Assembly (NCBI RefSeq): GCF_024464655.1
Contig: NZ_JANHAV010000002.1
Coordinates: 372,001-436,000 of the forward strand
Source: Halobellus inordinatus
GTDB lineage: Archaea; Halobacteriota; Halobacteria; Halobacteriales; Haloferacaceae
DNA: 64,000 bases
Reading direction: 5' to 3'
The notes beneath the pieces are model-generated. The model did no database searches and was not told where the DNA came from. It saw nothing but the letters and a program-made list of their open reading frames with translations. Below, one piece after another: positions 1 through 64,000 of the stretch. Within the stretch, counting starts at the first letter, position 1, and each line of letters begins with the position of its first letter. The translations under genes were made by a program, and so were the position numbers.

Positions 1-1583
1 AGGATGTCGCCGTACGCCGGGCGGGTGATGAGAACCCCGACGAGGACGCCGAGGATGGTGAAGATGGCGAAGCCCTGGAGGTCGCCGAGCGAGAGGATCG
101 CCAGCGGCGACATCGCGATGATCGTCGTCGCCGCCGCCGCGCCGATCACCCAGAACGCCTTGCGGAAGCGCGACTGGAAGACGCGGCGGGAGTTGATCTC
201 GCCTTCGGCCATCACCTCGTCGGCGATGATGATGAGGTCGTCGACCCCGGTCCCGATGACGGCGATGAACCCGGCGATGACCGAGAGATCGAGCGGGTAG
301 CCGATCCCTGCGGCGAACCCGAGCAGGATCACGACCTCCGAGAGCGCGGTCACGACCATCGGCGCGGCGACGCGCACGTCGCTGTAGCGGACGAAGACCA
401 CGCCGCTGACGGCGAGCACCGCGATGATTCCGGTAATGAGCGAGTTGATGCGGAAGTCTGCCCCCTGGCTCGGTGAGATGTACGAGACCGTCCCACCGCT
501 GTCCTGGGAGAAGTCCAGCTGTGCCGGGAGCGCACCGGCGCGGAGGTTGATCGCGACGTCCTGCGCCTCCGAGACGTTCGTCGTCTGCAGTTGGAAGACG
601 GGGTCCTGTTCCCACGCGCCACTACGGAGGCTGTCTGCGAGCCCCGGACTCATCCCGAAGGCGTTCGTCACCTCATCGTTGACGACCAGGAGGAGACACG
701 GTTCGGTGTTGTTCCGGTCCTGCTGGTAGACACACCGCGTCCCGCCCTGCTGGGCGAGGCCGGTGTCAATCATCGACTGCTGGAACTCTGGGGCGACCGG
801 CTCGGAGACCGTCACGGGGACGTACGCGCCGCCGTTCCGACCCTCCTGTGCGGTACCGATGCTCTGGAAGTCCTCTTGCTGCAGCACGACGTCGCGGGCG
901 TAGCTCCCGTTTCCGGTGGGGTAGTACGCTTCGATCACGACTGTCCCGCGCTCGCTGACGAGTTCGCGGACCGACGAGGCGTCCTGGTTCGGAACCTCGA
1001 CGAGCACGTAGTTCTCGCCCTGGGCGGTCGTGACCTGCTGGACGGTCCCACCCGAGAGCCCCGCCTCGTTGATCTTGTTCTGGAGGATGCGGACGACTTC
1101 CTGCCGAGTCGCGTCGGTGACACCGTCGCGAACCTCCGTCTCTTCGGTCGCGTAGCCGGTCGCATCGAGTGCAGCTGTCAGTTCGTCGGTAGTGACGTTC
1201 TCGGCAGTCACCTCGACGGTCGTCGTCGTCTCCGACTGCGCCTGCGCACTCGACTGCTGTCCGGCCGGCACGCCCGTGCGGGCGATGACGTCGGCGGGGC
1301 CGGCGTTTTCGAGTTCGTCAGCCACGGCCTGTTCGACCGCCCGGGTGCTGTCTGTGCCGAACGAGACGTCCTCGGCGGTGACGCCGACGAGCGGCGCCCG
1401 CACACGCGTCCCGCCGGAGAGCTCGAGGCCGTACTGAAGGTTCGTCACGCTACTCGTGGCCGCGACGTCGGAGCCGGCGGTCCCGTCGTCCGCTGCGAGC
1501 GTCGGCGAGAGGAGCGCGAATCCGGCGATCAGGATGAACACGACGAGGAGGGCGACGCGCCAGTTCTCGCGTACGTCGACCAT
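1..1583 (-). CDS. secD: SecD, protein-export membrane subunit (C-terminus cut by window edge)
   Basis: SecD and SecF form the RND-type accessory complex of the Sec translocon and promote late steps of export across the cytoplasmic membrane. At least 527 codons are visible: one N-terminal membrane segment (residues about 8-26), a large extracytoplasmic region, then several closely spaced membrane helices near the end of the visible part, with RND-type helix sequence such as IAVIGTGVDDLIIIADEV. The ATG at 1583 overlaps the secF stop as ATGA, so the two are translationally coupled, secF first. The few residues after position 1 lie outside the window. The family assignment is secure from the paired order and the helix motif. 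Confidence 0.93.
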   Translation of the reverse strand, partial: MVDVRENWRVALLVVFILIAGFALLSPTLAADDGTAGSDVAATSSVTNLQYGLELSGGTRVRAPLVGVTAEDVSFGTDSTRAVEQAVADELENAGPADVIARTGVPAGQQSSAQAQSETTTTVEVTAENVTTDELTAALDATGYATEETEVRDGVTDATRQEVVRILQNKINEAGLSGGTVQQVTTAQGENYVLVEVPNQDASSVRELVSERGTVVIEAYYPTGNGSYARDVVLQQEDFQSIGTAQEGRNGGAYVPVTVSEPVAPEFQQSMIDTGLAQQGGTRCVYQQDRNNTEPCLLLVVNDEVTNAFGMSPGLADSLRSGAWEQDPVFQLQTTNVSEAQDVAINLRAGALPAQLDFSQDSGGTVSYISPSQGADFRINSLITGIIAVLAVSGVVFVRYSDVRVAAPMVVTALSEVVILLGFAAGIGYPLDLSVIAGFIAVIGTGVDDLIIIADEVMAEGEINSRRVFQSRFRKAFWVIGAAAATTIIAMSPLAILSLGDLQGFAIFTILGVLVGVLITRPAYGDI

Positions 1584-2464
1584 CAGCGGGCCACCCCCCT
1601 GAACTTGTACCAGCGGAGGAGACTCAGATTCAGCAGGTACGTGTTCATCAGGTCCGCGGCGAGTCCGAAGACGAGCACCGTCCCGATGGCTGCTAGCAGC
1701 TGAATGCCGAACAGCGTCGCCGTGATCGTCATCACGATCATCGCTGTGATCGACGTTAGCGTCATCGTCACACCGGTCCGCATCGCCCGGTAGGTCGACT
1801 CGTAGAAGTCACCCGAACGGCGGAGGATGTGGTTGTTCAGCAGGATGTCGGAGTCGACGGAGTACCCGATGAGCATCAGGAGCGCCGCGACGGTCCCGAG
1901 CGAGAGTTCGATCCCGAGGACGTTCATCAGCGCCAGTGGAATGACGATGTCCGAGAACGCGGAGATGACGACTGCGATAGAGGGCACGAACACGCGGAAC
2001 ATCGCGAAGACGAGCACGCTCATTCCGAGGAAAGCGACGCCGAGTCCGCCGAGCGCGAGGACCTGCGTATTAGAGCCGAAGCTCGCAGACACCGACGAGA
2101 CGGACCGGACGTCCAGCCCCGCATCTTGCGCCTGGCGTTCTAACTCGGCTGCGCCTACCGAGCCCGCCTCCGATTGGAAGGTGATGACGTAGACGTTCTG
2201 CGCCGGGACCGAACGGATGGTCTCGGGCTCGGCCGAGAACGCCTGTCTGATCTGTTCTTCGGCCGCCGACTGCGGCCCGTCGATAGCGACTTGGACTTCG
2301 GTACCCCCTGTGAACGCGATACCCTGGTTCACCGGCGAACCAGTCATCACGTACCAGCCCGCGATGATGAGGAGTGCGACCACCAGGACAGCGAGCGGGA
2401 TCGCCGCCAACTGGCGGTTCGTGTACCGGGTGTAGTCGACCTCCGGTACCGTAAACTCGACCAT
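1583..2464 (-). CDS. secF: SecF, protein-export membrane subunit
   Basis: This 293-residue membrane protein is the partner of SecD in the export accessory complex. It has one N-terminal helix (about residues 22-41), an extracytoplasmic loop containing the SecF-typical GIAFTGGTEVQV stretch, and five C-terminal helices with LMLIGYSVDSDILLNNHILRR, the RND helix-4-like segment. The length is normal for archaeal SecF. It is the first gene of a secFD operon running left and overlaps secD by 4 nt. The start ATG at 2464 lies just after an AT-richer stretch (2492-2503) that could hold the promoter. Confidence 0.95.
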   Translation of the reverse strand: MVEFTVPEVDYTRYTNRQLAAIPLAVLVVALLIIAGWYVMTGSPVNQGIAFTGGTEVQVAIDGPQSAAEEQIRQAFSAEPETIRSVPAQNVYVITFQSEAGSVGAAELERQAQDAGLDVRSVSSVSASFGSNTQVLALGGLGVAFLGMSVLVFAMFRVFVPSIAVVISAFSDIVIPLALMNVLGIELSLGTVAALLMLIGYSVDSDILLNNHILRRSGDFYESTYRAMRTGVTMTLTSITAMIVMTITATLFGIQLLAAIGTVLVFGLAADLMNTYLLNLSLLRWYKFRGVAR

Positions 2465-2549
2465 AGATGCCGGTGGAGAGCCCCGCCGAATAAGCCTTCT
2501 TATGATCGCCTACGCGGGACGACGCACGCACAGGCCCGCAACACCGTCG

Positions 2550-3044
2550 CTACGGCATATACCGCACCGAGAGCACGCCGGGCGACGACCGAACTTCCAC
2601 CCGATTGACGTCGAGGCGCGCCGCCCGCGAGAGCAACTGCTCTTCGTCTTCGAGGACGTCGTCGGCGGCTGTTCCGGTGTCATCCTCGGGAACAGTTATC
2701 ACGTGGATCTCGCCCTTGCCGGCCCGCGGCTCCCGCGTGAGGTCGCCGACGTCCTGCGACGCAGCGAGCTCTTTCGAGTGTGTGGTCGGCGGTTCGTCGC
2801 TCCGTTCGACCGATAGCGACCGCCTCGACGTCGTTTCGATGAGCTGATAGGAGACGTTCATCGGCGGATCGGGGGCGACGACGCCCTCGACGACGTCGTC
2901 GCACTCGACGCCCGGATTCGACGAGAGCGTGTGTACCTGCCCGGTTTCGACGTTCTTGAGCACGGCCGAAGCGTCTTCGGCCGCAGTCACGAGGAACGTC
3001 CCCTCGATTCGGTCTGTCTCCCCAGCCTGATCGGCGTCTGTCAT
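2550..3044 (-). CDS. DUF5812-like conserved haloarchaeal protein
   Basis: This gene encodes an acidic soluble protein of 164 residues when started at ATG 3044 (MTDADQAGE). The upstream extension of the frame is Arg-rich and does not look coding, which is why I chose this start. Residues about 14-75 form a small beta-rich domain beginning EGTFLVTAAEDASAVLKNV. It resembles the haloarchaeal DUF5812 family; no catalytic motif is visible. It lies 85 nt upstream of secF in the same direction, so co-transcription with secFD is possible. The function is unknown and the family name comes from memory of the pattern. Confidence 0.75.
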   Translation of the reverse strand: MTDADQAGETDRIEGTFLVTAAEDASAVLKNVETGQVHTLSSNPGVECDDVVEGVVAPDPPMNVSYQLIETTSRRSLSVERSDEPPTTHSKELAASQDVGDLTREPRAGKGEIHVITVPEDDTGTAADDVLEDEEQLLSRAARLDVNRVEVRSSPGVLSVRYMP

Positions 3045-3082
3045 TGCCACTGGGTAGACGCCCGGCGCACTTGCGGGTTTCG

Positions 3083-3616
3083 TCACCCGAAGAGCCGGTG
3101 CGCGGCGGCGACGAGCCCTGCACCCGCGAGCGGCACGACCCACGAGAGCGCGGCCGGAATCGCGTACAGGCCCACGATCACCGGCACGAAAAGACCGCTC
3201 GGCGCTGGCCGCGTCACCGTCTCGCCGTCGATGACGAACGTCTCCGGCATCGACGCGACGAGGCCGAGATACAGCGAGAGCAGGAAGCAGAAGCCGGCCA
3301 CCGCAAGCGCAGCCTCGTGGCGACCGGACGAATCGACGTTCTTGCGCCGTCGTCGGGCGACGAGCAGGACCGGCGCGACAGCCGGGAGGATGACCAGCAG
3401 GCCGATGACGACGTAGAACGACCGCGAGAGCGTGAGCGATCCACCCTGAACAGCGGCGGTTTCACCGATCAGCACGACGAGAGCGATGCCGACGAGCAAC
3501 GCGATGAGGCCGACGGCGAGTGCGCTCGCGACGACGTAGAGTTTGAACAGTCGCGACTCGCTCGAACGGAACGCGTAGGGGAACGCCCCGAAGACGCCGT
3601 CGTAACCGGATGCCAT
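3083..3616 (-). CDS. Conserved haloarchaeal multi-pass membrane protein
   Basis: From ATG 3616 (MASGYDGVFGAF) this encodes 177 residues with four or five hydrophobic helices at about 25-52, 64-87, 101-123 and 136-172. A short basic loop (ARRRRKN) after the second helix suggests a cytoplasmic loop. I see no transporter or enzyme signature. It lies 38 nt upstream of the DUF5812-like gene on the same strand and is divergent from pgi, with 128 nt between the starts. The longer upstream frame is Arg-rich shadow sequence, so the internal ATG is preferred. The function is unknown. Confidence 0.75.
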   Translation of the reverse strand: MASGYDGVFGAFPYAFRSSESRLFKLYVVASALAVGLIALLVGIALVVLIGETAAVQGGSLTLSRSFYVVIGLLVILPAVAPVLLVARRRRKNVDSSGRHEAALAVAGFCFLLSLYLGLVASMPETFVIDGETVTRPAPSGLFVPVIVGLYAIPAALSWVVPLAGAGLVAAAHRLFG

Positions 3617-3744
3617 CGGCTCTCGATTGGACTCGGAGCGGTTTGAACGAACCGGTCCCGCCGAGCCGCCTCGCCGACTGCACCGAGTGACCGCCGCTTC
3701 GAGGGATCGACCGCTTTTTCGTCGGGGGCGGTCGTTGGAGACGT

Positions 3745-5037
3745 ATGCACGTCGACCTCGGCAGTACTCTCGACGCGACGCCCGGCGTCTCTCGGGCGTC
3801 GCTGGAGCGACTCGACGAACAGGTGGCGACGGCTCACGAGCGGATCGAAGCCGGTCGCGACGACCACGAGCACGGCTACGAAGCGTTGAATCTTCCATCG
3901 ACGGTCGATCTCGACGCCATCAGAACAGCGGTCGATCCCTTCGACGACACCGAGGCGGTGCTCACGGTCGGGATCGGCGGGAGTGCACTCGGCGCAGCGA
4001 CGTTCGCGGACGCCCTCGCCGGTCCCGAGGACCCCGACGCGTACTTCTTGGACAACGTCGACCCCGAGCACGTCTCGCGGCTGCTCGACTCGCTTTCCCT
4101 CGATCGGACGGTCGTGAACGTCGTTTCTCGCTCGGGGACGACGGCCGAGACGCTCGCGAACTTCCTCGTCGTCCGCGAGGCGATGACCGACGCCGGTGTC
4201 GACTGGACCGAGCGCACGTTCGTTACGACGGGCGAGTCGGGGAACCTCCGCTCGCTCGCGGAACAGCACGATCTCCCGTCGCTCGCGGTTCCGGACGGTG
4301 TCCCCGGCCGCTTCTCGGCGCTCTCGACGGTCGGGCTCGCCGTCGCGGCGATCCAGGGCCACGATCTCGACGCGATCCGCGCTGGTGCGGCCGACGCCGC
4401 GGACGGGCTCTCGGGATCGCTTTTCGAGACGCCCGCGTACGCCTACGGCGCGACGACGTACGCGCTCGCACAGCGCGGCGCGGTGACGAACGCGATGATG
4501 CCGTACGCCGAGCGCTTAGAGACGTTCGCCGAGTGGTTCGCACAGCTCTGGGCCGAGAGTCTCGGCAAGGACGGGCTGGGTCAGACTCCGGCCCGCGCGC
4601 TCGGCGCGACCGACCAGCACTCACAGCTCCAACTGTACCGCGCCGGCCCGCGAGACAAACTCGTGACGCTCGTTCGCCCGCGCGAGCGGCCCGACCGCGA
4701 CATCCCGAAGACGGATCTCGACGGGCTCTCGTACCTCGGCGGATCCTCGCTCGGCGACCTCCTCGACGCCGAGTTCGAAGCGACCGAGGCGAGCCTCGCG
4801 GCGTCGGGCGTCCCGGCAGTCCGTGTCGAGATCGACGCCGTCGACGAGCGATCGCTCGGTGCGCTGCTCTACGAGATGGAAGCGGCGTGCGTGCTCTACG
4901 GTGAGCTCGCGGCGGTCTCGACGTTCACCCAGCCCGCCGTCGAGTGGGGAAAACGCGCCGCTCGCGGCCTCCTCGGTGGCGGCGACTTCGAAGAGGCCGA
5001 CGCCGTCGACGAACGGACGAGTCTCGTCGTCGAATAG
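3745..5037 (+). CDS. pgi: Glucose-6-phosphate isomerase
   Basis: This enzyme interconverts glucose-6-phosphate and fructose-6-phosphate, mainly in gluconeogenesis and semi-phosphorylative sugar metabolism in haloarchaea. The protein has 430 residues. SIS-fold landmarks are visible: VGIGGSALGAATF near residue 75, the sugar-phosphate loop SRSGTTAETL near 131, GVPGRFSALS near 185, and the family signature GATDQHSQLQLY near 290. The length suits the short archaeal/bacterial PGI form. It stands alone, divergent from the membrane-protein gene, and is followed 21 nt later by a hairpin repeat element at 5059. Confidence 0.96.
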   Translation: MHVDLGSTLDATPGVSRASLERLDEQVATAHERIEAGRDDHEHGYEALNLPSTVDLDAIRTAVDPFDDTEAVLTVGIGGSALGAATFADALAGPEDPDAYFLDNVDPEHVSRLLDSLSLDRTVVNVVSRSGTTAETLANFLVVREAMTDAGVDWTERTFVTTGESGNLRSLAEQHDLPSLAVPDGVPGRFSALSTVGLAVAAIQGHDLDAIRAGAADAADGLSGSLFETPAYAYGATTYALAQRGAVTNAMMPYAERLETFAEWFAQLWAESLGKDGLGQTPARALGATDQHSQLQLYRAGPRDKLVTLVRPRERPDRDIPKTDLDGLSYLGGSSLGDLLDAEFEATEASLAASGVPAVRVEIDAVDERSLGALLYEMEAACVLYGELAAVSTFTQPAVEWGKRAARGLLGGGDFEEADAVDERTSLVVE

Positions 5038-5058
5038 CGGCGCGCTCGCGGCCACAGA

Positions 5059-5141
5059 TATACTGTCGGACAGAACGATGTGAAAATAATCGGCACCCCG
5101 TGGGTGCCAACATGATTCACGAACTGCTGTCCGACAGTATA
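5059..5141. repeat. Hairpin repeat element, family 1, copy A
   Basis: The element has perfect 15-bp inverted arms tatactgtcggacag (5059-5073) and ctgtccgacagtata (5127-5141). Between them lies a second perfect 7-bp stem, ggcaccc and gggtgcc (5092-5098 and 5102-5108). Nearly the same sequence recurs at 57100-57175, including the middle part with gaacgatgtgaaaa and atgattcacga. The shared interior shows a dispersed element and not a chance terminator. It could be a MITE-like sequence or an RNA hairpin; it sits just 3' of pgi. Confidence 0.85.
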
Positions 5142-5487
5142 CCACTCCTGCACTGGTACGTGAGGGCGAACAGTCGGCACTGCTGCGGTCCCGCGTCGAC
5201 GTGCCGAACGACCGCTGCCCGACGCGGGGCTGACGCTACGTCATACGGGCGCTGGCCGCGGCATCCGGCATAAACTCGCGGCCGGATCCGACGGACGGTA
5301 CCGATCGCCGGAACACATTTATTTGACACCCTCGTGTGTCAATGCAACACGAGTGCTGAGGGTACTCGTGGCGGTGAGCCGTGCTTCTCTGATCCGGAGT
5401 TGGCAAGGGTTAAATGGTTCCCAGACGAACCGGGCTGTAGTATCCCGTGAGAACTTCTTCCCCAACCACCACCCATCACACCCAGAT
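5142..5487 (+). promoter_or_regulatory. Intergenic region and leader of the RNA polymerase operon
   Basis: This gene-free stretch ends at the rpoH start. A likely TATA box, atttattt, is at 5317-5324. Just beyond it are overlapping inverted repeats: ctcgtgt (5331-5337) can pair with acacgag (5346-5352), while cacgagt (5347-5353) can instead pair with actcgtg (5364-5370). A five-codon ATG frame begins at 5341. A second AT-rich element, gttaaatgg, lies near 5409-5417. Between 5142 and 5316 I see only a ggccgcg/cgcggcc inverted repeat near 5251-5285. Confidence 0.5.
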
Positions 5488-5715
5488 ATGGTAGACGTAA
5501 GCCAACACGAACTCGTCCCAGAGCACACGCTCATCGATGAGGAGGAGATCGAGTCGATGTTGACGCAGTACGACGTCGAACGCGCCGATCTTCCGAAGAT
5601 CAAACGGAAGGACCCGGCGCTCCCGGATGACGCCGAGATCGGCGACGTCGTCAAGATCGTCCGCGACTCTCGAACTACAGACAAAGCGGTCTCCTACCGA
5701 CTGGTGATCGAATGA
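5488..5715 (+). CDS. rpoH: DNA-directed RNA polymerase subunit H (RPB5 homologue)
   Basis: This 75-residue protein is the archaeal equivalent of the C-terminal domain of eukaryotic RPB5, part of the polymerase lower jaw. It starts [13 protein letters not shown] and contains the family-typical region [11 protein letters not shown] followed by [10 protein letters not shown]. It is the first gene of the RNA polymerase operon, and its stop overlaps the rpoB'' start (ATGA). I chose ATG 5488 because the upstream frame has no subunit-H sequence and the resulting length is normal. Confidence 0.96.
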
Positions 5716-7280
5716 ATCGACAGGACCGACGCGTCGTCTCGCGTGAGTACTTCTCGGAGGAACGGCTCGCAGAACACCACTTCCGCTCGTTCAACAACTT
5801 CCTCGAGCGGGGGATGCAGGACGTCGTCACGGAGAAGGAACGAATCGAAACCGACATCGGCGACAAGGAGGGCGAAGAGCCCGTCTTCGTCGAACTCGGT
5901 GACGTCCGCGTCGAGACCCCGCGTGTCCGCGAGGCCGACGGCTCCGAGGAACTGCTCTTCCCGCAGGAAGCCCGCCTCCGGAACATCACCTACGCCGCGC
6001 CGGTGTTTATGGAGATGTCCATCGTCCGCGGCGGCGAAGAAGAAGAGGAAGTCGTCGTCGACACCACCGAGACCAAGGTGGGCCGGATGCCCATCATGGT
6101 CGGCTCGACGAAGTGTAACATCGCCGGCCTCTCTGAGGAAGAACTGATCGAGATCGGCGAGGACCCCGTCGATCCCGGCGGCTACTTCATCGTCAACGGC
6201 TCCGAGCGCGTTCTGATGACCTCCGAGGACCTCGCGCCGAACAAGATCCTCGCGGAGTACGACAGCAAGTACGGCGACGAGATCCAGGTCGCAAAGACGT
6301 TCTCCCAGCGCCGTGGCTACCGCGCGCTCGTCCTCTGTGAGCGCAACCGCGAAGGGCTGCTCGAAGTCTCCTTCCCGTCTGTCTCCGGGAGCGTGAACTT
6401 CGTGACGCTCGTCCGCGCGCTCGGGCTCGAATCCGACGAGGAGATCGTCCACCGCGTCTCCGACGACCCCGAGATCGTGAAGTTTATGCTCGAAAATCTG
6501 GAGGAAGCGGAAGTCCAGACCGAGCAGGAAGCGATCGAGAAACTCGGCAAGCGCGTCGCCGGCGGCCAGGGCAAGAACTACCAGCTGAAGCGGGCCAACT
6601 ACGTCATCGACCGCTACCTCCTGCCGCACCTGCACGAGGACGGCGTCGACGACGAAGACGTCCGCATCAACAAGGCGTACTACCTCTGTCGGATGGCCGA
6701 GGCGTGCTTCGAGCTCGCGCTCAACCGCCGCGAATCCGACGACAAGGACCACTACGCCAACAAGCGCCTGAAAGTCTCCGGCGACCTGATGAAGGACCTC
6801 TTCCGGACGGCGCTGAACAAGCTCGCACGCGACGTGAAGTACCAGCTCGAACGGGCCAATATGCGGAACCGCGAACTCACGGTCAACACCGTGGTTCGTT
6901 CGGACGTGCTCACAGAGCGGCTCGAACACCCGATCGCGACGGGGAACTGGGTCGGCGGCCGCTCGGGCGTCTCCCAGCTCGTCGACCGGACGGACTATAT
7001 GGGCGTCCTGTCGCACCTGCGTCGCCTCCGGAGCCCGCTCTCGCGGAGTCAGCCGCACTTCGAGGCGCGTGACCTGCACGCGACCCAGTGGGGTCGCATC
7101 TGTCCCTCCGAGACCCCCGAGGGACCGAACTGCGGTCTGGTGAAGAACTTCGCGCAGGCGATGGAGCTCTCACAGAACATCGAGGACGAACAGTCGCTCA
7201 AGCGCGAACTGGCGTCGATGGGCGTCGAAGGAATCCCCGGCATCGAGGGTCCGGGCGCCGGCACACCCGCGGACGATTAA
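5712..7280 (+). CDS. rpoB2: DNA-directed RNA polymerase subunit B'' (N-terminal half of RPB2)
   Basis: Haloarchaea and several other archaea split the second-largest subunit into B'' and B'. This 522-residue protein is the N-terminal part, carrying the protrusion, lobe and fork regions, including [21 protein letters not shown] near residue 155 and the C-terminal [20 protein letters not shown] near 455, which belongs to the fork/rifampicin-pocket region. It overlaps rpoH by 4 nt and is followed after 4 nt by rpoB'. The split point is the normal archaeal one, so this is not a frameshift. Confidence 0.97.
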
Positions 7281-7284
7281 AACG

Positions 7285-9114
7285 ATGGCTCAGTCACAAC
7301 GAGAGGCGAAAGTCTACGTCAACGGTAGTCTGGTCGGGACGCATCCCGATCCCGAACAGCTCGCAGAACAGATTCGAGAGGCGCGCCGCCGCGGCGACGT
7401 CAGCGAGATGGTGAACGTCTCGGTCAAAGACCGGACGCGCGAAGTCATCGTCAACGCCGACGCCGGTCGCGCACGTCGACCGCTGATCGTCGTCGAAGAC
7501 GGCGAACCGCTCCTCGGCGACGAGGAGATCGAAGCGGTCGAGTCCGGCGCACTGGAGTTCGAGGACCTCGTCGAGCGCGGCTACGTCGAGTTCATCGACG
7601 CCGAGGAGGAAGAAGACATCTACGTCGCAGTCGACGAAGACGAGATCAACGAGGACCACACCCACCTCGAGATCGACCCGCAGCTCATCTTCGGGATCGG
7701 TGCGGGGATGATCCCCTACCCCGAGCACAACGCCTCGCCGCGTATTACGATGGGTGCCGGGATGATGAAGCAGTCGCTGGGGCTGCCCGCGGCGAACTAC
7801 CGCATCCGCCCCGACACGCGACAGCACCTGCTGCACTACCCACAGCTCTCGATGGTCAAAACGCAGACCACAGAGCAGATCGGGTTCGACGAGCGGCCGG
7901 CGGCGCAGAACTTCGTCGTCGCCGTGATGAGCTACGAGGGGTTCAACATCGAGGACGCACTCGTGATGAACCAGGGCTCGGTCGACCGCGCGATGGCCCG
8001 CTCGCACTTCTTCCGGACCTACGAGGGCGAGGAACGCCGCTACCCCGGCGGTCAGGAAGACCGATTCGAGGTGCCGAGCCAGGACGTACGCGGCGCACGC
8101 GGTGAAGACGCCTACACGCACCTCGACGAGGACGGCCTCGTCAACCCCGAGACGCGGGTCGACGAGAACTCCGTGCTCCTCGGGAAAACGTCGCCGCCGC
8201 GGTTCCTCGAAGAGCCCGACGATATGGGCGGGCTCTCGCCGCAGAAGCGACGCGAGACCTCGGTGACGATGCGCTCGGGCGAATCCGGCGTCGTCGACAC
8301 CGTCACGCTGATGGAAGGCGAAGACGGCTCCAAACTGGCGAAGGTCTCCGTCCGCGACCAGCGGATCCCGGAACTCGGCGACAAGTTCGCGTCCCGGCAC
8401 GGTCAGAAGGGCGTCGTGGGCCACCTCGCGCCCCAGGAAGACATGCCGTTCACGGAACAGGGCGTCGTGCCCGACCTCGTGTTGAATCCGCACGCGCTGC
8501 CGTCGCGGATGACGGTCGGCCACGTGCTGGAGATGCTCGGCGGCAAGGTCGGCGCGCTCGAAGGCCGCCGCGTCGACGGGACCGCCTTCCAAGGCGAGTC
8601 CGAGGACGAACTCCGCGGAGCCTTAGAGGACCACGGCTTCAAGTCCTCCGGCAAGGAGGTAATGTACTCCGGCGTCACCGGCGAGAAGATCGAGGCCGAG
8701 ATCTTCGTCGGGACGATTTTCTACCACAAACTCTACCACATGGTGAGCAACAAGCTGCACGCCCGTTCGCGCGGGCCGGTGCAGGTGCTCACCCGCCAGC
8801 CCACCGAGGGGCGCGCCCGCGAGGGTGGTCTCCGGCTGGGCGAGATGGAGCGTGACACCGTCATCGGCCACGGGGCCGCGATGGTGCTCCAAGAGCGCCT
8901 GCTCGACTCCTCGGACAAAGAGACGGTGTACATCTCCGCCGAAACCGGGATGGTCGCCGTCGAGGACCGCGGCCAGCGCCGCATCTACGACCCCGTCACC
9001 GGCGACGAGGACGACATCCACGAGATCGAGATCAGTTACGCGTTCAAGCTCCTCCTCGACGAGATGATCGCACTGGGAATCCGACCGCGACTCGACCTCG
9101 AAGACGCAGTCTAA
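7285..9114 (+). CDS. rpoB1: DNA-directed RNA polymerase subunit B' (C-terminal half of RPB2)
   Basis: This 609-residue protein completes the beta-like subunit. It holds hybrid-binding and catalytic-support regions: [19 protein letters not shown] near 155, [20 protein letters not shown] near 215, [15 protein letters not shown] near 368, and the C-terminal anchor near 485-530 with [21 protein letters not shown] do not see the four-cysteine zinc site that many B' subunits have near the end. The order and spacing are the standard haloarchaeal arrangement. It starts 4 nt after rpoB'' and ends 6 nt before rpoA'. Confidence 0.97.
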
Positions 9115-9120
9115 CCAACA

Positions 9121-12054
9121 ATGTCAATGCAGACACCCAAAGAGATCGGTGCCATCCAGTTCGGGCTGATGGACCCGGAGACGTACCGAGATATGTCCGC
9201 GACGAAGATCATCACCGCGGACACGTACGACGACGACGGTTACCCAATCGATATGGGGCTGATGGATCCCCGTCTCGGGGTCATCGACCCGGGGCTCGAG
9301 TGCCGCACCTGCGGTTCGCACTCGGGATCGTGTAACGGTCACTTCGGCCACATCGAACTGGCCGCGCCCGTCATCCACGTCGGCTTCACGAAGCTCATCC
9401 GCCGCCTGCTCCGCTCGACCTGCCGCGAGTGCGGCCGCCTCTCGCTGACGGCTGACGAGCAAGAGGAGTTCACCGACGCGCTGCAGCGCAACGAGGAACT
9501 CGGCGAGGACTGGACGGACGTCCTCAAATCGGGCGTCCGACAGGCGCGGAAGGCCAGCCGCTGTCCGCACTGCGGCGCGCCCCAGCACGACATCAAACAC
9601 GAGAAGCCGACCACCTACTACGAGGTGCAGGACGTACTCGCCGGCGACTACTCCGAGCGCATCGCCTCGGCGATGCAGCCCGATCCCGACGAGGACGACA
9701 GCGGGATGTCACCCGCCGAACTGGCCGAGAAGTCCGGCCTCGACGTCAGCCGCGTCAACGACATCCTCTCGGGCGAGTTCCGCCCCGTCGGTGACGACCG
9801 CAAGAAGATCGAGAAGGCGCTCGACGTCGACCTCACCGAGGAGGACATGAACAAGCTGATGCCCTCGGACATCCGCGACTGGTTCGAGGACATCCCCGAC
9901 GAGGACATCGAGACGCTCGGGATCGACCCCAGTCGGTCGCGGCCCGAGTGGATGATCCTCACCGTGCTTCCGGTCCCGCCGGTCACCGCTCGCCCGTCGA
10001 TCACGCTGGATAACGGGCAGCGCTCCGAGGACGACCTGACGCATAAGCTCGTCGACATCATCCGTATCAATCAGCGATTCATGGAGAACCGCGAGGCGGG
10101 TGCGCCGCAGCTGATTATCGAGGACCTCTGGGAACTGCTGCAGTACCACGTCACGACCTTCATCGACAACGAGATCAGCGGGACGCCGCCGGCGCGACAC
10201 CGTTCCGGCCGCCCGCTGAAGACGCTGAGCCAGCGCCTGAAGGGCAAGGAAGGTCGCTTCCGTGGCTCCCTGTCCGGGAAGCGCGTCAACTTCTCTGCGC
10301 GGACCGTGATCTCGCCGGACCCGACGCTCTCGCTCAACGAGGTCGGGGTCCCCGAGCGCGTCGCCCAGGAGATGACCCAGACGATGAACGTCTCCGAGCG
10401 GAACCTCGATCGGGCCAAGCAGTACGTCCGCAACGGCCCCGAGGGTCACCCGGGCGCGAACTACGTCAAGCGGCCCGACGGTCGCCGCCTGAAGGTCACA
10501 GAGAAGAACTGCGAGGAACTCGCAGAGAAGATCGACGCCGGGTGGGAGGTCAACCGACACCTCATCGACGGCGACATCGTGATCTTCAACCGCCAGCCGT
10601 CGCTGCACCGGATGTCGATTATGGCACACGAGGTCGTCGTGATGCCGTACAAGACGTTCCGGCTCAACACCGTCGTCTGTCCGCCGTACAACGCCGACTT
10701 CGACGGCGACGAGATGAACATGCACGCGCTCCAGACCGAGGAGTCGCGTGCGGAGGCGCGCGTCCTGATGCGCGTGCAGGAGCAGCTTCTCAGCCCGCGC
10801 TTCGGTGAGAACATCATCGGCGCGATACAGGACCACATCTCCGGGACCTACCTCCTGACGAACGGGAATCCGGAGTTCACCGAGACGCAGGCGCTCGACC
10901 TGCTCCGGGCGACGAGCATCGACACGCTCCCCGAGCCCGCCGGCGAGGACGAGACCGGCCAGCCCTACTGGACCGGCCGCCAGCTCTTCAGCGAACTCCT
11001 GCCCGACGATCTGAATCTCGAGTTCACGTCGTCTGCGGGCGACGAGGTCGTGATCGAGGACGGCCAGCTCCTCTCCGGGACGATCGACGAGGACGCCGTC
11101 GGCGCGTTCGGCGGCGAGGTCGTCGACACGCTGGCGAAGCTCCACTCGAAGACGCGCGCTCGCGTGTTCGTCAACGAGGTCGCGTCGCTGGCGATGCGCG
11201 CGATTATGCACTTCGGCTTCTCGATCGGGATCGACGACGAGTCCATCCCCGGCGAGGCCAACGCGCAGGTCGACGAGGCCATCCAGAACGCCTACGACCG
11301 CGTCCAGGAACTCATCGAGATCTACGAGGCCGGCGAGCTCGAATCGCTGCCGGGTCGGACGGTCGACGAGACCCTCGAGATGAAGATTATGCAGCAGCTC
11401 GGGAAGGCCCGTGACTCCGCCGGTGAGATCGCAGAAGACCACTTCCGCGACGACAACCCGGCGGTCGTGATGGCCCGCTCTGGGGCGCGTGGCTCGATGC
11501 TGAACCTCACGCAGATGGCCGGCTGTGTCGGACAGCAGGCCGTTCGGGGCGAGCGCATCAACCGCGGGTACGAGGGCCGGACCCTCAGCCACTACCAGAA
11601 GGACGACCTCTCGGCGGAGGCACACGGCTTCGTCGAGAACAGCTACCGTGGCGGGCTGACGCCGCGGGAGTTCTTCTTCCACGCGATGGGTGGCCGCGAG
11701 GGCCTGGTCGACACCGCAGTCCGGACGTCGAAGTCCGGGTACCTGCAGCGCCGCCTGATCAACGCCCTCTCCGAACTGGAAGCGCAGTACGACGGTACCG
11801 TCCGCGACACCTCCGGCACGGTCGTCCAGTTCGAGTTCGGCGAGGACGGCACCTCGCCCGTGAAGGTCTCCTCCTCCGAGGAGAACCCGATCGACGTCGA
11901 GAACGTCGCCGACCGCATCCTCGACGCGGAGTTCAGCTCCGATGAGGAGAAAGAACGCTTCCTCGGCCGCGAGGAGCGGCCGACCAACATCTCCGAGTAC
12001 GCCGGCCCGGGACTCGACAAGGCCCAGGGTATGGGGGTAGAATCCGATGACTGA
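9121..12054 (+). CDS. rpoA1: DNA-directed RNA polymerase subunit A' (N-terminal part of RPB1)
   Basis: This is the largest catalytic subunit, 977 residues. Zinc-binding clusters are visible near the N-terminus ([17 protein letters not shown], then CRECGR and CPHCGAP). The metal-binding active-site loop [12 protein letters not shown] lies at about residues 522-533. No intein interrupts it. Residues about 196-245 form an acidic halophile-type insertion that reads like a small XRE-type helix-turn-helix ([20 protein letters not shown]), between the clamp zinc region and the conserved core. It overlaps rpoA'' by 8 nt. Confidence 0.97.
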
Positions 12055-13282
12055 GGAGTACGAACACGTCACCGACGACATCGAGGCCATCGTGCAGGAC
12101 TACAACCTGCCCGAGAGTCTCCAGCACCGCATTTACGAAACGATCGAGGACCGCGAGGGCGTCACGCTCGAACAGGCCGACGACATCGCACAGGCCATCT
12201 CCTCGCGCTACGAGGACTCCCGCGTCGACGCGCACGACCCCGTCGGGACCGTCTCCGCGCAGTCCATCGGTGAGCCCGGAACGCAGATGACGATGAACAC
12301 GTTCCACTACGCGGGCGTCGCCGAGATCGACGTCACACAGGGTCTGCCCCGCCTCATCGAGTTGGTGGACGCGCGGAAGACCCCCGACACGCCGATGATG
12401 ACGGTCCACCTCGAAGACGAGTACGCCGAGAACCGCGAGCGCGCCCACGAGGTCGTCTGGCAGATGGAGGCGACGAAGATCCTCGCGCTCGGCGACATCT
12501 CGACGAACGTCGCCGATATGATCGTCCAGGTCGACCTCAACGAGGACACGCTGGCCGAGCGGTGGCCGACCGTCGACAGCGTCGACACCGTCGCCCAGGA
12601 GATCGCCGAGACGATCGAGGACGCCCTCGGCGTCAACACGCGCCGCTCGGAGACGCTCATCGAGTTCGGCCCCGACGAGCCGAGCTACCGACGGCTCCTC
12701 CAGCTCGTCGAGGAGCTCCGCGACATCGTCTTCAAAGGGCTCGAAGACATCTCCCGCGTCGTCATCCGCAAGGAAGACAACGAACGCACGGAGGGCGAGG
12801 AGTTCGTCCTCTACACCGAGGGATCGGCCTTCGGCGACGTCCTCTCGATCGAGGGCGTCGACGCCTCGCGGACGACGAGTAACAACATCCACGAGGTCTA
12901 CCGCAATCTCGGCGTCGAGGCCGCCCGCGAAGCCATCATCAACGAGACGATGGAGACGCTGCGCGAGCAGGGTCTCGACGACGTGAACGTCCGGCACCTG
13001 ATGCTCGTCGCAGACATCATGACGAACCGCGGCGAGATCGAGTCGATCGGTCGGCACGGCATCTCCGGGTCGAAGGACTCCGTCCTCGCCCGCGCCGCAT
13101 TCGAGGTCACGGTCAATCACCTGCTCGACGCGGCGGTCCACGGCGAGGAGGACGACCTCGACGGCGTCATCGAGAACGTCATCGTCGGCAAGCCCGTCGC
13201 GATCGGCACGGGCGACGTCGACCTCCGGATGGGCTCGATCGAGGCCGACGGCGGCACCGAAGCCGAACTCTCGGACGACTGA
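12047..13282 (+). CDS. rpoA2: DNA-directed RNA polymerase subunit A'' (C-terminal part of RPB1)
   Basis: This 411-residue protein is the C-terminal part of the largest subunit. It contains the trigger-loop/bridge region ([21 protein letters not shown] near residue 66) and the cleft/jaw, ending with the conserved [20 protein letters not shown] near 320. The start overlaps the end of rpoA' by 8 nt, indicating coupled translation of the two halves. The A'/A'' split is normal for archaea. Confidence 0.97.
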
Positions 13283-13287
13283 CCCCG

Positions 13288-13710
13288 ATGCGAGTCACGC
13301 TGTCGGACGACGCGCGCCAATTCATCGCCCGCTTCGAGGACGAGACGGGCGCTGCGGCCCGCGACTGCCTGCTGTTCGAGGATCGGGTTGTCATCCTCGT
13401 CGCCGCCGGCGATATGGGGGCCGCGATCGGTCCCGGCGGCGCGCACGTCCAGGCGGTCGAGGAGGCGATCGGTCGTGACGTCGAACTCGTCGAAAACGCC
13501 GACACGCCGGCCGCGTTCGTCGAGAACGCGCTCGCGCCCGCGGCGGTCCGACACGTGACGCTGTCCGAGCAGGGCGGCGAGCGGGTCGCATACGTCGAAG
13601 TCCCCGAGGGCGACCGCGGCGTCGCCATCGGAAGCGAGGGCAAACACATCCAGACCGCACGCAAACTCGCGCGCCGGCACTACGACATCGACGACATTCA
13701 GCTGACGTGA
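13288..13710 (+). CDS. nusA: NusA-like KH-domain transcription factor
   Basis: This 140-residue protein has two KH domains without the N-terminal polymerase-binding or S1 domains of bacterial NusA, which is the usual archaeal form. The KH glycine loops are GPGGAHV (about residues 49-55) and GSEGKHI (about 112-118), the RNA-contacting turns. It follows rpoA'' by 5 nt and is the last gene of the RNA polymerase operon. The family is thought to bind RNA during elongation; its exact role in archaea is not settled. Confidence 0.93.
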   Translation: MRVTLSDDARQFIARFEDETGAAARDCLLFEDRVVILVAAGDMGAAIGPGGAHVQAVEEAIGRDVELVENADTPAAFVENALAPAAVRHVTLSEQGGERVAYVEVPEGDRGVAIGSEGKHIQTARKLARRHYDIDDIQLT

Positions 13711-13746
13711 CGCTGTCGCGGGCCGCGACAGACGTGCAAACCGTCC

Positions 13747-13753
13747 TATAACT
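13747..13753 (+). promoter_or_regulatory. TATA box for the MscS-type gene
   Basis: The sequence tataact is centred 33 nt upstream of the GTG at 13783, in an AT-rich patch of otherwise GC-rich DNA. This spacing fits a near-leaderless haloarchaeal transcript and decides the start codon of the channel gene. Confidence 0.55.
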
Positions 13754-13782
13754 TTTTGTGTCGCTGTCGCGCTCTCGGAGAC

Positions 13783-14742
13783 GTGCACGACGGACTGCTC
13801 CAGTTCGGCGCGCTCGCCCCGGGGCAACTCGTCCCGCCCGGTACGTTCGACGCTATCGCGGGCGAATCGTACAGCGACATCGTCCGTATCGGCGTGGGGT
13901 TCACGCTCGGGACGCTCGTGACCTACGCGTTCGGACGGCTCTTCGTCCTCCCCGCCATCGCCCGCGTCGTCGCCGCGCGGAACCGAAACAACCCGACGAT
14001 CGAGACGGCCGCACAGACGTATCTGCACGCCCTGATCGTCCTCGTCGCGATCGTCGCGGGCGTCGTGGGTGCGGGCTTCGGAGGGATACTGACCGACATC
14101 TCGATCATCGCTGCCGCGCTGACGCTCGTCGTCGGCGCGTCCAGCCAGAAACTCGTCGGATCGCTCGTCAGCGGGATCTTTCTGGTCGTGGACCCGGACT
14201 TCAACGTCGGTGACTGGATCGGCTGGCCGGGCGGCGAGGGCGTCGTCGAGGCGGTCGACTTCCGCGTGACGCGAATCCGGACGCCGAACGGTGAGACGAT
14301 CGTCGTTCCGAACACGGAGTTGACCGGGAACGCGCTCACGCGGCCGTACGGGCGCGAACAGTACCGCGTCTCCGAGCCAGTCGAGGTGGCCTACGGCGAC
14401 GACGTCGAACTGGCGCTCCGAGAACTCGTGGAAGTCGCTCGGGTAGACGACCGCGTGCTCGAAGACCCCGATCCGACGTCGAAACTCGTCTCCTTCGAGG
14501 GGAGTTCGGTGCGGATCCGGGCGGACTTCTGGGTCGGCGATCCGATGGATGTCGATCTTGTGACGCTCAAATCCGACTTCCGCCGGCGCGTGAAAGCACG
14601 GTTCGACGAGGTCGGCCTGACGCTCGGGCCGCCGTCGGGACAGGAACTCAGCGGTTCGGTGTCGGTCGACGTCGAGGATGGGCTGGCGCCGAGTGTCGGA
14701 CGCGACGGCGGCAGCGACGGCCGGTACGGCGACGGGAGTTGA
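13783..14742 (+). CDS. Small-conductance mechanosensitive channel (MscS family)
   Basis: This 319-residue protein, with start GTG 13783, has three hydrophobic helices at about 30-60, 84-110 and 113-145. The third ends in the pore-like segment GASSQKLVGSLVSGIFLVV. It is followed by the MscS beta-domain (GVVEAVDFRVTRIRTPNGET, VVPNTELTGN) and a cytoplasmic alpha/beta domain. Such channels open under membrane tension and release solutes on osmotic downshift. An earlier TTG/GTG pair in frame at 13756 precedes the expected transcription start and was not used. It lies between the polymerase operon and rpsL. Confidence 0.9.
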   Translation: MHDGLLQFGALAPGQLVPPGTFDAIAGESYSDIVRIGVGFTLGTLVTYAFGRLFVLPAIARVVAARNRNNPTIETAAQTYLHALIVLVAIVAGVVGAGFGGILTDISIIAAALTLVVGASSQKLVGSLVSGIFLVVDPDFNVGDWIGWPGGEGVVEAVDFRVTRIRTPNGETIVVPNTELTGNALTRPYGREQYRVSEPVEVAYGDDVELALRELVEVARVDDRVLEDPDPTSKLVSFEGSSVRIRADFWVGDPMDVDLVTLKSDFRRRVKARFDEVGLTLGPPSGQELSGSVSVDVEDGLAPSVGRDGGSDGRYGDGS

Positions 14743-14935
14743 CGCGCGGCCTCGATCCGCACTGCACGCGTGTTCGCCTCCGGTGCTCTCACACCGAAAC
14801 GACACGTTCTCCGCGCCGTTCAGCCCCTCTCCCCTCGCGAGCGACTGTATCCCGAATCGAAACGACGGCCTCAGAATCCTTCTTAGGGGTCGCTAACCCG
14901 ACCTGCGCCCGTTTCGTCGGATCGGAAAAGGGAGG

Positions 14936-14943
14936 CTTAAGTA
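14936..14943 (+). promoter_or_regulatory. TATA box of the rpsL-rpsG operon
   Basis: The sequence cttaagta is centred about 29 nt upstream of the rpsL ATG, predicting a leaderless or nearly leaderless transcript. The preceding stretch 14743-14935 shows no other gene. Confidence 0.6.
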
Positions 14944-14968
14944 GCTCCGACGGGAAATCCGGGTCACT

Positions 14969-15397
14969 ATGGCGAACGGCAAGTACGCCGCGCGGAAACT
15001 CAAGCAGGACCGGCAGAAGCGACGCTGGTCCGACTCCGAGTACGCGCGACGCGAGCGCGGTCTTGGCGCGAAGTCCGATCCCCTCGAGGGAGCCCCGCAG
15101 GGTCGCGGGATCGTCCTCGAAAAGGTCGGGATCGAAGCGAAGCAGCCCAACTCGGCGATCCGAAAGTGCGTCCGAGTGCAGCTGATCAAGAACGGCAAGC
15201 AGGTCACCGCCTTCTGTCCCGGTGACGGTGCGATCTCGTTCATCGACGAGCACGACGAAGTCACGATCGCCGGGATCGGCGGCGCGAAGGGTCGCGCGAT
15301 GGGTGACCTTTCCGGCGTGAACTACAAGGTCGAGAAGGTCAACGGCGTCTCGATGATCGAACTGGTCCGCGGTAACGCAGAGAAACCGGTGCGCTAA
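14969..15397 (+). CDS. rpsL: 30S ribosomal protein S12
   Basis: This is the decoding-centre ribosomal protein S12 (eukaryotic uS12/S23), 142 residues. The hallmark segment [19 protein letters not shown] occurs near residue 57, and the domain end is [17 protein letters not shown]. The length and the long archaeal N-terminus ([20 protein letters not shown]) match the family. It is followed 1 nt later by rpsG. Order rpsL-rpsG near the polymerase operon and fusA is the conserved archaeal str-like arrangement. Confidence 0.97.
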
Positions 15398-15398
15398 G

Positions 15399-16013
15399 AT
15401 GTCTGAGAGCGAAGCCCCCGAACCCGACGCCCCCGCAGACAGCGAGGAAGCCGAGACGAACGCACAGCTGTTCGGCGTCTGGGACGTCACCGAGATCGAG
15501 TACGCGGACCCCTCGACGGAGCGCTACATCAACGTGACGCCGATCGCCCACACGATGGGCCGTCACGCCTCGAAACAGTTCAAGAAATCCGAGATCAGCA
15601 TCGTCGAGCGCCTCGTCAACCGCCTGATGCAGACCGAGGAGAACACGGGCCACAAGCAGAAGACGATGAAAATCGTCAAGAACGCCTTCGAGATCGTCAA
15701 CGACCGGACCGAGGAGAACCCGATCCAGGTCCTCGTCCGCGCGGTCGAGAACGCCGCACCCCGTGAGGAGACCGTCCGCCTCAAGTACGGTGGCATCTCC
15801 GTTCCGCAGGCCGTCGACGTCGCGCCCCAGCGTCGCGTCGACCAGGCGCTGAAGTTCATCGCCGAAGGGACCCAGCGCGGCTCCTACAAGACGCCGCAGG
15901 GCGCCGACGAAGCGCTCGCACAGGTGCTCATCGGCGCGGCCGACTACGACGTTCAGTCCTACGCCATCAGCCAGAAAGAAGAGTCCGAGCGCGTCGCCGA
16001 AGCGGCCCGGTAG
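15399..16013 (+). CDS. rpsG: 30S ribosomal protein S7
   Basis: This is the small-subunit head protein uS7, 204 residues. It carries an acidic N-terminal extension typical of haloarchaea. The conserved RNA-binding regions are visible: EKNTGHK-like EENTGHKQKTMKIVKNAF near 85 and GGISVPQAVDVAPQRRVDQ near 130, ending with SYAISQKEESERVAEAAR. It starts 1 nt after rpsL stops, so the two are one operon. Confidence 0.97.
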   Translation: MSESEAPEPDAPADSEEAETNAQLFGVWDVTEIEYADPSTERYINVTPIAHTMGRHASKQFKKSEISIVERLVNRLMQTEENTGHKQKTMKIVKNAFEIVNDRTEENPIQVLVRAVENAAPREETVRLKYGGISVPQAVDVAPQRRVDQALKFIAEGTQRGSYKTPQGADEALAQVLIGAADYDVQSYAISQKEESERVAEAAR

Positions 16014-16094
16014 ACCGTTCGCAGTCGCGACTCCTCGAACACGTTCGTTTTCTCTCTGCTCTCTCTGCCCTCTCCGGTCTGTCTTCTCGTACTT

Positions 16095-16108
16095 CTGTCC
16101 GACAGTAT
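16095..16108. repeat. Solo arm of hairpin family 1
   Basis: The sequence ctgtccgacagtat is identical to the right arm of the elements at 5059-5141 and 57100-57175. It ends on the stop codon of the leftward gene that finishes at 16108. No matching left arm or interior is present in the 80 bases before it, so this is a degenerate half copy or a terminator-like remnant. Confidence 0.6.
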
Positions 16109-16881
16109 CAGTCGGCAGCGACGTCGCCGCGAGCGTCACCCGGTTCACCGACCACGTACGCGCGGGTGGCGTCGACCAGCGTCTTCCGATAGTCGCTGTC
16201 GGAGGGGTCCTCGCCGAGTGAGCGGAAGCGCCGCTTGAACGCGTCGAGATCGACGGTTGGGGCGTCGTCGGCGGCAGCGTGCGCTAAGTCGTAGAGCCGG
16301 TGTTCGGGGTCGATCACGTCGTGGCGCTCGACGAGGCCGAGCGCGAACGCCGCGTTGACGGCCGTGATCTCGGGGTCCGAGCCGGCGGTGACGCGGCGGG
16401 AGTCGGGCCACGGTGCGGGGTCCGAGCGAGTCGCGACCGCGCGCGCGAGCTCGGATTCGAGGAAGGAGACCAGTTTCTCTGGCGGCATCACCGAGAGTGT
16501 GATGTCGTCGGCGTAGATGTCCTTCATATGATTCGCGATCTGATAGCAGTGTGCGACCTTCCGCCGCTCGACTGACTCGCCCGACAGCGCGAGAAAGAGC
16601 GCCTCTTCCGTTTTGAGGTGATGAGAGGCGTGGCCCTCCTCGTTGCGGGCCATATGCGCGAGTTCGTGGACGACCAACTCGCGGGCCATCGCGCTCGTCG
16701 CCGCCTGTCGGGAGATGTTCAGGACGTGGTGGTCGTCGTAGTGCGCCGCCCAGGTTCGCTCGTCGGGGTCCGTCCGAACGTCGACGTACACCGGCAGTTC
16801 GAGGTCGTACTCGGTCTCGAAGAGTTCGCCAGCGCCGAGAAACGGGTCGGCCGGGACGTCCCCGCGTACTCGCAGGTCCAT
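16108..16881 (-). CDS. DUF5781-like protein with HExxH metalloprotease-type motif
   Basis: From ATG 16881 (MDLRVRGDVPAD) this encodes 257 residues. A zincin-like motif VVHELAHMARNEEGHASHH lies at about residues 70-88, with HELAH at 72-76 and more His downstream. This resembles a metallopeptidase active site, although the family (DUF5781, from memory) has no established activity. No signal peptide or membrane helix is seen, so it should be cytoplasmic. It is antisense to the flanking rpsG and fusA genes. A longer frame back to 17019 exists but its extra residues look non-coding. Confidence 0.75.
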   Translation of the reverse strand: MDLRVRGDVPADPFLGAGELFETEYDLELPVYVDVRTDPDERTWAAHYDDHHVLNISRQAATSAMARELVVHELAHMARNEEGHASHHLKTEEALFLALSGESVERRKVAHCYQIANHMKDIYADDITLSVMPPEKLVSFLESELARAVATRSDPAPWPDSRRVTAGSDPEITAVNAAFALGLVERHDVIDPEHRLYDLAHAAADDAPTVDLDAFKRRFRSLGEDPSDSDYRKTLVDATRAYVVGEPGDARGDVAAD

Positions 16882-16996
16882 GCGTATCTCTCTCACGGGG
16901 TGGCCGAACAAGACTCTTACTCTGCTGTGGGTCCGCTGTCGGGTGTCTGCGGACGTAGTGGACGGCTCGGCCGCGACCCACAGGTCTGGGTTGTCG

Positions 16997-17073
16997 TAGG
17001 GATTATCGTACGTCTGCATAGATGTCTCGCCGGACGGTACGGGAGAATCTCTGAACAGTTACGATAATCCCTA
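16997..17073. repeat. 14-bp inverted repeat upstream of the HExxH gene
   Basis: The arm tagggattatcgta (16997-17010) is perfectly inverted as tacgataatcccta (17060-17073), with 49 bp between. The interior does not fold into an obvious second stem. It lies 24 bp before the family-2 hairpin element at 17097, in the gap between two divergent genes. It may be a degenerate mobile miniature element or a regulatory palindrome. Confidence 0.6.
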
Positions 17074-17096
17074 TCGCGGCCGGCGCCGACCTCGCC

Positions 17097-17176
17097 TAAT
17101 GATTACTCTCACTGTGTACCGCCGAGCGCCACTCCCGGTGGCGATAGTCGGCGGTAAGAGACGAGAGTAATCATTA
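17097..17176. repeat. Hairpin repeat element, family 2, copy A
   Basis: Perfect 14-bp outer arms taatgattactctc (17097-17110) and gagagtaatcatta (17163-17176) enclose inner arms taccgccga and tcggcggta, then gcgccac and gtggcg around the loop tcccg. The whole 80 bp therefore folds as one long hairpin. An almost identical copy occurs at 48654-48729. It is a dispersed palindromic element and lies upstream of fusA. Confidence 0.85.
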
Positions 17177-17291
17177 GCCACCCTACTGTGTCAAAACGAG
17201 GCATACCCTGGGTAGCGACCGCCGTATCCGGCGATTTCGCCACCGGCAAAACACTACCCTTTTGACCCTCCTACCGGTACAGGCTCGTATA

Positions 17292-19481
17292 ATGGGCCGA
17301 CGAAAAAAGATCGTACAAGAGTGTGAGCAATTGATGGACAAACCGGAGCAGATCCGGAACATCGCCATCGCCGCTCACGTCGACCACGGGAAGACCACGC
17401 TGACGGACAACCTCCTCGCCGGGGCGGGAATGATCGCCGACGAGGGCGAGGCGACCCGTCTGATGATGGACACAGAGGAAGACGAACAGGAACGTGGGAT
17501 CACCATCGACGCGGCAAACGTTTCGATGACCCACGAGTACGGTGAGGACAACCACCTGATCAACCTCATCGACACGCCCGGCCACGTCGACTTCGGTGGC
17601 GACGTGACGCGTGCGATGCGCGCCGTCGACGGTGCGCTCGTCGTCGTCGACGCCGTCGAGGGCGCGATGCCGCAGACCGAGACGGTCGTCCGGCAGGCGC
17701 TGCGAGAGGGCGTCAAGCCCGCGCTGTTCATCAACAAGGTCGACCGCCTCATCTCCGAACTGCAGGAAGGACCCCAGGAGATGCAGGAGCGGCTGATGGA
17801 CGTCATCGGCGACGTCAACGAACTCATCCGCGGGATGACCGAGGATATGGACGACGTCGACGACTGGACGGTCTCCGTCGAAGACGGCACCGTCGCGTTC
17901 GGATCGGCGCTCTACAAGTGGGGCGTCTCCGCGCCGTCGATGGCCGAGACCGGCATCGGCTTCCCCGAGATCATCGAGATGGAGCGCAACGACCAGCGTC
18001 GTGAACTCCACGAGCAGACGCCGCTCTCGGACGTCGTCCTCGACATGGTCGCCGAGCACTTCCCGGACCCGCTCGACGCCCAGCCCCGTCGTATCCCGCG
18101 CGTCTGGCGTGGCGACGACGAATCCGAGATCTCCCGGCAGATGCAGGAAGTCGACGACGACGGCGAGGTCGTCTTTATGGTGACCGACATCTCGATGGAC
18201 CCGCACGCTGGCGAAATCGCCACCGGGCGGCTGTTCAGCGGGACGATCAAGCAGGGCCAGGAGCTCTACGTCTCCGGGACCGCGGGCAAGAACCGCGTCC
18301 AGTCGGTCGGTATCTTCATGGGTGGCGAGCGCGAGGAGCTCGACCGCGGCGTTCCCGCCGGGAACATCGCGGCCGTGACTGGCCTCCGTGACGCTATCGC
18401 CGGTTCTACCGTCTCGTCCATCGAGATGACGCCGTTCGAGTCGATCGAGCACATCTCCGAGCCGGTCATCACGAAGAGCGTCGAGGCGAAGAACATGGAC
18501 GACCTGCCGAAGCTCATCGAGACGCTCCAGCAGGTCGCGAAGGAAGACCCGACCATCCGCGTCGAGATTAACGAGGACACCGGCGAGCACCTCATCAGCG
18601 GGCAGGGCGAGCTTCACCTCGAAGTCATCACCCAGCGTATCCAGAAGAACCAGGGCATCCCGGTCCAGACCGGTGAGCCGATCGTCGTCTACCGCGAGGC
18701 TCCCCAGCAGGAGTCCCGCGAGGTCGAGGGCGTCTCCCCGAACCGCCACAACAAGTTCTACATCACCGTCGAACCCCTTTCGGACGACGTCGTCGAGACG
18801 ATCAAGCTCGGCGAGGCCTCGATGGATATGCCGGAACTGGAGCGCCGCGAAGCGCTGCAGGAAGCCGGAATGGACAAAGACACCTCCCAGAACGTCGAGC
18901 ACATCCACGGGACGAACATCCTCATCGACGACACGAAGGGTATCCAGCACCTCAACGAGACGATGGAACTCGTCATCGAGGGCCTCGAAGAGGCCCTCAA
19001 CGACGGCCCGCTGGCTAACGAGCCTGTCGAGGGTGCGCTCCTGCGACTGCACGACGCGAAGCTCCACGAGGACACCATCCACCGCGGTCCGGCACAGGTC
19101 ATCCCCGCCGTCCGCGACGCCGTCCACCGCTCGCTGATCGACGCCGACATCAAGCTGCTCGAACCCATCCAGAACGTCCGCATCGACGTTCCCTCCGAAC
19201 ACATGGGTTCGGCGTCCGGCGAGATCCAGGGCCGTCGTGGCCGCGTCGACGATATGTACCAGGAAGGTGACCTGATGGTCATCGAGGGCATCGCGCCCGT
19301 CGAAGAGATGATCGGCTTCTCCTCGGACATCCGCTCTGCGACCGAAGGTCGCGCGTCGTGGAACACCGAGAACGCCGGCTTCCGCGTGCTCTCGGACAAC
19401 CTCCAGCGCGAGAAGATTATGGAGATCCGCGAGCGCAAGGGGATGAAGCTCGAACTCCCCAGCTCCGTCGACCAGTTCTAA
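17292..19481 (+). CDS. fusA: Translation elongation factor 2 (EF-2)
   Basis: This GTPase drives ribosomal translocation. The protein has 729 residues from ATG 17292 ([15 protein letters not shown]). GTPase motifs are AHVDHGKTT (G1), DTPGHVDF (G3) and NKVDR (G4) in the first 170 residues. Domain IV carries the archaeal/eukaryotic loop [12 protein letters not shown] with His at about 597, the expected diphthamide-modified residue. An in-frame ATG 30 nt upstream was rejected because the protein from 17292 begins exactly like archaeal EF-2. It is downstream of rpsL-rpsG, as in other haloarchaea, but separated by the divergent HExxH gene and two palindromic elements. Confidence 0.97.
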
Positions 19482-19639
19482 GCGACGACGAGCCGATTTC
19501 GGCTCACTCTCTCGTCGGCCCGCCGGTTCGCTTTCGCGTTCGGTCGCCGGCCGTTTGATCGCGTTCTGCTCCCCGATTCTCCCGCCCGATAGCCGGGCCA
19601 GTACTTTCAAACGGTCGTTAGTCTTCTTTCGAACGATCT

Positions 19640-20767
19640 ATGCGAACGCGACTTCTCACCCTGATCGATCAACTCGGGCTCGGATCACCACCCGAGGCGG
19701 TCGCGCCGACCGGACCGTCGGCGGTGCGCGTCGCCGCCAGCGCTGTCGTCTCGCTCACTGGGCTCGGGTTGCTCGTGCCGAATCTGTTCCCGCTTTTGGA
19801 CGGCGGCGGCCCGCTGGCGGTCGTGCTCGGCGTCGTCGGAACGCTCGTCTCGATCGGCCTGATCGCCATCGGCGGCCTCCTGTACGTCAGCGGGTTCAGC
19901 GACCGCAACGCGGTCCGCATCGCGGTCTGGAACCTCCTCGGCGTCGTCGTCCTCGGGAGCGTGATGATCGCACACGCGTACGCGCAGAACCGACTGTCCG
20001 GCGGAATCGCGCCGTCGATGTTCACCGTCGGCAATCTGCTGGCGATCGGCGCGGCGGCACACGTCATCATCGGCGTCTACGACGCTCGCCGGGTGCGTGC
20101 GGAACAACTCGCCCGCGAGCGGCGGCGGACGGCGGTGCTGAACCGCGTGCTTCGACACAACCTCCGCAACGAGGCGCAGGTGCTCACGGGGCACGCCGAT
20201 ATCGTCGCCACCGTCCCGGACGACGACCAGATCCGACAGTCTGCGGCCGTCTTAAAGCGCAGCGCCGACACCGTCGGGAGCCTCGCCGACGGCGCGAAGA
20301 CGATCACGCGGGAGCGCGACCGCGGTCCCGAGGAGTACGACGCGACCGATCCGACGGCTGTGTTCGAAGACGTCGTCGCACACGCCCGGGATCGATTCAC
20401 CGAGACCGACTTCGCGTTCGACGCGCCCGACGACCTCGACGGGACTGTGCGCGCCAGTGACGGGCTCCGGACGGCGCTCGACGAACTGCTCGAAAACGCC
20501 GCCGAACACGGCGGCTCACCGGTCGAAGGGTCGGTTCGCATCCTTCCCGACGTGGTCGAACTTTCGGTTACCGATCACGGATCGGGCATCCCCGAACACG
20601 AGCGGAAAGTCGTCGCGGGCGACGTGGATATCACCCAGTTGACGCACGGCAGCGGGCTCGGACTCTGGGTCGCGAAGACGGTCGCAGACACCCACGGCGG
20701 GTCGCTGTCGTTCACCGAGACCGACGACGCGACGACGGTGACGCTGTCGCTGCCGCGAGCGGCCTGA
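19640..20767 (+). CDS. Membrane histidine kinase
   Basis: This 375-residue sensor kinase has an N-terminal membrane domain with four or five helices (about residues 30-148) and no PAS or receiver domain. The H-box is VLRHNLRNEAQVL with the phospho-accepting His at about 173. The HATPase domain has the N-box DELLENAAEHG, the DHGSGIP loop and GSGLGLWVAKTVADTHGG. The N-terminal helices probably sense a membrane or intracellular signal, but the ligand is unknown. It stands alone after fusA with no response regulator beside it, as is common for haloarchaeal kinases. Confidence 0.93.
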   Translation: MRTRLLTLIDQLGLGSPPEAVAPTGPSAVRVAASAVVSLTGLGLLVPNLFPLLDGGGPLAVVLGVVGTLVSIGLIAIGGLLYVSGFSDRNAVRIAVWNLLGVVVLGSVMIAHAYAQNRLSGGIAPSMFTVGNLLAIGAAAHVIIGVYDARRVRAEQLARERRRTAVLNRVLRHNLRNEAQVLTGHADIVATVPDDDQIRQSAAVLKRSADTVGSLADGAKTITRERDRGPEEYDATDPTAVFEDVVAHARDRFTETDFAFDAPDDLDGTVRASDGLRTALDELLENAAEHGGSPVEGSVRILPDVVELSVTDHGSGIPEHERKVVAGDVDITQLTHGSGLGLWVAKTVADTHGGSLSFTETDDATTVTLSLPRAA

Positions 20768-20855
20768 TATTCTCTTCGGGGCTCCCGTCTGCTCCTCCGC
20801 CTCGCGTATCGATGCGCCGGGTTGGGACGCCGGCAATGCGTGCCATCGACGAAGG

Positions 20856-20862
20856 CTTATAT
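20856..20862 (+). promoter_or_regulatory. TATA box for leader ORF/ACT/hom operon
   Basis: The sequence cttatat is centred 28 nt upstream of the ATG at 20887, which places the likely transcript start on that ATG and not near the ACT-domain gene at 21003. Confidence 0.7.
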
Positions 20863-20886
20863 CGGTCCGGGGGTTGACCTTGGAGT

Positions 20887-21006
20887 ATGCGTACGGGAAC
20901 GACCTCACGATCCCGAGCCGTCGATGCGAGACCGGACCGTTGTGCCGTCTCTCACCGCACATCGGCTCGTGAGGAACTGAACCTCTCGGGAGTGATCTGT
21001 CTATGA
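20887..21006 (+). CDS. Putative 39-residue leaderless upstream peptide of the hom operon
   Basis: A complete ATG frame of 40 codons starts 28 nt after a good TATA box and ends with TGA overlapping the ATG of the ACT-domain gene as ATGA. Its product begins MRTGTTSRSR and ends REELNLSGVICL; it is rich in Arg, Ser and Thr and has no domain. The position and exact coupling suggest a translated leader that delivers ribosomes to the next gene or senses aminoacyl-tRNA. It may instead be a chance frame in a 118-nt leader. The sequence supports the frame and overlap; function is inference. Confidence 0.5.
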   Translation: MRTGTTSRSRAVDARPDRCAVSHRTSAREELNLSGVICL

Positions 21007-21629
21007 CGTCCGCGCTGAACTCCGAGTCCGAAACCGACGCCGAATCCGACGACCGAACGCGGTCGCAGTCGTGTGGTTCGCGCGGCGATTCGGACGTTGA
21101 CACCGGCGCCGACGGACAGCCACAGCCGCACACGATCCGGCTCGAACTTCCCGACCAGCCGGGACAGCTTCTCGCCGCGCTGGAGCCCATCTCCGACAAC
21201 GGCGGGAACCTCCTGTCGATCTTCCACGAGCGCGGGAACGTCACGCCGCGCGGCCGCATCCCGGTCGAAGTCGACGTCGAGGCCACGCCGGACCGCTTCG
21301 ACGCCATCGTCTCGGCGCTCCGCGACGGGGGCGTCAACGTGGTGCAGGCGGGCGCCGAACACTACGCCGAGGAGGTCGTCGTGCTGCTCGTCGGCCACTT
21401 GGTCGATACGGACCTCTCGGATACGCTCCGCCGGATCGAGCAGTGCCCCGCGGCCTCGATCGCGGACTTCTCGCTGAACGCACCCGAGGGCCGGACCGAT
21501 ACGTCGAGCGCGCGCCTCCGGATAGCGACGCGCGCCGGCGCGACCGCCGAGGCGCTCGAGATGGTCTCCGACATCGCCGAGGAGAAAGAACTGCACGTCG
21601 TCGAACCCCTCACGGGAGGTGCGGCATGA
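21003..21629 (+). CDS. ACT-domain amino-acid-binding protein upstream of hom
   Basis: This 208-residue protein carries two ACT-like modules: one from about residue 42 (TIRLELPDQPGQLLAALEPISDNGGNL, written here in part as LPDQPGQLLAALEPI) and a degenerate second after about 115. ACT domains bind amino acids and regulate biosynthetic enzymes, so it may be the allosteric partner of the homoserine dehydrogenase encoded next. The first 35 residues are acidic and probably disordered. It overlaps hom by 4 nt (ATGA), and the usual archaeal homoserine dehydrogenase lacks its own ACT domain, which supports a regulatory role. Confidence 0.82.
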   Translation: MTSALNSESETDAESDDRTRSQSCGSRGDSDVDTGADGQPQPHTIRLELPDQPGQLLAALEPISDNGGNLLSIFHERGNVTPRGRIPVEVDVEATPDRFDAIVSALRDGGVNVVQAGAEHYAEEVVVLLVGHLVDTDLSDTLRRIEQCPAASIADFSLNAPEGRTDTSSARLRIATRAGATAEALEMVSDIAEEKELHVVEPLTGGAA

Positions 21630-22591
21630 GCGACGGAAAGCGACTCGCCGTCGTTGGCGCGGGCGCGGTCGGCGGTTCCGTCGTCGACCTCGCCGCGGAG
21701 TACGGCCACACCGTCGTCGCCTTCGCAGACTCCTCGTCGGCGGCCGTCGCCGGCGACGATTCCGGGATCGACGCGGCTGCGGCCCTCGACCGCAAGGCCG
21801 ACGAGGGAACCGTCGGCGACGCCGACCCCGACGACGCGTTGCACGCCGACTACGACGTCCTCGTCGAGGCGACGCCGACGACGCTCGGCGACGCCGAACC
21901 GGGCTTCTCGCACCTGCAGACCGCGCTGGAGCGCGACCGTCACGTCGTGCTCGCGAACAAAGGCCCCGTCGCCGAACGCTACGGCGACGTCCGCGACCTG
22001 GAGCGAAACAGCGCGGGACAGGTCCGATTCGAGGCGACCGTCGGTGGCGCGATTCCGATCGTCTCGACGGTCGAGGACCTCTCGCCGTCGCACGTCACCG
22101 CCGCGCGCGGCATCCTCAACGGGACGGCGAACTTCATCCTCTCGCGGATGGCCGCCGAGGGCATCGACTACGAGCACGTCCTCGCGGAGGCCCAGGACCT
22201 CGGCGTCGCCGAGGCGGACCCGACGTTCGACGTCGAGGGGACCGATGCCGCGCTGAAGTGCGTCATCCTCGCGAACGTCCTCTCGGAGGGCGAACGGGAG
22301 TTCACGCTCTCGGACGCCGACGTCGAGGGTATCACGAACGTACCGGGCAGCGCGCTCGAACTCGCCGCCGAGGACGGACGGACGATCCGCCTCGTCGGTG
22401 AGGCGACGCGCGATGGCATCCGCGTGGGCCCGCGCTTGGTCCCGCAGAACGCCGCGCTCGCGGTGACGGGTACGCGGAACATCGTGCAACTGGAGACGAC
22501 GCACGCCGGGCAACTGAACCTCAGCGGCCGCGGTGCGGGCGGTCCCGAGACCGCTTCGGCGGTGCTCGGCGACGTCGGACGACTCGAATAA
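21626..22591 (+). CDS. hom: Homoserine dehydrogenase
   Basis: This enzyme reduces aspartate semialdehyde to homoserine on the path to threonine and methionine. It has 321 residues. The Rossmann loop [10 protein letters not shown] is at about 8-17, the catalytic region has [11 protein letters not shown] near 110 and [14 protein letters not shown] near 140, and [13 protein letters not shown] near 160 is the family signature region. No C-terminal ACT domain is present; the preceding gene supplies one as a separate protein. The start at ATG 21626 overlaps the preceding stop. Confidence 0.95.
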
Positions 22592-22690
22592 CGGGGGGTC
22601 GGACCACCTCGGGGTCGCTCGAAATGCCGTGGTAGATGCTCCCACAAACCGCGATACTCCGGCGTTTCGGCCGTCTACGTATCGAAATGG

Positions 22691-22696
22691 TTTTAG
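22691..22696 (+). promoter_or_regulatory. Likely TATA element of the tuf-rpsJ operon
   Basis: An AT-rich patch ttttag lies in the 157-nt gap after hom, about 55 nt before the EF-1alpha start. This predicts a leader of roughly 28 nt. It is the only good candidate in the gap. Confidence 0.35.
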
Positions 22697-22748
22697 GGCT
22701 TTCTGGCCAAAGTCGTCGGTACAGAGCGCCTTAGCGCGTGACCCACCT

Positions 22749-24014
22749 ATGAGTGACAAACCGCACCAGAACCTGGCCATCATTGGCCACGTCGACCACG
22801 GTAAGAGTACGCTGGTCGGGCGACTCCTGTTCGAGACAGGATCCGTCCCCGAGCACGTAATCGAGCAGCACCGAGAGGAAGCCGAAGAGAAGGGTAAAGG
22901 CGGATTCGAGTTCGCCTACGTGATGGACAACCTCGCCGAAGAGCGCGAGCGTGGTGTCACCATCGACATCGCCCACCAGGAATTCGACACCGACGAGTAC
23001 TACTTCACCATCGTCGACTGTCCGGGCCACCGCGACTTCGTGAAGAACATGATCACGGGCGCGTCCCAGGCAGACAACGCGGTCCTCGTCGTCGCCGCAG
23101 ACGACGGCGTCGCGCCGCAGACCCGTGAGCACGTCTTCCTCGCCCGCACCCTGGGCATCAACGAGCTCATCATCGGCGTCAACAAAATGGACCTCGTCGA
23201 CTACAGCGAGGACTCCTACAAGGAGGTCCAAGAGGAAGTCAACCAGCTCCTCAAGCAGGTCCAGTTCAACTCCGACGACGCGCTGTACATCCCGATCTCC
23301 GCGTTCGAGGGCGACAACGTCGCCGAAGCGTCGGAGAACACGTCGTGGTACGACGGCCCCACCCTGCTGGAAGCGCTGAACAACCTGCCGGAGCCGCAGC
23401 CGCCGACGGACGCGCCGCTGCGCCTGCCGATCCAGGACGTCTACACGATCTCGGGCATCGGTACGGTCCCGGTCGGACGTGTCGAGACGGGTACCATCAG
23501 CCCCGGCGACAACGTCTCCTTCCAGCCGTCGGACGTCGGCGGCGAAGTCAAGACCGTCGAGATGCACCACGAAGAAGTGCCGCAGGCCGGCCCCGGTGAC
23601 AACGTCGGGTTCAACGTCCGCGGCATCGGCAAGGACGACATCCGCCGCGGTGACGTCTGTGGTCCCGCAGACGACCCGCCGTCGGTCGCCGAGACCTTCA
23701 AGGCTCAGATCGTCGTGATGCAGCACCCCTCGGTCATCACCGCGGGTTACACGCCGGTCTTCCACGCCCACACGGCACAGGTCGCGTGTACGATCGAATC
23801 GATCGATCAGAAGCTCGACCCCGCCTCGGGCGAGGTCGCAGAAGAGAACCCCGACTTCATCCAGTCCGGCGACGCTGCTGTCGTGACCGTGCGACCGCAG
23901 AAGCCGCTCAGCATCGAGCCGTCGGGCGAGATTCCGGAACTCGGGTCCTTCGCAGTCCGTGACATGGGTCAGACCATCGCGGCCGGCAAGGTCCTCGAGG
24001 TCAACGAGCGATAG
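22749..24014 (+). CDS. tuf: Translation elongation factor 1-alpha
   Basis: This GTPase delivers aminoacyl-tRNA to the ribosome. It has 421 residues from ATG 22749 ([15 protein letters not shown]). Motifs are GHVDHGKS near 13, [20 protein letters not shown] near 90, and NKMD near 150, followed by the two beta-barrel domains typical of the family. The longer frame that begins inside hom is not used. It is directly followed by rpsJ with no gap, a conserved archaeal pair. Confidence 0.97.
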
Positions 24015-24323
24015 ATGCAGCAGGCACGCGTCCGCCTCGCCGGGACCAGCCCGGACGACCTCGACGACATCTGCGACGACGTTCGCGAGATCGCGAGCAA
24101 GACGGGGGTCAACCTCAGCGGACCGATCCCGCTGCCGACGAAGACGCTCGAAGTGCCCGCACGGAAGTCCCCGGACGGTGAGGGGACCGCTACCTGGGAG
24201 CACTGGGAGATGCGCGTCCATAAGCGTCTCATCGACATCGACGCCGACGAACGCGCGCTCCGGCAGCTGATGCGGATTCAGGTGCCCAACGACGTCAGCA
24301 TCGAGATCGTCCTCGAAGACTGA
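24015..24323 (+). CDS. rpsJ: 30S ribosomal protein S10
   Basis: This is ribosomal protein uS10, 102 residues, starting with the base after the tuf stop. The conserved stretch [20 protein letters not shown] near residue 37 and the C-terminal [20 protein letters not shown] are family hallmarks. It is the last gene of the tuf operon. A short stem gtcgga/tccgac follows immediately (24328-24344) and a larger hairpin at 24391. Confidence 0.97.
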
Positions 24324-24390
24324 GGACGGTCGGACTGCGTCCGACTGCACGACGCCCCCTTCCGGCCCGCGCGGTCTCACGACTGCACCG

Positions 24391-24419
24391 GGTGACGGCG
24401 CTAAGGCGTCGGCGTCACC
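24391..24419 (+). terminator. Hairpin downstream of rpsJ
   Basis: The arms ggtgacg (24391-24397) and cgtcacc (24413-24419) form a strong 7-bp stem between the tuf-rpsJ operon and the tRNA-Ala gene. The following ctctttc patch is only weakly T-rich, so its role as a terminator is a guess. Confidence 0.35.
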
Positions 24420-24511
24420 GCCGTGACGTCTCTTTCGGTGGTGTGATAGCGCGTCTCGCGCGGCGAGCGAAACAGAAGGTACAAATGATCCGCTGTCTTC
24501 GAACGTAATGC

Positions 24512-24583
24512 GGGCTCGTAGATCAGGGGTAGATCGCTTCCTTCGCAAGGAAGAGGCCCGGGGTTCAAATCCCCGCGAGTCCA
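24512..24583 (+). tRNA. tRNA-Ala (anticodon CGC)
   Basis: The 72-nt sequence folds as a full cloverleaf: acceptor gggctcg with cgagtcc, D-stem gatc/gatc, anticodon stem cttcc/ggaag around the loop ttcgcaa (anticodon CGC, reading GCG), and T-stem cgggg/ccccg around ttcaaat. CCA is not encoded beyond the first base, as usual in archaea. Its 3' end is the attachment site of the 21.6-kb element, and integration leaves the tRNA intact. Confidence 0.95.
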
Positions 24584-24586
24584 CTC
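24570..24586 (+). repeat. Left attachment site (attL) in tRNA-Ala 3' end
   Basis: The 17-mer tccccgcgagtccactc runs from the T-loop to just past the tRNA 3' end and is repeated identically at 46122-46138. A tyrosine integrase ends 67 bp inside the right copy, so the pair is best read as attL and attR. Confidence 0.9.
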
Positions 24587-24742
24587 ACTTCTGGCCTTCT
24601 CACGAAGGCTTCGATTCCTCGCTGGAGAGCGCCTCGCTCGGCATTCTTCACTGAGCGACTGGTGTAACAAAACCAAGAAGGACACGAAGTTCGCCAGGAT
24701 CTGGCGCGATCCCCGCGCCGTCCCCCGAAGGAGGTGGTCGTT

Positions 24743-24850
24743 TTGAGCCTCGAGGCTCGCGGCCAGCTCATCTGTGAGTTCTGCGGTTGCCCGATCGACG
24801 AAGAGGGACAGCGCTGTCCCGCTCTCGATGACGGGAGGTGTCGCCCTTGA
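24743..24850 (+). CDS. 35-residue zinc-finger protein (TTG start)
   Basis: A 36-codon frame starts at TTG 24743, seven bases after a strong Shine-Dalgarno ggagg (24730-24734). The product begins MSLEARGQLICEFCGC and has Cys at about 11, 14, 16, 25 and 33, enough for a single zinc-binding knuckle. Its stop shares one base with the ATG of the next gene (TGATG). It opens the left-arm cassette of coupled small genes. The function is unknown; similar tiny zinc proteins are common in haloarchaeal viruses and plasmids. Confidence 0.6.
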   Translation: MSLEARGQLICEFCGCPIDEEGQRCPALDDGRCRP

Positions 24851-25110
24851 TGGACCTCTCTCGGGAGTCCGACGACAACCGGTGCCGCCACTGCGGCGCC
24901 CACGTCTCCCGTGACTTCGCCCGGACATTCGGCGACGAGGATGGGCGAGTTCACCGCTGCCTCGCCTGCGACTCTCGCGCGAGACTCCAGAAGGGCTCGG
25001 GAGCAGGGTGCACCGTCGGCTATCCGGACCCCGAAGATCAGGAGGGCCGGAACCACGGCCCGCGCGTTCGTGCCTCGACAAGCGGAGTCGTCAGAGGTGA
25101 CGAGCGGTGA
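24850..25110 (+). CDS. DUF7563-like zinc-ribbon protein
   Basis: The product has 86 residues with two CxxC pairs, CRHCGAHVS (about residues 12-20) and CLACDSRAR (about 38-46), spaced as a treble-clef zinc ribbon. It resembles the DUF7563 proteins of haloarchaeal mobile elements. The C-terminal half after about residue 52 is low-complexity and probably disordered. The gene starts in the TGATG overlap with the preceding stop, and its own stop overlaps the next GTG as GTGA. Confidence 0.7.
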   Translation: MDLSRESDDNRCRHCGAHVSRDFARTFGDEDGRVHRCLACDSRARLQKGSGAGCTVGYPDPEDQEGRNHGPRVRASTSGVVRGDER

Positions 25111-25304
25111 CGCACTGCTACGACTGCGGTCAGAAGGTCACGCGGCCGGAGAAGGCCCGCGTCTTCCTCCTCTACAACACCGAGCACGCGGTCGTTCTCT
25201 GCTACCGCTGTCGGCCGGGACGGGCTTCCGAGCGGCAGTACAAGCCCAAGATGGGCCTCCCACCACGACCGAAGGTCGAGATTCCCGGAGGTGAGCAGTC
25301 GTGA
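25107..25304 (+). CDS. Zinc-ribbon protein, 65 residues
   Basis: Starting at GTG 25107 (GTGA overlap with the preceding stop), the product begins MTHCYDCGQKVTRPEK and has a second pair CYRC at about 32-35, so CxxC-X25-CxxC. This is the geometry of a rubredoxin-like or treble-clef zinc ribbon. The C-terminus is basic and Pro-rich. It is coupled at its end to the next GTG start. A nucleic-acid or protein-binding accessory role is likely but not shown. Confidence 0.68.
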   Translation: MTHCYDCGQKVTRPEKARVFLLYNTEHAVVLCYRCRPGRASERQYKPKMGLPPRPKVEIPGGEQS

Positions 25305-25420
25305 TCTGCTTCGGCCCGTGCGACAACGAGGCTGAAGTCGTCGTCGACGGCCGGCGTGTCTGCCGGGAGTGCGCGTCACTCCTCGAAGCCGATCCTGAGC
25401 CCGCAGAGACAGCGCTATGA
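25301..25420 (+). CDS. Zinc-knuckle protein, 39 residues
   Basis: This tiny frame starts at GTG 25301, overlaps the preceding stop by 4 nt and ends inside the next ATG (ATGA). Its product has CFGPC at residues 3-7 and CREC at 21-24, giving four candidate zinc ligands. The Shine-Dalgarno ggaggtg lies just upstream at 25287-25293. The tight overlaps on both sides are the main evidence that it is real. Confidence 0.6.
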   Translation: MICFGPCDNEAEVVVDGRRVCRECASLLEADPEPAETAL

Positions 25421-25887
25421 GCAGCCGACGGACGCGCGATCGCGTCGAGTTCCCTCGCCTTCGTGACCGGCTCGGTGAGGATCCCGCGCGGTTCCTCGAT
25501 CGCCACCTCGTCGGTGATCGCGACGCACAGCGTATGGTCCGTGACCGGATCAAGGGCATCGACTCCCTCGCGGTCCTCTCTGCGTGGCGCGCTGTCGAGA
25601 AGAAACTCGCCGATCACCACGATCGCGAGCCGCGCCAGGGAGTCCTCAACCTGCTCGACGAGCGCGGGATCTGGCTCGATGAACACGGCGATCGCGAAGA
25701 CCGCGCCCAGCGCCTCGATCGCGGCCCGCCTACGGAGAGCGTCGCTGTCTTCCTCGATGAGGACGGCAACGAGCGGACCTCCCGCGACACCTATCAGTCG
25801 AGTTCTGCCTTCGACCGCGACCTCGAGGCCTACCTCTCCGATTCGGAGGAGTCGGCTGTCGCAACGGACGGAGGGGAAGAGCAGTGA
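25417..25887 (+). CDS. Unknown acidic/charged element protein, 156 residues
   Basis: The product is a highly charged soluble protein, probably mostly helical (many Arg-Asp and Glu-rich stretches), with no recognised motif. It is coupled by ATGA at its start and GTGA at its end to its neighbours, so it is expressed with the DUF7845-like gene that follows. I do not recognise the family. The compact middle part (about 40-115) might be a folded domain; the tail after about 120 is acidic. Confidence 0.65.
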   Translation: MSSRRTRDRVEFPRLRDRLGEDPARFLDRHLVGDRDAQRMVRDRIKGIDSLAVLSAWRAVEKKLADHHDREPRQGVLNLLDERGIWLDEHGDREDRAQRLDRGPPTESVAVFLDEDGNERTSRDTYQSSSAFDRDLEAYLSDSEESAVATDGGEEQ

Positions 25888-27533
25888 GCCACCAGGCACC
25901 GGCGAACCACGAACTCGACGCCTTCTGGTGGTTCACCGATAACGGACTGAGTCCCTACTGGGCGCTCACCCAGATCGGAATCGAGCGTCTCGACGGCTAC
26001 GCGGAGATACAGCGCGAAATCGGCGGTGAGGAGTGGAACATCCGATTCAACTACAACGCCGACACCGGCCTCGCACCCCGGCCGTCCGATCCCATCAACG
26101 GGGAGAAGGTCTACGAGTGGAAGATCCACGTCGAGAGCGTCTACACCGAGGCAAAGGCCGATTTCGTGGTCTCTCCTCGCTGGGACGGCCTCAAGAAGCC
26201 GAACGGCGACGAGGCACAGATTCCGTGGTGTGGCGGCGAGGGCTGTCAGATCCACGTTCAGGGATCGAATCTCGAACTTGAGGAGTACCAGTGGCTCCTT
26301 CAGCGCGCGCTCCAACAGCTCGCCGCGCACGCTGGCACCGACTTCTCCCGGCGCTACTTCAACCGCATCCGCGGCGACTCGAATATCAGCACGCTCGAGC
26401 GCTACGTTCGGATCAAGCGCGAGTACGGGAAGAAGCTCACCCGGTCGACGGGCGTCTTCTACTCGATGATGCACCTCCTCGCCGACGAGGAGGGGTCTCA
26501 GTGGGTTTACAAGGGCGACAACACGGACACCGTCGGGTATCGTCACGCGATGGAACTCGATCCGGTTTCCTCCTCGGATCTGATCGACGACCACCACCTC
26601 GGAAAGCGGCTGAAGAGCTATCACCCGGAGTACGTCCGCTTAGCAGAGAGCGAGGACGATCCGCTTTCCTCGCCAAAATTCGGCGTCGCGTTCCACAAGT
26701 CGCTGAACACGACGGACGGGTTCACCGGCGAATATCGGTCGGACGGCCACTCGAAGAAGTGGCGCGACCGCGACGAACTCATTCGCGAACTCGACGAGAC
26801 CCTCGTGAACACGCTCCGATGGGCCGGCGTACCGATCAAGCCCGATCCCACCGTGTTCGTCGAGGACGACCACTTCGAGATCGAGGAGTCCGAGCGGTCG
26901 ATCGGCTACTGGGACGATCCGACGCCTCAGCTCGAAGCCGAACAGGAGAACCTGATCACGGCCGTTCTCCAAGACCTCTCCCCAAGCGCGCGCGGCGTGA
27001 TGAAGACGCTCGCGACGGACGGGGGCCAGGTGCGCTACGATGAGCTCGCGGACGAGACCGGGTACTCGGTCAGTCAGATCTACCGCGCCCTCGAGGAGAT
27101 CGGTGACGTCGTCGTGAACGACAACGGTCTCGTACGGTACTACTCGGAGAAGATCCGCCAGGAGATCACCGCGATCGTCGAGCGCGTCGAGAACTTCGTC
27201 GGGAGCGGGATCGAGCGCGTCGCGAAGCTCGCGAACGTCGAGACGCGCTCGGCCGCGGACTCGGCGATCCAGCGCTGGATGGACAAGTACGGCGTGGAGT
27301 TCGAACGACGGACCGATCAGGACCGCGGGAAGATCCGCTTCGACACCGTCCTCTCGGAACTGAAGAGCGATCCGGAACCGACGCTCCACGAGGTTCTCGA
27401 GGAAGGCCTCGACGCATGGTGTCGTGCCGGTCGGGACCTCATCGACTTCGTGGATCTCGAGTTCCAAGCGCGTGAGGTCCGCGGACGAGATCGCGATGGC
27501 GGCCTCGTGAAGCGAGAGAACATCACCTGGTAG
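25884..27533 (+). CDS. DUF7845-like protein with winged-helix region
   Basis: This 549-residue protein ends the left-arm cassette and starts in a GTGA overlap. It resembles the haloarchaeal DUF7845 family, whose members are found mainly in viruses and plasmids. Residues about 345-430 contain a winged-helix segment (MKTLATDGGQVRYDELADET, then GYSVSQIYRALEEIG), suggesting DNA binding. The N-terminal half has conserved aromatic and HVQGSNLE-type patches but no nuclease, polymerase or Walker motif I can name. A role in replication initiation or gene control is plausible given its size and position, but this is inference. Confidence 0.72.
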   Translation: MSHQAPANHELDAFWWFTDNGLSPYWALTQIGIERLDGYAEIQREIGGEEWNIRFNYNADTGLAPRPSDPINGEKVYEWKIHVESVYTEAKADFVVSPRWDGLKKPNGDEAQIPWCGGEGCQIHVQGSNLELEEYQWLLQRALQQLAAHAGTDFSRRYFNRIRGDSNISTLERYVRIKREYGKKLTRSTGVFYSMMHLLADEEGSQWVYKGDNTDTVGYRHAMELDPVSSSDLIDDHHLGKRLKSYHPEYVRLAESEDDPLSSPKFGVAFHKSLNTTDGFTGEYRSDGHSKKWRDRDELIRELDETLVNTLRWAGVPIKPDPTVFVEDDHFEIEESERSIGYWDDPTPQLEAEQENLITAVLQDLSPSARGVMKTLATDGGQVRYDELADETGYSVSQIYRALEEIGDVVVNDNGLVRYYSEKIRQEITAIVERVENFVGSGIERVAKLANVETRSAADSAIQRWMDKYGVEFERRTDQDRGKIRFDTVLSELKSDPEPTLHEVLEEGLDAWCRAGRDLIDFVDLEFQAREVRGRDRDGGLVKRENITW

Positions 27534-27673
27534 CGCGGTGACTGCTGAGTGGCAACACCGTCCCGTCCCCTGTTTCTTTAAATACCTATCTAGATAACCC
27601 CTGTTTCCTGTGGAGTGGCGTTTCGGCCGCGATCCTTTGTTTCGGAGCTTGAGGACGTGAAACCGCGCGGGGA

Positions 27674-27729
27674 CTTCGCACCAAGTGCGAAGATCTCCTT
27701 AGGGAGTGTCCCTAAGAGGGACAGACTCC
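27674..27729. terminator. Convergent terminator region with alternative hairpins
   Basis: The 292-nt gap between the rightward DUF7845-like gene and the leftward membrane-protein block holds no gene. It contains cttcgcac/gtgcgaag around a 3-nt loop (27674-27692), then ggagtgtccct pairing with agggac-ag-actcc (27703-27729). A competing hairpin, cttaggga/tccctaag (27698-27716), overlaps the latter. An a-run at 27730-27733 would be a U-run on the leftward transcript just before the hairpin. A bidirectional transcription stop is the simplest reading. Confidence 0.55.
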
Positions 27730-27825
27730 AAAAATACCCCTGCGGCTGCGCAAAAATTCGGCCCTCCAGTTGAAACGCAGCGAGAACGACGGTGATCAGA
27801 ACGGGAGTCGATCGAGTGCGCGACC

Positions 27826-28110
27826 TCAGCCGGTCTCGACGAAGACAAAATCCGCCAGGTAAGAGCAATATCTACGACAGAGGGCGACTGAGAGTCGCAG
27901 CGCAACGACAACGGCGAGCCCGTAGCCGACCGCGTACAGAACGGATGTCTCAGCGAACATAAGCCCACATACCATTGAATCGGTGGGACCCATACAGTAC
28001 GCGGGAACCGCAGCGTAATCTATCACAAAATATGATAGGATGACGGCCGCGATAGCGAGGGCGTCTCTCGCGATCCCAAGAGCCTCTCGAATCGCGGAGA
28101 CAGCGTTCAT
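27826..28110 (-). CDS. Small two-helix membrane protein, 94 residues
   Basis: This is the last gene of the leftward structural block. Starting at ATG 28110, which overlaps the preceding stop as ATGA, it encodes two hydrophobic helices (about 16-36 and 55-80) with four Cys residues in and near the loop and second helix. There is no cleavable signal peptide. The overlap shows coupled expression with the membrane gene upstream. Function unknown; a component of a membrane complex is likely from context. Confidence 0.62.
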   Translation of the reverse strand: MNAVSAIREALGIARDALAIAAVILSYFVIDYAAVPAYCMGPTDSMVCGLMFAETSVLYAVGYGLAVVVALRLSVALCRRYCSYLADFVFVETG

Positions 28111-28535
28111 AGATGATCCTCCTCGAGGACACGATCCTCGGGCGTTGTCCGCCGTAGTCGCAGATACTCCGCGAGCCATACGGCCCCGTGATAGCCCAGA
28201 TACGCGCAAACGAGTACGAGCAGGCCATTCGAGACCGCCGGCGCGATCGCGTAGGCGATCTGTCCCACCGGATTCGCCTGTAGCAGGTAGGTCAGCCCCG
28301 TATCCGGCGACGCCACGAACGCCACGATCGCGATCGCGAGTGTACCGAGGAACCCATATCCCAGCTCGCTCACTCGCGCGGCCAACTCCTCGCCTGGATC
28401 GAGCGTCACGCCGACAGCGATCGTCCACACTGCCGCGAGCCACCCGACGAAGTTGTTCGACCAGCCGATCCCGAGCATCCCGACGAGATCAAGGTAGTTC
28501 ACCAGTGCGAGGAGAGCGAGCCCCCCGAGCAGCAC
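28107..28535 (-). CDS. Multi-pass membrane protein, 142 residues
   Basis: The product has four hydrophobic helices (about 2-20, 29-46, 60-80 and 97-120) and a charged C-terminal tail. I used GTG 28535, the first possible start in an open frame whose upstream part lacks ATG; the true start is uncertain by some codons because 61 nt separate it from the preceding gene. Its stop overlaps the next gene. No family recognised. Confidence 0.58.
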   Translation of the reverse strand: MLLGGLALLALVNYLDLVGMLGIGWSNNFVGWLAAVWTIAVGVTLDPGEELAARVSELGYGFLGTLAIAIVAFVASPDTGLTYLLQANPVGQIAYAIAPAVSNGLLVLVCAYLGYHGAVWLAEYLRLRRTTPEDRVLEEDHL

Positions 28536-28596
28536 AGTCCGCCGGAGACGCGGAGAGCCGGCCGGGAAAGGCCAACGCGGACACCCACGAACGGGA

Positions 28597-28905
28597 TCAC
28601 GAGATCCACCTCCCGAGTTGTGCGACGAGATCTGTCCGGCGCACGTGATCGAGGCCGACTTGGATCAGCTCCCGGCCGCGCTCGATGTCAATCGTCGCCA
28701 CGCCCAGCACGAGCAGCACCGTCAGCACCAGCGCGATCACTTTCAAGTCGTGCTGGATCGTCGAGCCCGCGTGCACGACTCGCTGTCCCGCGGTCGCCGC
28801 CTTATGCGTGTAGAGCAGAACCGAGACTAACAGCACGAGTGCGACCGTGCTCACGCCTTTGAGCCCGAGCGCCGTGATCGCCCGGCCAGCAATCCCCTCG
28901 ATCAC
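28597..28905 (-). CDS. Two-helix membrane protein, 102 residues
   Basis: GTG 28905 overlaps the stop of the large surface protein as GTGA. The product has helices at about 14-32 and 53-70, with a short loop containing two His residues and a basic C-terminal part. The coupling to the surface-protein gene suggests that they act together, for example as a membrane anchor or chaperone for the ectodomain. No family recognised. Confidence 0.62.
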   Translation of the reverse strand: MIEGIAGRAITALGLKGVSTVALVLLVSVLLYTHKAATAGQRVVHAGSTIQHDLKVIALVLTVLLVLGVATIDIERGRELIQVGLDHVRRTDLVAQLGRWIS

Positions 28906-31900
28906 CTTCGGAACCTCCCGAGGTTGAAGTCAACCGTCGTCTCGGGCGTCGCGGCCTCCTTCTTGCGAGACTGCCACCACGTGACGACCGAGTAGCCGAC
29001 GATCCCGATCGTCGCGAGTCCCGCCAGCGGGACGACGTCCTGGAGGCCCGCGCCGATCGCCGAGGAGACGATCCCCGGTCGAAGCACCTCCACGGACAGC
29101 AGTCCCGTCCCGAGGCTGACCGCGCTGACGAGCACCCACCGCGGCCGTCCGGATAGCTCCGAGCGTCCTGTCGCAGCGACCAGCAGCACGACCAGCGCCG
29201 CCCACGCGACGACGACTGCGATCTCCTGGAGTGTGGTTCCCGGCGACGGCTGCGGCCAGTTCCCACCGACGCTGCCGATCGAGGAACTACCACCACTGTC
29301 AGAACCACCGCCGTCGGAACTCCCGGCGAGTTGGATCTTCAGGACCTCCTCGCTATCGTCGACGTCAAAGACTGCGACGCCGTTCTCGGCGGTCGCTTTG
29401 TCGACGGGTCGCTCTCGGGAAACCGAGTACGCCTCGTAGCTCTCACCGTTCTCGACTGCGTAGTATCGGATCGCGACGTCGTCACCGACAGCGCTCGGAC
29501 CGCCGCTGATCTTGATCTTCGATCCGTCCGCGTCCTCGAGGCGGACCCGAGCGTCATTGGTCTGCGGGACGACCTCCATCGGAGCGGTGGTGATCCAGGC
29601 CGTGTCTCCCGCGTCGGCGTTCGGGAGATAGAGTTTCTGTGTGCCGTCGGATGAGATTACACTTGCGTCCGCGGTAGTCTCCCAACTCTCCTGATATGCG
29701 TAGTGGAGCCGTTCGCTCTTCCCGACGACGATATGAAAGCCGCTGCTGCGACTGTCGACCTGGATCTTACTGTCGATCTTCGCCGCATCCGGGTCGGTAG
29801 GCTTCGGGACGCTGATCTGACCGTTCTCTACCTGAACCATCCGACCCTCAACACGGACCTCGACTTTCGTCCCGGCGTCGACGTCGCCGTCAGTATCACC
29901 GTCTTTCAGATCGACGACGAGCGTGTTATCCGACCAGCTGTAGCGGCTGTCCGGCACGCTGCTCCACGACCCATCGTTGATCGACCACTCCAGCTGCGGG
30001 AGTCGGTAGACTGTCGACGAGAATGGGACCTCAAGCGTCGGGTTCGATTGCGTCGAGCTGAATGTGTTTGAGACGTTGTACGTCTCTGCGAATCCGTTGC
30101 TATGGTACTCAGTTTTGACAGAGGTCGACGCATCGTGGCTGTACTGGAGGTCCACTTGCATCGGCGGCGCGTCAGCCGAGAGCGCGCCGTCGTCGAGCGA
30201 GACATTCAGTTGGTTTGTACCGTCCCGGAGCGACGCCTTGTCGCCGGACAGTGTGGCAGTCTCCCCATCCGAGAGCGTTCCCGAATAGGACGACCATACG
30301 CCATTAAGATCGACAGCGGGGTTTTGTGTTTCCGTCTGTTCGGTGAACTGAACTGTCGCGTCGACAGGTCCCCCTGTTAGCGTCGCCGACGCGGTATGAG
30401 ATCCCACCGAGATGTTTGACAGTGATCGCGTTGCTGACTCGCCAGCCACCAATATCCCCGAATACGATGCTGTCGAGCCGTCTACCGATAGACTCGGGTC
30501 CTCGGTCGCCGTCCGCTCTTTCATCCGTAATACGTAATCGATGCTCCCCCAGTCATCCCCGAGGAAGTCGATTGTAGCCGACGACGGAGAAAGCGAAACC
30601 TCTCGCGTTTTGGTTTCGCCATCGGCGAAGTCCCCAAAGGAAGCGCTAACGTCACCTCCCACGCTTAGATCGTTAACTGGCTGTGTGATTTTCAACCCAA
30701 TATCAGCGTAGTCCTCGCGTGTCGTCCCGCCTAATGAGTCGGACATTACCCACACCGACGAGGCGCTATCGTCCGTGGCAATATCGAGGTAGTCTCCAGT
30801 ATCGTCACCGTCTGAGTTTGTCGTGACAAACTCGATTGTGTAGTCCTGCCCGGATTGAATCTTATACGGAGTGTCGAGCGTGACTGTCTGCGTGCCCGTG
30901 GTCCACGACGGATTCCAATTCTCTTTAACGAGTGTTCCCTCGCCTTGAGTAGTATCCGGCGTCTCGTGGACCATATACACATCCACGTTCGGGTTGTATT
31001 CGTTTCCATAAACACGGTCTATATTGACTGTTAGCTCTGTGACCTCTCCACTGGCGTCGGGCTGAACACGGAGTTCTATCCAAGTTTTCGCGTTGTTGGA
31101 GTCGTCTCCCGCGATGTTCCACCCCTGATCATTTGTGCCGTCTCCGTGTGTGTCAATCGGATTATAGGAGGACGTCGATCCGTGGTGCGCTGTGACCTCC
31201 AAAACTGGCTTATTGTTTGATCCCGGTCCGGTCGGATCGAGGTTGCCGCCGATAGAGGGCGAAAACTGGCCCGAAGGAGAGTCGGAGCCCGAGACGTTGT
31301 GCCACGAACTTGAGGAGCGGCCGTTGAAGGTAACAGAAGCGTCCGAGGCCGCTGTCGTGCCAGCAACATCCAGGCTGAGGCTATCTCCGTCGGTCAGCGT
31401 CGCCGATGCTGATTCGGTTTCTGAATTGGTTACGCCGGTTAGGTCTATCACTGGATCGGAGACGCTGTCGGTGCCGGATAGATCGTAGGAGAAGGACGAG
31501 CCGTCAGTCGCCGGCGCCGCAGAGATCTCGACGGTCCCCGAGAACGTCACCGAGTTACTGGAGAACTTCGGGATCTCGAAGTACAGCAGACCGTTCTCCG
31601 CGCGGACCTGACTCGACCACTCGTCACCGTCCTCGTGGACACCGTAGACGACATTCGGCACGTGTCCGACCGCCTGCCGGATCGCGTCGGATGGCACCGC
31701 GACGGTCCGTCCCTGATGCTCGCTGTCGTCTTTGAACACGAGTGCGAGATCGCCACTCCCGACCTGCGAACTGCTCACGTAGTCGGACGCTCGCTCCGGC
31801 GTCGTGATCACGACCTGGAGACTGTCGGCGTGATCGCTCGCCATCACCGAGCCCTCGAGGTCCGACGGTGCGAGCCCCACGCTCGAGCCCGCCGGCAGAT

Positions 31901-32030
31901 CCTCGGTGATGTTGCTGTCCGGGACACCGACGTAGCCACTGCTCTGAGCGAGCGCCGGAGTAGCCGCGCCGGCCAAGACAGACGTGAGTAGCAAGAGCGC
32001 CACCAGCGCCGAGGCGATCTTCGATCTCAT
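28902..32030 (-). CDS. Large surface protein with signal peptide and C-terminal membrane anchor, 1042 residues
   Basis: A clear Sec signal peptide (residues 1-28, ending ATPALA) precedes a Ser/Thr/Asp-rich ectodomain of about 900 residues with several beta-sandwich-like modules. Recurring units of the form DP-x-LxG...SYSG.L.DGE.ATLS occur about residues 495-620. A Gly/Ser linker (about 930-950) leads to three membrane helices (about 955-1025) and a basic tail. No cysteine was noticed. This is the architecture of a haloarchaeal virus spike or plasmid-vesicle surface protein. It is probably glycosylated, with several NxS/T sites. A TATA-like element at 32085-32090 may give it its own promoter. 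Confidence 0.75.
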   Translation of the reverse strand: MRSKIASALVALLLLTSVLAGAATPALAQSSGYVGVPDSNITEDLPAGSSVGLAPSDLEGSVMASDHADSLQVVITTPERASDYVSSSQVGSGDLALVFKDDSEHQGRTVAVPSDAIRQAVGHVPNVVYGVHEDGDEWSSQVRAENGLLYFEIPKFSSNSVTFSGTVEISAAPATDGSSFSYDLSGTDSVSDPVIDLTGVTNSETESASATLTDGDSLSLDVAGTTAASDASVTFNGRSSSSWHNVSGSDSPSGQFSPSIGGNLDPTGPGSNNKPVLEVTAHHGSTSSYNPIDTHGDGTNDQGWNIAGDDSNNAKTWIELRVQPDASGEVTELTVNIDRVYGNEYNPNVDVYMVHETPDTTQGEGTLVKENWNPSWTTGTQTVTLDTPYKIQSGQDYTIEFVTTNSDGDDTGDYLDIATDDSASSVWVMSDSLGGTTREDYADIGLKITQPVNDLSVGGDVSASFGDFADGETKTREVSLSPSSATIDFLGDDWGSIDYVLRMKERTATEDPSLSVDGSTASYSGILVAGESATRSLSNISVGSHTASATLTGGPVDATVQFTEQTETQNPAVDLNGVWSSYSGTLSDGETATLSGDKASLRDGTNQLNVSLDDGALSADAPPMQVDLQYSHDASTSVKTEYHSNGFAETYNVSNTFSSTQSNPTLEVPFSSTVYRLPQLEWSINDGSWSSVPDSRYSWSDNTLVVDLKDGDTDGDVDAGTKVEVRVEGRMVQVENGQISVPKPTDPDAAKIDSKIQVDSRSSGFHIVVGKSERLHYAYQESWETTADASVISSDGTQKLYLPNADAGDTAWITTAPMEVVPQTNDARVRLEDADGSKIKISGGPSAVGDDVAIRYYAVENGESYEAYSVSRERPVDKATAENGVAVFDVDDSEEVLKIQLAGSSDGGGSDSGGSSSIGSVGGNWPQPSPGTTLQEIAVVVAWAALVVLLVAATGRSELSGRPRWVLVSAVSLGTGLLSVEVLRPGIVSSAIGAGLQDVVPLAGLATIGIVGYSVVTWWQSRKKEAATPETTVDFNLGRFRR

Positions 32031-32084
32031 CGGTCCACCTCCAGCGCCAGCGCTCGCTCAGATCGAGGGGGGTGGGGGGTTGAC

Positions 32085-32090
32085 TTTATT
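32085..32090 (-). promoter_or_regulatory. Internal promoter element before the large surface-protein gene
   Basis: On the leftward strand the sequence gaataaag, in a GC-rich surrounding, lies about 57 nt before the ATG at 32030. It sits in a 220-nt gene-free gap that breaks the otherwise coupled gene block, so a separate promoter for the last four genes is likely. Confidence 0.45.
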
Positions 32091-32250
32091 CTCTGTACTA
32101 CGCGCGGGCGCGTAATCGCTGACAGCGCCCGCCGCGCGAGATTCTCGCTAATCGCTCTCAAATCGGGCCGAACCCGCCGATTCCGCCGTATCTGAGTGGA
32201 ATCCTTTTCAGAATCGCCTCCGAGCGCCGAAATACGGGTGAGCCCAGGGG

Positions 32251-33627
32251 TCAGCATCCTCCGAGCACCTCCTGAACCTCGGGGAATCGAAGGTGCAACT
32301 GCCCCGGCACCTTGAACTTCGAAGGGACGTCGGACCACGAGAAGTCCGCGAAGTGCTGGGAGTTCCACGAGAGCGCCTGCCCCAACTGCATCCGGTTCGT
32401 ATAGTTCCGGTTCATCGGCGCCTCGCCCATTCCGGTCGTGTCTCCAGTCGGGTTGTCAGCGCCAGCGAGCGTGATCCGCCAGCGCTGTTTCTTCCGGACC
32501 AGTGAAGCGAGATCCTCGGGATCGTGGCCGATCCCGAACACGGAGAACTTGTTTCGGCGAGCGTCGACATACTTGTCTCTGAAAGCCGAGATCCGGTCGT
32601 ACAGTCGGTGGTAGTCGTTGCTCGCGTGTTCCGGCATCCAGTTCCCGATCTCGTCGGCGAGCAGTGAGACCCAGATCGGCGGTCCGTGGTCGATCTTGTC
32701 GATCGCCCAGGCGAACCACCACATCTCCTGCGGCGTCACGTCCTGCGGAGTGAGATCGTCCTCGTCGCTCCGCTTGACGTCCCACGCCGAGATGTGCTCG
32801 ATCTCCTGAATCTCGTCGGCCTCGCGGAACGCCCGAGTTGCGCCGCGGAACTTCGGATCCGGGTAGACCACGTGGAACATTCCCTCCTGGAGGACCTCGT
32901 GGTTCAGTTCTCGGATCGAGTCGTACCGGACGACCTCGTGGACCATCTCCTCGAGGTCGATCTCGATCGGATCCATCGTGTCCGACGGAGGGTCGAGGAC
33001 TGCGTCGACGTCGAGACCAGCCGGGAGACAGAGCCGCGTCCACGCACGGAGCGGGAGCCACTCCGCACGGGCCGGCGAGCCGCGCCAGACGACAGCGTCG
33101 GGGTTGATCTCCAGGTGCCGAATCATCAACGAGATCGCCATCGTCGACTTGCCCGAGCCCTTCGGCCCGAACGCGCCCCAGTCGGTGCCGCCGATCCGCA
33201 ACTCCTGAACGATCTCCGGATGCTCCTGGAGCCACCGGAACAGTTCTCGCCGCGGCTTCGAGAGCCCCGAGAGGTCGTCGTGCTCGAGCCGCAGTTTGTC
33301 GAGATCGTCGATATGGATCAGGTGATCCAGGAACGCTCGCGGATGATGAACGATTGGGTGAGTGCCGTCCTCGATCGCCGGGTGGTTCATCCGCTCCAAG
33401 TCCTCGAGGACGTTCGACCACGTCCGGAAGCCGAACGCCCGCCGTAGGTTCTCGCCGATCGTGTGAGCGCGCTCGTCGCCCGTCAGTTGCCGCGTGCGCT
33501 CGATCCCTGGCGCGTCCACCTCCTCGACACGCTCGCGCAGGAGGTCCGGATCCTGAACGACCTCCAGCATACTGTACTCCTCGTCGTCGGTGCCGGCGAC
33601 GTCCGCCGGCGGCGTCTTCGAACTCAT
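32251..33627 (-). CDS. P-loop NTPase of the element, 458 residues
   Basis: From ATG 33627 (MSSKTPPADV), overlapping the preceding stop by 4 nt, the protein has Walker A GPKGSGKST at about 154-162 and Walker B IWVSLLADE ending at about 325. About 150 residues precede the P-loop. The ATPase core is about 300 residues, shorter than VirB4 and unlike terminases. It may power particle assembly, membrane budding or DNA packaging, as the single NTPase of pleolipoviruses is supposed to do. An N-terminal extension of the frame overlaps the upstream gene and is non-coding in this frame. Confidence 0.75.
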   Translation of the reverse strand: MSSKTPPADVAGTDDEEYSMLEVVQDPDLLRERVEEVDAPGIERTRQLTGDERAHTIGENLRRAFGFRTWSNVLEDLERMNHPAIEDGTHPIVHHPRAFLDHLIHIDDLDKLRLEHDDLSGLSKPRRELFRWLQEHPEIVQELRIGGTDWGAFGPKGSGKSTMAISLMIRHLEINPDAVVWRGSPARAEWLPLRAWTRLCLPAGLDVDAVLDPPSDTMDPIEIDLEEMVHEVVRYDSIRELNHEVLQEGMFHVVYPDPKFRGATRAFREADEIQEIEHISAWDVKRSDEDDLTPQDVTPQEMWWFAWAIDKIDHGPPIWVSLLADEIGNWMPEHASNDYHRLYDRISAFRDKYVDARRNKFSVFGIGHDPEDLASLVRKKQRWRITLAGADNPTGDTTGMGEAPMNRNYTNRMQLGQALSWNSQHFADFSWSDVPSKFKVPGQLHLRFPEVQEVLGGC

Positions 33628-34535
33628 GTGATAGATCCGTCTCCTGTTTCGGCTCGGAAGCCGCGCGCGGCCGTGACCTCCTGGGCGCGCTTTCCGAGCG
33701 CGTCCGCCGCGCGATTGAACGCGGGGAGGAGGTACTCGCAAGCCCACGACTCCCGGATAAATCGATCTTCGCCGGTCGGTGCAGTCCCCAGCAGCCGCTC
33801 TCGAAGCGGCGTCTCGAAGTACGGAGCCGTGACCGTCTCCCGCTCGATCTGCGCGTAGGACGCCGACGTCACCCGGTGCGCCCACGCGAGCAGATCCTCG
33901 GGAGCCTCGAAGCCCTCCAAGAGGTCCGAGAGCGCCGCCTCCTGCTGTCCGTGTAGCTCACCGAACGCCGGCCGCATCAGCGGGTACTGCTGCGCCTGCG
34001 GATCGATCGGCTCGATTTCGTCATCGTCGGCGTCGTCGTCGAGGTGATCGACACGCTCGACAGCCGCCCAGCGGGCGACCTCGTGGCCTGCGTGGAACGC
34101 GGGGAGAAGGTCTTGAGCGGCGATCCCCCGTCGCACCTCGCGAGCGAGCGCCGGCGGCATCTCTTTGGTGGTTCCCCAGGGCTCGCCGAGCAGCGCCGAG
34201 ACCGTCGGCGCGTTCGCGGCCGTCCGCGAGTACCACGAGTCCTCCAGTTGACCGACTGTCTGGATCACGAGATCCTGCTGCCACTGGAGGAGATCGTGTC
34301 GCGTCTCGAAGCCCTCGAGGAGATCGACCAAGAGGTCCATCTGGTCGTGCGTGAGCTTCGACATTGCCGGCCGCGTCGGGTGGTCGATCCCAGCCTCTTC
34401 GAGGCGCGCGTGGAGACGATCGCGGACGTCGTCGCCACCCCAACGGTCCTGGTCGACAGCCGCCAGGATCCTCTCGGTGACGTCTGCCGGCCCCTCAACA
34501 TCGAGATCGAGGTCGCCGTGGAGTGCCTCAGTCAT
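33624..34535 (-). CDS. Internally duplicated soluble protein, 303 residues
   Basis: The protein consists of two copies of a helical unit of about 95 residues, at about 61-155 and 193-285. Matching landmarks are DLLVDLLEGFE...DLLQW versus ALSDLLEGFE...DLLAW, then LLGEPWGTT versus LLGTAPTGE, then QDLLPAF versus EYLLPAF. A short acidic linker joins them. No membrane helix or catalytic motif is seen. It lies between the NTPase and the exported membrane protein with overlaps on both sides, so it may be an adaptor or scaffold. I do not recognise the family. Confidence 0.7.
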   Translation of the reverse strand: MTEALHGDLDLDVEGPADVTERILAAVDQDRWGGDDVRDRLHARLEEAGIDHPTRPAMSKLTHDQMDLLVDLLEGFETRHDLLQWQQDLVIQTVGQLEDSWYSRTAANAPTVSALLGEPWGTTKEMPPALAREVRRGIAAQDLLPAFHAGHEVARWAAVERVDHLDDDADDDEIEPIDPQAQQYPLMRPAFGELHGQQEAALSDLLEGFEAPEDLLAWAHRVTSASYAQIERETVTAPYFETPLRERLLGTAPTGEDRFIRESWACEYLLPAFNRAADALGKRAQEVTAARGFRAETGDGSIT

Positions 34536-36291
34536 CCGCAGGTGCCTCCTCTGAATCGGTGTCCCTCACCGGTGAGTCGCCGGTGTCACTGCCGACGTAG
34601 CGATCGAAGAGCCGCTCCATCTGGCTCTCGCTGCGATCGTCGAGCAGTTCTTTCCGATCCGCGTGCGATTCGGCCTCGCTTTCGGCGTAGTTCCGGAACC
34701 AGTCGTCCCAGGACTTCGCGTCAGCGAGTCCGCGGGCGTGCGTCAGCATCGACGCGACCGCGTGGTGGTAGTGGATCGGCGCGAGGTTCGCGAACAGCCG
34801 TCCGTCTTTCGGACGGGCGATCTTGAACGCGAACAGTCCGAAGCCGCCCACGAACAGCCCCAGCGGCCACGAGCCGGCCAGCATCGATCCCGCGAGCGCT
34901 GAGAAGCCCAGCGCCGAGCCGCCTGCGAAGTACGGCACCGGATGGATCTGCCGGCGGACGTCGCCGTCCTCGGTCTCCTCGTAGGTGATCAGATCCGGGA
35001 ACTCGATCGAGTGACGTTCGGGCTCGTATTCGAGCGGGTCCGGATCCTCCGGGTCGAGGAGATACAGCTCCTCGATCGGCCCGTCGACGTCGATCCGTGT
35101 CTGCATATTCCCGTCGACCTCGAGGTCAGCCGACGCGCCTCGGGCGCGCGCCCAGAACTTCCGGAGACCCTTCCGGATCGCCGAGCGCTCGCCCTGGTCA
35201 CCCCGAGCGAAGCGAGCGATCGAGAACGAGGCTTTCAGCACGCCCGGCGCGTCCTGCGCCCCGCTCGTGTCTGGATCCTCGTGAGCGTCCTTCGCGGCCT
35301 TCTCGACTGCGTCCGGGTCCGTCGGATCGAACCCGTCTTCGAGGCGGAACTGGAGGAAGCCCGCACCGTAGGTGCGTCTCCCGAACCACTCGACGGCGAT
35401 CACGCCCAGCAGCACACCCGCCGCCGCGGAGACGAGCCACGGCGCGCGGATCAGCGTCGCACTGAGCCAGTCCCACGCGACCACGAGGAACAGCAGGCCG
35501 CCGACGGCCGTGAGGAACCACCAAATCGCGCTGATCTGCGGGCCGGCCTTCGCCTTTTCGACGAACTTCCGGCCGCCGTAGAGCGTCGTCACCGTGGTTC
35601 CGAAGAACGGCAGGAGGATCAGCGCGATCCCCCAGCCGAGACGCGCACCCGCGCTGTTCGTGTCGATCGACATCGTCGCCTTTGAAGACGAGTGGTAGAA
35701 CGTCCAGCGCGTGTCGCCGGGGTTCGCGAGACAACTCGGCTCGTTCGGCTGACGGGCGCACATTACGGTCCGCACGCGCTGATCGTAGTGCGGCCGCAGG
35801 TCGATCTGCGCGTAGTCGTACCCGCCGTCGATGTTGACTGTCCGCGAGTAGCTGGTGACGTTCTGTGCCACCTTCTGCGTCGTCGACGAGCCGTCCTCGT
35901 CGGTCACTGTCTGCTGACCGACCGTGTAGTGAGCGACCTCGACGACGTATTTCTGCGTCTCTGCGCCGTAGGCGCGCTTGCTCCAGAGCTGTACGTAGTT
36001 GCGTTTGATCGCAGTCTTCGGACGGAGGTACCGCCAGCTCGAGCTGTCCTCGCTCTCGTCGACCAGGAGCCCGGTCGGCAGATATTTCACCGCGAACTCG
36101 CCGTAGCGGCCGTTCTGTCGGATGCTCGCCGGCGCGTTCGCCGGTTTGGTACCGCCGGGGACGAGGTCTTCGAGCGTGAGGTTACGGGCCGCCGCGCCCG
36201 TGTCTCCGTTCTCCTGGGCAAACGCGGGCGCGACGGCACCGCTGGCTACGATCAGGACTGCGAGCGCCACGAGCGCGACGGTCCGCCTCAC
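34528..36291 (-). CDS. Exported multi-domain membrane protein, 587 residues
   Basis: Starting at GTG 36291 (GTGA overlap with the preceding stop) the product has a signal peptide (residues 1-26, ending APAFAQ), an extracytoplasmic domain of about 170 residues, and three membrane helices (about 215-305). A cytoplasmic region with a beta-rich charged domain follows, then another hydrophobic stretch (about 465-500) and a long charged C-terminus. Two Cys in the ectodomain could form a disulfide. The longer frame back to 36378 is not used because the overlap and signal peptide fit the GTG. Function unknown; it probably links outside surface and inside NTPase/adaptor. Confidence 0.7.
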   Translation of the reverse strand: MRRTVALVALAVLIVASGAVAPAFAQENGDTGAAARNLTLEDLVPGGTKPANAPASIRQNGRYGEFAVKYLPTGLLVDESEDSSSWRYLRPKTAIKRNYVQLWSKRAYGAETQKYVVEVAHYTVGQQTVTDEDGSSTTQKVAQNVTSYSRTVNIDGGYDYAQIDLRPHYDQRVRTVMCARQPNEPSCLANPGDTRWTFYHSSSKATMSIDTNSAGARLGWGIALILLPFFGTTVTTLYGGRKFVEKAKAGPQISAIWWFLTAVGGLLFLVVAWDWLSATLIRAPWLVSAAAGVLLGVIAVEWFGRRTYGAGFLQFRLEDGFDPTDPDAVEKAAKDAHEDPDTSGAQDAPGVLKASFSIARFARGDQGERSAIRKGLRKFWARARGASADLEVDGNMQTRIDVDGPIEELYLLDPEDPDPLEYEPERHSIEFPDLITYEETEDGDVRRQIHPVPYFAGGSALGFSALAGSMLAGSWPLGLFVGGFGLFAFKIARPKDGRLFANLAPIHYHHAVASMLTHARGLADAKSWDDWFRNYAESEAESHADRKELLDDRSESQMERLFDRYVGSDTGDSPVRDTDSEEAPADD

Positions 36292-36728
36292 CGGCCGCTC
36301 GCCTCCATTGAGAGATCCGCGCGGTATGCGTATCCCAAGAGGACGATCGCCGTCGAGACCAGCACGAAGTGCCACCACTCGATCACGATCACGTCTGCGA
36401 GCCCGATCGCGCCCAGCGAGATCGTCAGCGCCGAAGCGGTGAGCACGGGTACGAACGGAACCAGCGAGAGCAGGAACTGCCCGGCCTCGCCGGCCGTGGA
36501 AAACGTTGTCGCCGCCCAGCCCGTGACCGTCACGAGCCCAGCGAGCAGCACGTTCAGCACTCCGCCGGTCCCGCGCTTCGCGTTGGATCCGAAGCCCCTG
36601 GCGGCCTCCATCGCGTCGTCGGCTTCCTCAGCCGCCTCGTAGGCCCACGTGAGTAGGGCGATCGCGAGGACCACCGTCAACACGAGCCCCACGTGGGAGG
36701 AGACCCAGCCGATCACGTCGATCGGCAT
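36288..36728 (-). CDS. Multi-pass membrane protein, 146 residues
   Basis: ATG 36728 follows a good Shine-Dalgarno (ggaggtg on the leftward strand). The protein has three or four helices at about 10-30, 57-78, 84-108 and 115-135, with a charged loop after the first. Its stop overlaps the GTG of the exported protein. No family recognised; it belongs to the cluster of small membrane proteins of the element. Confidence 0.65.
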   Translation of the reverse strand: MPIDVIGWVSSHVGLVLTVVLAIALLTWAYEAAEEADDAMEAARGFGSNAKRGTGGVLNVLLAGLVTVTGWAATTFSTAGEAGQFLLSLVPFVPVLTASALTISLGAIGLADVIVIEWWHFVLVSTAIVLLGYAYRADLSMEASGR

Positions 36729-36786
36729 TGGCGCACCTCCTCGAGGCGGCCGTCTGTTCGTCGTCGATTCTGTCGATATCTGTCGA

Positions 36787-37023
36787 TCATAGTGTCTCGT
36801 CTACCTCCTCTCGTTTGCTCCAGAGATCACCCAGCCGCAGGCCGACGTACAGCAGCGTCGCGAACGCCATCGGCCCGCGGAGATCGGGGAGATCGTACAC
36901 TGGAGCGAGGTACGTCTGATAGCTCCCCAGCATCCCGAACCAGATCGTCTCCGAGTGAGCGATCCAGGCGACGAGATTCCCGAGGAGCGCTGTTCCGCCT
37001 TCGAGCGTGTTCTTCAGACTCAT
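36787..37023 (-). CDS. Small membrane protein, 78 residues
   Basis: ATG 37023 overlaps the preceding stop as ATGA. The product begins MSLKNTLEGGTALLGNLVAW and has two moderately hydrophobic segments (about 12-35 and 50-65) and a charged C-terminus. The overlap supports the frame. No family recognised. Confidence 0.62.
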   Translation of the reverse strand: MSLKNTLEGGTALLGNLVAWIAHSETIWFGMLGSYQTYLAPVYDLPDLRGPMAFATLLYVGLRLGDLWSKREEVDETL

Positions 37024-37526
37024 CGTTTGAACGCCCCCAGTGCGCCCTCGATCGCGCCGCCCGCCGGCGTCGCGTTCACGATCGCGTAGATCGTCGCTAC
37101 GATCACGGTTCCGAGCAGAACGATCGCGAAGGCCGTCGCCGGGGGACCAGCGAAGCCCGCCGTATGTGCGACGCCGATCGCGACGTCGAAGATCATCCTT
37201 ATCAGGTCGATCACCGCGTCCTCGGTCACGTCGAACGGCGTCTGGAGCGGCGGAATCGCCGTCAGTAGGATCGAACGGGTTCGCTCGTAGGCGAAGATGA
37301 TCCAGCCCAGCACGTACTGCGTGGAATCGAGGATCCCGCCGACGATCCACTCGGCGATCAGGTCGAACACGTAGTTTCGAAGCCACTGTCTGGGGTTCGA
37401 GGCGATCGTCACGAGCGTCCCGGCGACGGGTGCGAGTTTCTCCAGGTCGTAGACGAAGTCCGGGACGGGATCTGAGCCCCCACCGCCAGAACCAGGGAGC
37501 TGGATCGGAAGCATAGGGACCCGCAT
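37020..37526 (-). CDS. Membrane protein, 168 residues
   Basis: The start ATG 37526 shares one base with the upstream TAA. The N-terminus has a Gly/Ser-rich linker (residues 11-18), then amphipathic and hydrophobic helices (about 30-45, 55-80, 85-100, 105-125, 130-152). The protein ends basic (FKR). Its stop overlaps the next gene. It may be a pore- or scaffold-like membrane protein; family unknown. Confidence 0.65.
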   Translation of the reverse strand: MRVPMLPIQLPGSGGGGSDPVPDFVYDLEKLAPVAGTLVTIASNPRQWLRNYVFDLIAEWIVGGILDSTQYVLGWIIFAYERTRSILLTAIPPLQTPFDVTEDAVIDLIRMIFDVAIGVAHTAGFAGPPATAFAIVLLGTVIVATIYAIVNATPAGGAIEGALGAFKR

Positions 37527-37918
37527 TAGGCCCACCTCCGGGTCGCGACGACTAGGAGCCCGGCGACGACGACGATCTCGATCGAGAAAAGCGCCGGCGC
37601 GAGCAACGGGCTCGTCTCGGTGGCCGCTCGGAACGCTTCGCCCCACGTTACAAACGCGGCCCTCGAGGCGTTCTCGCCAAACGCTACGATGATGTTGTAG
37701 TACATCTCTGCGGCCGCGTCGAGCAGTGAGACGTGGATCTGCACAATCGTCTGCGTGACCGTGATCCAGCCGGCCGCGACGACCAGCCAGAGCGATCCGA
37801 GAAGCGTGCTTACGAGCTTCCCGACCAGAATCTCACCACCACTCACGAACGTCGATGGATCGGACACTGGACTCCCGAAGCGGCCCGTGATGAGCCTCGG
37901 GTCGGAGTCGGAACTCAT
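37526..37918 (-). CDS. Two-helix membrane protein, 130 residues
   Basis: ATG 37918 begins a protein with a polar N-terminus, a hydrophobic helix at about 30-60 and another at about 108-127, followed by a short basic end. The 46-nt gap to the upstream gene has no other frame I trust. No family recognised. Confidence 0.62.
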   Translation of the reverse strand: MSSDSDPRLITGRFGSPVSDPSTFVSGGEILVGKLVSTLLGSLWLVVAAGWITVTQTIVQIHVSLLDAAAEMYYNIIVAFGENASRAAFVTWGEAFRAATETSPLLAPALFSIEIVVVAGLLVVATRRWA

Positions 37919-37964
37919 CGGCCCTCCTGTATCGCCGCTCGGGAGTGGATGGCCGGCGACATCG

Positions 37965-38408
37965 TCAGTTCTCGTCGTCGAGGTCCCCGCCCGTGTCGAG
38001 GCCGATTATCGGGAGGTCGATACCAGTGAACGTGTCCGCGTCGATCACGTCGAGGTACCAGAGCATCGGAGCGAGTCCTGCGACCATCGCTCCGACACCC
38101 ACGACCACTACGAACGGACCAAGCGACAGCCACGGATCCATCCCGAGCGCGACCGCGGCGGTGTTCCAAACGTCCTGAAGGTACTCCGCCGGAGCGCCGA
38201 AGCCGGCACTGATCAGTGCCGACGTAGCTGCGGCGAAAGCGTCGACGGGACTGGTGATCAGGTTCGCGAACGCCTCCCCGACCCCGATAACGATCGAGAA
38301 GATCGCCAGCACCAGCCCTCCAGCACCCGCGACGAAGGACTCGCCAAACCCCCCGAGAGTGTCGGCCTTGTTGATGTAGGTCAGCGCGCGGTCGAGGCGT
38401 GGTGCCAT
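37965..38408 (-). CDS. Membrane protein, 147 residues
   Basis: From ATG 38408 the product has three or four helices (about 22-50, 55-75, 92-118) and an acidic C-terminal tail ending GGDLDDEN. It lies 6 nt after the 502-residue surface protein in the same block. No family recognised. Position and size resemble small membrane proteins that accompany spike genes in pleomorphic viruses, which is only an analogy. Confidence 0.63.
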   Translation of the reverse strand: MAPRLDRALTYINKADTLGGFGESFVAGAGGLVLAIFSIVIGVGEAFANLITSPVDAFAAATSALISAGFGAPAEYLQDVWNTAAVALGMDPWLSLGPFVVVVGVGAMVAGLAPMLWYLDVIDADTFTGIDLPIIGLDTGGDLDDEN

Positions 38409-38414
38409 CGGCTA

Positions 38415-39923
38415 TCAGGCCCCCTTCTTTCTGATGCCGATCATCGTCAGCAGGCCGACGACGCCGCCGGCCACCCAATTATACAGCGACATGAACGGGT
38501 TGCTGCTGCCGCCTCCGTTGGATCCCCAGAAGCCCCCCGCGCTCTGCGTGACCTGCGAGAGCGTCGTGTGCTGGTCTGCGAGGAGTTTCACGTCGAACTC
38601 GACCACGTAGTTCGTGTCCGGCTGGACTGTGCTGTCAGCCGTGAGAACCTGATCCTCCTCACCGAGGCTGTTCGTGACGTCGATCCAGGAGTCCTCGGAG
38701 ACGTCGCTCGGATCGGTGTCGCCGACACCCTCCGCGTAGCGGAGCTGGATGTAGCGATCACTCATAAACGTCTGCCGGTGCCGAAGTTCCATATCCCCGT
38801 GGCTGAGGTCGTATGCGGCCGGGATTGACCGCTCCCACGTCAGACTCAGACGCTTCGGGAAGCCCGGATAGTTGTCCGCGTCCTCGAAGGAGATCGAGAC
38901 CGCGCTCGGCTTGTCCTGGAGGCGGTACTGCACGTTCAGGTACGTGAGCTTGTGGACTGTCGCGTCCTCGAATGCCTCGTCGAGCCCCTGTAGACTCGAC
39001 ATATTGATCTCGCCGCCGAGAGGCCGCTCGCGGACGATTTCGCCGGTGTAGTCGCCATCGTCGTCAGTCGAGGTGTCGAGAACGCGCTCCTCGCCGAAGT
39101 CCCAGCGGGACTTCTTCTGGACGTTGAGGCCGGTCAGCGTGACCGTGGCGTCGCCGTCGCGGATCTCCACGCGGACGGTCTCGACCGCGTCGAGAGAACC
39201 GTCGCCGGTGCCTTGAACAGCGAACTGACCGAGCTGACGCTGGTAGATCACGCCGTTCGCCGTCTGGTTGGTGACGACGTCCTCGGCAGTCGCCGTCGCC
39301 GAGGAGCTGATCGTCGCGTTCACGTAGTCGCCGTCACCGTCGCGGACCTGGACGTCGACGACCGCGCCGCTCTCGAGGCTGTCGACGTTCAGGATCGACT
39401 GGAGGTAGAGCTTCTCGACGTCCGAGGTGATCGGGCTCCCCAGCGTGTACTCTGCGTTTCCGGTGGTGCCGCTGGAGAACGAGCCATCCGTAGCGATCTC
39501 GATCGAGGGAACGCCTCCGGCAGTCTTGCCGTCGGAGTCCGTGACCGAGACGCCGGTCGTCGAAGACCACTGACTGGTGTTGAGCCACGTGTAGGTGTTG
39601 TTCTCTTCGCCGGTGTATCGCGGGAACTGACCGAGAGGTTCGGCCTCGAGGCGATCGGCGCGGTAGGTGATCTTCGCGTCGCCGTCGGTACCGTTCACGT
39701 GGCCGTCCACTGTCCGGATTTTCCCGTTGTCGCCCTCGTACTGGAGCCAGCCCATTGAGGTCTGATCGTGGGACTCGACGGTGAGACGGTCCTCGTGGAT
39801 CCAGGTGTCGGGGTGGTCGTCAGCCTGTGCGTTCATCCCGTAGCTCGCCGCGACGGCCGTCCCTGCGCTGGAGGCCACCACGGCGAACACGAGCAGAATC
39901 GAAAAGAGTGTCTTACGTCTCAT
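38415..39923 (-). CDS. Second surface (spike-like) protein with signal peptide and C-terminal anchor, 502 residues
   Basis: The signal peptide covers residues 1-26 (basic start, hydrophobic core, ending GTAVAA). The ectodomain of about 445 residues is acidic and beta-rich, with no Cys noticed and several NxS/T sites. A Gly/Ser/Asn linker is followed by one membrane helix near 480-496 and a basic end (RKKGA). This type I topology, ending with a single anchor, is the pattern of pleolipoviral VP4-like spikes and of vesicle surface proteins. Its size matches that class. It is the first long gene of the leftward block. Confidence 0.72.
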   Translation of the reverse strand: MRRKTLFSILLVFAVVASSAGTAVAASYGMNAQADDHPDTWIHEDRLTVESHDQTSMGWLQYEGDNGKIRTVDGHVNGTDGDAKITYRADRLEAEPLGQFPRYTGEENNTYTWLNTSQWSSTTGVSVTDSDGKTAGGVPSIEIATDGSFSSGTTGNAEYTLGSPITSDVEKLYLQSILNVDSLESGAVVDVQVRDGDGDYVNATISSSATATAEDVVTNQTANGVIYQRQLGQFAVQGTGDGSLDAVETVRVEIRDGDATVTLTGLNVQKKSRWDFGEERVLDTSTDDDGDYTGEIVRERPLGGEINMSSLQGLDEAFEDATVHKLTYLNVQYRLQDKPSAVSISFEDADNYPGFPKRLSLTWERSIPAAYDLSHGDMELRHRQTFMSDRYIQLRYAEGVGDTDPSDVSEDSWIDVTNSLGEEDQVLTADSTVQPDTNYVVEFDVKLLADQHTTLSQVTQSAGGFWGSNGGGSSNPFMSLYNWVAGGVVGLLTMIGIRKKGA

Positions 39924-40095
39924 TGGTGTGGTTGCCGGTTTCCGGCCGGCTACTCCGTGACTCGGTGTCCGGTCGCACGTCGAGCTCCCGCTCGACGCGA
40001 TCGAGGGAGATCTCCGCGACGCGCTCGCGGCGCTGCTGCTGCCGATCGAGCGCGTCAGGCATTCCGCCCTCCGTCGAGGTCAGACGGCTCGTCAT
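39913..40095 (-). CDS. Small charged protein at the head of the structural block, 60 residues
   Basis: A 61-codon frame from ATG 40095 ends 11 nt inside the surface-protein gene. The product is charged (many Arg, Glu, Gln), with DRQQQRRERVAEISLDRVER suggesting an amphipathic helix, and no membrane segment. It is the first frame after the proposed promoter, with about 70 nt of leader. It could be a small regulator or just a leader frame. Confidence 0.45.
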   Translation of the reverse strand: MTSRLTSTEGGMPDALDRQQQRRERVAEISLDRVERELDVRPDTESRSSRPETGNHTNET

Positions 40096-40142
40096 CGTGA
40101 GGGAGGCTCTCGATCACTCCCCCTGCACTTCTGGTCATAGAT

Positions 40143-40169
40143 CGGTATCGACCGTACTGGTCGATACCG
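40143..40169. promoter_or_regulatory. 11-bp palindrome, candidate operator of the structural block
   Basis: cggtatcgacc (40143-40153) is perfectly inverted as ggtcgataccg (40159-40169) around gtact. It lies where the leftward transcript would begin if gaaatacat (40191-40199) is its TATA box, so a bound protein would block the structural genes. The divergent AbrB-like gene at 40276 is the obvious candidate binder. Confidence 0.6.
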
Positions 40170-40190
40170 CGGGCGTGACGACCACCTACT

Positions 40191-40199
40191 ATGTATTTC
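40191..40199 (-). promoter_or_regulatory. TATA-like element of the leftward structural block
   Basis: Leftward reading gives gaaatacat, centred about 27 nt before the palindrome's right arm. It is the best AT-rich element in the 180-nt divergent region. Confidence 0.45.
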
Positions 40200-40245
40200 A
40201 GGGAAATCTGAGGAATCACCAGACGAACACCCGACAGGAGTTACA

Positions 40246-40251
40246 CTTATA
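40246..40251 (+). promoter_or_regulatory. TATA box of the AbrB-like gene
   Basis: The sequence cttata is centred about 28 nt before ATG 40276, predicting a leaderless transcript. Confidence 0.55.
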
Positions 40252-40275
40252 CCGGGAGGTCGTCAGCCGACGGCT

Positions 40276-40533
40276 ATGCAGAAACTCAGAAAAGACAGCG
40301 GGTCCGGCGTGGTCACGATCCCGAAGAAGTTCCTCGAGAAGGACGACGTCATCTCAGACGACGAAGTCCCCGAAGGAGTTGCCGTCGACGTTGAACGCCT
40401 CGGGCGCAGGTCCTACGCGGTTCGGATCAGCGAGGATGGTGACTTCCCCGACCTCCAGGAGTCGGAGATCGTCGAGCGGCTCGCGGCCCAGCGACTCTTC
40501 GACGAAGGACTTCGTCCTGGGAGCGCCGACTGA
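40276..40533 (+). CDS. AbrB/SpoVT-like DNA-binding regulator, 85 residues
   Basis: The protein has the swapped-hairpin AbrB pattern near its start: MQKLRKDSGSGVVTIPKKFL, then a loop and RLGRRSYAVRI. Such small dimeric proteins bind palindromic operators and often regulate themselves. It is divergent from the structural block with an 11-bp palindrome between. No toxin gene lies beside it, so an antitoxin role is unlikely. It is leaderless and ends directly against the convergent recombinase gene with no gap. Confidence 0.7.
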   Translation: MQKLRKDSGSGVVTIPKKFLEKDDVISDDEVPEGVAVDVERLGRRSYAVRISEDGDFPDLQESEIVERLAAQRLFDEGLRPGSAD

Positions 40534-41136
40534 TCACGCGAGATCGGCTTCTTCGAAGGCTTCGTTGACGACCTCGGGTGTCGGCGCATTCAGGTATGGC
40601 TCGATCGCCTGGAACGAGTCCCACCCGCCGACCTGCATCACTACTCTCGGATTGATCTGTTTATCCACGAGCAGTCGCTGGGCGAACCGCCGCCGGAGAT
40701 CGTGGCTGCTCACGTATCGAAAGTCCTCGTCGCCAGTCTGCTCGGCTGCACGCTCGGCTGTGCGTTTGACCACGTCCCGGACGCCTCGCTCGGAGAGATC
40801 GACGTATGGCTCGTCGCGGCCGATGTCCTCTGCCGACTGATACCGATAGAGGTCGCCCTCGAGGGAGCTTGGAAGGTAGGCATCACGCGGCTTCCCGCCA
40901 CTCCCAGTCGTGTCCTTCCCCTCCGGCACACGGAGGCGGTAATGATCCTCTTCGATCCGTTTGACGTGCTTCGGACAGATCTGTGGAATCTCGAAGGCGC
41001 GAAGTCCCACGAAGCCCCCGAACTGGATCACGAGATCGTCTCGGTGGGTCGCCGCCGCACGTCTGAGCTTCAGGAGCTCGTCGTCGGTCATCCACACGTG
41101 GTACTGATCTGGCTTCGAGGTGGCCTCTAATCTCAT
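40534..41136 (-). CDS. Minimal tyrosine recombinase, 200 residues
   Basis: Only the catalytic domain is present. The active-site set is visible: Arg46 in GFVGLRAFEI, Lys at about 73, His145 and Arg148 in SSHDLRRRFAQ, Trp172 in VGGWDS and the nucleophile Tyr181 in IEPYLNAPT. Short recombinases of this kind are frequent on haloarchaeal plasmids and viruses, where they may resolve multimers or invert DNA. It differs from the 345-residue integrase at the right end. Its promoter (gcttatagt reading left, 41162-41169) predicts a leaderless mRNA. Confidence 0.88.
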   Translation of the reverse strand: MRLEATSKPDQYHVWMTDDELLKLRRAAATHRDDLVIQFGGFVGLRAFEIPQICPKHVKRIEEDHYRLRVPEGKDTTGSGGKPRDAYLPSSLEGDLYRYQSAEDIGRDEPYVDLSERGVRDVVKRTAERAAEQTGDEDFRYVSSHDLRRRFAQRLLVDKQINPRVVMQVGGWDSFQAIEPYLNAPTPEVVNEAFEEADLA

Positions 41137-41161
41137 TCCGATTTGTCCTGAGAACCTTGCA

Positions 41162-41169
41162 CTATAAGC
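41162..41169 (-). promoter_or_regulatory. TATA box of the minimal recombinase gene
   Basis: Leftward reading gives cttatagt, centred about 29 nt before the ATG at 41136. Confidence 0.6.
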
Positions 41170-41325
41170 CTACGGGCGCGCCGTGATCGGCGCAGAATCT
41201 GGCCCGATTTCGGGGGTTCGTTTCCGACTTGTCTCACAAATCGGCATCCCACCAACACCTCTATCTTAACCAACGTCCCGCCCCCCGACGTGCCGGTGTT
41301 AGTTATGGAAAGGTCGCTGGCGTCC

Positions 41326-41652
41326 TCAGCCGAAAATCTTCCCGAGGATCTTGAACGGAAGAAGAAGGAACCACACGGCTACTTTCAGTATCCAAATCGT
41401 GAGCTTGAACGGGAGCATAATCAACGCTCCGAGAGTCGAACCACCCGATGAGGTGGACGATGTTTCCATCTCTACTTCGTCTTCGTACTGATTGAGTGTC
41501 TTCCGCGTCCACGACTCCGATGCCCCCGTCTCGTCGGCGATCTCCGGCACATCCATCTCGGGATTCAGTGCCGCTGTTTCCAGAATTTCCTTCTGGAGGT
41601 CGGATAGCTCTTCGTCCGCTTCTTCACTCCAGTTGGCTTTGACTTCACCCAT
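41326..41652 (-). CDS. Helix-turn-helix protein with C-terminal membrane helix, 108 residues
   Basis: From ATG 41652 (MGEVKANWSEEADE) residues about 15-60 form an HTH-like domain (SDLQKEILETAALNP, then VPEIADETGASESWTRKTLN). After a Ser/Gly linker (about 66-74), residues 75-105 are a long hydrophobic, aromatic-rich segment ending in a Lys/Phe-rich tail. A membrane-tethered DNA-binding protein is the reading; it could place the element's DNA at the membrane or sense it. An alternative start 9 nt earlier is possible. Divergent from the orc1-like gene. Confidence 0.65.
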   Translation of the reverse strand: MGEVKANWSEEADEELSDLQKEILETAALNPEMDVPEIADETGASESWTRKTLNQYEDEVEMETSSTSSGGSTLGALIMLPFKLTIWILKVAVWFLLLPFKILGKIFG

Positions 41653-41855
41653 CGTGACCACCGACAGAAATACAATCCGTTGTCGTCACTGCCCCTGTGC
41701 GGGCGTTAGCCCGCCATACACCTATTTCCATACGCACTGAACACTTCGAACCGCTGACTTTTATCTTTCGCCAGCAAACGCGGTACTGCGCCCAGGTGGA
41801 TCACTTTCACTCCGGACGGCTCGCTTACAAGTTCCCGAATCGAGTACCCCGAGCC

Positions 41856-42860
41856 GTGATCCAAAACGCCCGTGTCCTCAAGGAGGATTGGGTCCCCCAG
41901 GAACTACAACACCGCGACGGACAGCTCCAGCATCTCTCCGGGGAGCTAAAACCGATCGCTCACGGCCTCGGCGCGAAGTCGATCATCATCACCGGCCCGA
42001 GTGGGACTGGCAAGACCACGATCGCGAAATACATCGTCCGCCAGCTGGAGCAGGAGGTCTTCGGCATCCGCTGGGGCTACGTGAACTGTATCTCCGAGAC
42101 GTCTATGTCCTCGATCATCTACTCGCTCGTCGGCGACGCCGGCCGGGCGAACGACCTCCGGAAAGAGGGGACGCCGACCGCAGTGCTGCTCGATCGCCTC
42201 CGCGAGATGGACGAGCACTTTATCGGGATCGTCGACGAGGTCGACGTCCTTTCCGACGAGCAGACAATCCAAGCTCTCTGGGAGATCCCGAACGTCACGC
42301 TGGTCCTAGTCTGCGTCAACGAGGATGATTTCTTCGCCGACTTGGACTCCCGTGTCGCCTCACGACTCCGCGGCGCCGCGAAGATCTCCCTGGAGAAATA
42401 TCACCACGACGAACTCTGCGATATTCTCTGGGGGCGCATCCACGCCGGGATCGCCTCCGGCGTCGTCGAGGAGGAGACGGTCGACTATATCGCCGACGTC
42501 GCGGCCGGCGACGCCCGGCACGCGATCACGCTCCTCCGCCGTGCGGTCCGTGACGCTGTCGAGAGCGGAGACGAGACCCTCACCGGAGACCACGTCCGGA
42601 AAGTCCGAGAGGATGCCCGCGAGGAGATCCACGACCGGAACGTCGACACGCTCGGCACGCACCAGCGCCACCTCTACGAGATCATCAAGGACGCCGGCGA
42701 GATCAGCGCGAAGGACCTCCACGCTCGGTACGAGGGTCGCGTTGCCGACCCCCGCGCGAAGTCCACCCGGCGGAAGTACCTCCAGTCGCTGGAGCACTAC
42801 AAGCTGATCGAGTCCGCGGGATCGACACGGGCGCGGCGGTATCGATTCCGCGAGCCCTGA
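41856..42860 (+). CDS. Orc1/Cdc6-family AAA+ replication initiator
   Basis: The protein has 334 residues from GTG 41856 (MIQNARVLKEDWVPQ), which reproduces the family N-terminus. The upstream frame to 41697 lacks it and was rejected. Walker A GPSGTGKTT is at about 47-55, Walker B IVDEVD at 125-130, sensor 1 in LVCVNEDDF near 155, the Arg-finger region DSRVASRL near 164-171, sensor 2 in GDARHAITLLRRA, and a C-terminal winged helix from about 270. Such proteins bind origin repeats and load the MCM helicase. It is probably the element's own initiator, next to the repeats at 42861. Confidence 0.92.
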   Translation: MIQNARVLKEDWVPQELQHRDGQLQHLSGELKPIAHGLGAKSIIITGPSGTGKTTIAKYIVRQLEQEVFGIRWGYVNCISETSMSSIIYSLVGDAGRANDLRKEGTPTAVLLDRLREMDEHFIGIVDEVDVLSDEQTIQALWEIPNVTLVLVCVNEDDFFADLDSRVASRLRGAAKISLEKYHHDELCDILWGRIHAGIASGVVEEETVDYIADVAAGDARHAITLLRRAVRDAVESGDETLTGDHVRKVREDAREEIHDRNVDTLGTHQRHLYEIIKDAGEISAKDLHARYEGRVADPRAKSTRRKYLQSLEHYKLIESAGSTRARRYRFREP

Positions 42861-42935
42861 CTTTCGATATTTCGCTAATCGCCATACGGCGTCGCTTTCG
42901 ATATTTCCGATATTTCGACGTTTATTGAACCCTCG
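42861..42935. repeat. Iteron-like repeats next to orc1; candidate element origin
   Basis: ctttcgatatttc occurs at 42861-42873 and again at 42895-42907, followed by cgatatttcg at 42908-42917 and an AT-rich run (gtttattgaac). All of this lies in the 167-nt gap just after the Orc1/Cdc6 gene. Repeats plus an AT-rich patch beside an initiator gene are typical of haloarchaeal origins, although the canonical ORB motif is not seen. Confidence 0.55.
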
Positions 42936-43027
42936 ATGATCTAAAACCCTGAGAATCGGTGTTTGAGTGTCTCTTTCGATACGACGCGCGCTACCGCTTT
43001 TTCCATCCCGTTTGTTGGCTCACCTGT

Positions 43028-43306
43028 ATGAGTCGAGCACGACCGAAATCGCGCGACGCAAGCGAAGTCATCACGATCGAACCCGAGGATGTCGAAGACG
43101 ACGACGTCGGCCCAGTTACGGTGATCGTCTTCGACGATCCAGACAGCCGCGTCGTCGTCGACGGAGGTGGCGACACTTGGGAGTTCGCGGTCAACGATGA
43201 GATCGCGTACTCTCGCTGGGAGATTGGTCAGCTCCCCGCGTGGGTCGAACCCGTCCTCACGCGGATCGGGATTCGAGCCGTTCGTACTGGGCAGGAGGAC
43301 GTGTGA
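43028..43306 (+). CDS. Unknown acidic protein, 92 residues
   Basis: From ATG 43028 (MSRARPKSRDASE) the product has a short basic start, then an acidic beta-rich stretch (about 17-60) and a helical C-terminus with WEIGQLPAWVEPVLTRIG. There is no membrane helix or Cys cluster. It lies between the proposed origin and the PhiH-like repressor gene, convergent with the latter with a 5-nt gap. I do not recognise it; an element housekeeping role is likely. Confidence 0.6.
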   Translation: MSRARPKSRDASEVITIEPEDVEDDDVGPVTVIVFDDPDSRVVVDGGGDTWEFAVNDEIAYSRWEIGQLPAWVEPVLTRIGIRAVRTGQEDV

Positions 43307-43311
43307 TCCGA

Positions 43312-43590
43312 CTACGGTTCAGGGAGATCATCTTCGTCAAGGTCGCCCGCGAGGAACTCTCGGCCCAGGTCAGAGAGTTCGTAGATCCCGTCCGTGTTCT
43401 CAAAGAGGCCGGCATCCTCCAAGACCCGCATTCGCTCGTTGACGTACCTTCGATTGTAGTCGATGTTGAACGCGAGGGATTTCGCGGTCAGAGCTACGTC
43501 GTGCTCATCGAAGAACAGGAGAATCTCGTAGTCAACTGGCGAGAACCACGAGATCCGTTCTACCATCTCTTCGAGAACGTCTCTGAACAT
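43312..43590 (-). CDS. PhiH1-repressor-like winged-helix regulator, 92 residues
   Basis: From ATG 43590 (MFRDVLEEMVERISW) the protein has the pattern of haloarchaeal PhiH repressor-like domains: SPVDYEILLFFDEHDVALTA, NIDYNRRYVNERMRVLEDAG and YELSDLGREFLAGDLD, a single winged helix. These keep virus-type elements silent in their hosts. An earlier ATG at 43617 is possible but lies inside a 14-bp palindrome that looks like the operator. The gene is divergent from the zinc-ribbon/integrase operon, so it may repress that operon and itself. Confidence 0.78.
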   Translation of the reverse strand: MFRDVLEEMVERISWFSPVDYEILLFFDEHDVALTAKSLAFNIDYNRRYVNERMRVLEDAGLFENTDGIYELSDLGREFLAGDLDEDDLPEP

Positions 43591-43613
43591 ACGACAAAAG
43601 TTGTGACCATTGC

Positions 43614-43627
43614 TCATAAGCTTATGA
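43614..43627. promoter_or_regulatory. 14-bp perfect palindrome, candidate repressor operator
   Basis: tcataagcttatga reads the same on both strands and lies 23 nt upstream of the PhiH-like repressor start, in the divergent region before the integrase operon. It doubles as the best TATA-like element for the repressor gene, so binding there would autoregulate. Confidence 0.5.
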
Positions 43628-43683
43628 ACCTTAGTTCAGTGATTAACTGTACTATCGTGCAGAGAATTTATTACCGATTAGTT

Positions 43684-44190
43684 ATGACTGGTTGTCAGCA
43701 GGAACCTATCGCGGACCCGTCGCTCGGCGATCGGGTCCATCCCGAAAACGAAGCGGACCCCGCTGTTAGGGCAGCGGGCCCGCGTGAGGTCCTGCGAACA
43801 GGCGCAGAACCTATGCAAGGTCTGACTCTCCGGGGGCTTGAAACCCCCGGCACGACGGAAGCATCGGCAACGATCGAGGGTGCGTGCGAGAAGTGTGGGC
43901 GCGCTATCGCGGGGATCTCCGCGGACGCTCCCGGGCGACGCACGCTCGAGCCGTGTGGTCACGGAATCGACTTTTTGACGACGAAACAGCGTATGCGACG
44001 GGATTCATCCACGACGAGCGGGACGCACAGTCTCCGAGCAGACGGCCGCGGCGCACCGCTGACGCGGGAGAAGCCCCAGCGTCGACGTGATCGAGCGGCG
44101 TCGCACTGGTGCGAAGCGATCGGTTCCCGTCGGTTCTGTCCGAAGGAACAGTGTGCCTACTGTGGCGGTCGGGATGGCGGTCGGCGATGA
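43684..44190 (+). CDS. Zinc-binding protein, start uncertain (168 residues maximum)
   Basis: The frame from ATG 43684 to 44190 contains CEKCGRAIAG followed by LEPCGHGID (about residues 70-100) and a second pair of Cys near the end (CPKEQCAYCGGRD), suggesting two zinc sites. The first 55 codons overlap a run of four strong hairpins (43713-43850), so translation may really begin at ATG 43813 or later. The end is firm: its stop overlaps the next ATG as ATGA. It is the first gene of the coupled cassette leading to the integrase. The family is unknown. Confidence 0.5.
   Translation: MTGCQQEPIADPSLGDRVHPENEADPAVRAAGPREVLRTGAEPMQGLTLRGLETPGTTEASATIEGACEKCGRAIAGISADAPGRRTLEPCGHGIDFLTTKQRMRRDSSTTSGTHSLRADGRGAPLTREKPQRRRDRAASHWCEAIGSRRFCPKEQCAYCGGRDGGRR
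43713..43850 (+). ncRNA. Candidate structured RNA or 5' leader with four consecutive hairpins
   Basis: Stems read in order: ggacccg/cgggtcc (43713-43719, 43732-43738); gcgg-cccgctg/cagcggg-ccgc (43753-43765, 43772-43783); ctgcg/cgcag extended by ggt/acc (43788-43811); and ccggggg/cccccgg around the 7-nt loop cttgaaa (43830-43850). The DNA upstream is AT-rich, with tttatta at 43667-43673, so a transcript could start near 43697 and carry these as a leader. The stretch is also within an open frame, so coding use is not excluded. Confidence 0.45.
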
Positions 44191-44480
44191 ACACGGAGCG
44201 TCTCCGCGTCGAAGGCGCTCGCGGGATCGTGTACGGCCCGGCGGTGGATGCCGAGGGGTACGTGCTCGCGATCGGGACCGATGAGCGCCGCGTCGAGATC
44301 GAACTCGACGAGGACGCGATGTACACGCTTTGGACCGAGGTGAAGGGGACTCCGTGGCCGGAGCCGGATCGGATGGCCGAGAAGGATCGACTCGTGCGCC
44401 AGGTTCTCCACGCGGCGAACGGTGCTGACGAAGAGGGTCTTCGCGAAGCGCTCCGGGTTCTGGGGGGTGAGTCAGCGTGA
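44187..44480 (+). CDS. Unknown small protein, 97 residues
   Basis: ATG 44187 overlaps the preceding stop (ATGA). The product (MNTERLRVEGARGIVYGPA) is beta-rich in its first 55 residues and helical after MAEKDRLVRQVLHAANGA. No Cys or membrane helix. The stop overlaps the next GTG. Its coupling on both sides makes it a real gene; the function is unknown. Confidence 0.65.
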   Translation: MNTERLRVEGARGIVYGPAVDAEGYVLAIGTDERRVEIELDEDAMYTLWTEVKGTPWPEPDRMAEKDRLVRQVLHAANGADEEGLREALRVLGGESA

Positions 44481-44614
44481 TATACGAGTTTTGTCCCCGC
44501 TGCGGCCACGAGTGCTACGACGCGGGGGTCTACTGCACCGGTTGCGGACTCGACTTGGACCGCGTGACTCGCGGACCGCCGAAGACCGATGAAGAACTGG
44601 AGGAAATGCGATGA
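44477..44614 (+). CDS. Zinc-ribbon protein, 45 residues
   Basis: GTG 44477 overlaps the preceding stop. The product begins MIYEFCPRCGHECYDAG and continues CTGCGLDLDR, giving two CxxC pairs 14 residues apart, a compact zinc ribbon. The C-terminus is a short acidic helix. The stop overlaps the next ATG (ATGA). Confidence 0.68.
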   Translation: MIYEFCPRCGHECYDAGVYCTGCGLDLDRVTRGPPKTDEELEEMR

Positions 44615-44745
44615 CCGACGCAACATCTCGAGACGTGGTCTCGTGTCCGCTCTGTCCGACTGGAACTCTCCGGGTTGTGAACGCGATCTACGCTAAGTGC
44701 GGCCACTGCGGCCAAGAAGTCCGTCGTGACGAGGTGGATCTATGA
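44611..44745 (+). CDS. Zinc-ribbon protein, 44 residues
   Basis: ATG 44611 overlaps the preceding stop. The product has CPLC at about 12-15 and CGHCG at about 30-34, a CxxC-X14-CxxC ribbon, with a charged C-terminus. The stop overlaps the next ATG. It is the third zinc protein of this cassette. Confidence 0.68.
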   Translation: MTDATSRDVVSCPLCPTGTLRVVNAIYAKCGHCGQEVRRDEVDL

Positions 44746-45020
44746 GCGATCGACCGGGAGACGAAGGGTCACACTACTGCGACGGCCTCGGCGAACGCCG
44801 TCCCGTCCCCGCGTGGCGCTGTAGTCTCTGCGGGATGGCGGAGGGCGGCGATACTGACCGACCCACGGACACCGTCTATCACGTCGTCTGTCACGGGTGC
44901 CCCTTCGAGCAGATTGTTGAGGGCGATCGCGTCCTCGCTGCGGCGAACGAAATCGTCCACCGGAAGCGCACGGATCACGCTGTCGAGTACGCGCCGGTTG
45001 AGGACTCAACGTCACGATGA
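44742..45020 (+). CDS. Zinc-finger protein, 92 residues
   Basis: ATG 44742 overlaps the preceding stop. Ligand candidates are CSLCGM (about 27-32) and CHGC (about 50-53), followed by an acidic-helical half (IVEGDRVLAAANEIVHRK). Its stop overlaps the integrase ATG. It could be a cofactor or excision-type partner of the integrase because the two are translated together, but no such function is visible in the sequence. Confidence 0.66.
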   Translation: MSDRPGDEGSHYCDGLGERRPVPAWRCSLCGMAEGGDTDRPTDTVYHVVCHGCPFEQIVEGDRVLAAANEIVHRKRTDHAVEYAPVEDSTSR

Positions 45021-46054
45021 GGGACGAGCCGAGCCACGGTCGGCTTCGGGAGCATCTTGAACCGCTCTCGCCTCAGGAGGGTGTCGAGCGGTTCTTGGAG
45101 CATCGAGAGCCGAACGTCGCGGAGTCGACCTTTCAGAACAACCAGACGACGCTCGAGCAGTTCCTCGCGTGGTGCCACGACGAGGAGATCGAGAACTTGA
45201 ACGAGCTCTCGGGCCGAAAGCTCGCGGACTTCGTCCATCACCGCCGCCAAGAGGTGAAGCCGATCTCGCTCCAGAAGGAGCTCTCGGCGATCCGAGTGGC
45301 GCTGGAGTTCTGGGCGGACATCGACGCGGTCGAGCCTGGGCTGCGTGAGCGCGTTCACGCGCCTGATGTCCCGGACGGGGCTGAGGCTCGTGACGTGAAG
45401 GTGGACTCTGCGGTCGCGGAGTCGATCCTCGAGTATCTCGATCGGTACCGCTTCGCGACTCGCGAGCACGTCGTGCTGTCGCTGTGGTGGAAGACGGGGA
45501 TCCGACTGGGGGCGATGCGTGGCCTCGATGTCGACGATCTCCGCGAGGAGGATCACGCGATCGCGGTCCATCATCGTCCGGAGTCTGGCACGCCGTTGAA
45601 GAATGGCTCGCAGGGCGAGCGGTGGGTTTGGGTCGGCGAGCGGCTATTCGAGCTGATCGAGGAGTATGTCGACGTCCATCGGATCGACGTTCGCGATGAT
45701 CGGGGCCGCGAGCCGCTGTTCACGACTCGGCAGGGGCGCGTCAGCGATTCGACGCTCCGCGATATTTCGTATCGGTGGACTCAGCCGTGTCGGTGGGACG
45801 AGTGCCCTCACGATCGCGAGCCGGAGAACTGCGAGGCGGTCGGGACTCCGAACACGCCGAGTAAGTGTCCGTCCGCGCGGTCGCCGCACGGGTGGCGTCG
45901 CGGGTCGATCACTGATCACCTCGCTCGAGGCGTGTCTCCGGAGATCGTCTCGGAGCGGATGAACGTGTCCCTCGAAGTGTTGTATCGACACTACGACGCC
46001 CGACGGCAGGACGAGAAGATGGCCGTGCGTCGTGAGCACCTCCAGGACAAATAA
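45017..46054 (+). CDS. int: Tyrosine site-specific integrase, 345 residues
   Basis: The N-terminal SAM-like core-binding domain covers about 17-115 and the catalytic domain about 125-335. Active-site residues are Arg163 (TGIRLGAMRGL), His291 and Arg294 (SPHGWRRG) and the nucleophile Tyr326 (LYRHYDAR). Between the two active-site halves is a Cys-rich insert with Cys at about 258, 263, 272 and 284, a possible zinc site. It lies at the right end, 67 bp from attR, and should catalyse insertion into tRNA-Ala. It is the last gene of a coupled cassette. Confidence 0.93.
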   Translation: MRDEPSHGRLREHLEPLSPQEGVERFLEHREPNVAESTFQNNQTTLEQFLAWCHDEEIENLNELSGRKLADFVHHRRQEVKPISLQKELSAIRVALEFWADIDAVEPGLRERVHAPDVPDGAEARDVKVDSAVAESILEYLDRYRFATREHVVLSLWWKTGIRLGAMRGLDVDDLREEDHAIAVHHRPESGTPLKNGSQGERWVWVGERLFELIEEYVDVHRIDVRDDRGREPLFTTRQGRVSDSTLRDISYRWTQPCRWDECPHDREPENCEAVGTPNTPSKCPSARSPHGWRRGSITDHLARGVSPEIVSERMNVSLEVLYRHYDARRQDEKMAVRREHLQDK

Positions 46055-46121
46055 AACTATGAGAGAAATCGCCAATTCGACTCACTCATTCAGTCAACGC
46101 GACGGTTCCCAGTTGGTGCTC

Positions 46122-46138
46122 TCCCCGCGAGTCCACTC
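46122..46138 (+). repeat. Right attachment site (attR)
   Basis: The 17-mer tccccgcgagtccactc is identical to the tRNA-Ala 3' end at 24570-24586. It marks the right boundary of the element. Confidence 0.9.
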
Positions 46139-46194
46139 GACTCACTTCGTTCGTCTCGTTCCCTCGCTTGCCTCGGTCGTTTCGCTCGCTGAGG

Positions 46195-46210
46195 CCCCGC
46201 AAGTCCACTC
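46195..46210 (+). repeat. Second, imperfect tRNA-Ala 3'-end copy outside attR
   Basis: ccccgcaagtccactc matches the attachment core at 15 of 16 positions and lies 72 bp beyond attR. It may be the scar of an earlier insertion at the same tRNA or a spare attachment site. The rest of 46139-46377 shows no gene; it is T-rich, with repeated ttcgt/tcgct words. Confidence 0.5.
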
Positions 46211-46377
46211 CAACTCTTTCGACGCAACCCAAGGAGTTGTAACCCCGTCAGTCGTCCGACGGGCCGCCTCATATTGCGTGATGTAGTGCCTATCCGAACG
46301 GATTTCCGAAGCCGCAATCGGGCCTCTCCGAACGAAAAATAGCCTTTGTGGGGGAGTGAAGCGCGGCGGCGTCGCCG

Positions 46378-46641
46378 TCAGTCGTCGCCAACGACCGCTT
46401 CAGTGGGGGACCCGCGCGTGAAGGACCCGGTCAGATGCACGCCGCCGTCGCTGTCGACTGTGATTTCACAGTCCGCGTGCTCGAACGAGATCTCGCCGTC
46501 GGACATCGAATCTACGAGCTCGTTCAGCGCGTCCGGGTCGACGGACTCGTACAGCGGCGGCAACGTCGCAGGATCGGTATCGGTCGCCTCGGCCACGGCT
46601 CGGATTACCCGCTCGGAGACGGTCCGCATCGTTTCAACCAT
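46378..46641 (-). CDS. HalOD1 output-domain protein, 87 residues
   Basis: This short soluble protein matches the haloarchaeal HalOD1 pattern: SERVIRAVAEATDTDPATLP, then PLYESVDPDALNELVDSM, then FEHADCEITVDSDGGVHL. Members are widespread, often beside signalling genes; their biochemical role is unknown. ATG 46641 is used, and an in-frame ATG 12 nt later is possible. It stands alone just outside the mobile element. Confidence 0.8.
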   Translation of the reverse strand: MVETMRTVSERVIRAVAEATDTDPATLPPLYESVDPDALNELVDSMSDGEISFEHADCEITVDSDGGVHLTGSFTRGSPTEAVVGDD

Positions 46642-46817
46642 ATGCTAACTAAAGACAACTAAAACATAAACATTCGTCAGACAAGTATAATATTATCTAT
46701 GTGTACGAGCGACCGACGCCGCACACAGTGTGTCATAGTCGGGGAAATCCCGCGGGATATCTGCGGGACCACCTGCGCTACCGATCTGCGCCGGGCCGTC
46801 GTCCGCGCGCGGGGAGG

Positions 46818-47633
46818 TCACATCTCCACTTTCGCGCTCTGGAGATACCGCCGCGCCGTGCGCTTTGCCTCGCTCCCTTCGCGGACCAGCGTCGGTTCCG
46901 TGACCGGCTCGGAGAACCGGTCGGGGTCCGGCGTAACTCGCGCTAACATCTCGGAGAACTCCGATTCGTGTCGCCCGCCGGCGGAGACGATGCCGCCGTA
47001 TTTACGCTCCGAGAAGGGCGCTTCGTCGGGACTAGGGAACTCATCGCGGATGATCTGTGCGGTCTGACGGAGATATTCGGCGGCCTGCTTCTGTTCGTAC
47101 TGGCTCTCGTTGAAGTACTGCTGGGAGTACGTTTCGTCGGCGTCGACGGTCGTGTGCTCCGGCGACTCGAAGGGAATCGACTCCGTCGTCGTGTAGTCGT
47201 CGGTGAATCGGAGATTGACCGTGAAACTATCCGGATAGCGCAGGATGAGCGGGAAAAACAGCATCTCCGAGATAGTCGAACGCTGTTGGATCCGCCACAG
47301 ACCTTCGGTGTAGTACGCGGTGAGGCGCCCGATTCGGTCGTTGCGCTCGCCTCTGAGGTACTCGCGGGCGACCGATTCGTAGTTCTCGCCAGCGAGATGG
47401 CGGAGTCGTCCCTCGAACGTTTTGGCGACGCGCTGTACCTCCTCCTCGTACGCGTCCGCCACCGAGACGGCAGGGTCGGCGAGCAACTCCGCCTTCCGCT
47501 CGCGACCCTCGGCGATGGTCTGCATATTGCCGTGGAACATCCTCTCGGCGTCCTCGTCCGGGAGCGGCGTTCTCACTGCGTAACCCCGCAACACCCCTGC
47601 CCCTCCATCGGCCCGAGGTTCCAGCTTCCCCAT
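46818..47633 (-). CDS. Conserved-looking haloarchaeal protein of unknown function, 271 residues
   Basis: From ATG 47633 (MGKLEPRADGGAGVLRGYA) the soluble protein has a helical acidic middle (about 45-110), a segment with ISEMLFFPLILRYPDSFTVN near 120 and a helical end. No enzyme motif is recognised. The start is fixed by a strong TATA element centred 27 nt upstream (47656-47667). A longer frame to 47750 lies upstream of that promoter and is rejected. Divergent from the DUF2250 gene. Confidence 0.68.
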   Translation of the reverse strand: MGKLEPRADGGAGVLRGYAVRTPLPDEDAERMFHGNMQTIAEGRERKAELLADPAVSVADAYEEEVQRVAKTFEGRLRHLAGENYESVAREYLRGERNDRIGRLTAYYTEGLWRIQQRSTISEMLFFPLILRYPDSFTVNLRFTDDYTTTESIPFESPEHTTVDADETYSQQYFNESQYEQKQAAEYLRQTAQIIRDEFPSPDEAPFSERKYGGIVSAGGRHESEFSEMLARVTPDPDRFSEPVTEPTLVREGSEAKRTARRYLQSAKVEM

Positions 47634-47655
47634 ACGGCCAACGATATGCGTCAAA

Positions 47656-47667
47656 TACATAATAAAT
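47656..47667 (-). promoter_or_regulatory. TATA region of the 271-residue protein gene
   Basis: The leftward sequence tttattatgtat is centred 27-28 nt before ATG 47633, so the mRNA should be leaderless. Confidence 0.65.
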
Positions 47668-47785
47668 CTGGGATTGCGAGTATCTGTGATCGCCACGGCG
47701 CGTCGGACACACGCTGGTTCGTGTCTCGCCCGACTGGTTGCTCCGTACATACTTACGTCTCACACGCCTACGGCCGCGCGACAGG

Positions 47786-48649
47786 ATGGTCTCGGAGGCA
47801 GAGATCGAACGGTTACGGCGAGAAGCCGACACGATTCTCACGCGAATCCAGGCGGTCGAGGAGACACTCGCACGGGCGCGTGAGAATCCTGGCGACCACT
47901 GGGACGACGGTGAACTCACGACGACGCTTGCGACGCCCCAGGGTGAGCCCATCGACGTCAGTTTAGACTTCGATGCCGACGCGGCGGAGAACGCCCAGCT
48001 CCGCTACGAGAGAGCCGCTGAACTGGAAGCTGAACTCGAACGGCAGCGCGCCGTCGTGGGGCAACTCGCACCGCTGCCGGCCGATCCGGTCGCGTACCTC
48101 GTCTGCTATCATCTCGACACCGTCGAAGGCAACTATCCGCGGTCGATGGCGGGACACCTCGACGCCGAACGGAACCACGTCGAAGACCTCTGTTCGGAGA
48201 TGGAAACGGCTGGCCTCCTCGAACGCGTGGAGTCGGGCACGGTCAAACAGCGACGTGTGAAGGCGAAGCAGGCCGACGAAGTCCGCCAGCATCACACCTA
48301 CTACCGGCTTTCACGCGAGGGCGATCACCTCCTCCGGTTCCTCTCGGAGCGCGAGGGGAAACTGAACGTGCTCCGGCACCTCCAGGACGGCCAGCGCATC
48401 GCGAAGCGACTCGCACGCGGCGGCCCCGACTACCCCCGAATGACGGCAGAAGAACTCGAGATGGACTTCGAGTACGTCCGTCACCTCTATCGGGCGCTGC
48501 AGCGCGTCGGCCTCGTGAGGACCTACGAGGGCAGCACGATCAAAGGGAGCGAACGGAAACTGAAACCGAAATCAGAGACGCACCGCAAACACACCTACTA
48601 CGTGACGACGCCAGTCGCAGAGCAGTTGCTCCGAGACCTCGACGACTGA
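47786..48649 (+). CDS. DUF2250-like protein with two winged-helix units, 287 residues
   Basis: From ATG 47786 (MVSEAEIERLRREADTIL) there is an N-terminal coiled region (1-100), then two similar winged-helix units at about 103-190 and 200-285 (LVCYHLDTVEGNYPRSMAGH with ETAGLLERV; LEMDFEYVRHLYRALQRVGL). Each unit ends with a basic HHTYYRLS or HTYYVTTP strand. This is the arrangement of DUF2250 proteins, likely DNA-binding. Its TATA element (acatactta, 47747-47755) suggests a short leader. It is followed at once by hairpin family 2 copy B. Confidence 0.78.
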   Translation: MVSEAEIERLRREADTILTRIQAVEETLARARENPGDHWDDGELTTTLATPQGEPIDVSLDFDADAAENAQLRYERAAELEAELERQRAVVGQLAPLPADPVAYLVCYHLDTVEGNYPRSMAGHLDAERNHVEDLCSEMETAGLLERVESGTVKQRRVKAKQADEVRQHHTYYRLSREGDHLLRFLSEREGKLNVLRHLQDGQRIAKRLARGGPDYPRMTAEELEMDFEYVRHLYRALQRVGLVRTYEGSTIKGSERKLKPKSETHRKHTYYVTTPVAEQLLRDLDD

Positions 48650-48653
48650 TAGC

Positions 48654-48729
48654 GATTACTCTCACTGTGTACCGCCGAGCGCCACTCCCGGTGGCGATGG
48701 TCGGCGGTAAGAGACGAGAGTAATCATTA
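48654..48729. repeat. Hairpin repeat element, family 2, copy B
   Basis: This copy is identical to 17101-17176 over almost all positions, with one change (gatagtc to gatggtc) inside. The outer arm gattactctc/gagagtaatc is perfect; the outermost three bases of the left arm have decayed. It lies between convergent genes (DUF2250 and UspA), in contrast to copy A, which lies upstream of fusA. Confidence 0.85.
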
Positions 48730-48798
48730 TGAATCGCGGCGATGTGTCCCGGCGTTCCGAGGAGAACAGGACGACGAGCGCCTGCGCCGGCGCCGCTC

Positions 48799-49212
48799 TC
48801 AGTCAGGCGTGGGACCGACTACCGTGACTGGCACGTCGGCCTCGAGGATCACCTGCTGGGCGACGCTGCCGAAGATCGCTTTTCCGGCGGGCGAGCGCTG
48901 TCGCGATCCCATCGCGACGTGGTCGACCTCGAACTCCGCGACGATGTCGAGGATACCCTCAGCGGGTGGGTGACGTGCCTCTGCGAGTTCGACCGCGATC
49001 CCACGCTCTTCGAGGGCGTCGCGGACGAGTTTCACCGTATCCACGCGCTCGACGTTCCGGAGCTCCTCCGGTGCGTCGGTCTCCGCGCTAGTCAGCGTGT
49101 GCGTTACGACGACGCTGATGTCGCTATCGGCTGCCGGGAGTCCAGCGACGAACGCGGCCTGTGCACGGGCACGGTCTTCGTCGTCGTCGACGGGAAGGAG
49201 TATGCGGTACAT
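48799..49212 (-). CDS. Universal stress protein (UspA family)
   Basis: This 137-residue Rossmann-like protein has the N-terminal RILLPVDDDED strand and the C-terminal ATP-binding pattern GSRQRSPAGKAIFGSVAQQV, then DVPVTVVGP. ATP-binding members modulate partner proteins. It is the last gene of the leftward ABC-transporter operon, 1 nt after livF, so it may adjust transport activity; USP genes often follow transporter genes in archaea. Confidence 0.92.
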   Translation of the reverse strand: MYRILLPVDDDEDRARAQAAFVAGLPAADSDISVVVTHTLTSAETDAPEELRNVERVDTVKLVRDALEERGIAVELAEARHPPAEGILDIVAEFEVDHVAMGSRQRSPAGKAIFGSVAQQVILEADVPVTVVGPTPD

Positions 49213-49213
49213 C

Positions 49214-49969
49214 TTAGCCTCCGAGATAGAGCCGGCCGACCTCCTCGTCGTTGAGGAGTTCGGTGCCGGTGCCGGTGAACTTGATCTCGCCGCTCGCGAG
49301 CACGAACCCGCGGTCGGCGACCGAGAGGCCCTTCTCGGCGTTCTGTTCGACTAGGAGAATCGTCGTCCCGAGGTCGTTGAGCTGTTGGATCCGGTCGAAG
49401 ACGTCGTCGATGAAGCGCGGTTCGAGCCCGATCGAGGGCTCGTCGAGCATCATCACTTCGGGGTCGACCATCAGCGCACGTGCCAACTCGAGCAGGCGGC
49501 GCTGCCCGCCCGAGAGCGTGCCGGCCTTCTGTCCGCGGATGTCGCCCAGGACGGGGAACTCGTCGTACAACTCCTCGGCGCGCTTTTTGGCGCGCTCGTC
49601 GTCGTTGAAGATGTACCCGCCCATCAGCATATTCTCGTGGACGCTCATTCCGGGGAAGACGCTCGCCTCTTGAAGGACGTAGCTCATCCCGTTGGCGAGG
49701 TTCTCCTGGGGCGAGCGCCCGGTGATGTCCTCGTCGCGGAGCGTGATGGTCCCGTCTTTCACGTCGGCGAAGCCGTAGATGCTCTTCATCAGCGTCGACT
49801 TTCCCGAGCCGTTCGGCCCGATGAGACAGGCGATCTGTCCGTCTTCGACGGCGATGTTCACGTCGTGCAGGACGGTCGTGTTGCCGTAGCCCGCGACGAC
49901 GTTGTTCATCTCCAAGAGCGGATCGGACGTGGACCGTGGGTCCGCGTCGGACGTCGTTGCCACGATCAC
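49214..49969 (-). CDS. livF: Branched-chain amino-acid-type ABC transporter ATPase (LivF)
   Basis: This 251-residue ABC subunit has Walker A GPNGSGKST near 51, signature LSGGQRRLLELARAL near 152, Walker B VMMLDEPSIGLEP and the switch His region LLVEQNAEKGL, where the usual His is Asn as in LivF. It powers import through the LivHM channel. It starts at GTG 49969 in a GTGA overlap with livG. Confidence 0.94.
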   Translation of the reverse strand: MIVATTSDADPRSTSDPLLEMNNVVAGYGNTTVLHDVNIAVEDGQIACLIGPNGSGKSTLMKSIYGFADVKDGTITLRDEDITGRSPQENLANGMSYVLQEASVFPGMSVHENMLMGGYIFNDDERAKKRAEELYDEFPVLGDIRGQKAGTLSGGQRRLLELARALMVDPEVMMLDEPSIGLEPRFIDDVFDRIQQLNDLGTTILLVEQNAEKGLSVADRGFVLASGEIKFTGTGTELLNDEEVGRLYLGG

Positions 49970-50763
49970 TCCCTCCCGAGATACGCGTTGAGGACGCGCT
50001 GATCGTTCTGAATCTCTTCGGGCGTGCCCTCGGCGATGCGCTCGCCGTGGGCGAGGACGTAGATGCGGTCGGCGATTTCCATAACGAAGTCCATATTGTG
50101 TTCGATGAGGAAGATCGTCGCCTCCTCGTCTTCGTTGGCCGTTCGGATGTACTCGATGAGGTTCTCCAGCATCGAGGGGTTGATTCCCCCGGCCGGCTCG
50201 TCCATCAACAGCAGATCCGGTTCGGCCATCAACTCCATCGCGAATTCGATGAGTTTCTGCTGGCCGAAGCTCAGCCGGCCCGCGCGGGTCTCCGCGAGGC
50301 CGCCGAGGTCGACGTAGTCCAGCAGTTCTTCCGTTCGTTCGATGAGCGTGTCGTCGGGCCGGCGCAGGAGACTCCCGACGTTGGCACCGCCCTCCTGGGC
50401 GGCCAACAACAGGTTCTTCCGGACGGTCATATCGCCGAAGATCCGGGTTTCCTGGAACATCCGGCCGAGCCCGGCCCGGGCGATCTTGTACTCGGGCCAG
50501 TCGGTGACGTCCTGCCCTTGGAGGTAGACGCGACCCTCGTCGGCGCTGAGCGTCCCCGTGATACAGTTGAACAGCGTGGACTTGCCAGCGCCGTTCGGGC
50601 CGATGAGGCCGACGATTTCGCCCTTCTGTACTTCGACGTCGACGTCGTCGACGGCGGTGAGGCCGCCGAAGCGCTTCGTGACGCCGTCGGTTCGGAGCAC
50701 CGCGCGGTCGCTGTCGGTCGCGGCCGCGGCAGTGCGCGCGTCGGGCTCTGTCGTCTCACTCAT
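49966..50763 (-). CDS. livG: Branched-chain amino-acid-type ABC transporter ATPase (LivG)
   Basis: This 265-residue ABC subunit has Walker [10 protein letters not shown], signature [15 protein letters not shown], Walker [14 protein letters not shown] and switch His in [13 protein letters not shown]. The presence of both LivG- and LivF-type ATPases defines the HAAT family. It overlaps livM by 8 nt. The substrate may be branched-chain amino acids, but urea or other amides use the same family. Confidence 0.94.
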
Positions 50764-51823
50764 CGGCCGTCACCTCCGTATCCTCGCCGCTGTCGACGGC
50801 GGCCATCCCGCCGCGCTCGTAGTACGCCATCTCGCTGGCGTACTCCCGGAGCGTGCCGACCACGCCCTCGGGGAAGCCGATCACCGTCACGATGACCGCG
50901 CCGCCGAGCAACACGAGCTGCCAGCCGACGAACGCCGTCTCGACGAACTCGATGAGCGTGTGGAGACCGAAGGCGCCGATGACCGGTCCGGCGACGGTGC
51001 CGGATCCGCCCAGAAGCGCCATCGCGATGAGTTCGACGTTCCACGCGCCGTTGTAGGCCGTCTGCGGGTCGATGAAGGTGTTGAACAGGCTGTAGGTGCC
51101 GCCCGCGACGCCGGTGAAAAGCGCCGCCAGCATCCACGCGGCGGTCTTGTAGTAGGTCGTGTTGAACCCCATCGCGGTCGCCTTCTCCTCGTCGTCGCGG
51201 ATGGCGTTCAGGATGAAGCCGAACCGCGTGTTCGAGAGGTAGTAGATGAGCGCCATCTCGGCGATGAGCACGCCGAAGAACAGGTAGTAGAACACCGTTC
51301 CCGAGGGGACCTGCAGCAGGATCTTCCCGCTGGCCCCGCCCGTGATATCGAGGTTCCGTGAAATCTGCTGGGCCGCGAGGAGAACGCCGAGCGTCGCGAT
51401 GGCGAAGTAGTGCCCGCGAAGCCTGAGGACGACGGCGCCGATGAGCGCCGCGAACAGAAGGGCTAACAGCCCGGCGGCGATCAACGCGACCGGGAACGCG
51501 ACGGCGAAGTCCTTGACGAGGATCGCCGTCACGTACGCGCCGAGCCCGAAGAAGGCCATATTCCCGAAACTCGGGTAGCCGGTCTGGCCGCCGACGAGGT
51601 CCCACGAGAGCGCCAGGATCGCGAACAGGTACATCTCGGAGACGACCGTCATATAGTAGCCCTGTTCGAGGCCGAGCAGGGGCGGAAGCGCCCCGACGAC
51701 GGCCCCGAGAGCCAGCAGTTTCCAGCCATTTTCGCCACAGAAGTCGAAGACGCGGTCGACCTGATTGGGGGGGAGCACCGTCCGGAGCAGTCCGGTACTG
51801 TCCTCGGATTCGCTCGTGCTCAT
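50756..51823 (-). CDS. livM: ABC transporter permease (LivM)
   Basis: This 355-residue membrane protein has about eight to ten helices and the family EAA-like stretch [21 protein letters not shown] near 200. It forms the channel with LivH. It starts with ATG 51823 inside the livH... livM coupling (ATGA) and precedes livG. The N-terminal 35 residues are soluble. Confidence 0.93.
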
Positions 51824-52707
51824 TGTTCAGCCCCCTCGCCGAACAGGCCGTTCGGCTTGACCACCAAGAGGACGATGAGCAGCGTGAAACTCACTGCGAG
51901 CGTCCACTGCGAGGAGACGAACCCCGCGGTCAGTTCCTCGACTGAGCCGAGTAGCAGTCCGCCGACGAGCGCGCCGGGGATGGAGCCGACGCCGCCGAAC
52001 ACGACGATGACGAAGCTCTTGAGCGTGTAGATGAGGCCCATCTGTGGCTGAATGTTGAGGATCGTCGCGATGAACGCGCCGACGCCGCCTGCGATGGCCG
52101 ACGACACCCCGAACGTGACCGCACGGGTGTGTTCGACGTCGATGCCGACCAGCGCGGCGGCCTCGGGGTTCTGTGAGACGGCTCGAATCGCCCGGCCCGT
52201 CCGCGTCCGCTGTAAGAACACGTAGAGCGCGACGGTCAGGAGGATCGCGCCGACGAACGCGATCAGTTTCATCTTCGGGATGACGAGACCGGCGGCGACG
52301 AGCGACGGATCGGCGAACGAAACCTGGATCGAACGGGGGTTCGCCGACCACGCCTGGATCGCCAACTGCTGGATCGCGATGCTGATGCCGAAGGTGACCA
52401 GAAGCGTCAGGAAGATGTCGGTCCCGATGACGCGCGAGACGAGCGTCCGCTGGAGCGCGTACCCGACGACGTACAGCACGCCGATCGCGGCCGGAACCGT
52501 CACCAAGAACAACGCTGGCGACCCTTCGGCGTTTCCGGTGATGAGGCTCAGCACCCAATACGAGGTGTAGCCTCCGAGCATCACCATCTCGCCGTGCGCG
52601 AGGTTGATGATGTCGACGACCCCCCAGATGAGCGCGAAGCCGACGGCTACCGCCGCGAATAGCGCGCCGACGAGCAGGCCGTTGACGACGAACTGCGTTA
52701 CTGCCAT
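51820..52707 (-). CDS. livH: ABC transporter permease (LivH)
   Basis: This 295-residue permease has about eight helices and the EAA-like loop RAIRAVSQNPEAAALVGID near 170. It pairs with LivM. It is the second gene of the operon, 5 nt after the binding-protein gene, and overlaps livM by 4 nt. Confidence 0.93.
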   Translation of the reverse strand: MAVTQFVVNGLLVGALFAAVAVGFALIWGVVDIINLAHGEMVMLGGYTSYWVLSLITGNAEGSPALFLVTVPAAIGVLYVVGYALQRTLVSRVIGTDIFLTLLVTFGISIAIQQLAIQAWSANPRSIQVSFADPSLVAAGLVIPKMKLIAFVGAILLTVALYVFLQRTRTGRAIRAVSQNPEAAALVGIDVEHTRAVTFGVSSAIAGGVGAFIATILNIQPQMGLIYTLKSFVIVVFGGVGSIPGALVGGLLLGSVEELTAGFVSSQWTLAVSFTLLIVLLVVKPNGLFGEGAEQ

Positions 52708-52712
52708 CGGTC

Positions 52713-54041
52713 TCAGCGCTCACTCCAGTCGGGCATCGGGTAGATGGGGTCCGATTGGGCGACGTTCTCGGGGTAGGTGATCTGGAGGCCCGGATCGGGC
52801 TGCCACTGGTAGACGAGCATATTCTTGTTGATGACGCCGGTGTCGTCGAAGGACACCGTGCCGTACACCGTCGAGAACTCCGCCTGCCGGATGTGGTCGC
52901 GGACCGCTGTCGGCGTGACTTCGCTAACGTTCTCGAACGCGTCGACGAACGTCATAATGACCGCCTCGCCGGCCGCGCTGTGGTAGTCCGGCGTGTAGTC
53001 GTAGTTCTCCTCGATGGCGGAGACGAAGTCGCCGGTCGCTCCGTACACCGGGTCCTCGAAGTCGGCGTTGACCGCCCACGAGGAGGGGCCGTATATGTAG
53101 TCGCCGTTCGCACCGACCTCGTTTTTGAACGACTCGTTGAGGCTGCCGACCGTCCCCATCGCGGCGTCGACGTTGACGCCCTGGCTCTCCATCTGGTTCG
53201 CCAGGATGATGTTGTGCTTCTGGTGGGCACAGAGGAGCAGCACGTCCGCGCCGGCGTCGCGCACCCGACCGAGGTTCGTCGAGAGGTCCGACGTCCCCGA
53301 GGGGAACGTCTGGTCGACGACCAGTTCGAGGTCGGTCTGTTCGATCTTGTTCCGCGCGCCCTCGGCGGTGGACTGGCTGAACGTGCCGTCCTCGGCGAGG
53401 ATGGCGATTGACTCCGGCGTCTCGTCCTGCGCGAGGCACATATCGATGTAGCTCTTCGCGTACTTGTTGGCCGTCGGCAGGAGGCCGAAGATCCACTCGT
53501 TGCCCTGCGCGAAGATCTCGGGGCTCGCACCGCCGCCCTCGACCATCGGCTTCTGATTCTGCGCGGCGACTGCGCTCGCCGGGAGCGTCACCGTACTGGA
53601 GTACGGGCCGAGCAGGTAATCGACGTTCTCGCGGTCGATGAGCTCCTGATAGATGCTTTTCGAGGTGGAGGCGTCGGTCCCGTCGTCCCGGAGGATCATC
53701 TCCAGTTCGTAGGTGTTGCCGTCGCCCGCCTCGACGCCGCCGTTGTCGTTGATGCGCTGAATCGTCAGTTCGTAAGCGTCCTTGTACAGTTGGCCCAGGT
53801 CGGCGTTGTCGCCGGTGAGACTCATCGAACCGCCGAGCGTGATGGTGTCCATCCCGCTGTCGGCGCTCCCGGTCGTGCCGCCGTCGGTCGACTCGCCCCC
53901 ATCGGTCGATCCGCCGCTATCGGTCGACTCGCCGTCGCCGTTGCCGCCGCCGCCGGAACAGCCCGCGAGGCCGGCGAGCCCGACTGCACCTGTGCTTCCC
54001 GCAACTCGTAGGAACGTCCGTCGATTCTGTTTGTCTGCCAT
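52713..54041 (-). CDS. Tat-exported lipoprotein substrate-binding protein (LivJ-like)
   Basis: This 442-residue protein starts with the twin-arginine signal NRRTFLRVAG and a lipobox (LAGLAGCSGGG), so it is exported folded and anchored by lipid outside the cell. A Gly/Asp/Ser-rich linker (about 30-65) leads to the periplasmic-binding-protein fold (type I), with LGGSMSLTGDNADLGQLYKD at its start. It delivers substrate to LivHM. Twin-Arg lipoproteins are usual in haloarchaea. A TATA-like tttatta (54103-54110) lies upstream. Confidence 0.93.
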   Translation of the reverse strand: MADKQNRRTFLRVAGSTGAVGLAGLAGCSGGGGNGDGESTDSGGSTDGGESTDGGTTGSADSGMDTITLGGSMSLTGDNADLGQLYKDAYELTIQRINDNGGVEAGDGNTYELEMILRDDGTDASTSKSIYQELIDRENVDYLLGPYSSTVTLPASAVAAQNQKPMVEGGGASPEIFAQGNEWIFGLLPTANKYAKSYIDMCLAQDETPESIAILAEDGTFSQSTAEGARNKIEQTDLELVVDQTFPSGTSDLSTNLGRVRDAGADVLLLCAHQKHNIILANQMESQGVNVDAAMGTVGSLNESFKNEVGANGDYIYGPSSWAVNADFEDPVYGATGDFVSAIEENYDYTPDYHSAAGEAVIMTFVDAFENVSEVTPTAVRDHIRQAEFSTVYGTVSFDDTGVINKNMLVYQWQPDPGLQITYPENVAQSDPIYPMPDWSER

Positions 54042-54266
54042 AGTTACTCTGGCAAGCGCGTATCAACGATACACGCTCTGTACTGGCCATAGTCTATCAC
54101 GGTAATAAATGTTAATGGTTGATCAGGAGGACTACGTATGCCACTCTATGCGACTATAGGTCACTGGTAGGCTGTCTCTCGTCCGCCGGTGCGGGCCGTC
54201 GCTCGTCCGTCGGTACGTATCGAGCCCCCCGGGGACCGCCTCCGCGTCGGTCTCACTCGGAGGCGA

Positions 54267-55811
54267 TCACCAGAGGACGATCGGCCAGACGAAAGTGAAG
54301 AGTACGACGACGAGCACCGTGAGCACCAGCGTCATCAGCGCGTTCAGGATCACGCCGGCGCGGATCATATCGCGCTGTTCGAGGTGCCCGCTCCCGAAGA
54401 CGATCGCGTTGGGCGGCGTCGCCACGGGGAGCGCGAACGCGAAACTCGCAGCGATCGCGCCGGTGACGGTGAGGAAGATGGCGGCCGGCACGGGATCGAC
54501 CCCCAGCGTCCCCGCGAGCACGCTCCCGAGTCCGATGAGGATCGGCGCCAGGATCGTCGTCGTCGCCGTGTTCGAGGTGAGTTCGGTCGCCAGCACCGCG
54601 AAGACGATCACGACGACGATCACGAGCACGAGCGGTGCGCCCACGACGGTCTCGAAAAGCGACTGTGCGAGCCACGCGGTGGCGTCGGTGTCGGCCAACG
54701 CGTCGGCCAGCGAGATCCCACCGCCGAACAGGACGATCGTTCCCCAGTCGATGTCGACGAGGTTCTCCCAGTCGTCCGCGTCGCTCACCACGAGTGCGGG
54801 GATCGCCAAGAGCCCGACGACGACGAAGTAGAGGATCCCGCGGTGGCCCTCCAGGCCGAACAGGTTCGGTCCCGTACCGCCGAACAGCGTCACCTGCCAC
54901 GCTGGGGGGAGAATCCCCTCGAAGAGGAAGCCGAGCCCACCGAGGATCCACAGCGCCGCCGTCGCGGCGAAGATGTACGTCGCCCGCCGGGCCCGCGGCG
55001 AGAGTGGTCCCTCCTCTGCGAGGAAGTCGCCAGCCTGCGCTTGCGCTTCGGTCACGTCGTCGATCTCCGGCGGATACAGCCAGAACGTCAACACGTACCA
55101 GGTCAGTGGCAGCGTCACGACGACGATCGGGAGCCCCACGACCAGCCACTGTACGAACGAGATCTCGACGCCCACGAGGCGATCCAAGAACGCGACCGCG
55201 ACGACGTTCGGCGGCGTGCCGATGAGCGTGCCGACCCCGCCGACGCTGGCGGCGTAAGCCGTCCCCAGCAGGGTCGCGACCCGCATATTCGACACCCCTC
55301 CGTCGGCTTCACGGCCGACGACCCGCGCGAGGACGCCGAGCGCGACCGGCGTCATCATCGCCGTCGTCGCGGTGTTCGAGACCCACATCGACAGGAACGC
55401 CGTCGAGAGCATGATCGTCAGGATGAGCAGTCGCGGGGAGCGTCCCATCCAGTTGATCAGATACAGCGCCAGCCGTCGGTCGATGTTGTGCGTCTGCAAC
55501 GCTTTCGCCAGCATAAAGCCCGCAATGAACAGGAAGATGAGCGGATCGGCGAAGCCCGACAGCGCCGTCTCCATCTGGTCGTAGATCCCGAAGATCGTCA
55601 ACACGACCGGGATGAGCAGTGCCGTCACTGCGAGTGGGAGCGCCTTCGTCACCCACAGAATCGCCGCGAGCGCCATCGTCGCGAGCGCCAGTTGCGCGGC
55701 CTTGTCGAGTCCCGCGGGTGTCGGTGCCGTGGCGATGAGCGCGGTCGCGACGACCGCGACGAGAATCGCGATGGCGCGCCGTCGTCCCGACGCCTGTGCG
55801 CTCCACAGCAT
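54267..55811 (-). CDS. DASS/SLC13-family sodium-coupled anion transporter
   Basis: This 514-residue protein has about twelve helices and both conserved SNT motifs, VSNTATTAMMTP near 145 and TSNTATTTILAP near 415, each followed later by a TPPN loop (IGTPPNVVAV, VATPPNAIVF). Members carry dicarboxylates, citrate or sulfate with sodium. The substrate cannot be read from sequence. It is coupled (TGATG) to the XRE-like regulator just upstream, suggesting local control. Confidence 0.92.
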   Translation of the reverse strand: MLWSAQASGRRRAIAILVAVVATALIATAPTPAGLDKAAQLALATMALAAILWVTKALPLAVTALLIPVVLTIFGIYDQMETALSGFADPLIFLFIAGFMLAKALQTHNIDRRLALYLINWMGRSPRLLILTIMLSTAFLSMWVSNTATTAMMTPVALGVLARVVGREADGGVSNMRVATLLGTAYAASVGGVGTLIGTPPNVVAVAFLDRLVGVEISFVQWLVVGLPIVVVTLPLTWYVLTFWLYPPEIDDVTEAQAQAGDFLAEEGPLSPRARRATYIFAATAALWILGGLGFLFEGILPPAWQVTLFGGTGPNLFGLEGHRGILYFVVVGLLAIPALVVSDADDWENLVDIDWGTIVLFGGGISLADALADTDATAWLAQSLFETVVGAPLVLVIVVVIVFAVLATELTSNTATTTILAPILIGLGSVLAGTLGVDPVPAAIFLTVTGAIAASFAFALPVATPPNAIVFGSGHLEQRDMIRAGVILNALMTLVLTVLVVVLFTFVWPIVLW

Positions 55812-56059
55812 CAGAAGTTCACCACCAACACCTCGATCTGCTGGTCGGTCAGGTTCGCGCGGTAGGTGTCGAACAACTGTTCGAGGCGGTCATCGGAGAG
55901 ACTCCGCGTATCGCTTTCCAGCATCGAAATGTGTGCCTGCATAATGTCGTCGACCTCGGTTTCGACGTCCCGCTGGCTATATCCTGCCGCAACCCGGAGG
56001 AGGCGCCACGCCATCGGCGAAATCTCGCGAACGTCTACGTCGTCTCCACCGGCTCCCAT
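55811..56059 (-). CDS. XRE-like helix-turn-helix regulator, 82 residues
   Basis: From ATG 56059 (MGAGGDDVDVREISPM) the protein has a Cro/C1-type HTH core: AWRLLRVAAGYSQRDVETEV, then MQAHISMLESDTRSLSDDRL. I prefer this ATG because TATA caattatg (about 56090-56098) is too close to the GTG at 56083. The gene ends in a one-base overlap with the DASS transporter start, so it probably regulates its own transcription unit. Confidence 0.7.
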   Translation of the reverse strand: MGAGGDDVDVREISPMAWRLLRVAAGYSQRDVETEVDDIMQAHISMLESDTRSLSDDRLEQLFDTYRANLTDQQIEVLVVNF

Positions 56060-56177
56060 CTGTCGATACTGGTAGCCTCTCACGAACTTACATAATTGTT
56101 CGTTTTAACTTCGGGCGGTGCGCGGGGCCGTCCTCCGCGTACGGGGCTTCTCCGTCGCAGCCATCTCCGACGGGCCC

Positions 56178-57026
56178 CTACGGCCGTCCGACCTGCTGAC
56201 GGCGTAGCCAGAGGTAATACCCGCCCGCCGGAACCGAGAGCAGCCAGACAAGCGGCACGAGCACGTTGCAGAGGTGGACGACGGCCACGGCTCCCCACAC
56301 GCGCCGGTCGGGTGCCCACGCGACGTCGCTCTCGCGGATCCGGCGCGTGTCGAGGAACAGCGAGAGGCTGAACACCGGGATGAGTACCGCGGACGCGACC
56401 AGCGAGAATACGACGGCGAACGGGAGGAACACGCCCACTGTTGGGATCGTCTCGTAGACGAACCGTGCGTTCTCCGGCATCCCCATCACTGCGACCAAGA
56501 CCGGTGTTGCCACGACGACGACGAGGAATGCCGCGACCGTGAGCGCGACGCCGTAGTACCACCGCGAGATTCGTTCAGGCGCTTCGCGTGCGTCGTCTGA
56601 TCCTGCCTCGTCGCGAACGCGGTCGTCTTCGTACCACCCATCGCCGCTGTAGACGTCCCGTGCGGCACCGCTCCCGGCGTCGCTGGAGCGGAACCGGCGC
56701 AGGAGGTACGCGCTCGCGACGAACACCAGAAGCGGCGAGTCTGCGAGCACCAGCCCGACGATCGGGACCGTGATCCCGAGTCCGCCCCAGATTCGAGGCC
56801 GCGGAACCCACGTTTCGGCACTCCGTGCGACCGCTCGCGCATCGAAGTACAGCGCGATTGCGAAGACGGGAATCAACAGTTGACTCACGACGACGAAGAC
56901 ACCGCCGAGGAGTCCGGGAGTCACCGCCGATCCACTCGACTCGGGCGCCAAGACGAGACCGATCCATCCGACGATTTCGAGTACGGGAGGGAGGGCGACG
57001 CCGACCCACCAATCTGAGTCGACCAT
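56178..57026 (-). CDS. Internally duplicated membrane protein, 282 residues
   Basis: The protein contains two similar halves, each with three helices. Matching landmarks are FAIALYFDARAVARSAETWV with PRPRIWGGLGI versus FSLSLFLDTRRIRESDVAWA with PDRRVWGAVAV. Between them is an acidic cytoplasmic loop (about 110-150). No known transporter motif is seen. It is the only gene between two repeats/terminators and is probably monocistronic. Function unknown. Confidence 0.75.
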   Translation of the reverse strand: MVDSDWWVGVALPPVLEIVGWIGLVLAPESSGSAVTPGLLGGVFVVVSQLLIPVFAIALYFDARAVARSAETWVPRPRIWGGLGITVPIVGLVLADSPLLVFVASAYLLRRFRSSDAGSGAARDVYSGDGWYEDDRVRDEAGSDDAREAPERISRWYYGVALTVAAFLVVVVATPVLVAVMGMPENARFVYETIPTVGVFLPFAVVFSLVASAVLIPVFSLSLFLDTRRIRESDVAWAPDRRVWGAVAVVHLCNVLVPLVWLLSVPAGGYYLWLRRQQVGRP

Positions 57027-57099
57027 ACTCCGCGTGGCGTCGCCGCTGGTAGAATCCTTTCGGTCGCACAGTGATCGAATCGCGAGGGCTACGGCTCAC

Positions 57100-57175
57100 A
57101 CTGTCGGACAGAACGATGTGAAAAGTATCGGCACCCCTCGGTGCCAATATGATTCACGAGCTGCTGTCCGACAGT
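57100..57175. repeat. Hairpin repeat element, family 1, copy B
   Basis: Perfect arms actgtcggacag (57100-57111) and ctgtccgacagt (57164-57175) flank an interior almost the same as copy A (5059-5141), including the stem ggcacc/ggtgcc with one shortened loop. The right flank tatcag matches the half copy at 16095. It sits upstream of the duplicated membrane-protein gene. Confidence 0.85.
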
Positions 57176-57240
57176 ATCAGTGTCTGTTCTCGGGCGGGAG
57201 CGCTGTGTGACTACAGCGCCGCCGCTATTTGCGTGGCGTC

Positions 57241-57255
57241 GAACAAAAAACCGCT
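57241..57255 (-). terminator. T-rich terminator after aIF1
   Basis: On the leftward strand a ggttttttgttc run follows the aIF1 stop by about 30 nt. A gcgctgt/acagcgc stem (57202-57221) lies just beyond. T-rich tracts are the main archaeal termination signal. Confidence 0.5.
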
Positions 57256-57279
57256 CGACGTGGGACGGTTAGGTGACGG

Positions 57280-57585
<306 letters not shown>

Positions 57586-57597
57586 CTACAGGATGGG

Positions 57598-57607
57598 GAT
57601 ATTAAAC
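57598..57607 (-). promoter_or_regulatory. TATA box of the aIF1 gene
   Basis: The leftward sequence gtttaatatc lies 25-34 nt before ATG 57573 in the usual leaderless spacing. Confidence 0.65.
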
Positions 57608-57697
57608 AGTATCGGGAATCCGTCCCGAGTGCACAGCCACCGAGGTCCGAGGAGGTGCGACTCTGCTCCGCTGCCGACATCAGCACGCACGACACGT

Positions 57698-59968
57698 TCA
57701 CTGGAACCACCGGAGGAGCGGCGTCGACGAACGGACCAGTCGGTCGACGGCCGACACCGCTTCGTCGGCCTCGGCCGCACTGACACCGTCGCCGTAGCGT
57801 GCGCGCTCGTAGTACTCACCGACGCGCCGTGCATCTTCGAACCGTTCCGTCAACGGCACCGACTGCAGGTACGACCGCGGCGTCTCGCCCCGGCGACGCG
57901 GGCGGTACTCGCGTTCGAGCACGCCTTCGAGACGCCGGTACGCCCGAGCGACGTCGGTTTCGGGGTCGCGCCGCCGCTGGTACTGGATCGCGAGCAACCG
58001 CACGGTCCGGTCCGCGGCACCGGTTCGGTGCGCGCCGGCTGTGAGGCCGACGAGCGCGACGGCTCCGACGAGGAGCGTCCGTCCCGACGGTAGGTTCGGC
58101 ACCGGAATCTCGCCGCCGATCGGCGTCGACGACGTGTCGGTCGCGTCTGCAGTGGCCGCCGACGTCGCGCTCGCGGGCGTCGTCGCCGTCACCCCCGCCG
58201 GCGTCGATCCGCCGGGGGCGCCAGACACGGCGGGCGTCTGGTTCTCGATGCCCGATCCTGGCGGCGGCGTCACCGTCTCGTTCGACCCCGGCAAGTCGAT
58301 GTTCTCCTCCTCGTTCTGTCGTGCCTCGGTGAGGCGCGTGTTCTCCGCCGTCTCGCGCGGCCCCGACGGCGTGGGATCGAACCGGACCCAGCCGACGTCG
58401 GGGAAGTACACCTCGACCCAGGCGTGGGAGTTGAGCCCGCGGACGACGTAGCTGTCGTTCCCGACGTTCTCTCCCGGCGTGTAGCCGGTGACGAACCGTG
58501 CGGGGACGCCCTGGGAACGCAGCATCACGACCATCGTCGTCGCGTAGTAGGTGCAGTAGCCGGCGTCCATCTCGAACAGGAAATCGTCCGCCGCATCGCC
58601 CGACGGCGCGGGGACGCTGAGGGAGTACTCCTTGCTGGATTCGAGGTGCTCCTCGATCGCGACGGCCTTCGCGTAGGGCGTCTCCGCGTCGCCGGCAACG
58701 GATTCGGCCCGCTCACGGACCCGCTGGGTCGTGCTCTCGGGCAACTGGAGGTACGCTTCGGTCACCCTGTCGGGATAGTCCGTCCCCGCTCGCCGGAGTC
58801 GCTCGCTCGTCGCGTTCGGGACTCTGCTCGTGACCGTGAACGTCTCGCCGGCCTGGAGCGTCCCGCCCGGCCGCACGTTCCCCTGTGGCGTCACGAGCGC
58901 GCTCGACCTCACCGGGCCGTCGAGATCGACCGGTCGCCACGCCGCCGGCAGGATCGAGATCGGATCCTCGGCCGTGACGGTCTGTTCGAGTCGACGGGAC
59001 GGTCCCGGCGGTCCCCGGAGGCGGCCGTCGTACGGCCGTTCGTTCCCGGTTCGGACCCACCCGCTGCCGGTGTAGCGGTCGTATGCGGCCGTCTGCCAGT
59101 ACTCCGCGCGCGCGCTATCGACGGTGAACCGGACCGACGGCGAGAGCCGGATACTCCCGACGATTTCGACGCTGTCGTCGGCGTCGACGAGGCTCGCTTC
59201 GACCGTCGGCGCGCCGCGGTCCGGGAGGATCGGCGATCCCGCTGCGCCGGGGACGACCGACAGCGTCGAGGCGGCGACGATCATCGCCGCGAGAAGGACC
59301 GTCAGCACGTCCGCCTGCCCGACGGCGGTCCCGTGGCGGTCGAACGTGGACGCCGCGAGCAGTCCCGTCGCGCCCACGACGCCGACGAGCGTCGCAACGC
59401 CCTCAGCGTCGCCGGTGAGAACGACTAATCCGAGCGCGACGCCGCCGGCGACCGCCGCGGAGACGTAGCGCTTCCGGACCGTGAGGTACCACGAGAGAAA
59501 GACGGGACCGGGCACGACGGCCATCGCCCACACGCCTGCGCCGACGAGTCGCAGGACCGAGAGCCCGGTCAAAAGCGCGACCGTGTCGCTGAGGGCGCGC
59601 TCGGGCGTCAACAACTGGATCTGGCTCTGTGGAAGCGTGAGCAGATACACCGCCAGACCGAGGCCGAGCAAGAGCGAGGTGACGACGAACGCGACGCGCA
59701 CACCGACGAAGCGACCGACGAGGACGGCGAACGCGATCGCCCCGGCCACGACGACGGCGAATTCGGTGCTCCCGCCGACGACGTCGGTGACGCGCCAGAG
59801 GACGCCCGCGTACGACCACGTCAGCGCCAGGAGGCTCACGACGGCGAGCGCACGGCTGCCGTCGATATCACTTACGAATCCTGCGGTCTCGCTCCCGTCG
59901 GACCTGTCGCTCCGGCCTGACTGCGACCCACCAAGCGACGGCGCGTCGCGGCCGACGCCCGAACTCAT
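57698..59968 (-). CDS. Membrane transglutaminase-like protein (TgpA/DUF3488 type)
   Basis: This 756-residue protein has about six helices in the first 250 residues, a large extracytoplasmic domain, and the transglutaminase core near 470-540: GYCTYYATTMVVMLRSQGVP with the Cys, LNSHAWVEVYFPDVGW with the His, and FDPTPSG with the Asp. A Thr/Ser/Pro linker, another helix (about 645-665) and a DUF4129-like C-terminal cytoplasmic domain follow. It is the last gene of the MoxR-DUF58-TgpA operon, coupled to DUF58 by ATGA. The peptide or protein substrate is unknown. Confidence 0.9.
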   Translation of the reverse strand: MSSGVGRDAPSLGGSQSGRSDRSDGSETAGFVSDIDGSRALAVVSLLALTWSYAGVLWRVTDVVGGSTEFAVVVAGAIAFAVLVGRFVGVRVAFVVTSLLLGLGLAVYLLTLPQSQIQLLTPERALSDTVALLTGLSVLRLVGAGVWAMAVVPGPVFLSWYLTVRKRYVSAAVAGGVALGLVVLTGDAEGVATLVGVVGATGLLAASTFDRHGTAVGQADVLTVLLAAMIVAASTLSVVPGAAGSPILPDRGAPTVEASLVDADDSVEIVGSIRLSPSVRFTVDSARAEYWQTAAYDRYTGSGWVRTGNERPYDGRLRGPPGPSRRLEQTVTAEDPISILPAAWRPVDLDGPVRSSALVTPQGNVRPGGTLQAGETFTVTSRVPNATSERLRRAGTDYPDRVTEAYLQLPESTTQRVRERAESVAGDAETPYAKAVAIEEHLESSKEYSLSVPAPSGDAADDFLFEMDAGYCTYYATTMVVMLRSQGVPARFVTGYTPGENVGNDSYVVRGLNSHAWVEVYFPDVGWVRFDPTPSGPRETAENTRLTEARQNEEENIDLPGSNETVTPPPGSGIENQTPAVSGAPGGSTPAGVTATTPASATSAATADATDTSSTPIGGEIPVPNLPSGRTLLVGAVALVGLTAGAHRTGAADRTVRLLAIQYQRRRDPETDVARAYRRLEGVLEREYRPRRRGETPRSYLQSVPLTERFEDARRVGEYYERARYGDGVSAAEADEAVSAVDRLVRSSTPLLRWFQ

Positions 59969-61098
59969 CCGGTGGCCTCCTGTGCGGTGGGGGCCGCTGT
60001 GTCTCCGGCCCCGGTCGTCAACTCCTCGAAGCGGTGTTCACGCCCGTCGAATCTGATCGACGCCGAACCCTCGTCTGCGACGACGACGACGTCGGCCTCC
60101 CGCGTCGGTACCGGGCCCGCTCCGGCGACAGCGAGGTGATCGAGCAGCGGTCTGGTCGTTCCGGGTGTCGCCTCGACACGTCCCGACGGCGTCGTGAGTG
60201 CCACCGACGCCCCGCCACGGAGCAGCGACAGACAGACGGTCGCCGCCGCCTCGGCCATTATGTCGGCCGCGTCGTCCGCTGCGTCTGCCGCCTCACCCGC
60301 AGCAGTCGTCGATTTGCTCGCCGCCGTGCGTTCTGTGTCGGCTCCACCGCCGGACTCGATGCCGGCGACGACGCGCACCTGATCGGGGTCCGCCTCGGCA
60401 GTGAACTCCCGAACCATCAGATTGCCGCGCTTCGCCGAGGACTTCCAGTGGACGTCGCGGAGCGCGTCGCCGCGTACGTACTCGCGCAGGTCGTCGAACT
60501 CCTCGCGGCGGTTCGCGCGCGGCGACTGCGTCAGCGTCCGGAGGTCGGCCTGCGCCCCCTCAGAGAGGACGCCGACGGCGGGAAAGACGACGAGTCCGTC
60601 CCGCTCGTCGACCGTCGTCGTGCGTTTGAGCAGTCCCAGGACGTCGGTGACGACGACGCTCACCGGGCCGAGTTCGTGCTCGCCGCGCCGCTGTGGCGTG
60701 ATCTCGTAGGCGACGTCCGCGTCGGTCGCTCCGGCGACGACAGCCTCGTGTGTCGCGGTCGACGCACTGCCGGCGTCGCCGCTCGATGCCGCTTGCGCCC
60801 CTCCGCTCGCGCCGCTATCGATGCTAGGGGGGAGTCGATCCCGGACCGTCGCCGGGTACGACGAGGGAGCGTCGAGCGTCACCTCGACCGTTCCGGTCAC
60901 GCCCGGAACGTCGGCGGGCGGGAGCGTCCGCTCGACCTGCGGCGTCGGCGCGCGCCAGACCTGGACGACGGCGGCGACGAGCGCGAGTGCGCCGGGGATC
61001 ACGACCGCGTCGAGCGCGCGCGCCCCGAAGAGCGCCCCGAGCGCGAGCGCGCCGAGCACCACGATGCCGACCGTGTAGCCGCGTCGTGTCGGCCGCAT
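59965..61098 (-). CDS. DUF58 domain protein
   Basis: This 377-residue protein has two N-terminal helices (about 8-45), a beta-rich domain and the DUF58 signature near 205-225: EFDDLREYVRGDALRDVHWK followed by SSAKRGNLMVREF. The C-terminal part is an alpha/beta region. DUF58 proteins work with MoxR ATPases and often with transglutaminases, thought to act in assembly of cell-surface complexes. It starts one base after the MoxR stop and overlaps the next gene. Confidence 0.92.
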   Translation of the reverse strand: MRPTRRGYTVGIVVLGALALGALFGARALDAVVIPGALALVAAVVQVWRAPTPQVERTLPPADVPGVTGTVEVTLDAPSSYPATVRDRLPPSIDSGASGGAQAASSGDAGSASTATHEAVVAGATDADVAYEITPQRRGEHELGPVSVVVTDVLGLLKRTTTVDERDGLVVFPAVGVLSEGAQADLRTLTQSPRANRREEFDDLREYVRGDALRDVHWKSSAKRGNLMVREFTAEADPDQVRVVAGIESGGGADTERTAASKSTTAAGEAADAADDAADIMAEAAATVCLSLLRGGASVALTTPSGRVEATPGTTRPLLDHLAVAGAGPVPTREADVVVVADEGSASIRFDGREHRFEELTTGAGDTAAPTAQEATG

Positions 61099-61099
61099 A

Positions 61100-62074
61100 C
61101 TACTCGACGGCGACGTCTTCGAGCGCGCGTTCGACCACCGTCGCGCCGTCGACTTCCGTGTCCGTCCGGACGCGATGACTCAACACGGTCGGCGCTTCCA
61201 GCTGGACGTCGTCGGGCGTGACGTAGCCGCGGCCCTCGAAGACCGCGCGGGCCTGTGACGCGCGGACGAGCGCGAGCGCCCCGCGTGGGCTCGCACCGAG
61301 GCGAGCGTGTTCCCGCGTGTAGCCCGCCAGCCGAGAGACGTACGCGCGCACGGGCTCGCGGACCGTCACCTTCGAGACGGTCTCACGCGCGCGCCGGACG
61401 TCTTCGACGGTCGCGACCGGCGCCAGGGACTCGATCGGATGCTCGCCCGTCAGGCGGCCGAGTAACTCGGTCTCCTCGGCTTCGGTGGGATACCCGAGTC
61501 GGATCTTCTTCGTGAAGCGATCGATCTCGGCGACCGGGAGTTCGTAGGTCCGTCCGGGTTCGACGTCGTTCTGGGTCGCGATGACGGTGAACGGGTCCGG
61601 GACGGGGTAGGTCTCCCCGTCGACGGTCACCTGCTGTTCCGCCATCACTTCCAGGAGCGCAGCCTGCGTCTTCGGCGGCGCGCGGTTGATCTCGTCGCCG
61701 AGGACGACGTTCGCGAACACCGGTCCCGGCCGAAACTCGAACTCGCGCGTCTTCTCGTTGAACACGCTCACACCGGTCACGTCGGAGGGCAGGAGATCGG
61801 GCGTGAACTGCACGCGCTTGAACGAGCAGTCGAGCGAGGTCGCCACCGCGCGCGCCAGCATCGTCTTGCCGACGCCCGGCACGTCTTCTAAGAGGAGGTT
61901 GCCGCGGGCGAACAGCGCGACGAGGATGTGTTCGATCGCGTCGCGGTGGCCGACGATGACGCGCTCGACGTTGTCGACGATACGTGTGGTCAGTTCAGCC
62001 GCCTCCTCGACGGCGAGCGGGGTAACCGAATCTGCGTCCGGAGTCGACTCGGGAAGGGCGTCTACGTCGGTCAT
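61100..62074 (-). CDS. MoxR-family AAA+ ATPase
   Basis: This 324-residue ATPase has Walker A EDVPGVGKTMLARA near 60, Walker B VVLGDEINRAPPK near 120, sensor 1 in FTVIATQN and Arg fingers in the later helical region. MoxR proteins act as chaperone-like partners of von Willebrand or DUF58 proteins. It is the first gene of the operon with DUF58 and the transglutaminase. The downstream gap to arcC is 127 nt. Confidence 0.94.
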   Translation of the reverse strand: MTDVDALPESTPDADSVTPLAVEEAAELTTRIVDNVERVIVGHRDAIEHILVALFARGNLLLEDVPGVGKTMLARAVATSLDCSFKRVQFTPDLLPSDVTGVSVFNEKTREFEFRPGPVFANVVLGDEINRAPPKTQAALLEVMAEQQVTVDGETYPVPDPFTVIATQNDVEPGRTYELPVAEIDRFTKKIRLGYPTEAEETELLGRLTGEHPIESLAPVATVEDVRRARETVSKVTVREPVRAYVSRLAGYTREHARLGASPRGALALVRASQARAVFEGRGYVTPDDVQLEAPTVLSHRVRTDTEVDGATVVERALEDVAVE

Positions 62075-62178
62075 TGTGTGGGGGGCAGAGAGCGCTGAAC
62101 GAGCGCGTCCCGACCGTCACGCGCCCTGTTCACGCTATCACCGGTCCATTGCTTCCCGGTCCACGTAACTTTGCTGGC

Positions 62179-62204
62179 ATAGAGTGATGCTAACTATCAC
62201 ACTA
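62179..62204 (-). terminator. Hairpin at the end of the carbamate kinase gene
   Basis: atagagtgat (62179-62188) and atcacactat (62195-62204) pair with one mismatch around gctaact; the right arm overlaps the arcC stop. It is a plausible end of the leftward arcC transcript, before the MoxR operon promoter. Confidence 0.45.
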
Positions 62205-63167
62205 TAGTTCGTCCTCTGCGGGGGCGTCCGCGTACACCTGTGTCCCGGCGTCGCCCGCCAGCGCGTCCGTCAACTGCTCCGGCGTCGTGATGATGGCTCG
62301 CTCGCCGCCGCCTTCCACGAACTGGAGACAGGCTTCGACTTTCGGCTGCATACTCCCCGCGCCGAACTCGCCCGAGTCGAGATGCGAGCGAAGTTCGTCG
62401 GCTCCGACTCGCCGAATCGGCCGCTGGTCGTCCTCGCCGTAGTTCACGTAGGCGTGCGCGACGTCGGTCAGGATGACGAGCGTCTCGGAGCCCAGTTTCT
62501 CCGCGAGCAACCGCGACGTGCTGTCTTTATCGACGACGGCCTCGACGCCGCGCAGGCCGGACTCGCCGCGGACGACCGGGACGCCGCCGCCGCCCGCACA
62601 CACCACGGAGTTCCCACGCTCGACGAGTTGTCCGATCTCGTCGGCTTCGACGATTTCGACGGGGTCGGGCGACGGGACGACCCGCCGGAAGGGGCGCTCG
62701 CCGTCGGACACGCGCCGCGTCTCGAAGGGCTTCTCCGCCGCCTCTGCCTCCGTGTAAAACGGACCGACGGGCTTCGCCGGCTCTGCGAACGCGGGGTCGT
62801 CGCGATCGACGACCACCTGCGTCACGATCGTCATCGAGTCCGTCTGTGCATCGCGCTCGTTGTCGAGCGCCTGCTGCAGGAGGTAGCCGATCTGCGCCTG
62901 CGTCTCGGCAACGAGTACGTCCAGCGGGAGCTGTGGCGTCTCGCTCGCGTGTTCCTGCTGGAGGAGCAGATTGCCGACCTGCGGGCCGTTGCCGTGCGTG
63001 AGCACGACTTCGTAGCCGGCGTCGACGGCCGCCGCGATTCGCGCGGCCGTCTGCTCTACGACCGCCAACTGCTGGTCGAGCGTCCACGGGCCGTGCTCGC
63101 CGAGCAGGGTGTTCCCGCCCAGTGCGACGACGACGGGGGCGTCGCTCGCGGAAGATTCGGCTGCCAT
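62202..63167 (-). CDS. arcC: Carbamate kinase
   Basis: This 321-residue amino-acid-kinase-family enzyme makes ATP from carbamoyl phosphate and ADP in arginine fermentation, or works in reverse. Hallmarks are VVALGGNTLL at the start, LTHGNGPQVGNLL near 57, GGGGVPVV near 193, VDKDSTSRLLAEKLG near 212 and LTDVAHAYVNYG near 235, ending in the substrate loop FGAGSMQPKVEACL. No other arginine deiminase gene lies here. It is divergent from the cyclic 2,3-diphosphoglycerate synthetase-like gene. Confidence 0.95.
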   Translation of the reverse strand: MAAESSASDAPVVVALGGNTLLGEHGPWTLDQQLAVVEQTAARIAAAVDAGYEVVLTHGNGPQVGNLLLQQEHASETPQLPLDVLVAETQAQIGYLLQQALDNERDAQTDSMTIVTQVVVDRDDPAFAEPAKPVGPFYTEAEAAEKPFETRRVSDGERPFRRVVPSPDPVEIVEADEIGQLVERGNSVVCAGGGGVPVVRGESGLRGVEAVVDKDSTSRLLAEKLGSETLVILTDVAHAYVNYGEDDQRPIRRVGADELRSHLDSGEFGAGSMQPKVEACLQFVEGGGERAIITTPEQLTDALAGDAGTQVYADAPAEDEL

Positions 63168-63218
63168 ACGACATCCTCTACCGGCCGCGACCGAAAGCGT
63201 TCGCCCGGTCGATAACTG

Positions 63219-63244
63219 GCCGGGATTCTATGTACGATCCCGGC
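63219..63244. promoter_or_regulatory. Palindrome enclosing the TATA box of the 63257 gene
   Basis: gccgggat (63219-63226) and atcccggc (63237-63244) are perfect inverted arms. Between them tctatgta is a good TATA box 27 nt before ATG 63257. A protein bound to the palindrome would cover the core promoter. Confidence 0.5.
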
Positions 63245-63256
63245 GAAGTGTACCGT

Positions 63257-64000
63257 ATGGCCCCCACGCGAGTCCTCATTATGGGTGCGGCCGGACGCGA
63301 CTTCCACGACTTCAACACCGTCTTCCGCGACGACCCGGCGCACGAAGTCGTCGCGTTCACCCAGACGAGCACCCAGAACGTCGGCGAACTCGACGAACTC
63401 CCCGAGCGACGCTATCCACCGGAACTGGCTGGCGACCGCTATCCCGACGGAATCCCGATCTATCCCGAATCGAACTTAGAGCGCCTCGTCGACGAAGCGG
63501 ACGTCGACACGGTCGTCTTCTCGTACTCGGACGTCTCTCACGAGCACGTGATGCACCAGGCGTCGCGAGCGCTCGCGGCCGGTGCGGACTTCCGACTGAT
63601 CGGCCCCGATCGGATGATGCTCGAAGCCGCTGTCCCGGTCGTCGCCGTCGACGCGGTGCGAACCGGCTGTGGCAAGTCACAGACAGCCCGGAAGTTCGCC
63701 GACCTGCTGACCGCGCGGGGGAGAGACGCCGTCGTCGTCCGAGAGCCGATGCCGTACGGCGACCTCGCGGCCCAGCGCGTCCAGCGCTTCGAGACGCTCG
63801 CGGACTTAGACGAGAGCGACGTCACGATCGAAGAGCGCGAGGAGTACGAGAGCCACATCGAACGCGGCCACGTCGTCTACGCCGGCGTCGACTACGCGGC
63901 GATCCTCGAACGGGCCGAAGCCGAGGCCGACGTGATCGTCTGGGACGGCGGCAACAACGAACTCCCGTTCTACGTCCCGGACGTCCACGTCGTCGTGGCC
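63257..64000 (+). CDS. Cyclic 2,3-diphosphoglycerate synthetase-like GTPase (partial at window end)
   Basis: 248 codons from ATG 63257 are visible and the frame runs past the window. The N-terminus RVLIMGAAGRDFHDFN is a Rossmann-like start, and VAVDAVRTGCGKSQTARKF near 130 is a P-loop-type motif (GCGKS). This matches the haloarchaeal proteins named cyclic 2,3-diphosphoglycerate synthetase-like. Whether they make that solute in haloarchaea is unsettled. It is divergent from arcC, a neighbourhood I believe recurs in the group, and is probably leaderless. Confidence 0.8.
   Translation, partial: MAPTRVLIMGAAGRDFHDFNTVFRDDPAHEVVAFTQTSTQNVGELDELPERRYPPELAGDRYPDGIPIYPESNLERLVDEADVDTVVFSYSDVSHEHVMHQASRALAAGADFRLIGPDRMMLEAAVPVVAVDAVRTGCGKSQTARKFADLLTARGRDAVVVREPMPYGDLAAQRVQRFETLADLDESDVTIEEREEYESHIERGHVVYAGVDYAAILERAEAEADVIVWDGGNNELPFYVPDVHVVVA

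Follow-up and report, generated by a model that had tools for sequence, protein, structure and literature searches.

SNJ2, a betapleolipovirus, and LSV-48N, a temperate lemon-shaped virus of Haloferax (PP151251; PMC12714723), are haloarchaeal viruses for which particle release is known (PMC13107129, PMC12714723). They encode a Rep-Arvir rolling-circle replication endonuclease. Rep-Arvir genes are also found on integrative conjugative elements (PMC13107129).

We identified a 21.6-kb element with a related replication backbone in a Halobellus-like haloarchaeon, within a stretch of 64,000 nucleotides (the window; Table 1). Judging from sequence comparisons, it is likely to be an apparently complete, temperate virus-like element in which an SNJ2/LSV-48N-type backbone carries a gene block serving as a module for a lipid-containing particle.

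An element integrated at a tRNA-Ala gene

The window element is an integrated mobile genetic element, with a tRNA target, direct repeats, an integrase and recurrence at several sites. An earlier note on this DNA had proposed a tRNA-Ala insertion bounded by exact 17-bp repeats, and the tRNA call, repeat search and Pfam annotation bear this out. The repeat is the longest exact match between the tRNA region and positions 44-48.5 kb (chance expectation ~220 x 4500 / 4^17 = 6e-5), and its right copy starts 68 bp past the end of the integrase gene. Three relatives, integrated at tRNA-Pro, tRNA-Lys and tRNA-Ala, follow the same tRNA-att-module-integrase-att plan. No empty attB was found in the genus, where the right flank sits elsewhere in relatives, next to tRNA-Leu.

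Assembly evidence of an excised or multimeric form comes from one relative. In Natronoglomus, a 24,350-bp element contig has the 13-bp core CCCGGCGAGTCCA at both ends and overlaps two host contigs, one carrying tRNA-Ala, by exactly 55 bp. Assembly-graph breaks at both att core edges are expected if the attP junction is also present, and the contig ends are as they would be if the reads held an excised circle or tandem copy. Tandem or second copies could also produce the pattern.

Table 1. Features of the element and its integration site (window positions)
Feature	Coordinates	Strand	Evidence or remark
tRNA-Ala (CGC), integration target	24512..24584	+	ARAGORN
attL TCCCCGCGAGTCCACTC, 17-bp exact repeat	24570..24586	+	
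g02, small protein upstream of rep	25534..25887	+	kept in relatives
g03, Rep-Arvir rolling-circle replication endonuclease, 549 aa	25884..27533	+	Pfam PF25227 (DUF7845) E 5e-110; PMC13107129
Putative replication-origin hairpin TGTCCCTAAGAGGGACA	27707..27723	+	downstream of rep
g04, small membrane protein	27826..28107	-	
g05, small protein, three TM segments	28107..28535	-	
g06, 102 aa, two TM segments	28597..28905	-	last core gene of the module
g07, 1042-aa secreted protein	28902..32030	-	Ser/Thr-rich ectodomain, three C-terminal TM segments
g08, P-loop NTPase, 458 aa	32251..33627	-	Walker A/B
g09, 303-aa soluble core protein	33624..34535	-	
g10, 587 aa	34528..36291	-	signal peptide, beta ectodomain, TM helices, cytoplasmic domain
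g11, 146 aa, three TM segments	36288..36728	-	
g12, 78 aa	36787..37023	-	
g13, 168 aa, TM	37020..37526	-	
g14, 130 aa, two TM segments	37526..37918	-	
g15, 147 aa, two TM segments	37965..38408	-	
g16, 502-aa secreted protein	38415..39923	-	C-terminal hydrophobic helix; CBM11-like beta-sandwich domain in model
g18, small conserved protein, probable regulator	40276..40533	+	
g19, short tyrosine recombinase, catalytic domain only	40534..41136	-	Pfam Phage_integrase E 2e-8; 33% to LSV-48N protein
g21, Orc1/Cdc6	41697..42860	+	Pfam Cdc6_lid E 2e-14; 48% SNJ2, 46% LSV-48N
g23, small regulator	43312..43590	-	70% identity to LSV-48N gene 1
g26, tyrosine integrase	45017..46054	+	Pfam; identity 53% Harhisp1, 42% SNJ2, 38% LSV-48N
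attR, 17-bp exact repeat (copy of attL)	46122..46138	+	

A replication backbone of the SNJ2 and LSV-48N type

The rep, cdc6, integrase and small wHTH genes have homologues in both SNJ2 and LSV-48N. Against the set of SNJ2, Harhisp1 and LSV-48N, identities are 27-30% over 460-570 aa for Rep, 46-48% over ~330 aa for Cdc6, 38-53% for the integrase and 36-70% for the small regulator. The element combines a Rep-Arvir protein (PF25227) with a downstream hairpin origin, the hallmark of betapleolipovirus-type replicons. In an alignment with HHPV3, Tyr246 of Rep falls at the KHYY motif, and the distance from rep to the hairpin equals that in HHPV3, LSV-48N, SNJ2 and Harhisp1. Of the Orc1/Cdc6 and repressors that the earlier note had assigned to the element, the former is confirmed by its Cdc6_lid match; the 549-aa protein is Rep-Arvir, and its assignment as a repressor or regulator was rejected.

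Gene order suggests that excision would bring the integrase gene immediately upstream of g02-rep, on the same strand, which is the SNJ2 arrangement. In SNJ2, circularisation licenses replication; in the element, rolling-circle copying would then yield circular genomes.

In a Rep phylogeny, replicons with the module described below, LSV-type replicons and pleolipoviral replicons are interleaved with strong support. The block thus appears to be a third particle module, open to exchange. The proposed exit of the element in a membrane particle is supported indirectly, by the homology of its backbone to those of two kinds of virus with lipid- or membrane-type particles and by the exchange of the block on that backbone. 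The particle is not necessarily a vesicle, since a lemon-shaped virus is among the closest authenticated relatives on the backbone side; vesicle-like and lemon-shaped forms are both candidates.

Secreted and membrane proteins of the leftward block

The leftward block spans positions 27826-40095, and 11 of its genes (g16 to g06) form the core. Much of its earlier description holds. Three proteins (1042, 587 and 502 aa) have N-terminal hydrophobic signal segments, as described. Of these, g07 ends in three TM segments and g16 in a hydrophobic helix, and their S+T content is 22.3% and 18.5%, compared with 10.9% in the other element proteins. Seven small block proteins have one to three transmembrane segments and another is borderline, consistent with the eight membrane proteins previously counted. 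The block contains one P-loop NTPase, as proposed, and the reported gene chaining is seen in start/stop overlaps at 28902-28905, 33624-33627, 36288-36291 and 37020-37023.

No capsid, spike or membrane-fusion protein was recognised in the module. Scanning the ten largest proteins against Pfam and PHROG detected no relaxase, VirB4 or VirD4, in agreement with the earlier reading, and no clear homology to conjugation or secretion machinery. The window NTPase has no HerA-type match and no Pfam match below E 0.05; its relatives have only generic AAA and weak Zot matches in Pfam. Four block proteins had no tblastn match among 50,697 phage records, and searches with NTPase patterns found no homologue in IMG/VR.

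These results bear on whether the block is instead a contact-dependent DNA transfer or secretion machine of an integrative conjugative element, acting without a free particle. Such a machine would fit the operon, which is rich in membrane proteins and encodes a P-loop NTPase and a core protein with several TM segments, as well as the occurrence of Rep-Arvir genes on integrative conjugative elements. The missing conjugation signatures and the interleaving with virion-producing replicons argue against it, and we consider it unlikely.

Profile comparisons connect one block protein to pleolipoviruses. The g08 profile matches the pleolipoviral NTPase with 96% probability over 65 columns in the Walker B/RK-GH region (reversed control, 0.1%). 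A Cdc6 control also scores 90% but over Walker A only, and generic P-loop similarity is therefore not counted as evidence; unlike the control, the pleolipoviral match covers Walker B and the region downstream. We conclude that g08, alone among the block proteins, is probably related at a distance to its pleolipoviral counterpart.

This match and the SNJ2-type Rep, Cdc6 and integrase raise the question of whether the element is a divergent pleolipovirus whose structural module has been enlarged, with g16 or g07 as the VP4 fusogen and g10 as a fused ORF6-ORF7 protein. A weak, short match of g10 to the ORF6 profile (26-32 columns) reached 77% over 32 columns, but it fell to 52% with more sequences, and for that reason the fusion is not claimed; ORF7 scored 10-21%. 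A fold search with g10 gave no PDB match at E<0.001 and only marginal BFVD matches (TM-score <=0.21). Module families did not match VP3/VP1 profiles, neither g16 nor g07 matched the VP4 spike profile, and similarity to VP3 or VP4 was limited to signal-peptide-sized stretches. A CBM11-like sandwich is one of the best PDB matches to the g16 model (pLDDT 83), whose 50 best listed matches include no pleolipoviral spike, leaving the assignment of g16 as VP4 unsupported. Gene order and number also differ, and the backbone is equally common to a lemon-shaped virus. We regard membership of the Pleolipoviridae as improbable. What the block has in common with pleolipoviruses, which the earlier note named as using comparable gene sets, narrows to a probable and distant relationship of the NTPase.

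At E<1e-30 the NTPase turns up in 64 of 391 Halobacteria genomes (about one in six), and 3 of 15 genomes assigned by inference to Haloferax have strong matches to its family. Block gene order is kept, with rare exceptions, in 37 named loci, and recurs in 20 further contigs at identities down to 22-30%; g07 is displaced in two cases. Among the carriers are strains from culture collections, namely Haloarcula argentinensis, Haloferax gibbonsii ATCC 33959, Halorubrum sodomense and Haloarcula vallismortis. Related elements with this gene order therefore exist, and the possibility of a distinct lineage, raised earlier, is supported. A defective remnant retained for a host function would be in line with the window copy, for which there is no excision evidence. 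The open reading frames throughout module and backbone, the exact att repeats and the order-conserved occurrence of the family in many genera at several tRNA sites make that very unlikely.

The family is most likely a new lineage of temperate virus-like elements, probably lipid-containing. With somewhat less assurance, we favour the view that the 11-gene block encodes an archaeal virion or transfer particle of a new kind. It would be the third type on the Rep-Arvir replicon, swapping there with the virion modules of pleomorphic and lemon-shaped viruses, and would represent a new virus family. The core would build and load the particle: g08 may power DNA loading, g10 and g09 may make up a core that spans the envelope, g07 and the glycan-binding-like g16 may be surface and host-recognition proteins, and the small transmembrane proteins may make up the shell or membrane. 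If so, a common, unannotated group of temperate elements has been overlooked in haloarchaeal genomes, a virus family in about one-sixth of haloarchaeal species that is absent from phage databases. It would provide a clean case of whole particle modules (vesicle-like, lemon-shaped and unknown) swapped on one replicon, and make the assembly of such particles without a known capsid testable.

Comparison with known haloarchaeal systems

The element resembles pR1SE and other apHPV plasmids, which spread in self-encoded plasmid vesicles, in its large secreted and many membrane core proteins, single NTPase, Cdc6 and chromosomal integration (PMC10818511). They differ in core families, S8 protease (the element has no such partner), HerA/VirB4-like ATPase and gene order. 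ApHPV membership calls for at least five of ORF6, 8, 17, 21, 23 and 24; profiles of these core families grown from 17 loci (pHTUR05, pHALXA03 and 15 more) gave no convincing match to any module family, and g08 scored 1-3% against ORF25. That the element is such a plasmid is highly improbable, and pR1SE, proposed earlier as a model, is not a supported relative. Although apHPV membership is largely refuted, the particle could still be vesicle-like.

Halfvol2, an active provirus of Haloferax volcanii compared by description, also integrates at tRNA-Ala and has many transmembrane proteins and a predicted lipid envelope, but is only 12.3 kb long (PMC7911831).

The betapleolipoviruses SNJ2, Harhisp1 and HHPV3 share with the element Rep-Arvir and the origin hairpin, Cdc6 (48%, SNJ2), integrase (53%, Harhisp1), tRNA integration, the int-attP-rep order once circular and, probably, a distantly related NTPase. 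In contrast, no VP3 or VP4 homologue was found in the element, whose block is about twice as long, includes two large surface-type proteins and continues after the NTPase with g07 and g06.

LSV-48N (24.9 kb) has Rep-Arvir, Cdc6 (46%), the small regulator (70%) and long and short integrases in common with the element, and likewise has integrated and circular states. The two particle blocks have no homology by blastp and none that is convincing by hmmsearch or hhalign. Both are leftward, with small transmembrane proteins and a large signal-peptide protein ending in three transmembrane segments; g07 and the 904-aa LSV-48N protein reach a profile probability of 8-10%, and we treat their common architecture as analogy only. 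The place of g08-g10 is taken in LSV-48N by a DnaA-like ATPase and a soluble protein of 824 aa.

Haloarchaeal elements that integrate at tRNA genes and carry a viral-type rolling-circle backbone

The element belongs to an intact, widespread, tRNA-integrating family that combines a viral-type rolling-circle backbone with a conserved block of uncharacterised membrane and surface proteins. In the 3.4-Mb haloarchaeal genome carrying the window, tRNA-Ala(CGC) and an exact 17-bp repeat enclose 21.6 kb, confirming the bounded element proposed in the earlier note; the gene map, with every frame open, also bears out its leftward block.

Coordinates of features in the window
Feature	Position	Remark
tRNA-Ala(CGC)	24512-24584	
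Exact 17-bp repeat	24570-24586 / 46122-46138	
Hairpin TGTCCCTAAGAGGGACA	27707-27723	174-190 nt past rep stop
Short recombinase	40534-41136	catalytic domain only
Right flank	46378-48700	matches region adjoining tRNA-Leu(TAA) in same-genus genomes

The right-flank match implies rearrangement of the tRNA-Ala locus, or more than one hit on it.

The 549-aa protein g03 matches DUF7845 (Pfam accession PF25227, E 5e-110), established in 2026 as Rep-Arvir, the rolling-circle initiator of pleolipovirus SNJ2 (PMC13107129). The catalytic KxY motif is retained (LKSYH, Tyr246). SNJ2 rep has an essential hairpin ~190 nt downstream (PMC13107129), and the window hairpin lines up with its counterparts in LSV-48N and in HHPV3 and Harhisp1 (TGTGGCTAAGGCCACA in the latter two). 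Rep-Arvir proteins are widely labelled ‘transcriptional regulator’ in deposited virus records (matches H11-H30).

Other backbone genes have similar relatives: Cdc6 (48% identity to SNJ2, 46% to LSV-48N), the long integrase (53% to Harhisp1, 42% to SNJ2, 38% to LSV-48N) and a small regulator (70% to LSV-48N). The short recombinase is 74-86% identical across several Halorubrum and Halobellus elements, far more conserved than the surrounding genes. Circularisation would bring g02 and rep immediately downstream of the integrase, all three on one strand, the arrangement that licenses SNJ2 replication (PMC13107129). Judged by its gene order, the window element would adopt this SNJ2-like arrangement on circularising.

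Distribution and mobility of the module

Of 391 Halobacteria genomes, 74 have the module NTPase (g08) at E<=0.001, and for 64 of these the match reaches E<1e-30. The synteny sought by the earlier note is present: the order g16-g15-g14-g13-(g12)-g11-g10-g09-g08-g07-g06 recurs around the NTPase in 20 contigs and, in a second scan, in 37 named loci; in two exceptions (G030 and L191), g07 precedes g10. Profile counts across the 37 loci, which include some short contigs, are 37 for g08 and g09, 36 for g10, 34 for g15, 33 for g14, 31 for g16, 29 for g07 and g13, 26 for g11 and 20 for g06. A 163-kb Halosegnis plasmid that has MCM and type-B polymerase genes carries the module too.

The window's genome holds the complete module a second time, in divergent form (G000:C20, ~218500-230600; L063, L064; NTPase 35%, g07 41%), with no Rep-Arvir or long integrase recognised nearby. 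The Halobaculum litoreum DT92 chromosome holds two closely similar element copies (L186, L187). A haloarchaeal contig with the module, resembling Halobaculum litoreum, occurs in an assembly named Rhizobium sp. S152 (L190) and is probably contamination. Haloarcula plasmids pNG100-pNG400 encode an NTPase 27-29% identical (L010 and matches H3-H10); tblastn found no other module genes in pNG100, and these plasmids may hold yet another system.

Three relatives share the plan and have exact repeats at tRNA-Pro (14 bp), tRNA-Lys (18 bp) and tRNA-Ala (16 bp), with the long integrase adjoining the repeats in each. In Natronoglomus, the entire element is a separate 24,350-bp contig with CCCGGCGAGTCCA at both start and end. 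Its first 55 bases are identical to the end of a contig with tRNA-Ala(GGC), and its last 55 are likewise shared with the end of a different host contig. An assembly graph with k=55 would break at these points only if those 55-mers had a second neighbour, which a circle (attP) or tandem copy provides but one integrated copy alone would not. These contig ends suggest that the element is also present as a circle or tandem copy; they fit the excised form sought by the earlier note, and also a tandem copy.

Relatives of the module proteins

No phage record among 50,697 (LSV-48N, SNJ2 and HHPV3 included) matched g07, g08, g10 or g16 by tblastn. We compared profiles with pleolipoviral (23-24 members), pR1SE-like apHPV (17 loci) and LSV (20 loci) families. 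The sole clear result was g08 against the pleolipoviral NTPase (96% in a 65-column stretch covering the Walker B and RK-GH motifs); the reversed control scored 0.1%, the apHPV ATPase 1-3%, and Cdc6 90% but over Walker A only. Every other match was weak or confined to signal peptides or transmembrane stretches. Of the pleolipoviral and pR1SE-type sets that the earlier note called comparable, the pleolipoviral NTPase is probably a distant relative of g08. The top PDB matches of the g16 AlphaFold2 model (pLDDT 83.4) are the HFTV1 turret and CBM11; a fold search with the g10 model (pLDDT 79) gave no informative match. We infer that the module builds a lipid-containing particle, which may be vesicle-like or lemon-shaped and may be infectious. 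No description of the module was found in the openly accessible literature searched.

Proposed module exchange and the Rep tree

In a tree of 31 Rep proteins, where some 40-kb stretches might carry the Rep of a neighbouring element, the module label changes five times, no fewer than with shuffled labels. The sister of the window Rep comes from an LSV-type provirus (100/99), that of the LSV-48N Rep from a module-bearing element in G078 (100/100), and that of the HHPV3 Rep from the Halobellus captivus element (100/100). On the simplest reading, the module fills the slot that SNJ2 and LSV-48N use for their virion modules. Cells release LSV-48N in the form of lemon-shaped particles, and 13 virus proteins were detected in the supernatant (PMC12714723). 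Of 381 Halobacteria genomes, 31, spread over 23 genera, contain LSV-48N-type proviruses (homologues of its 904-aa protein; L238-L257, L223-L237), a range much broader than the Haloferax range given in the LSV-48N paper (PMC12714723).
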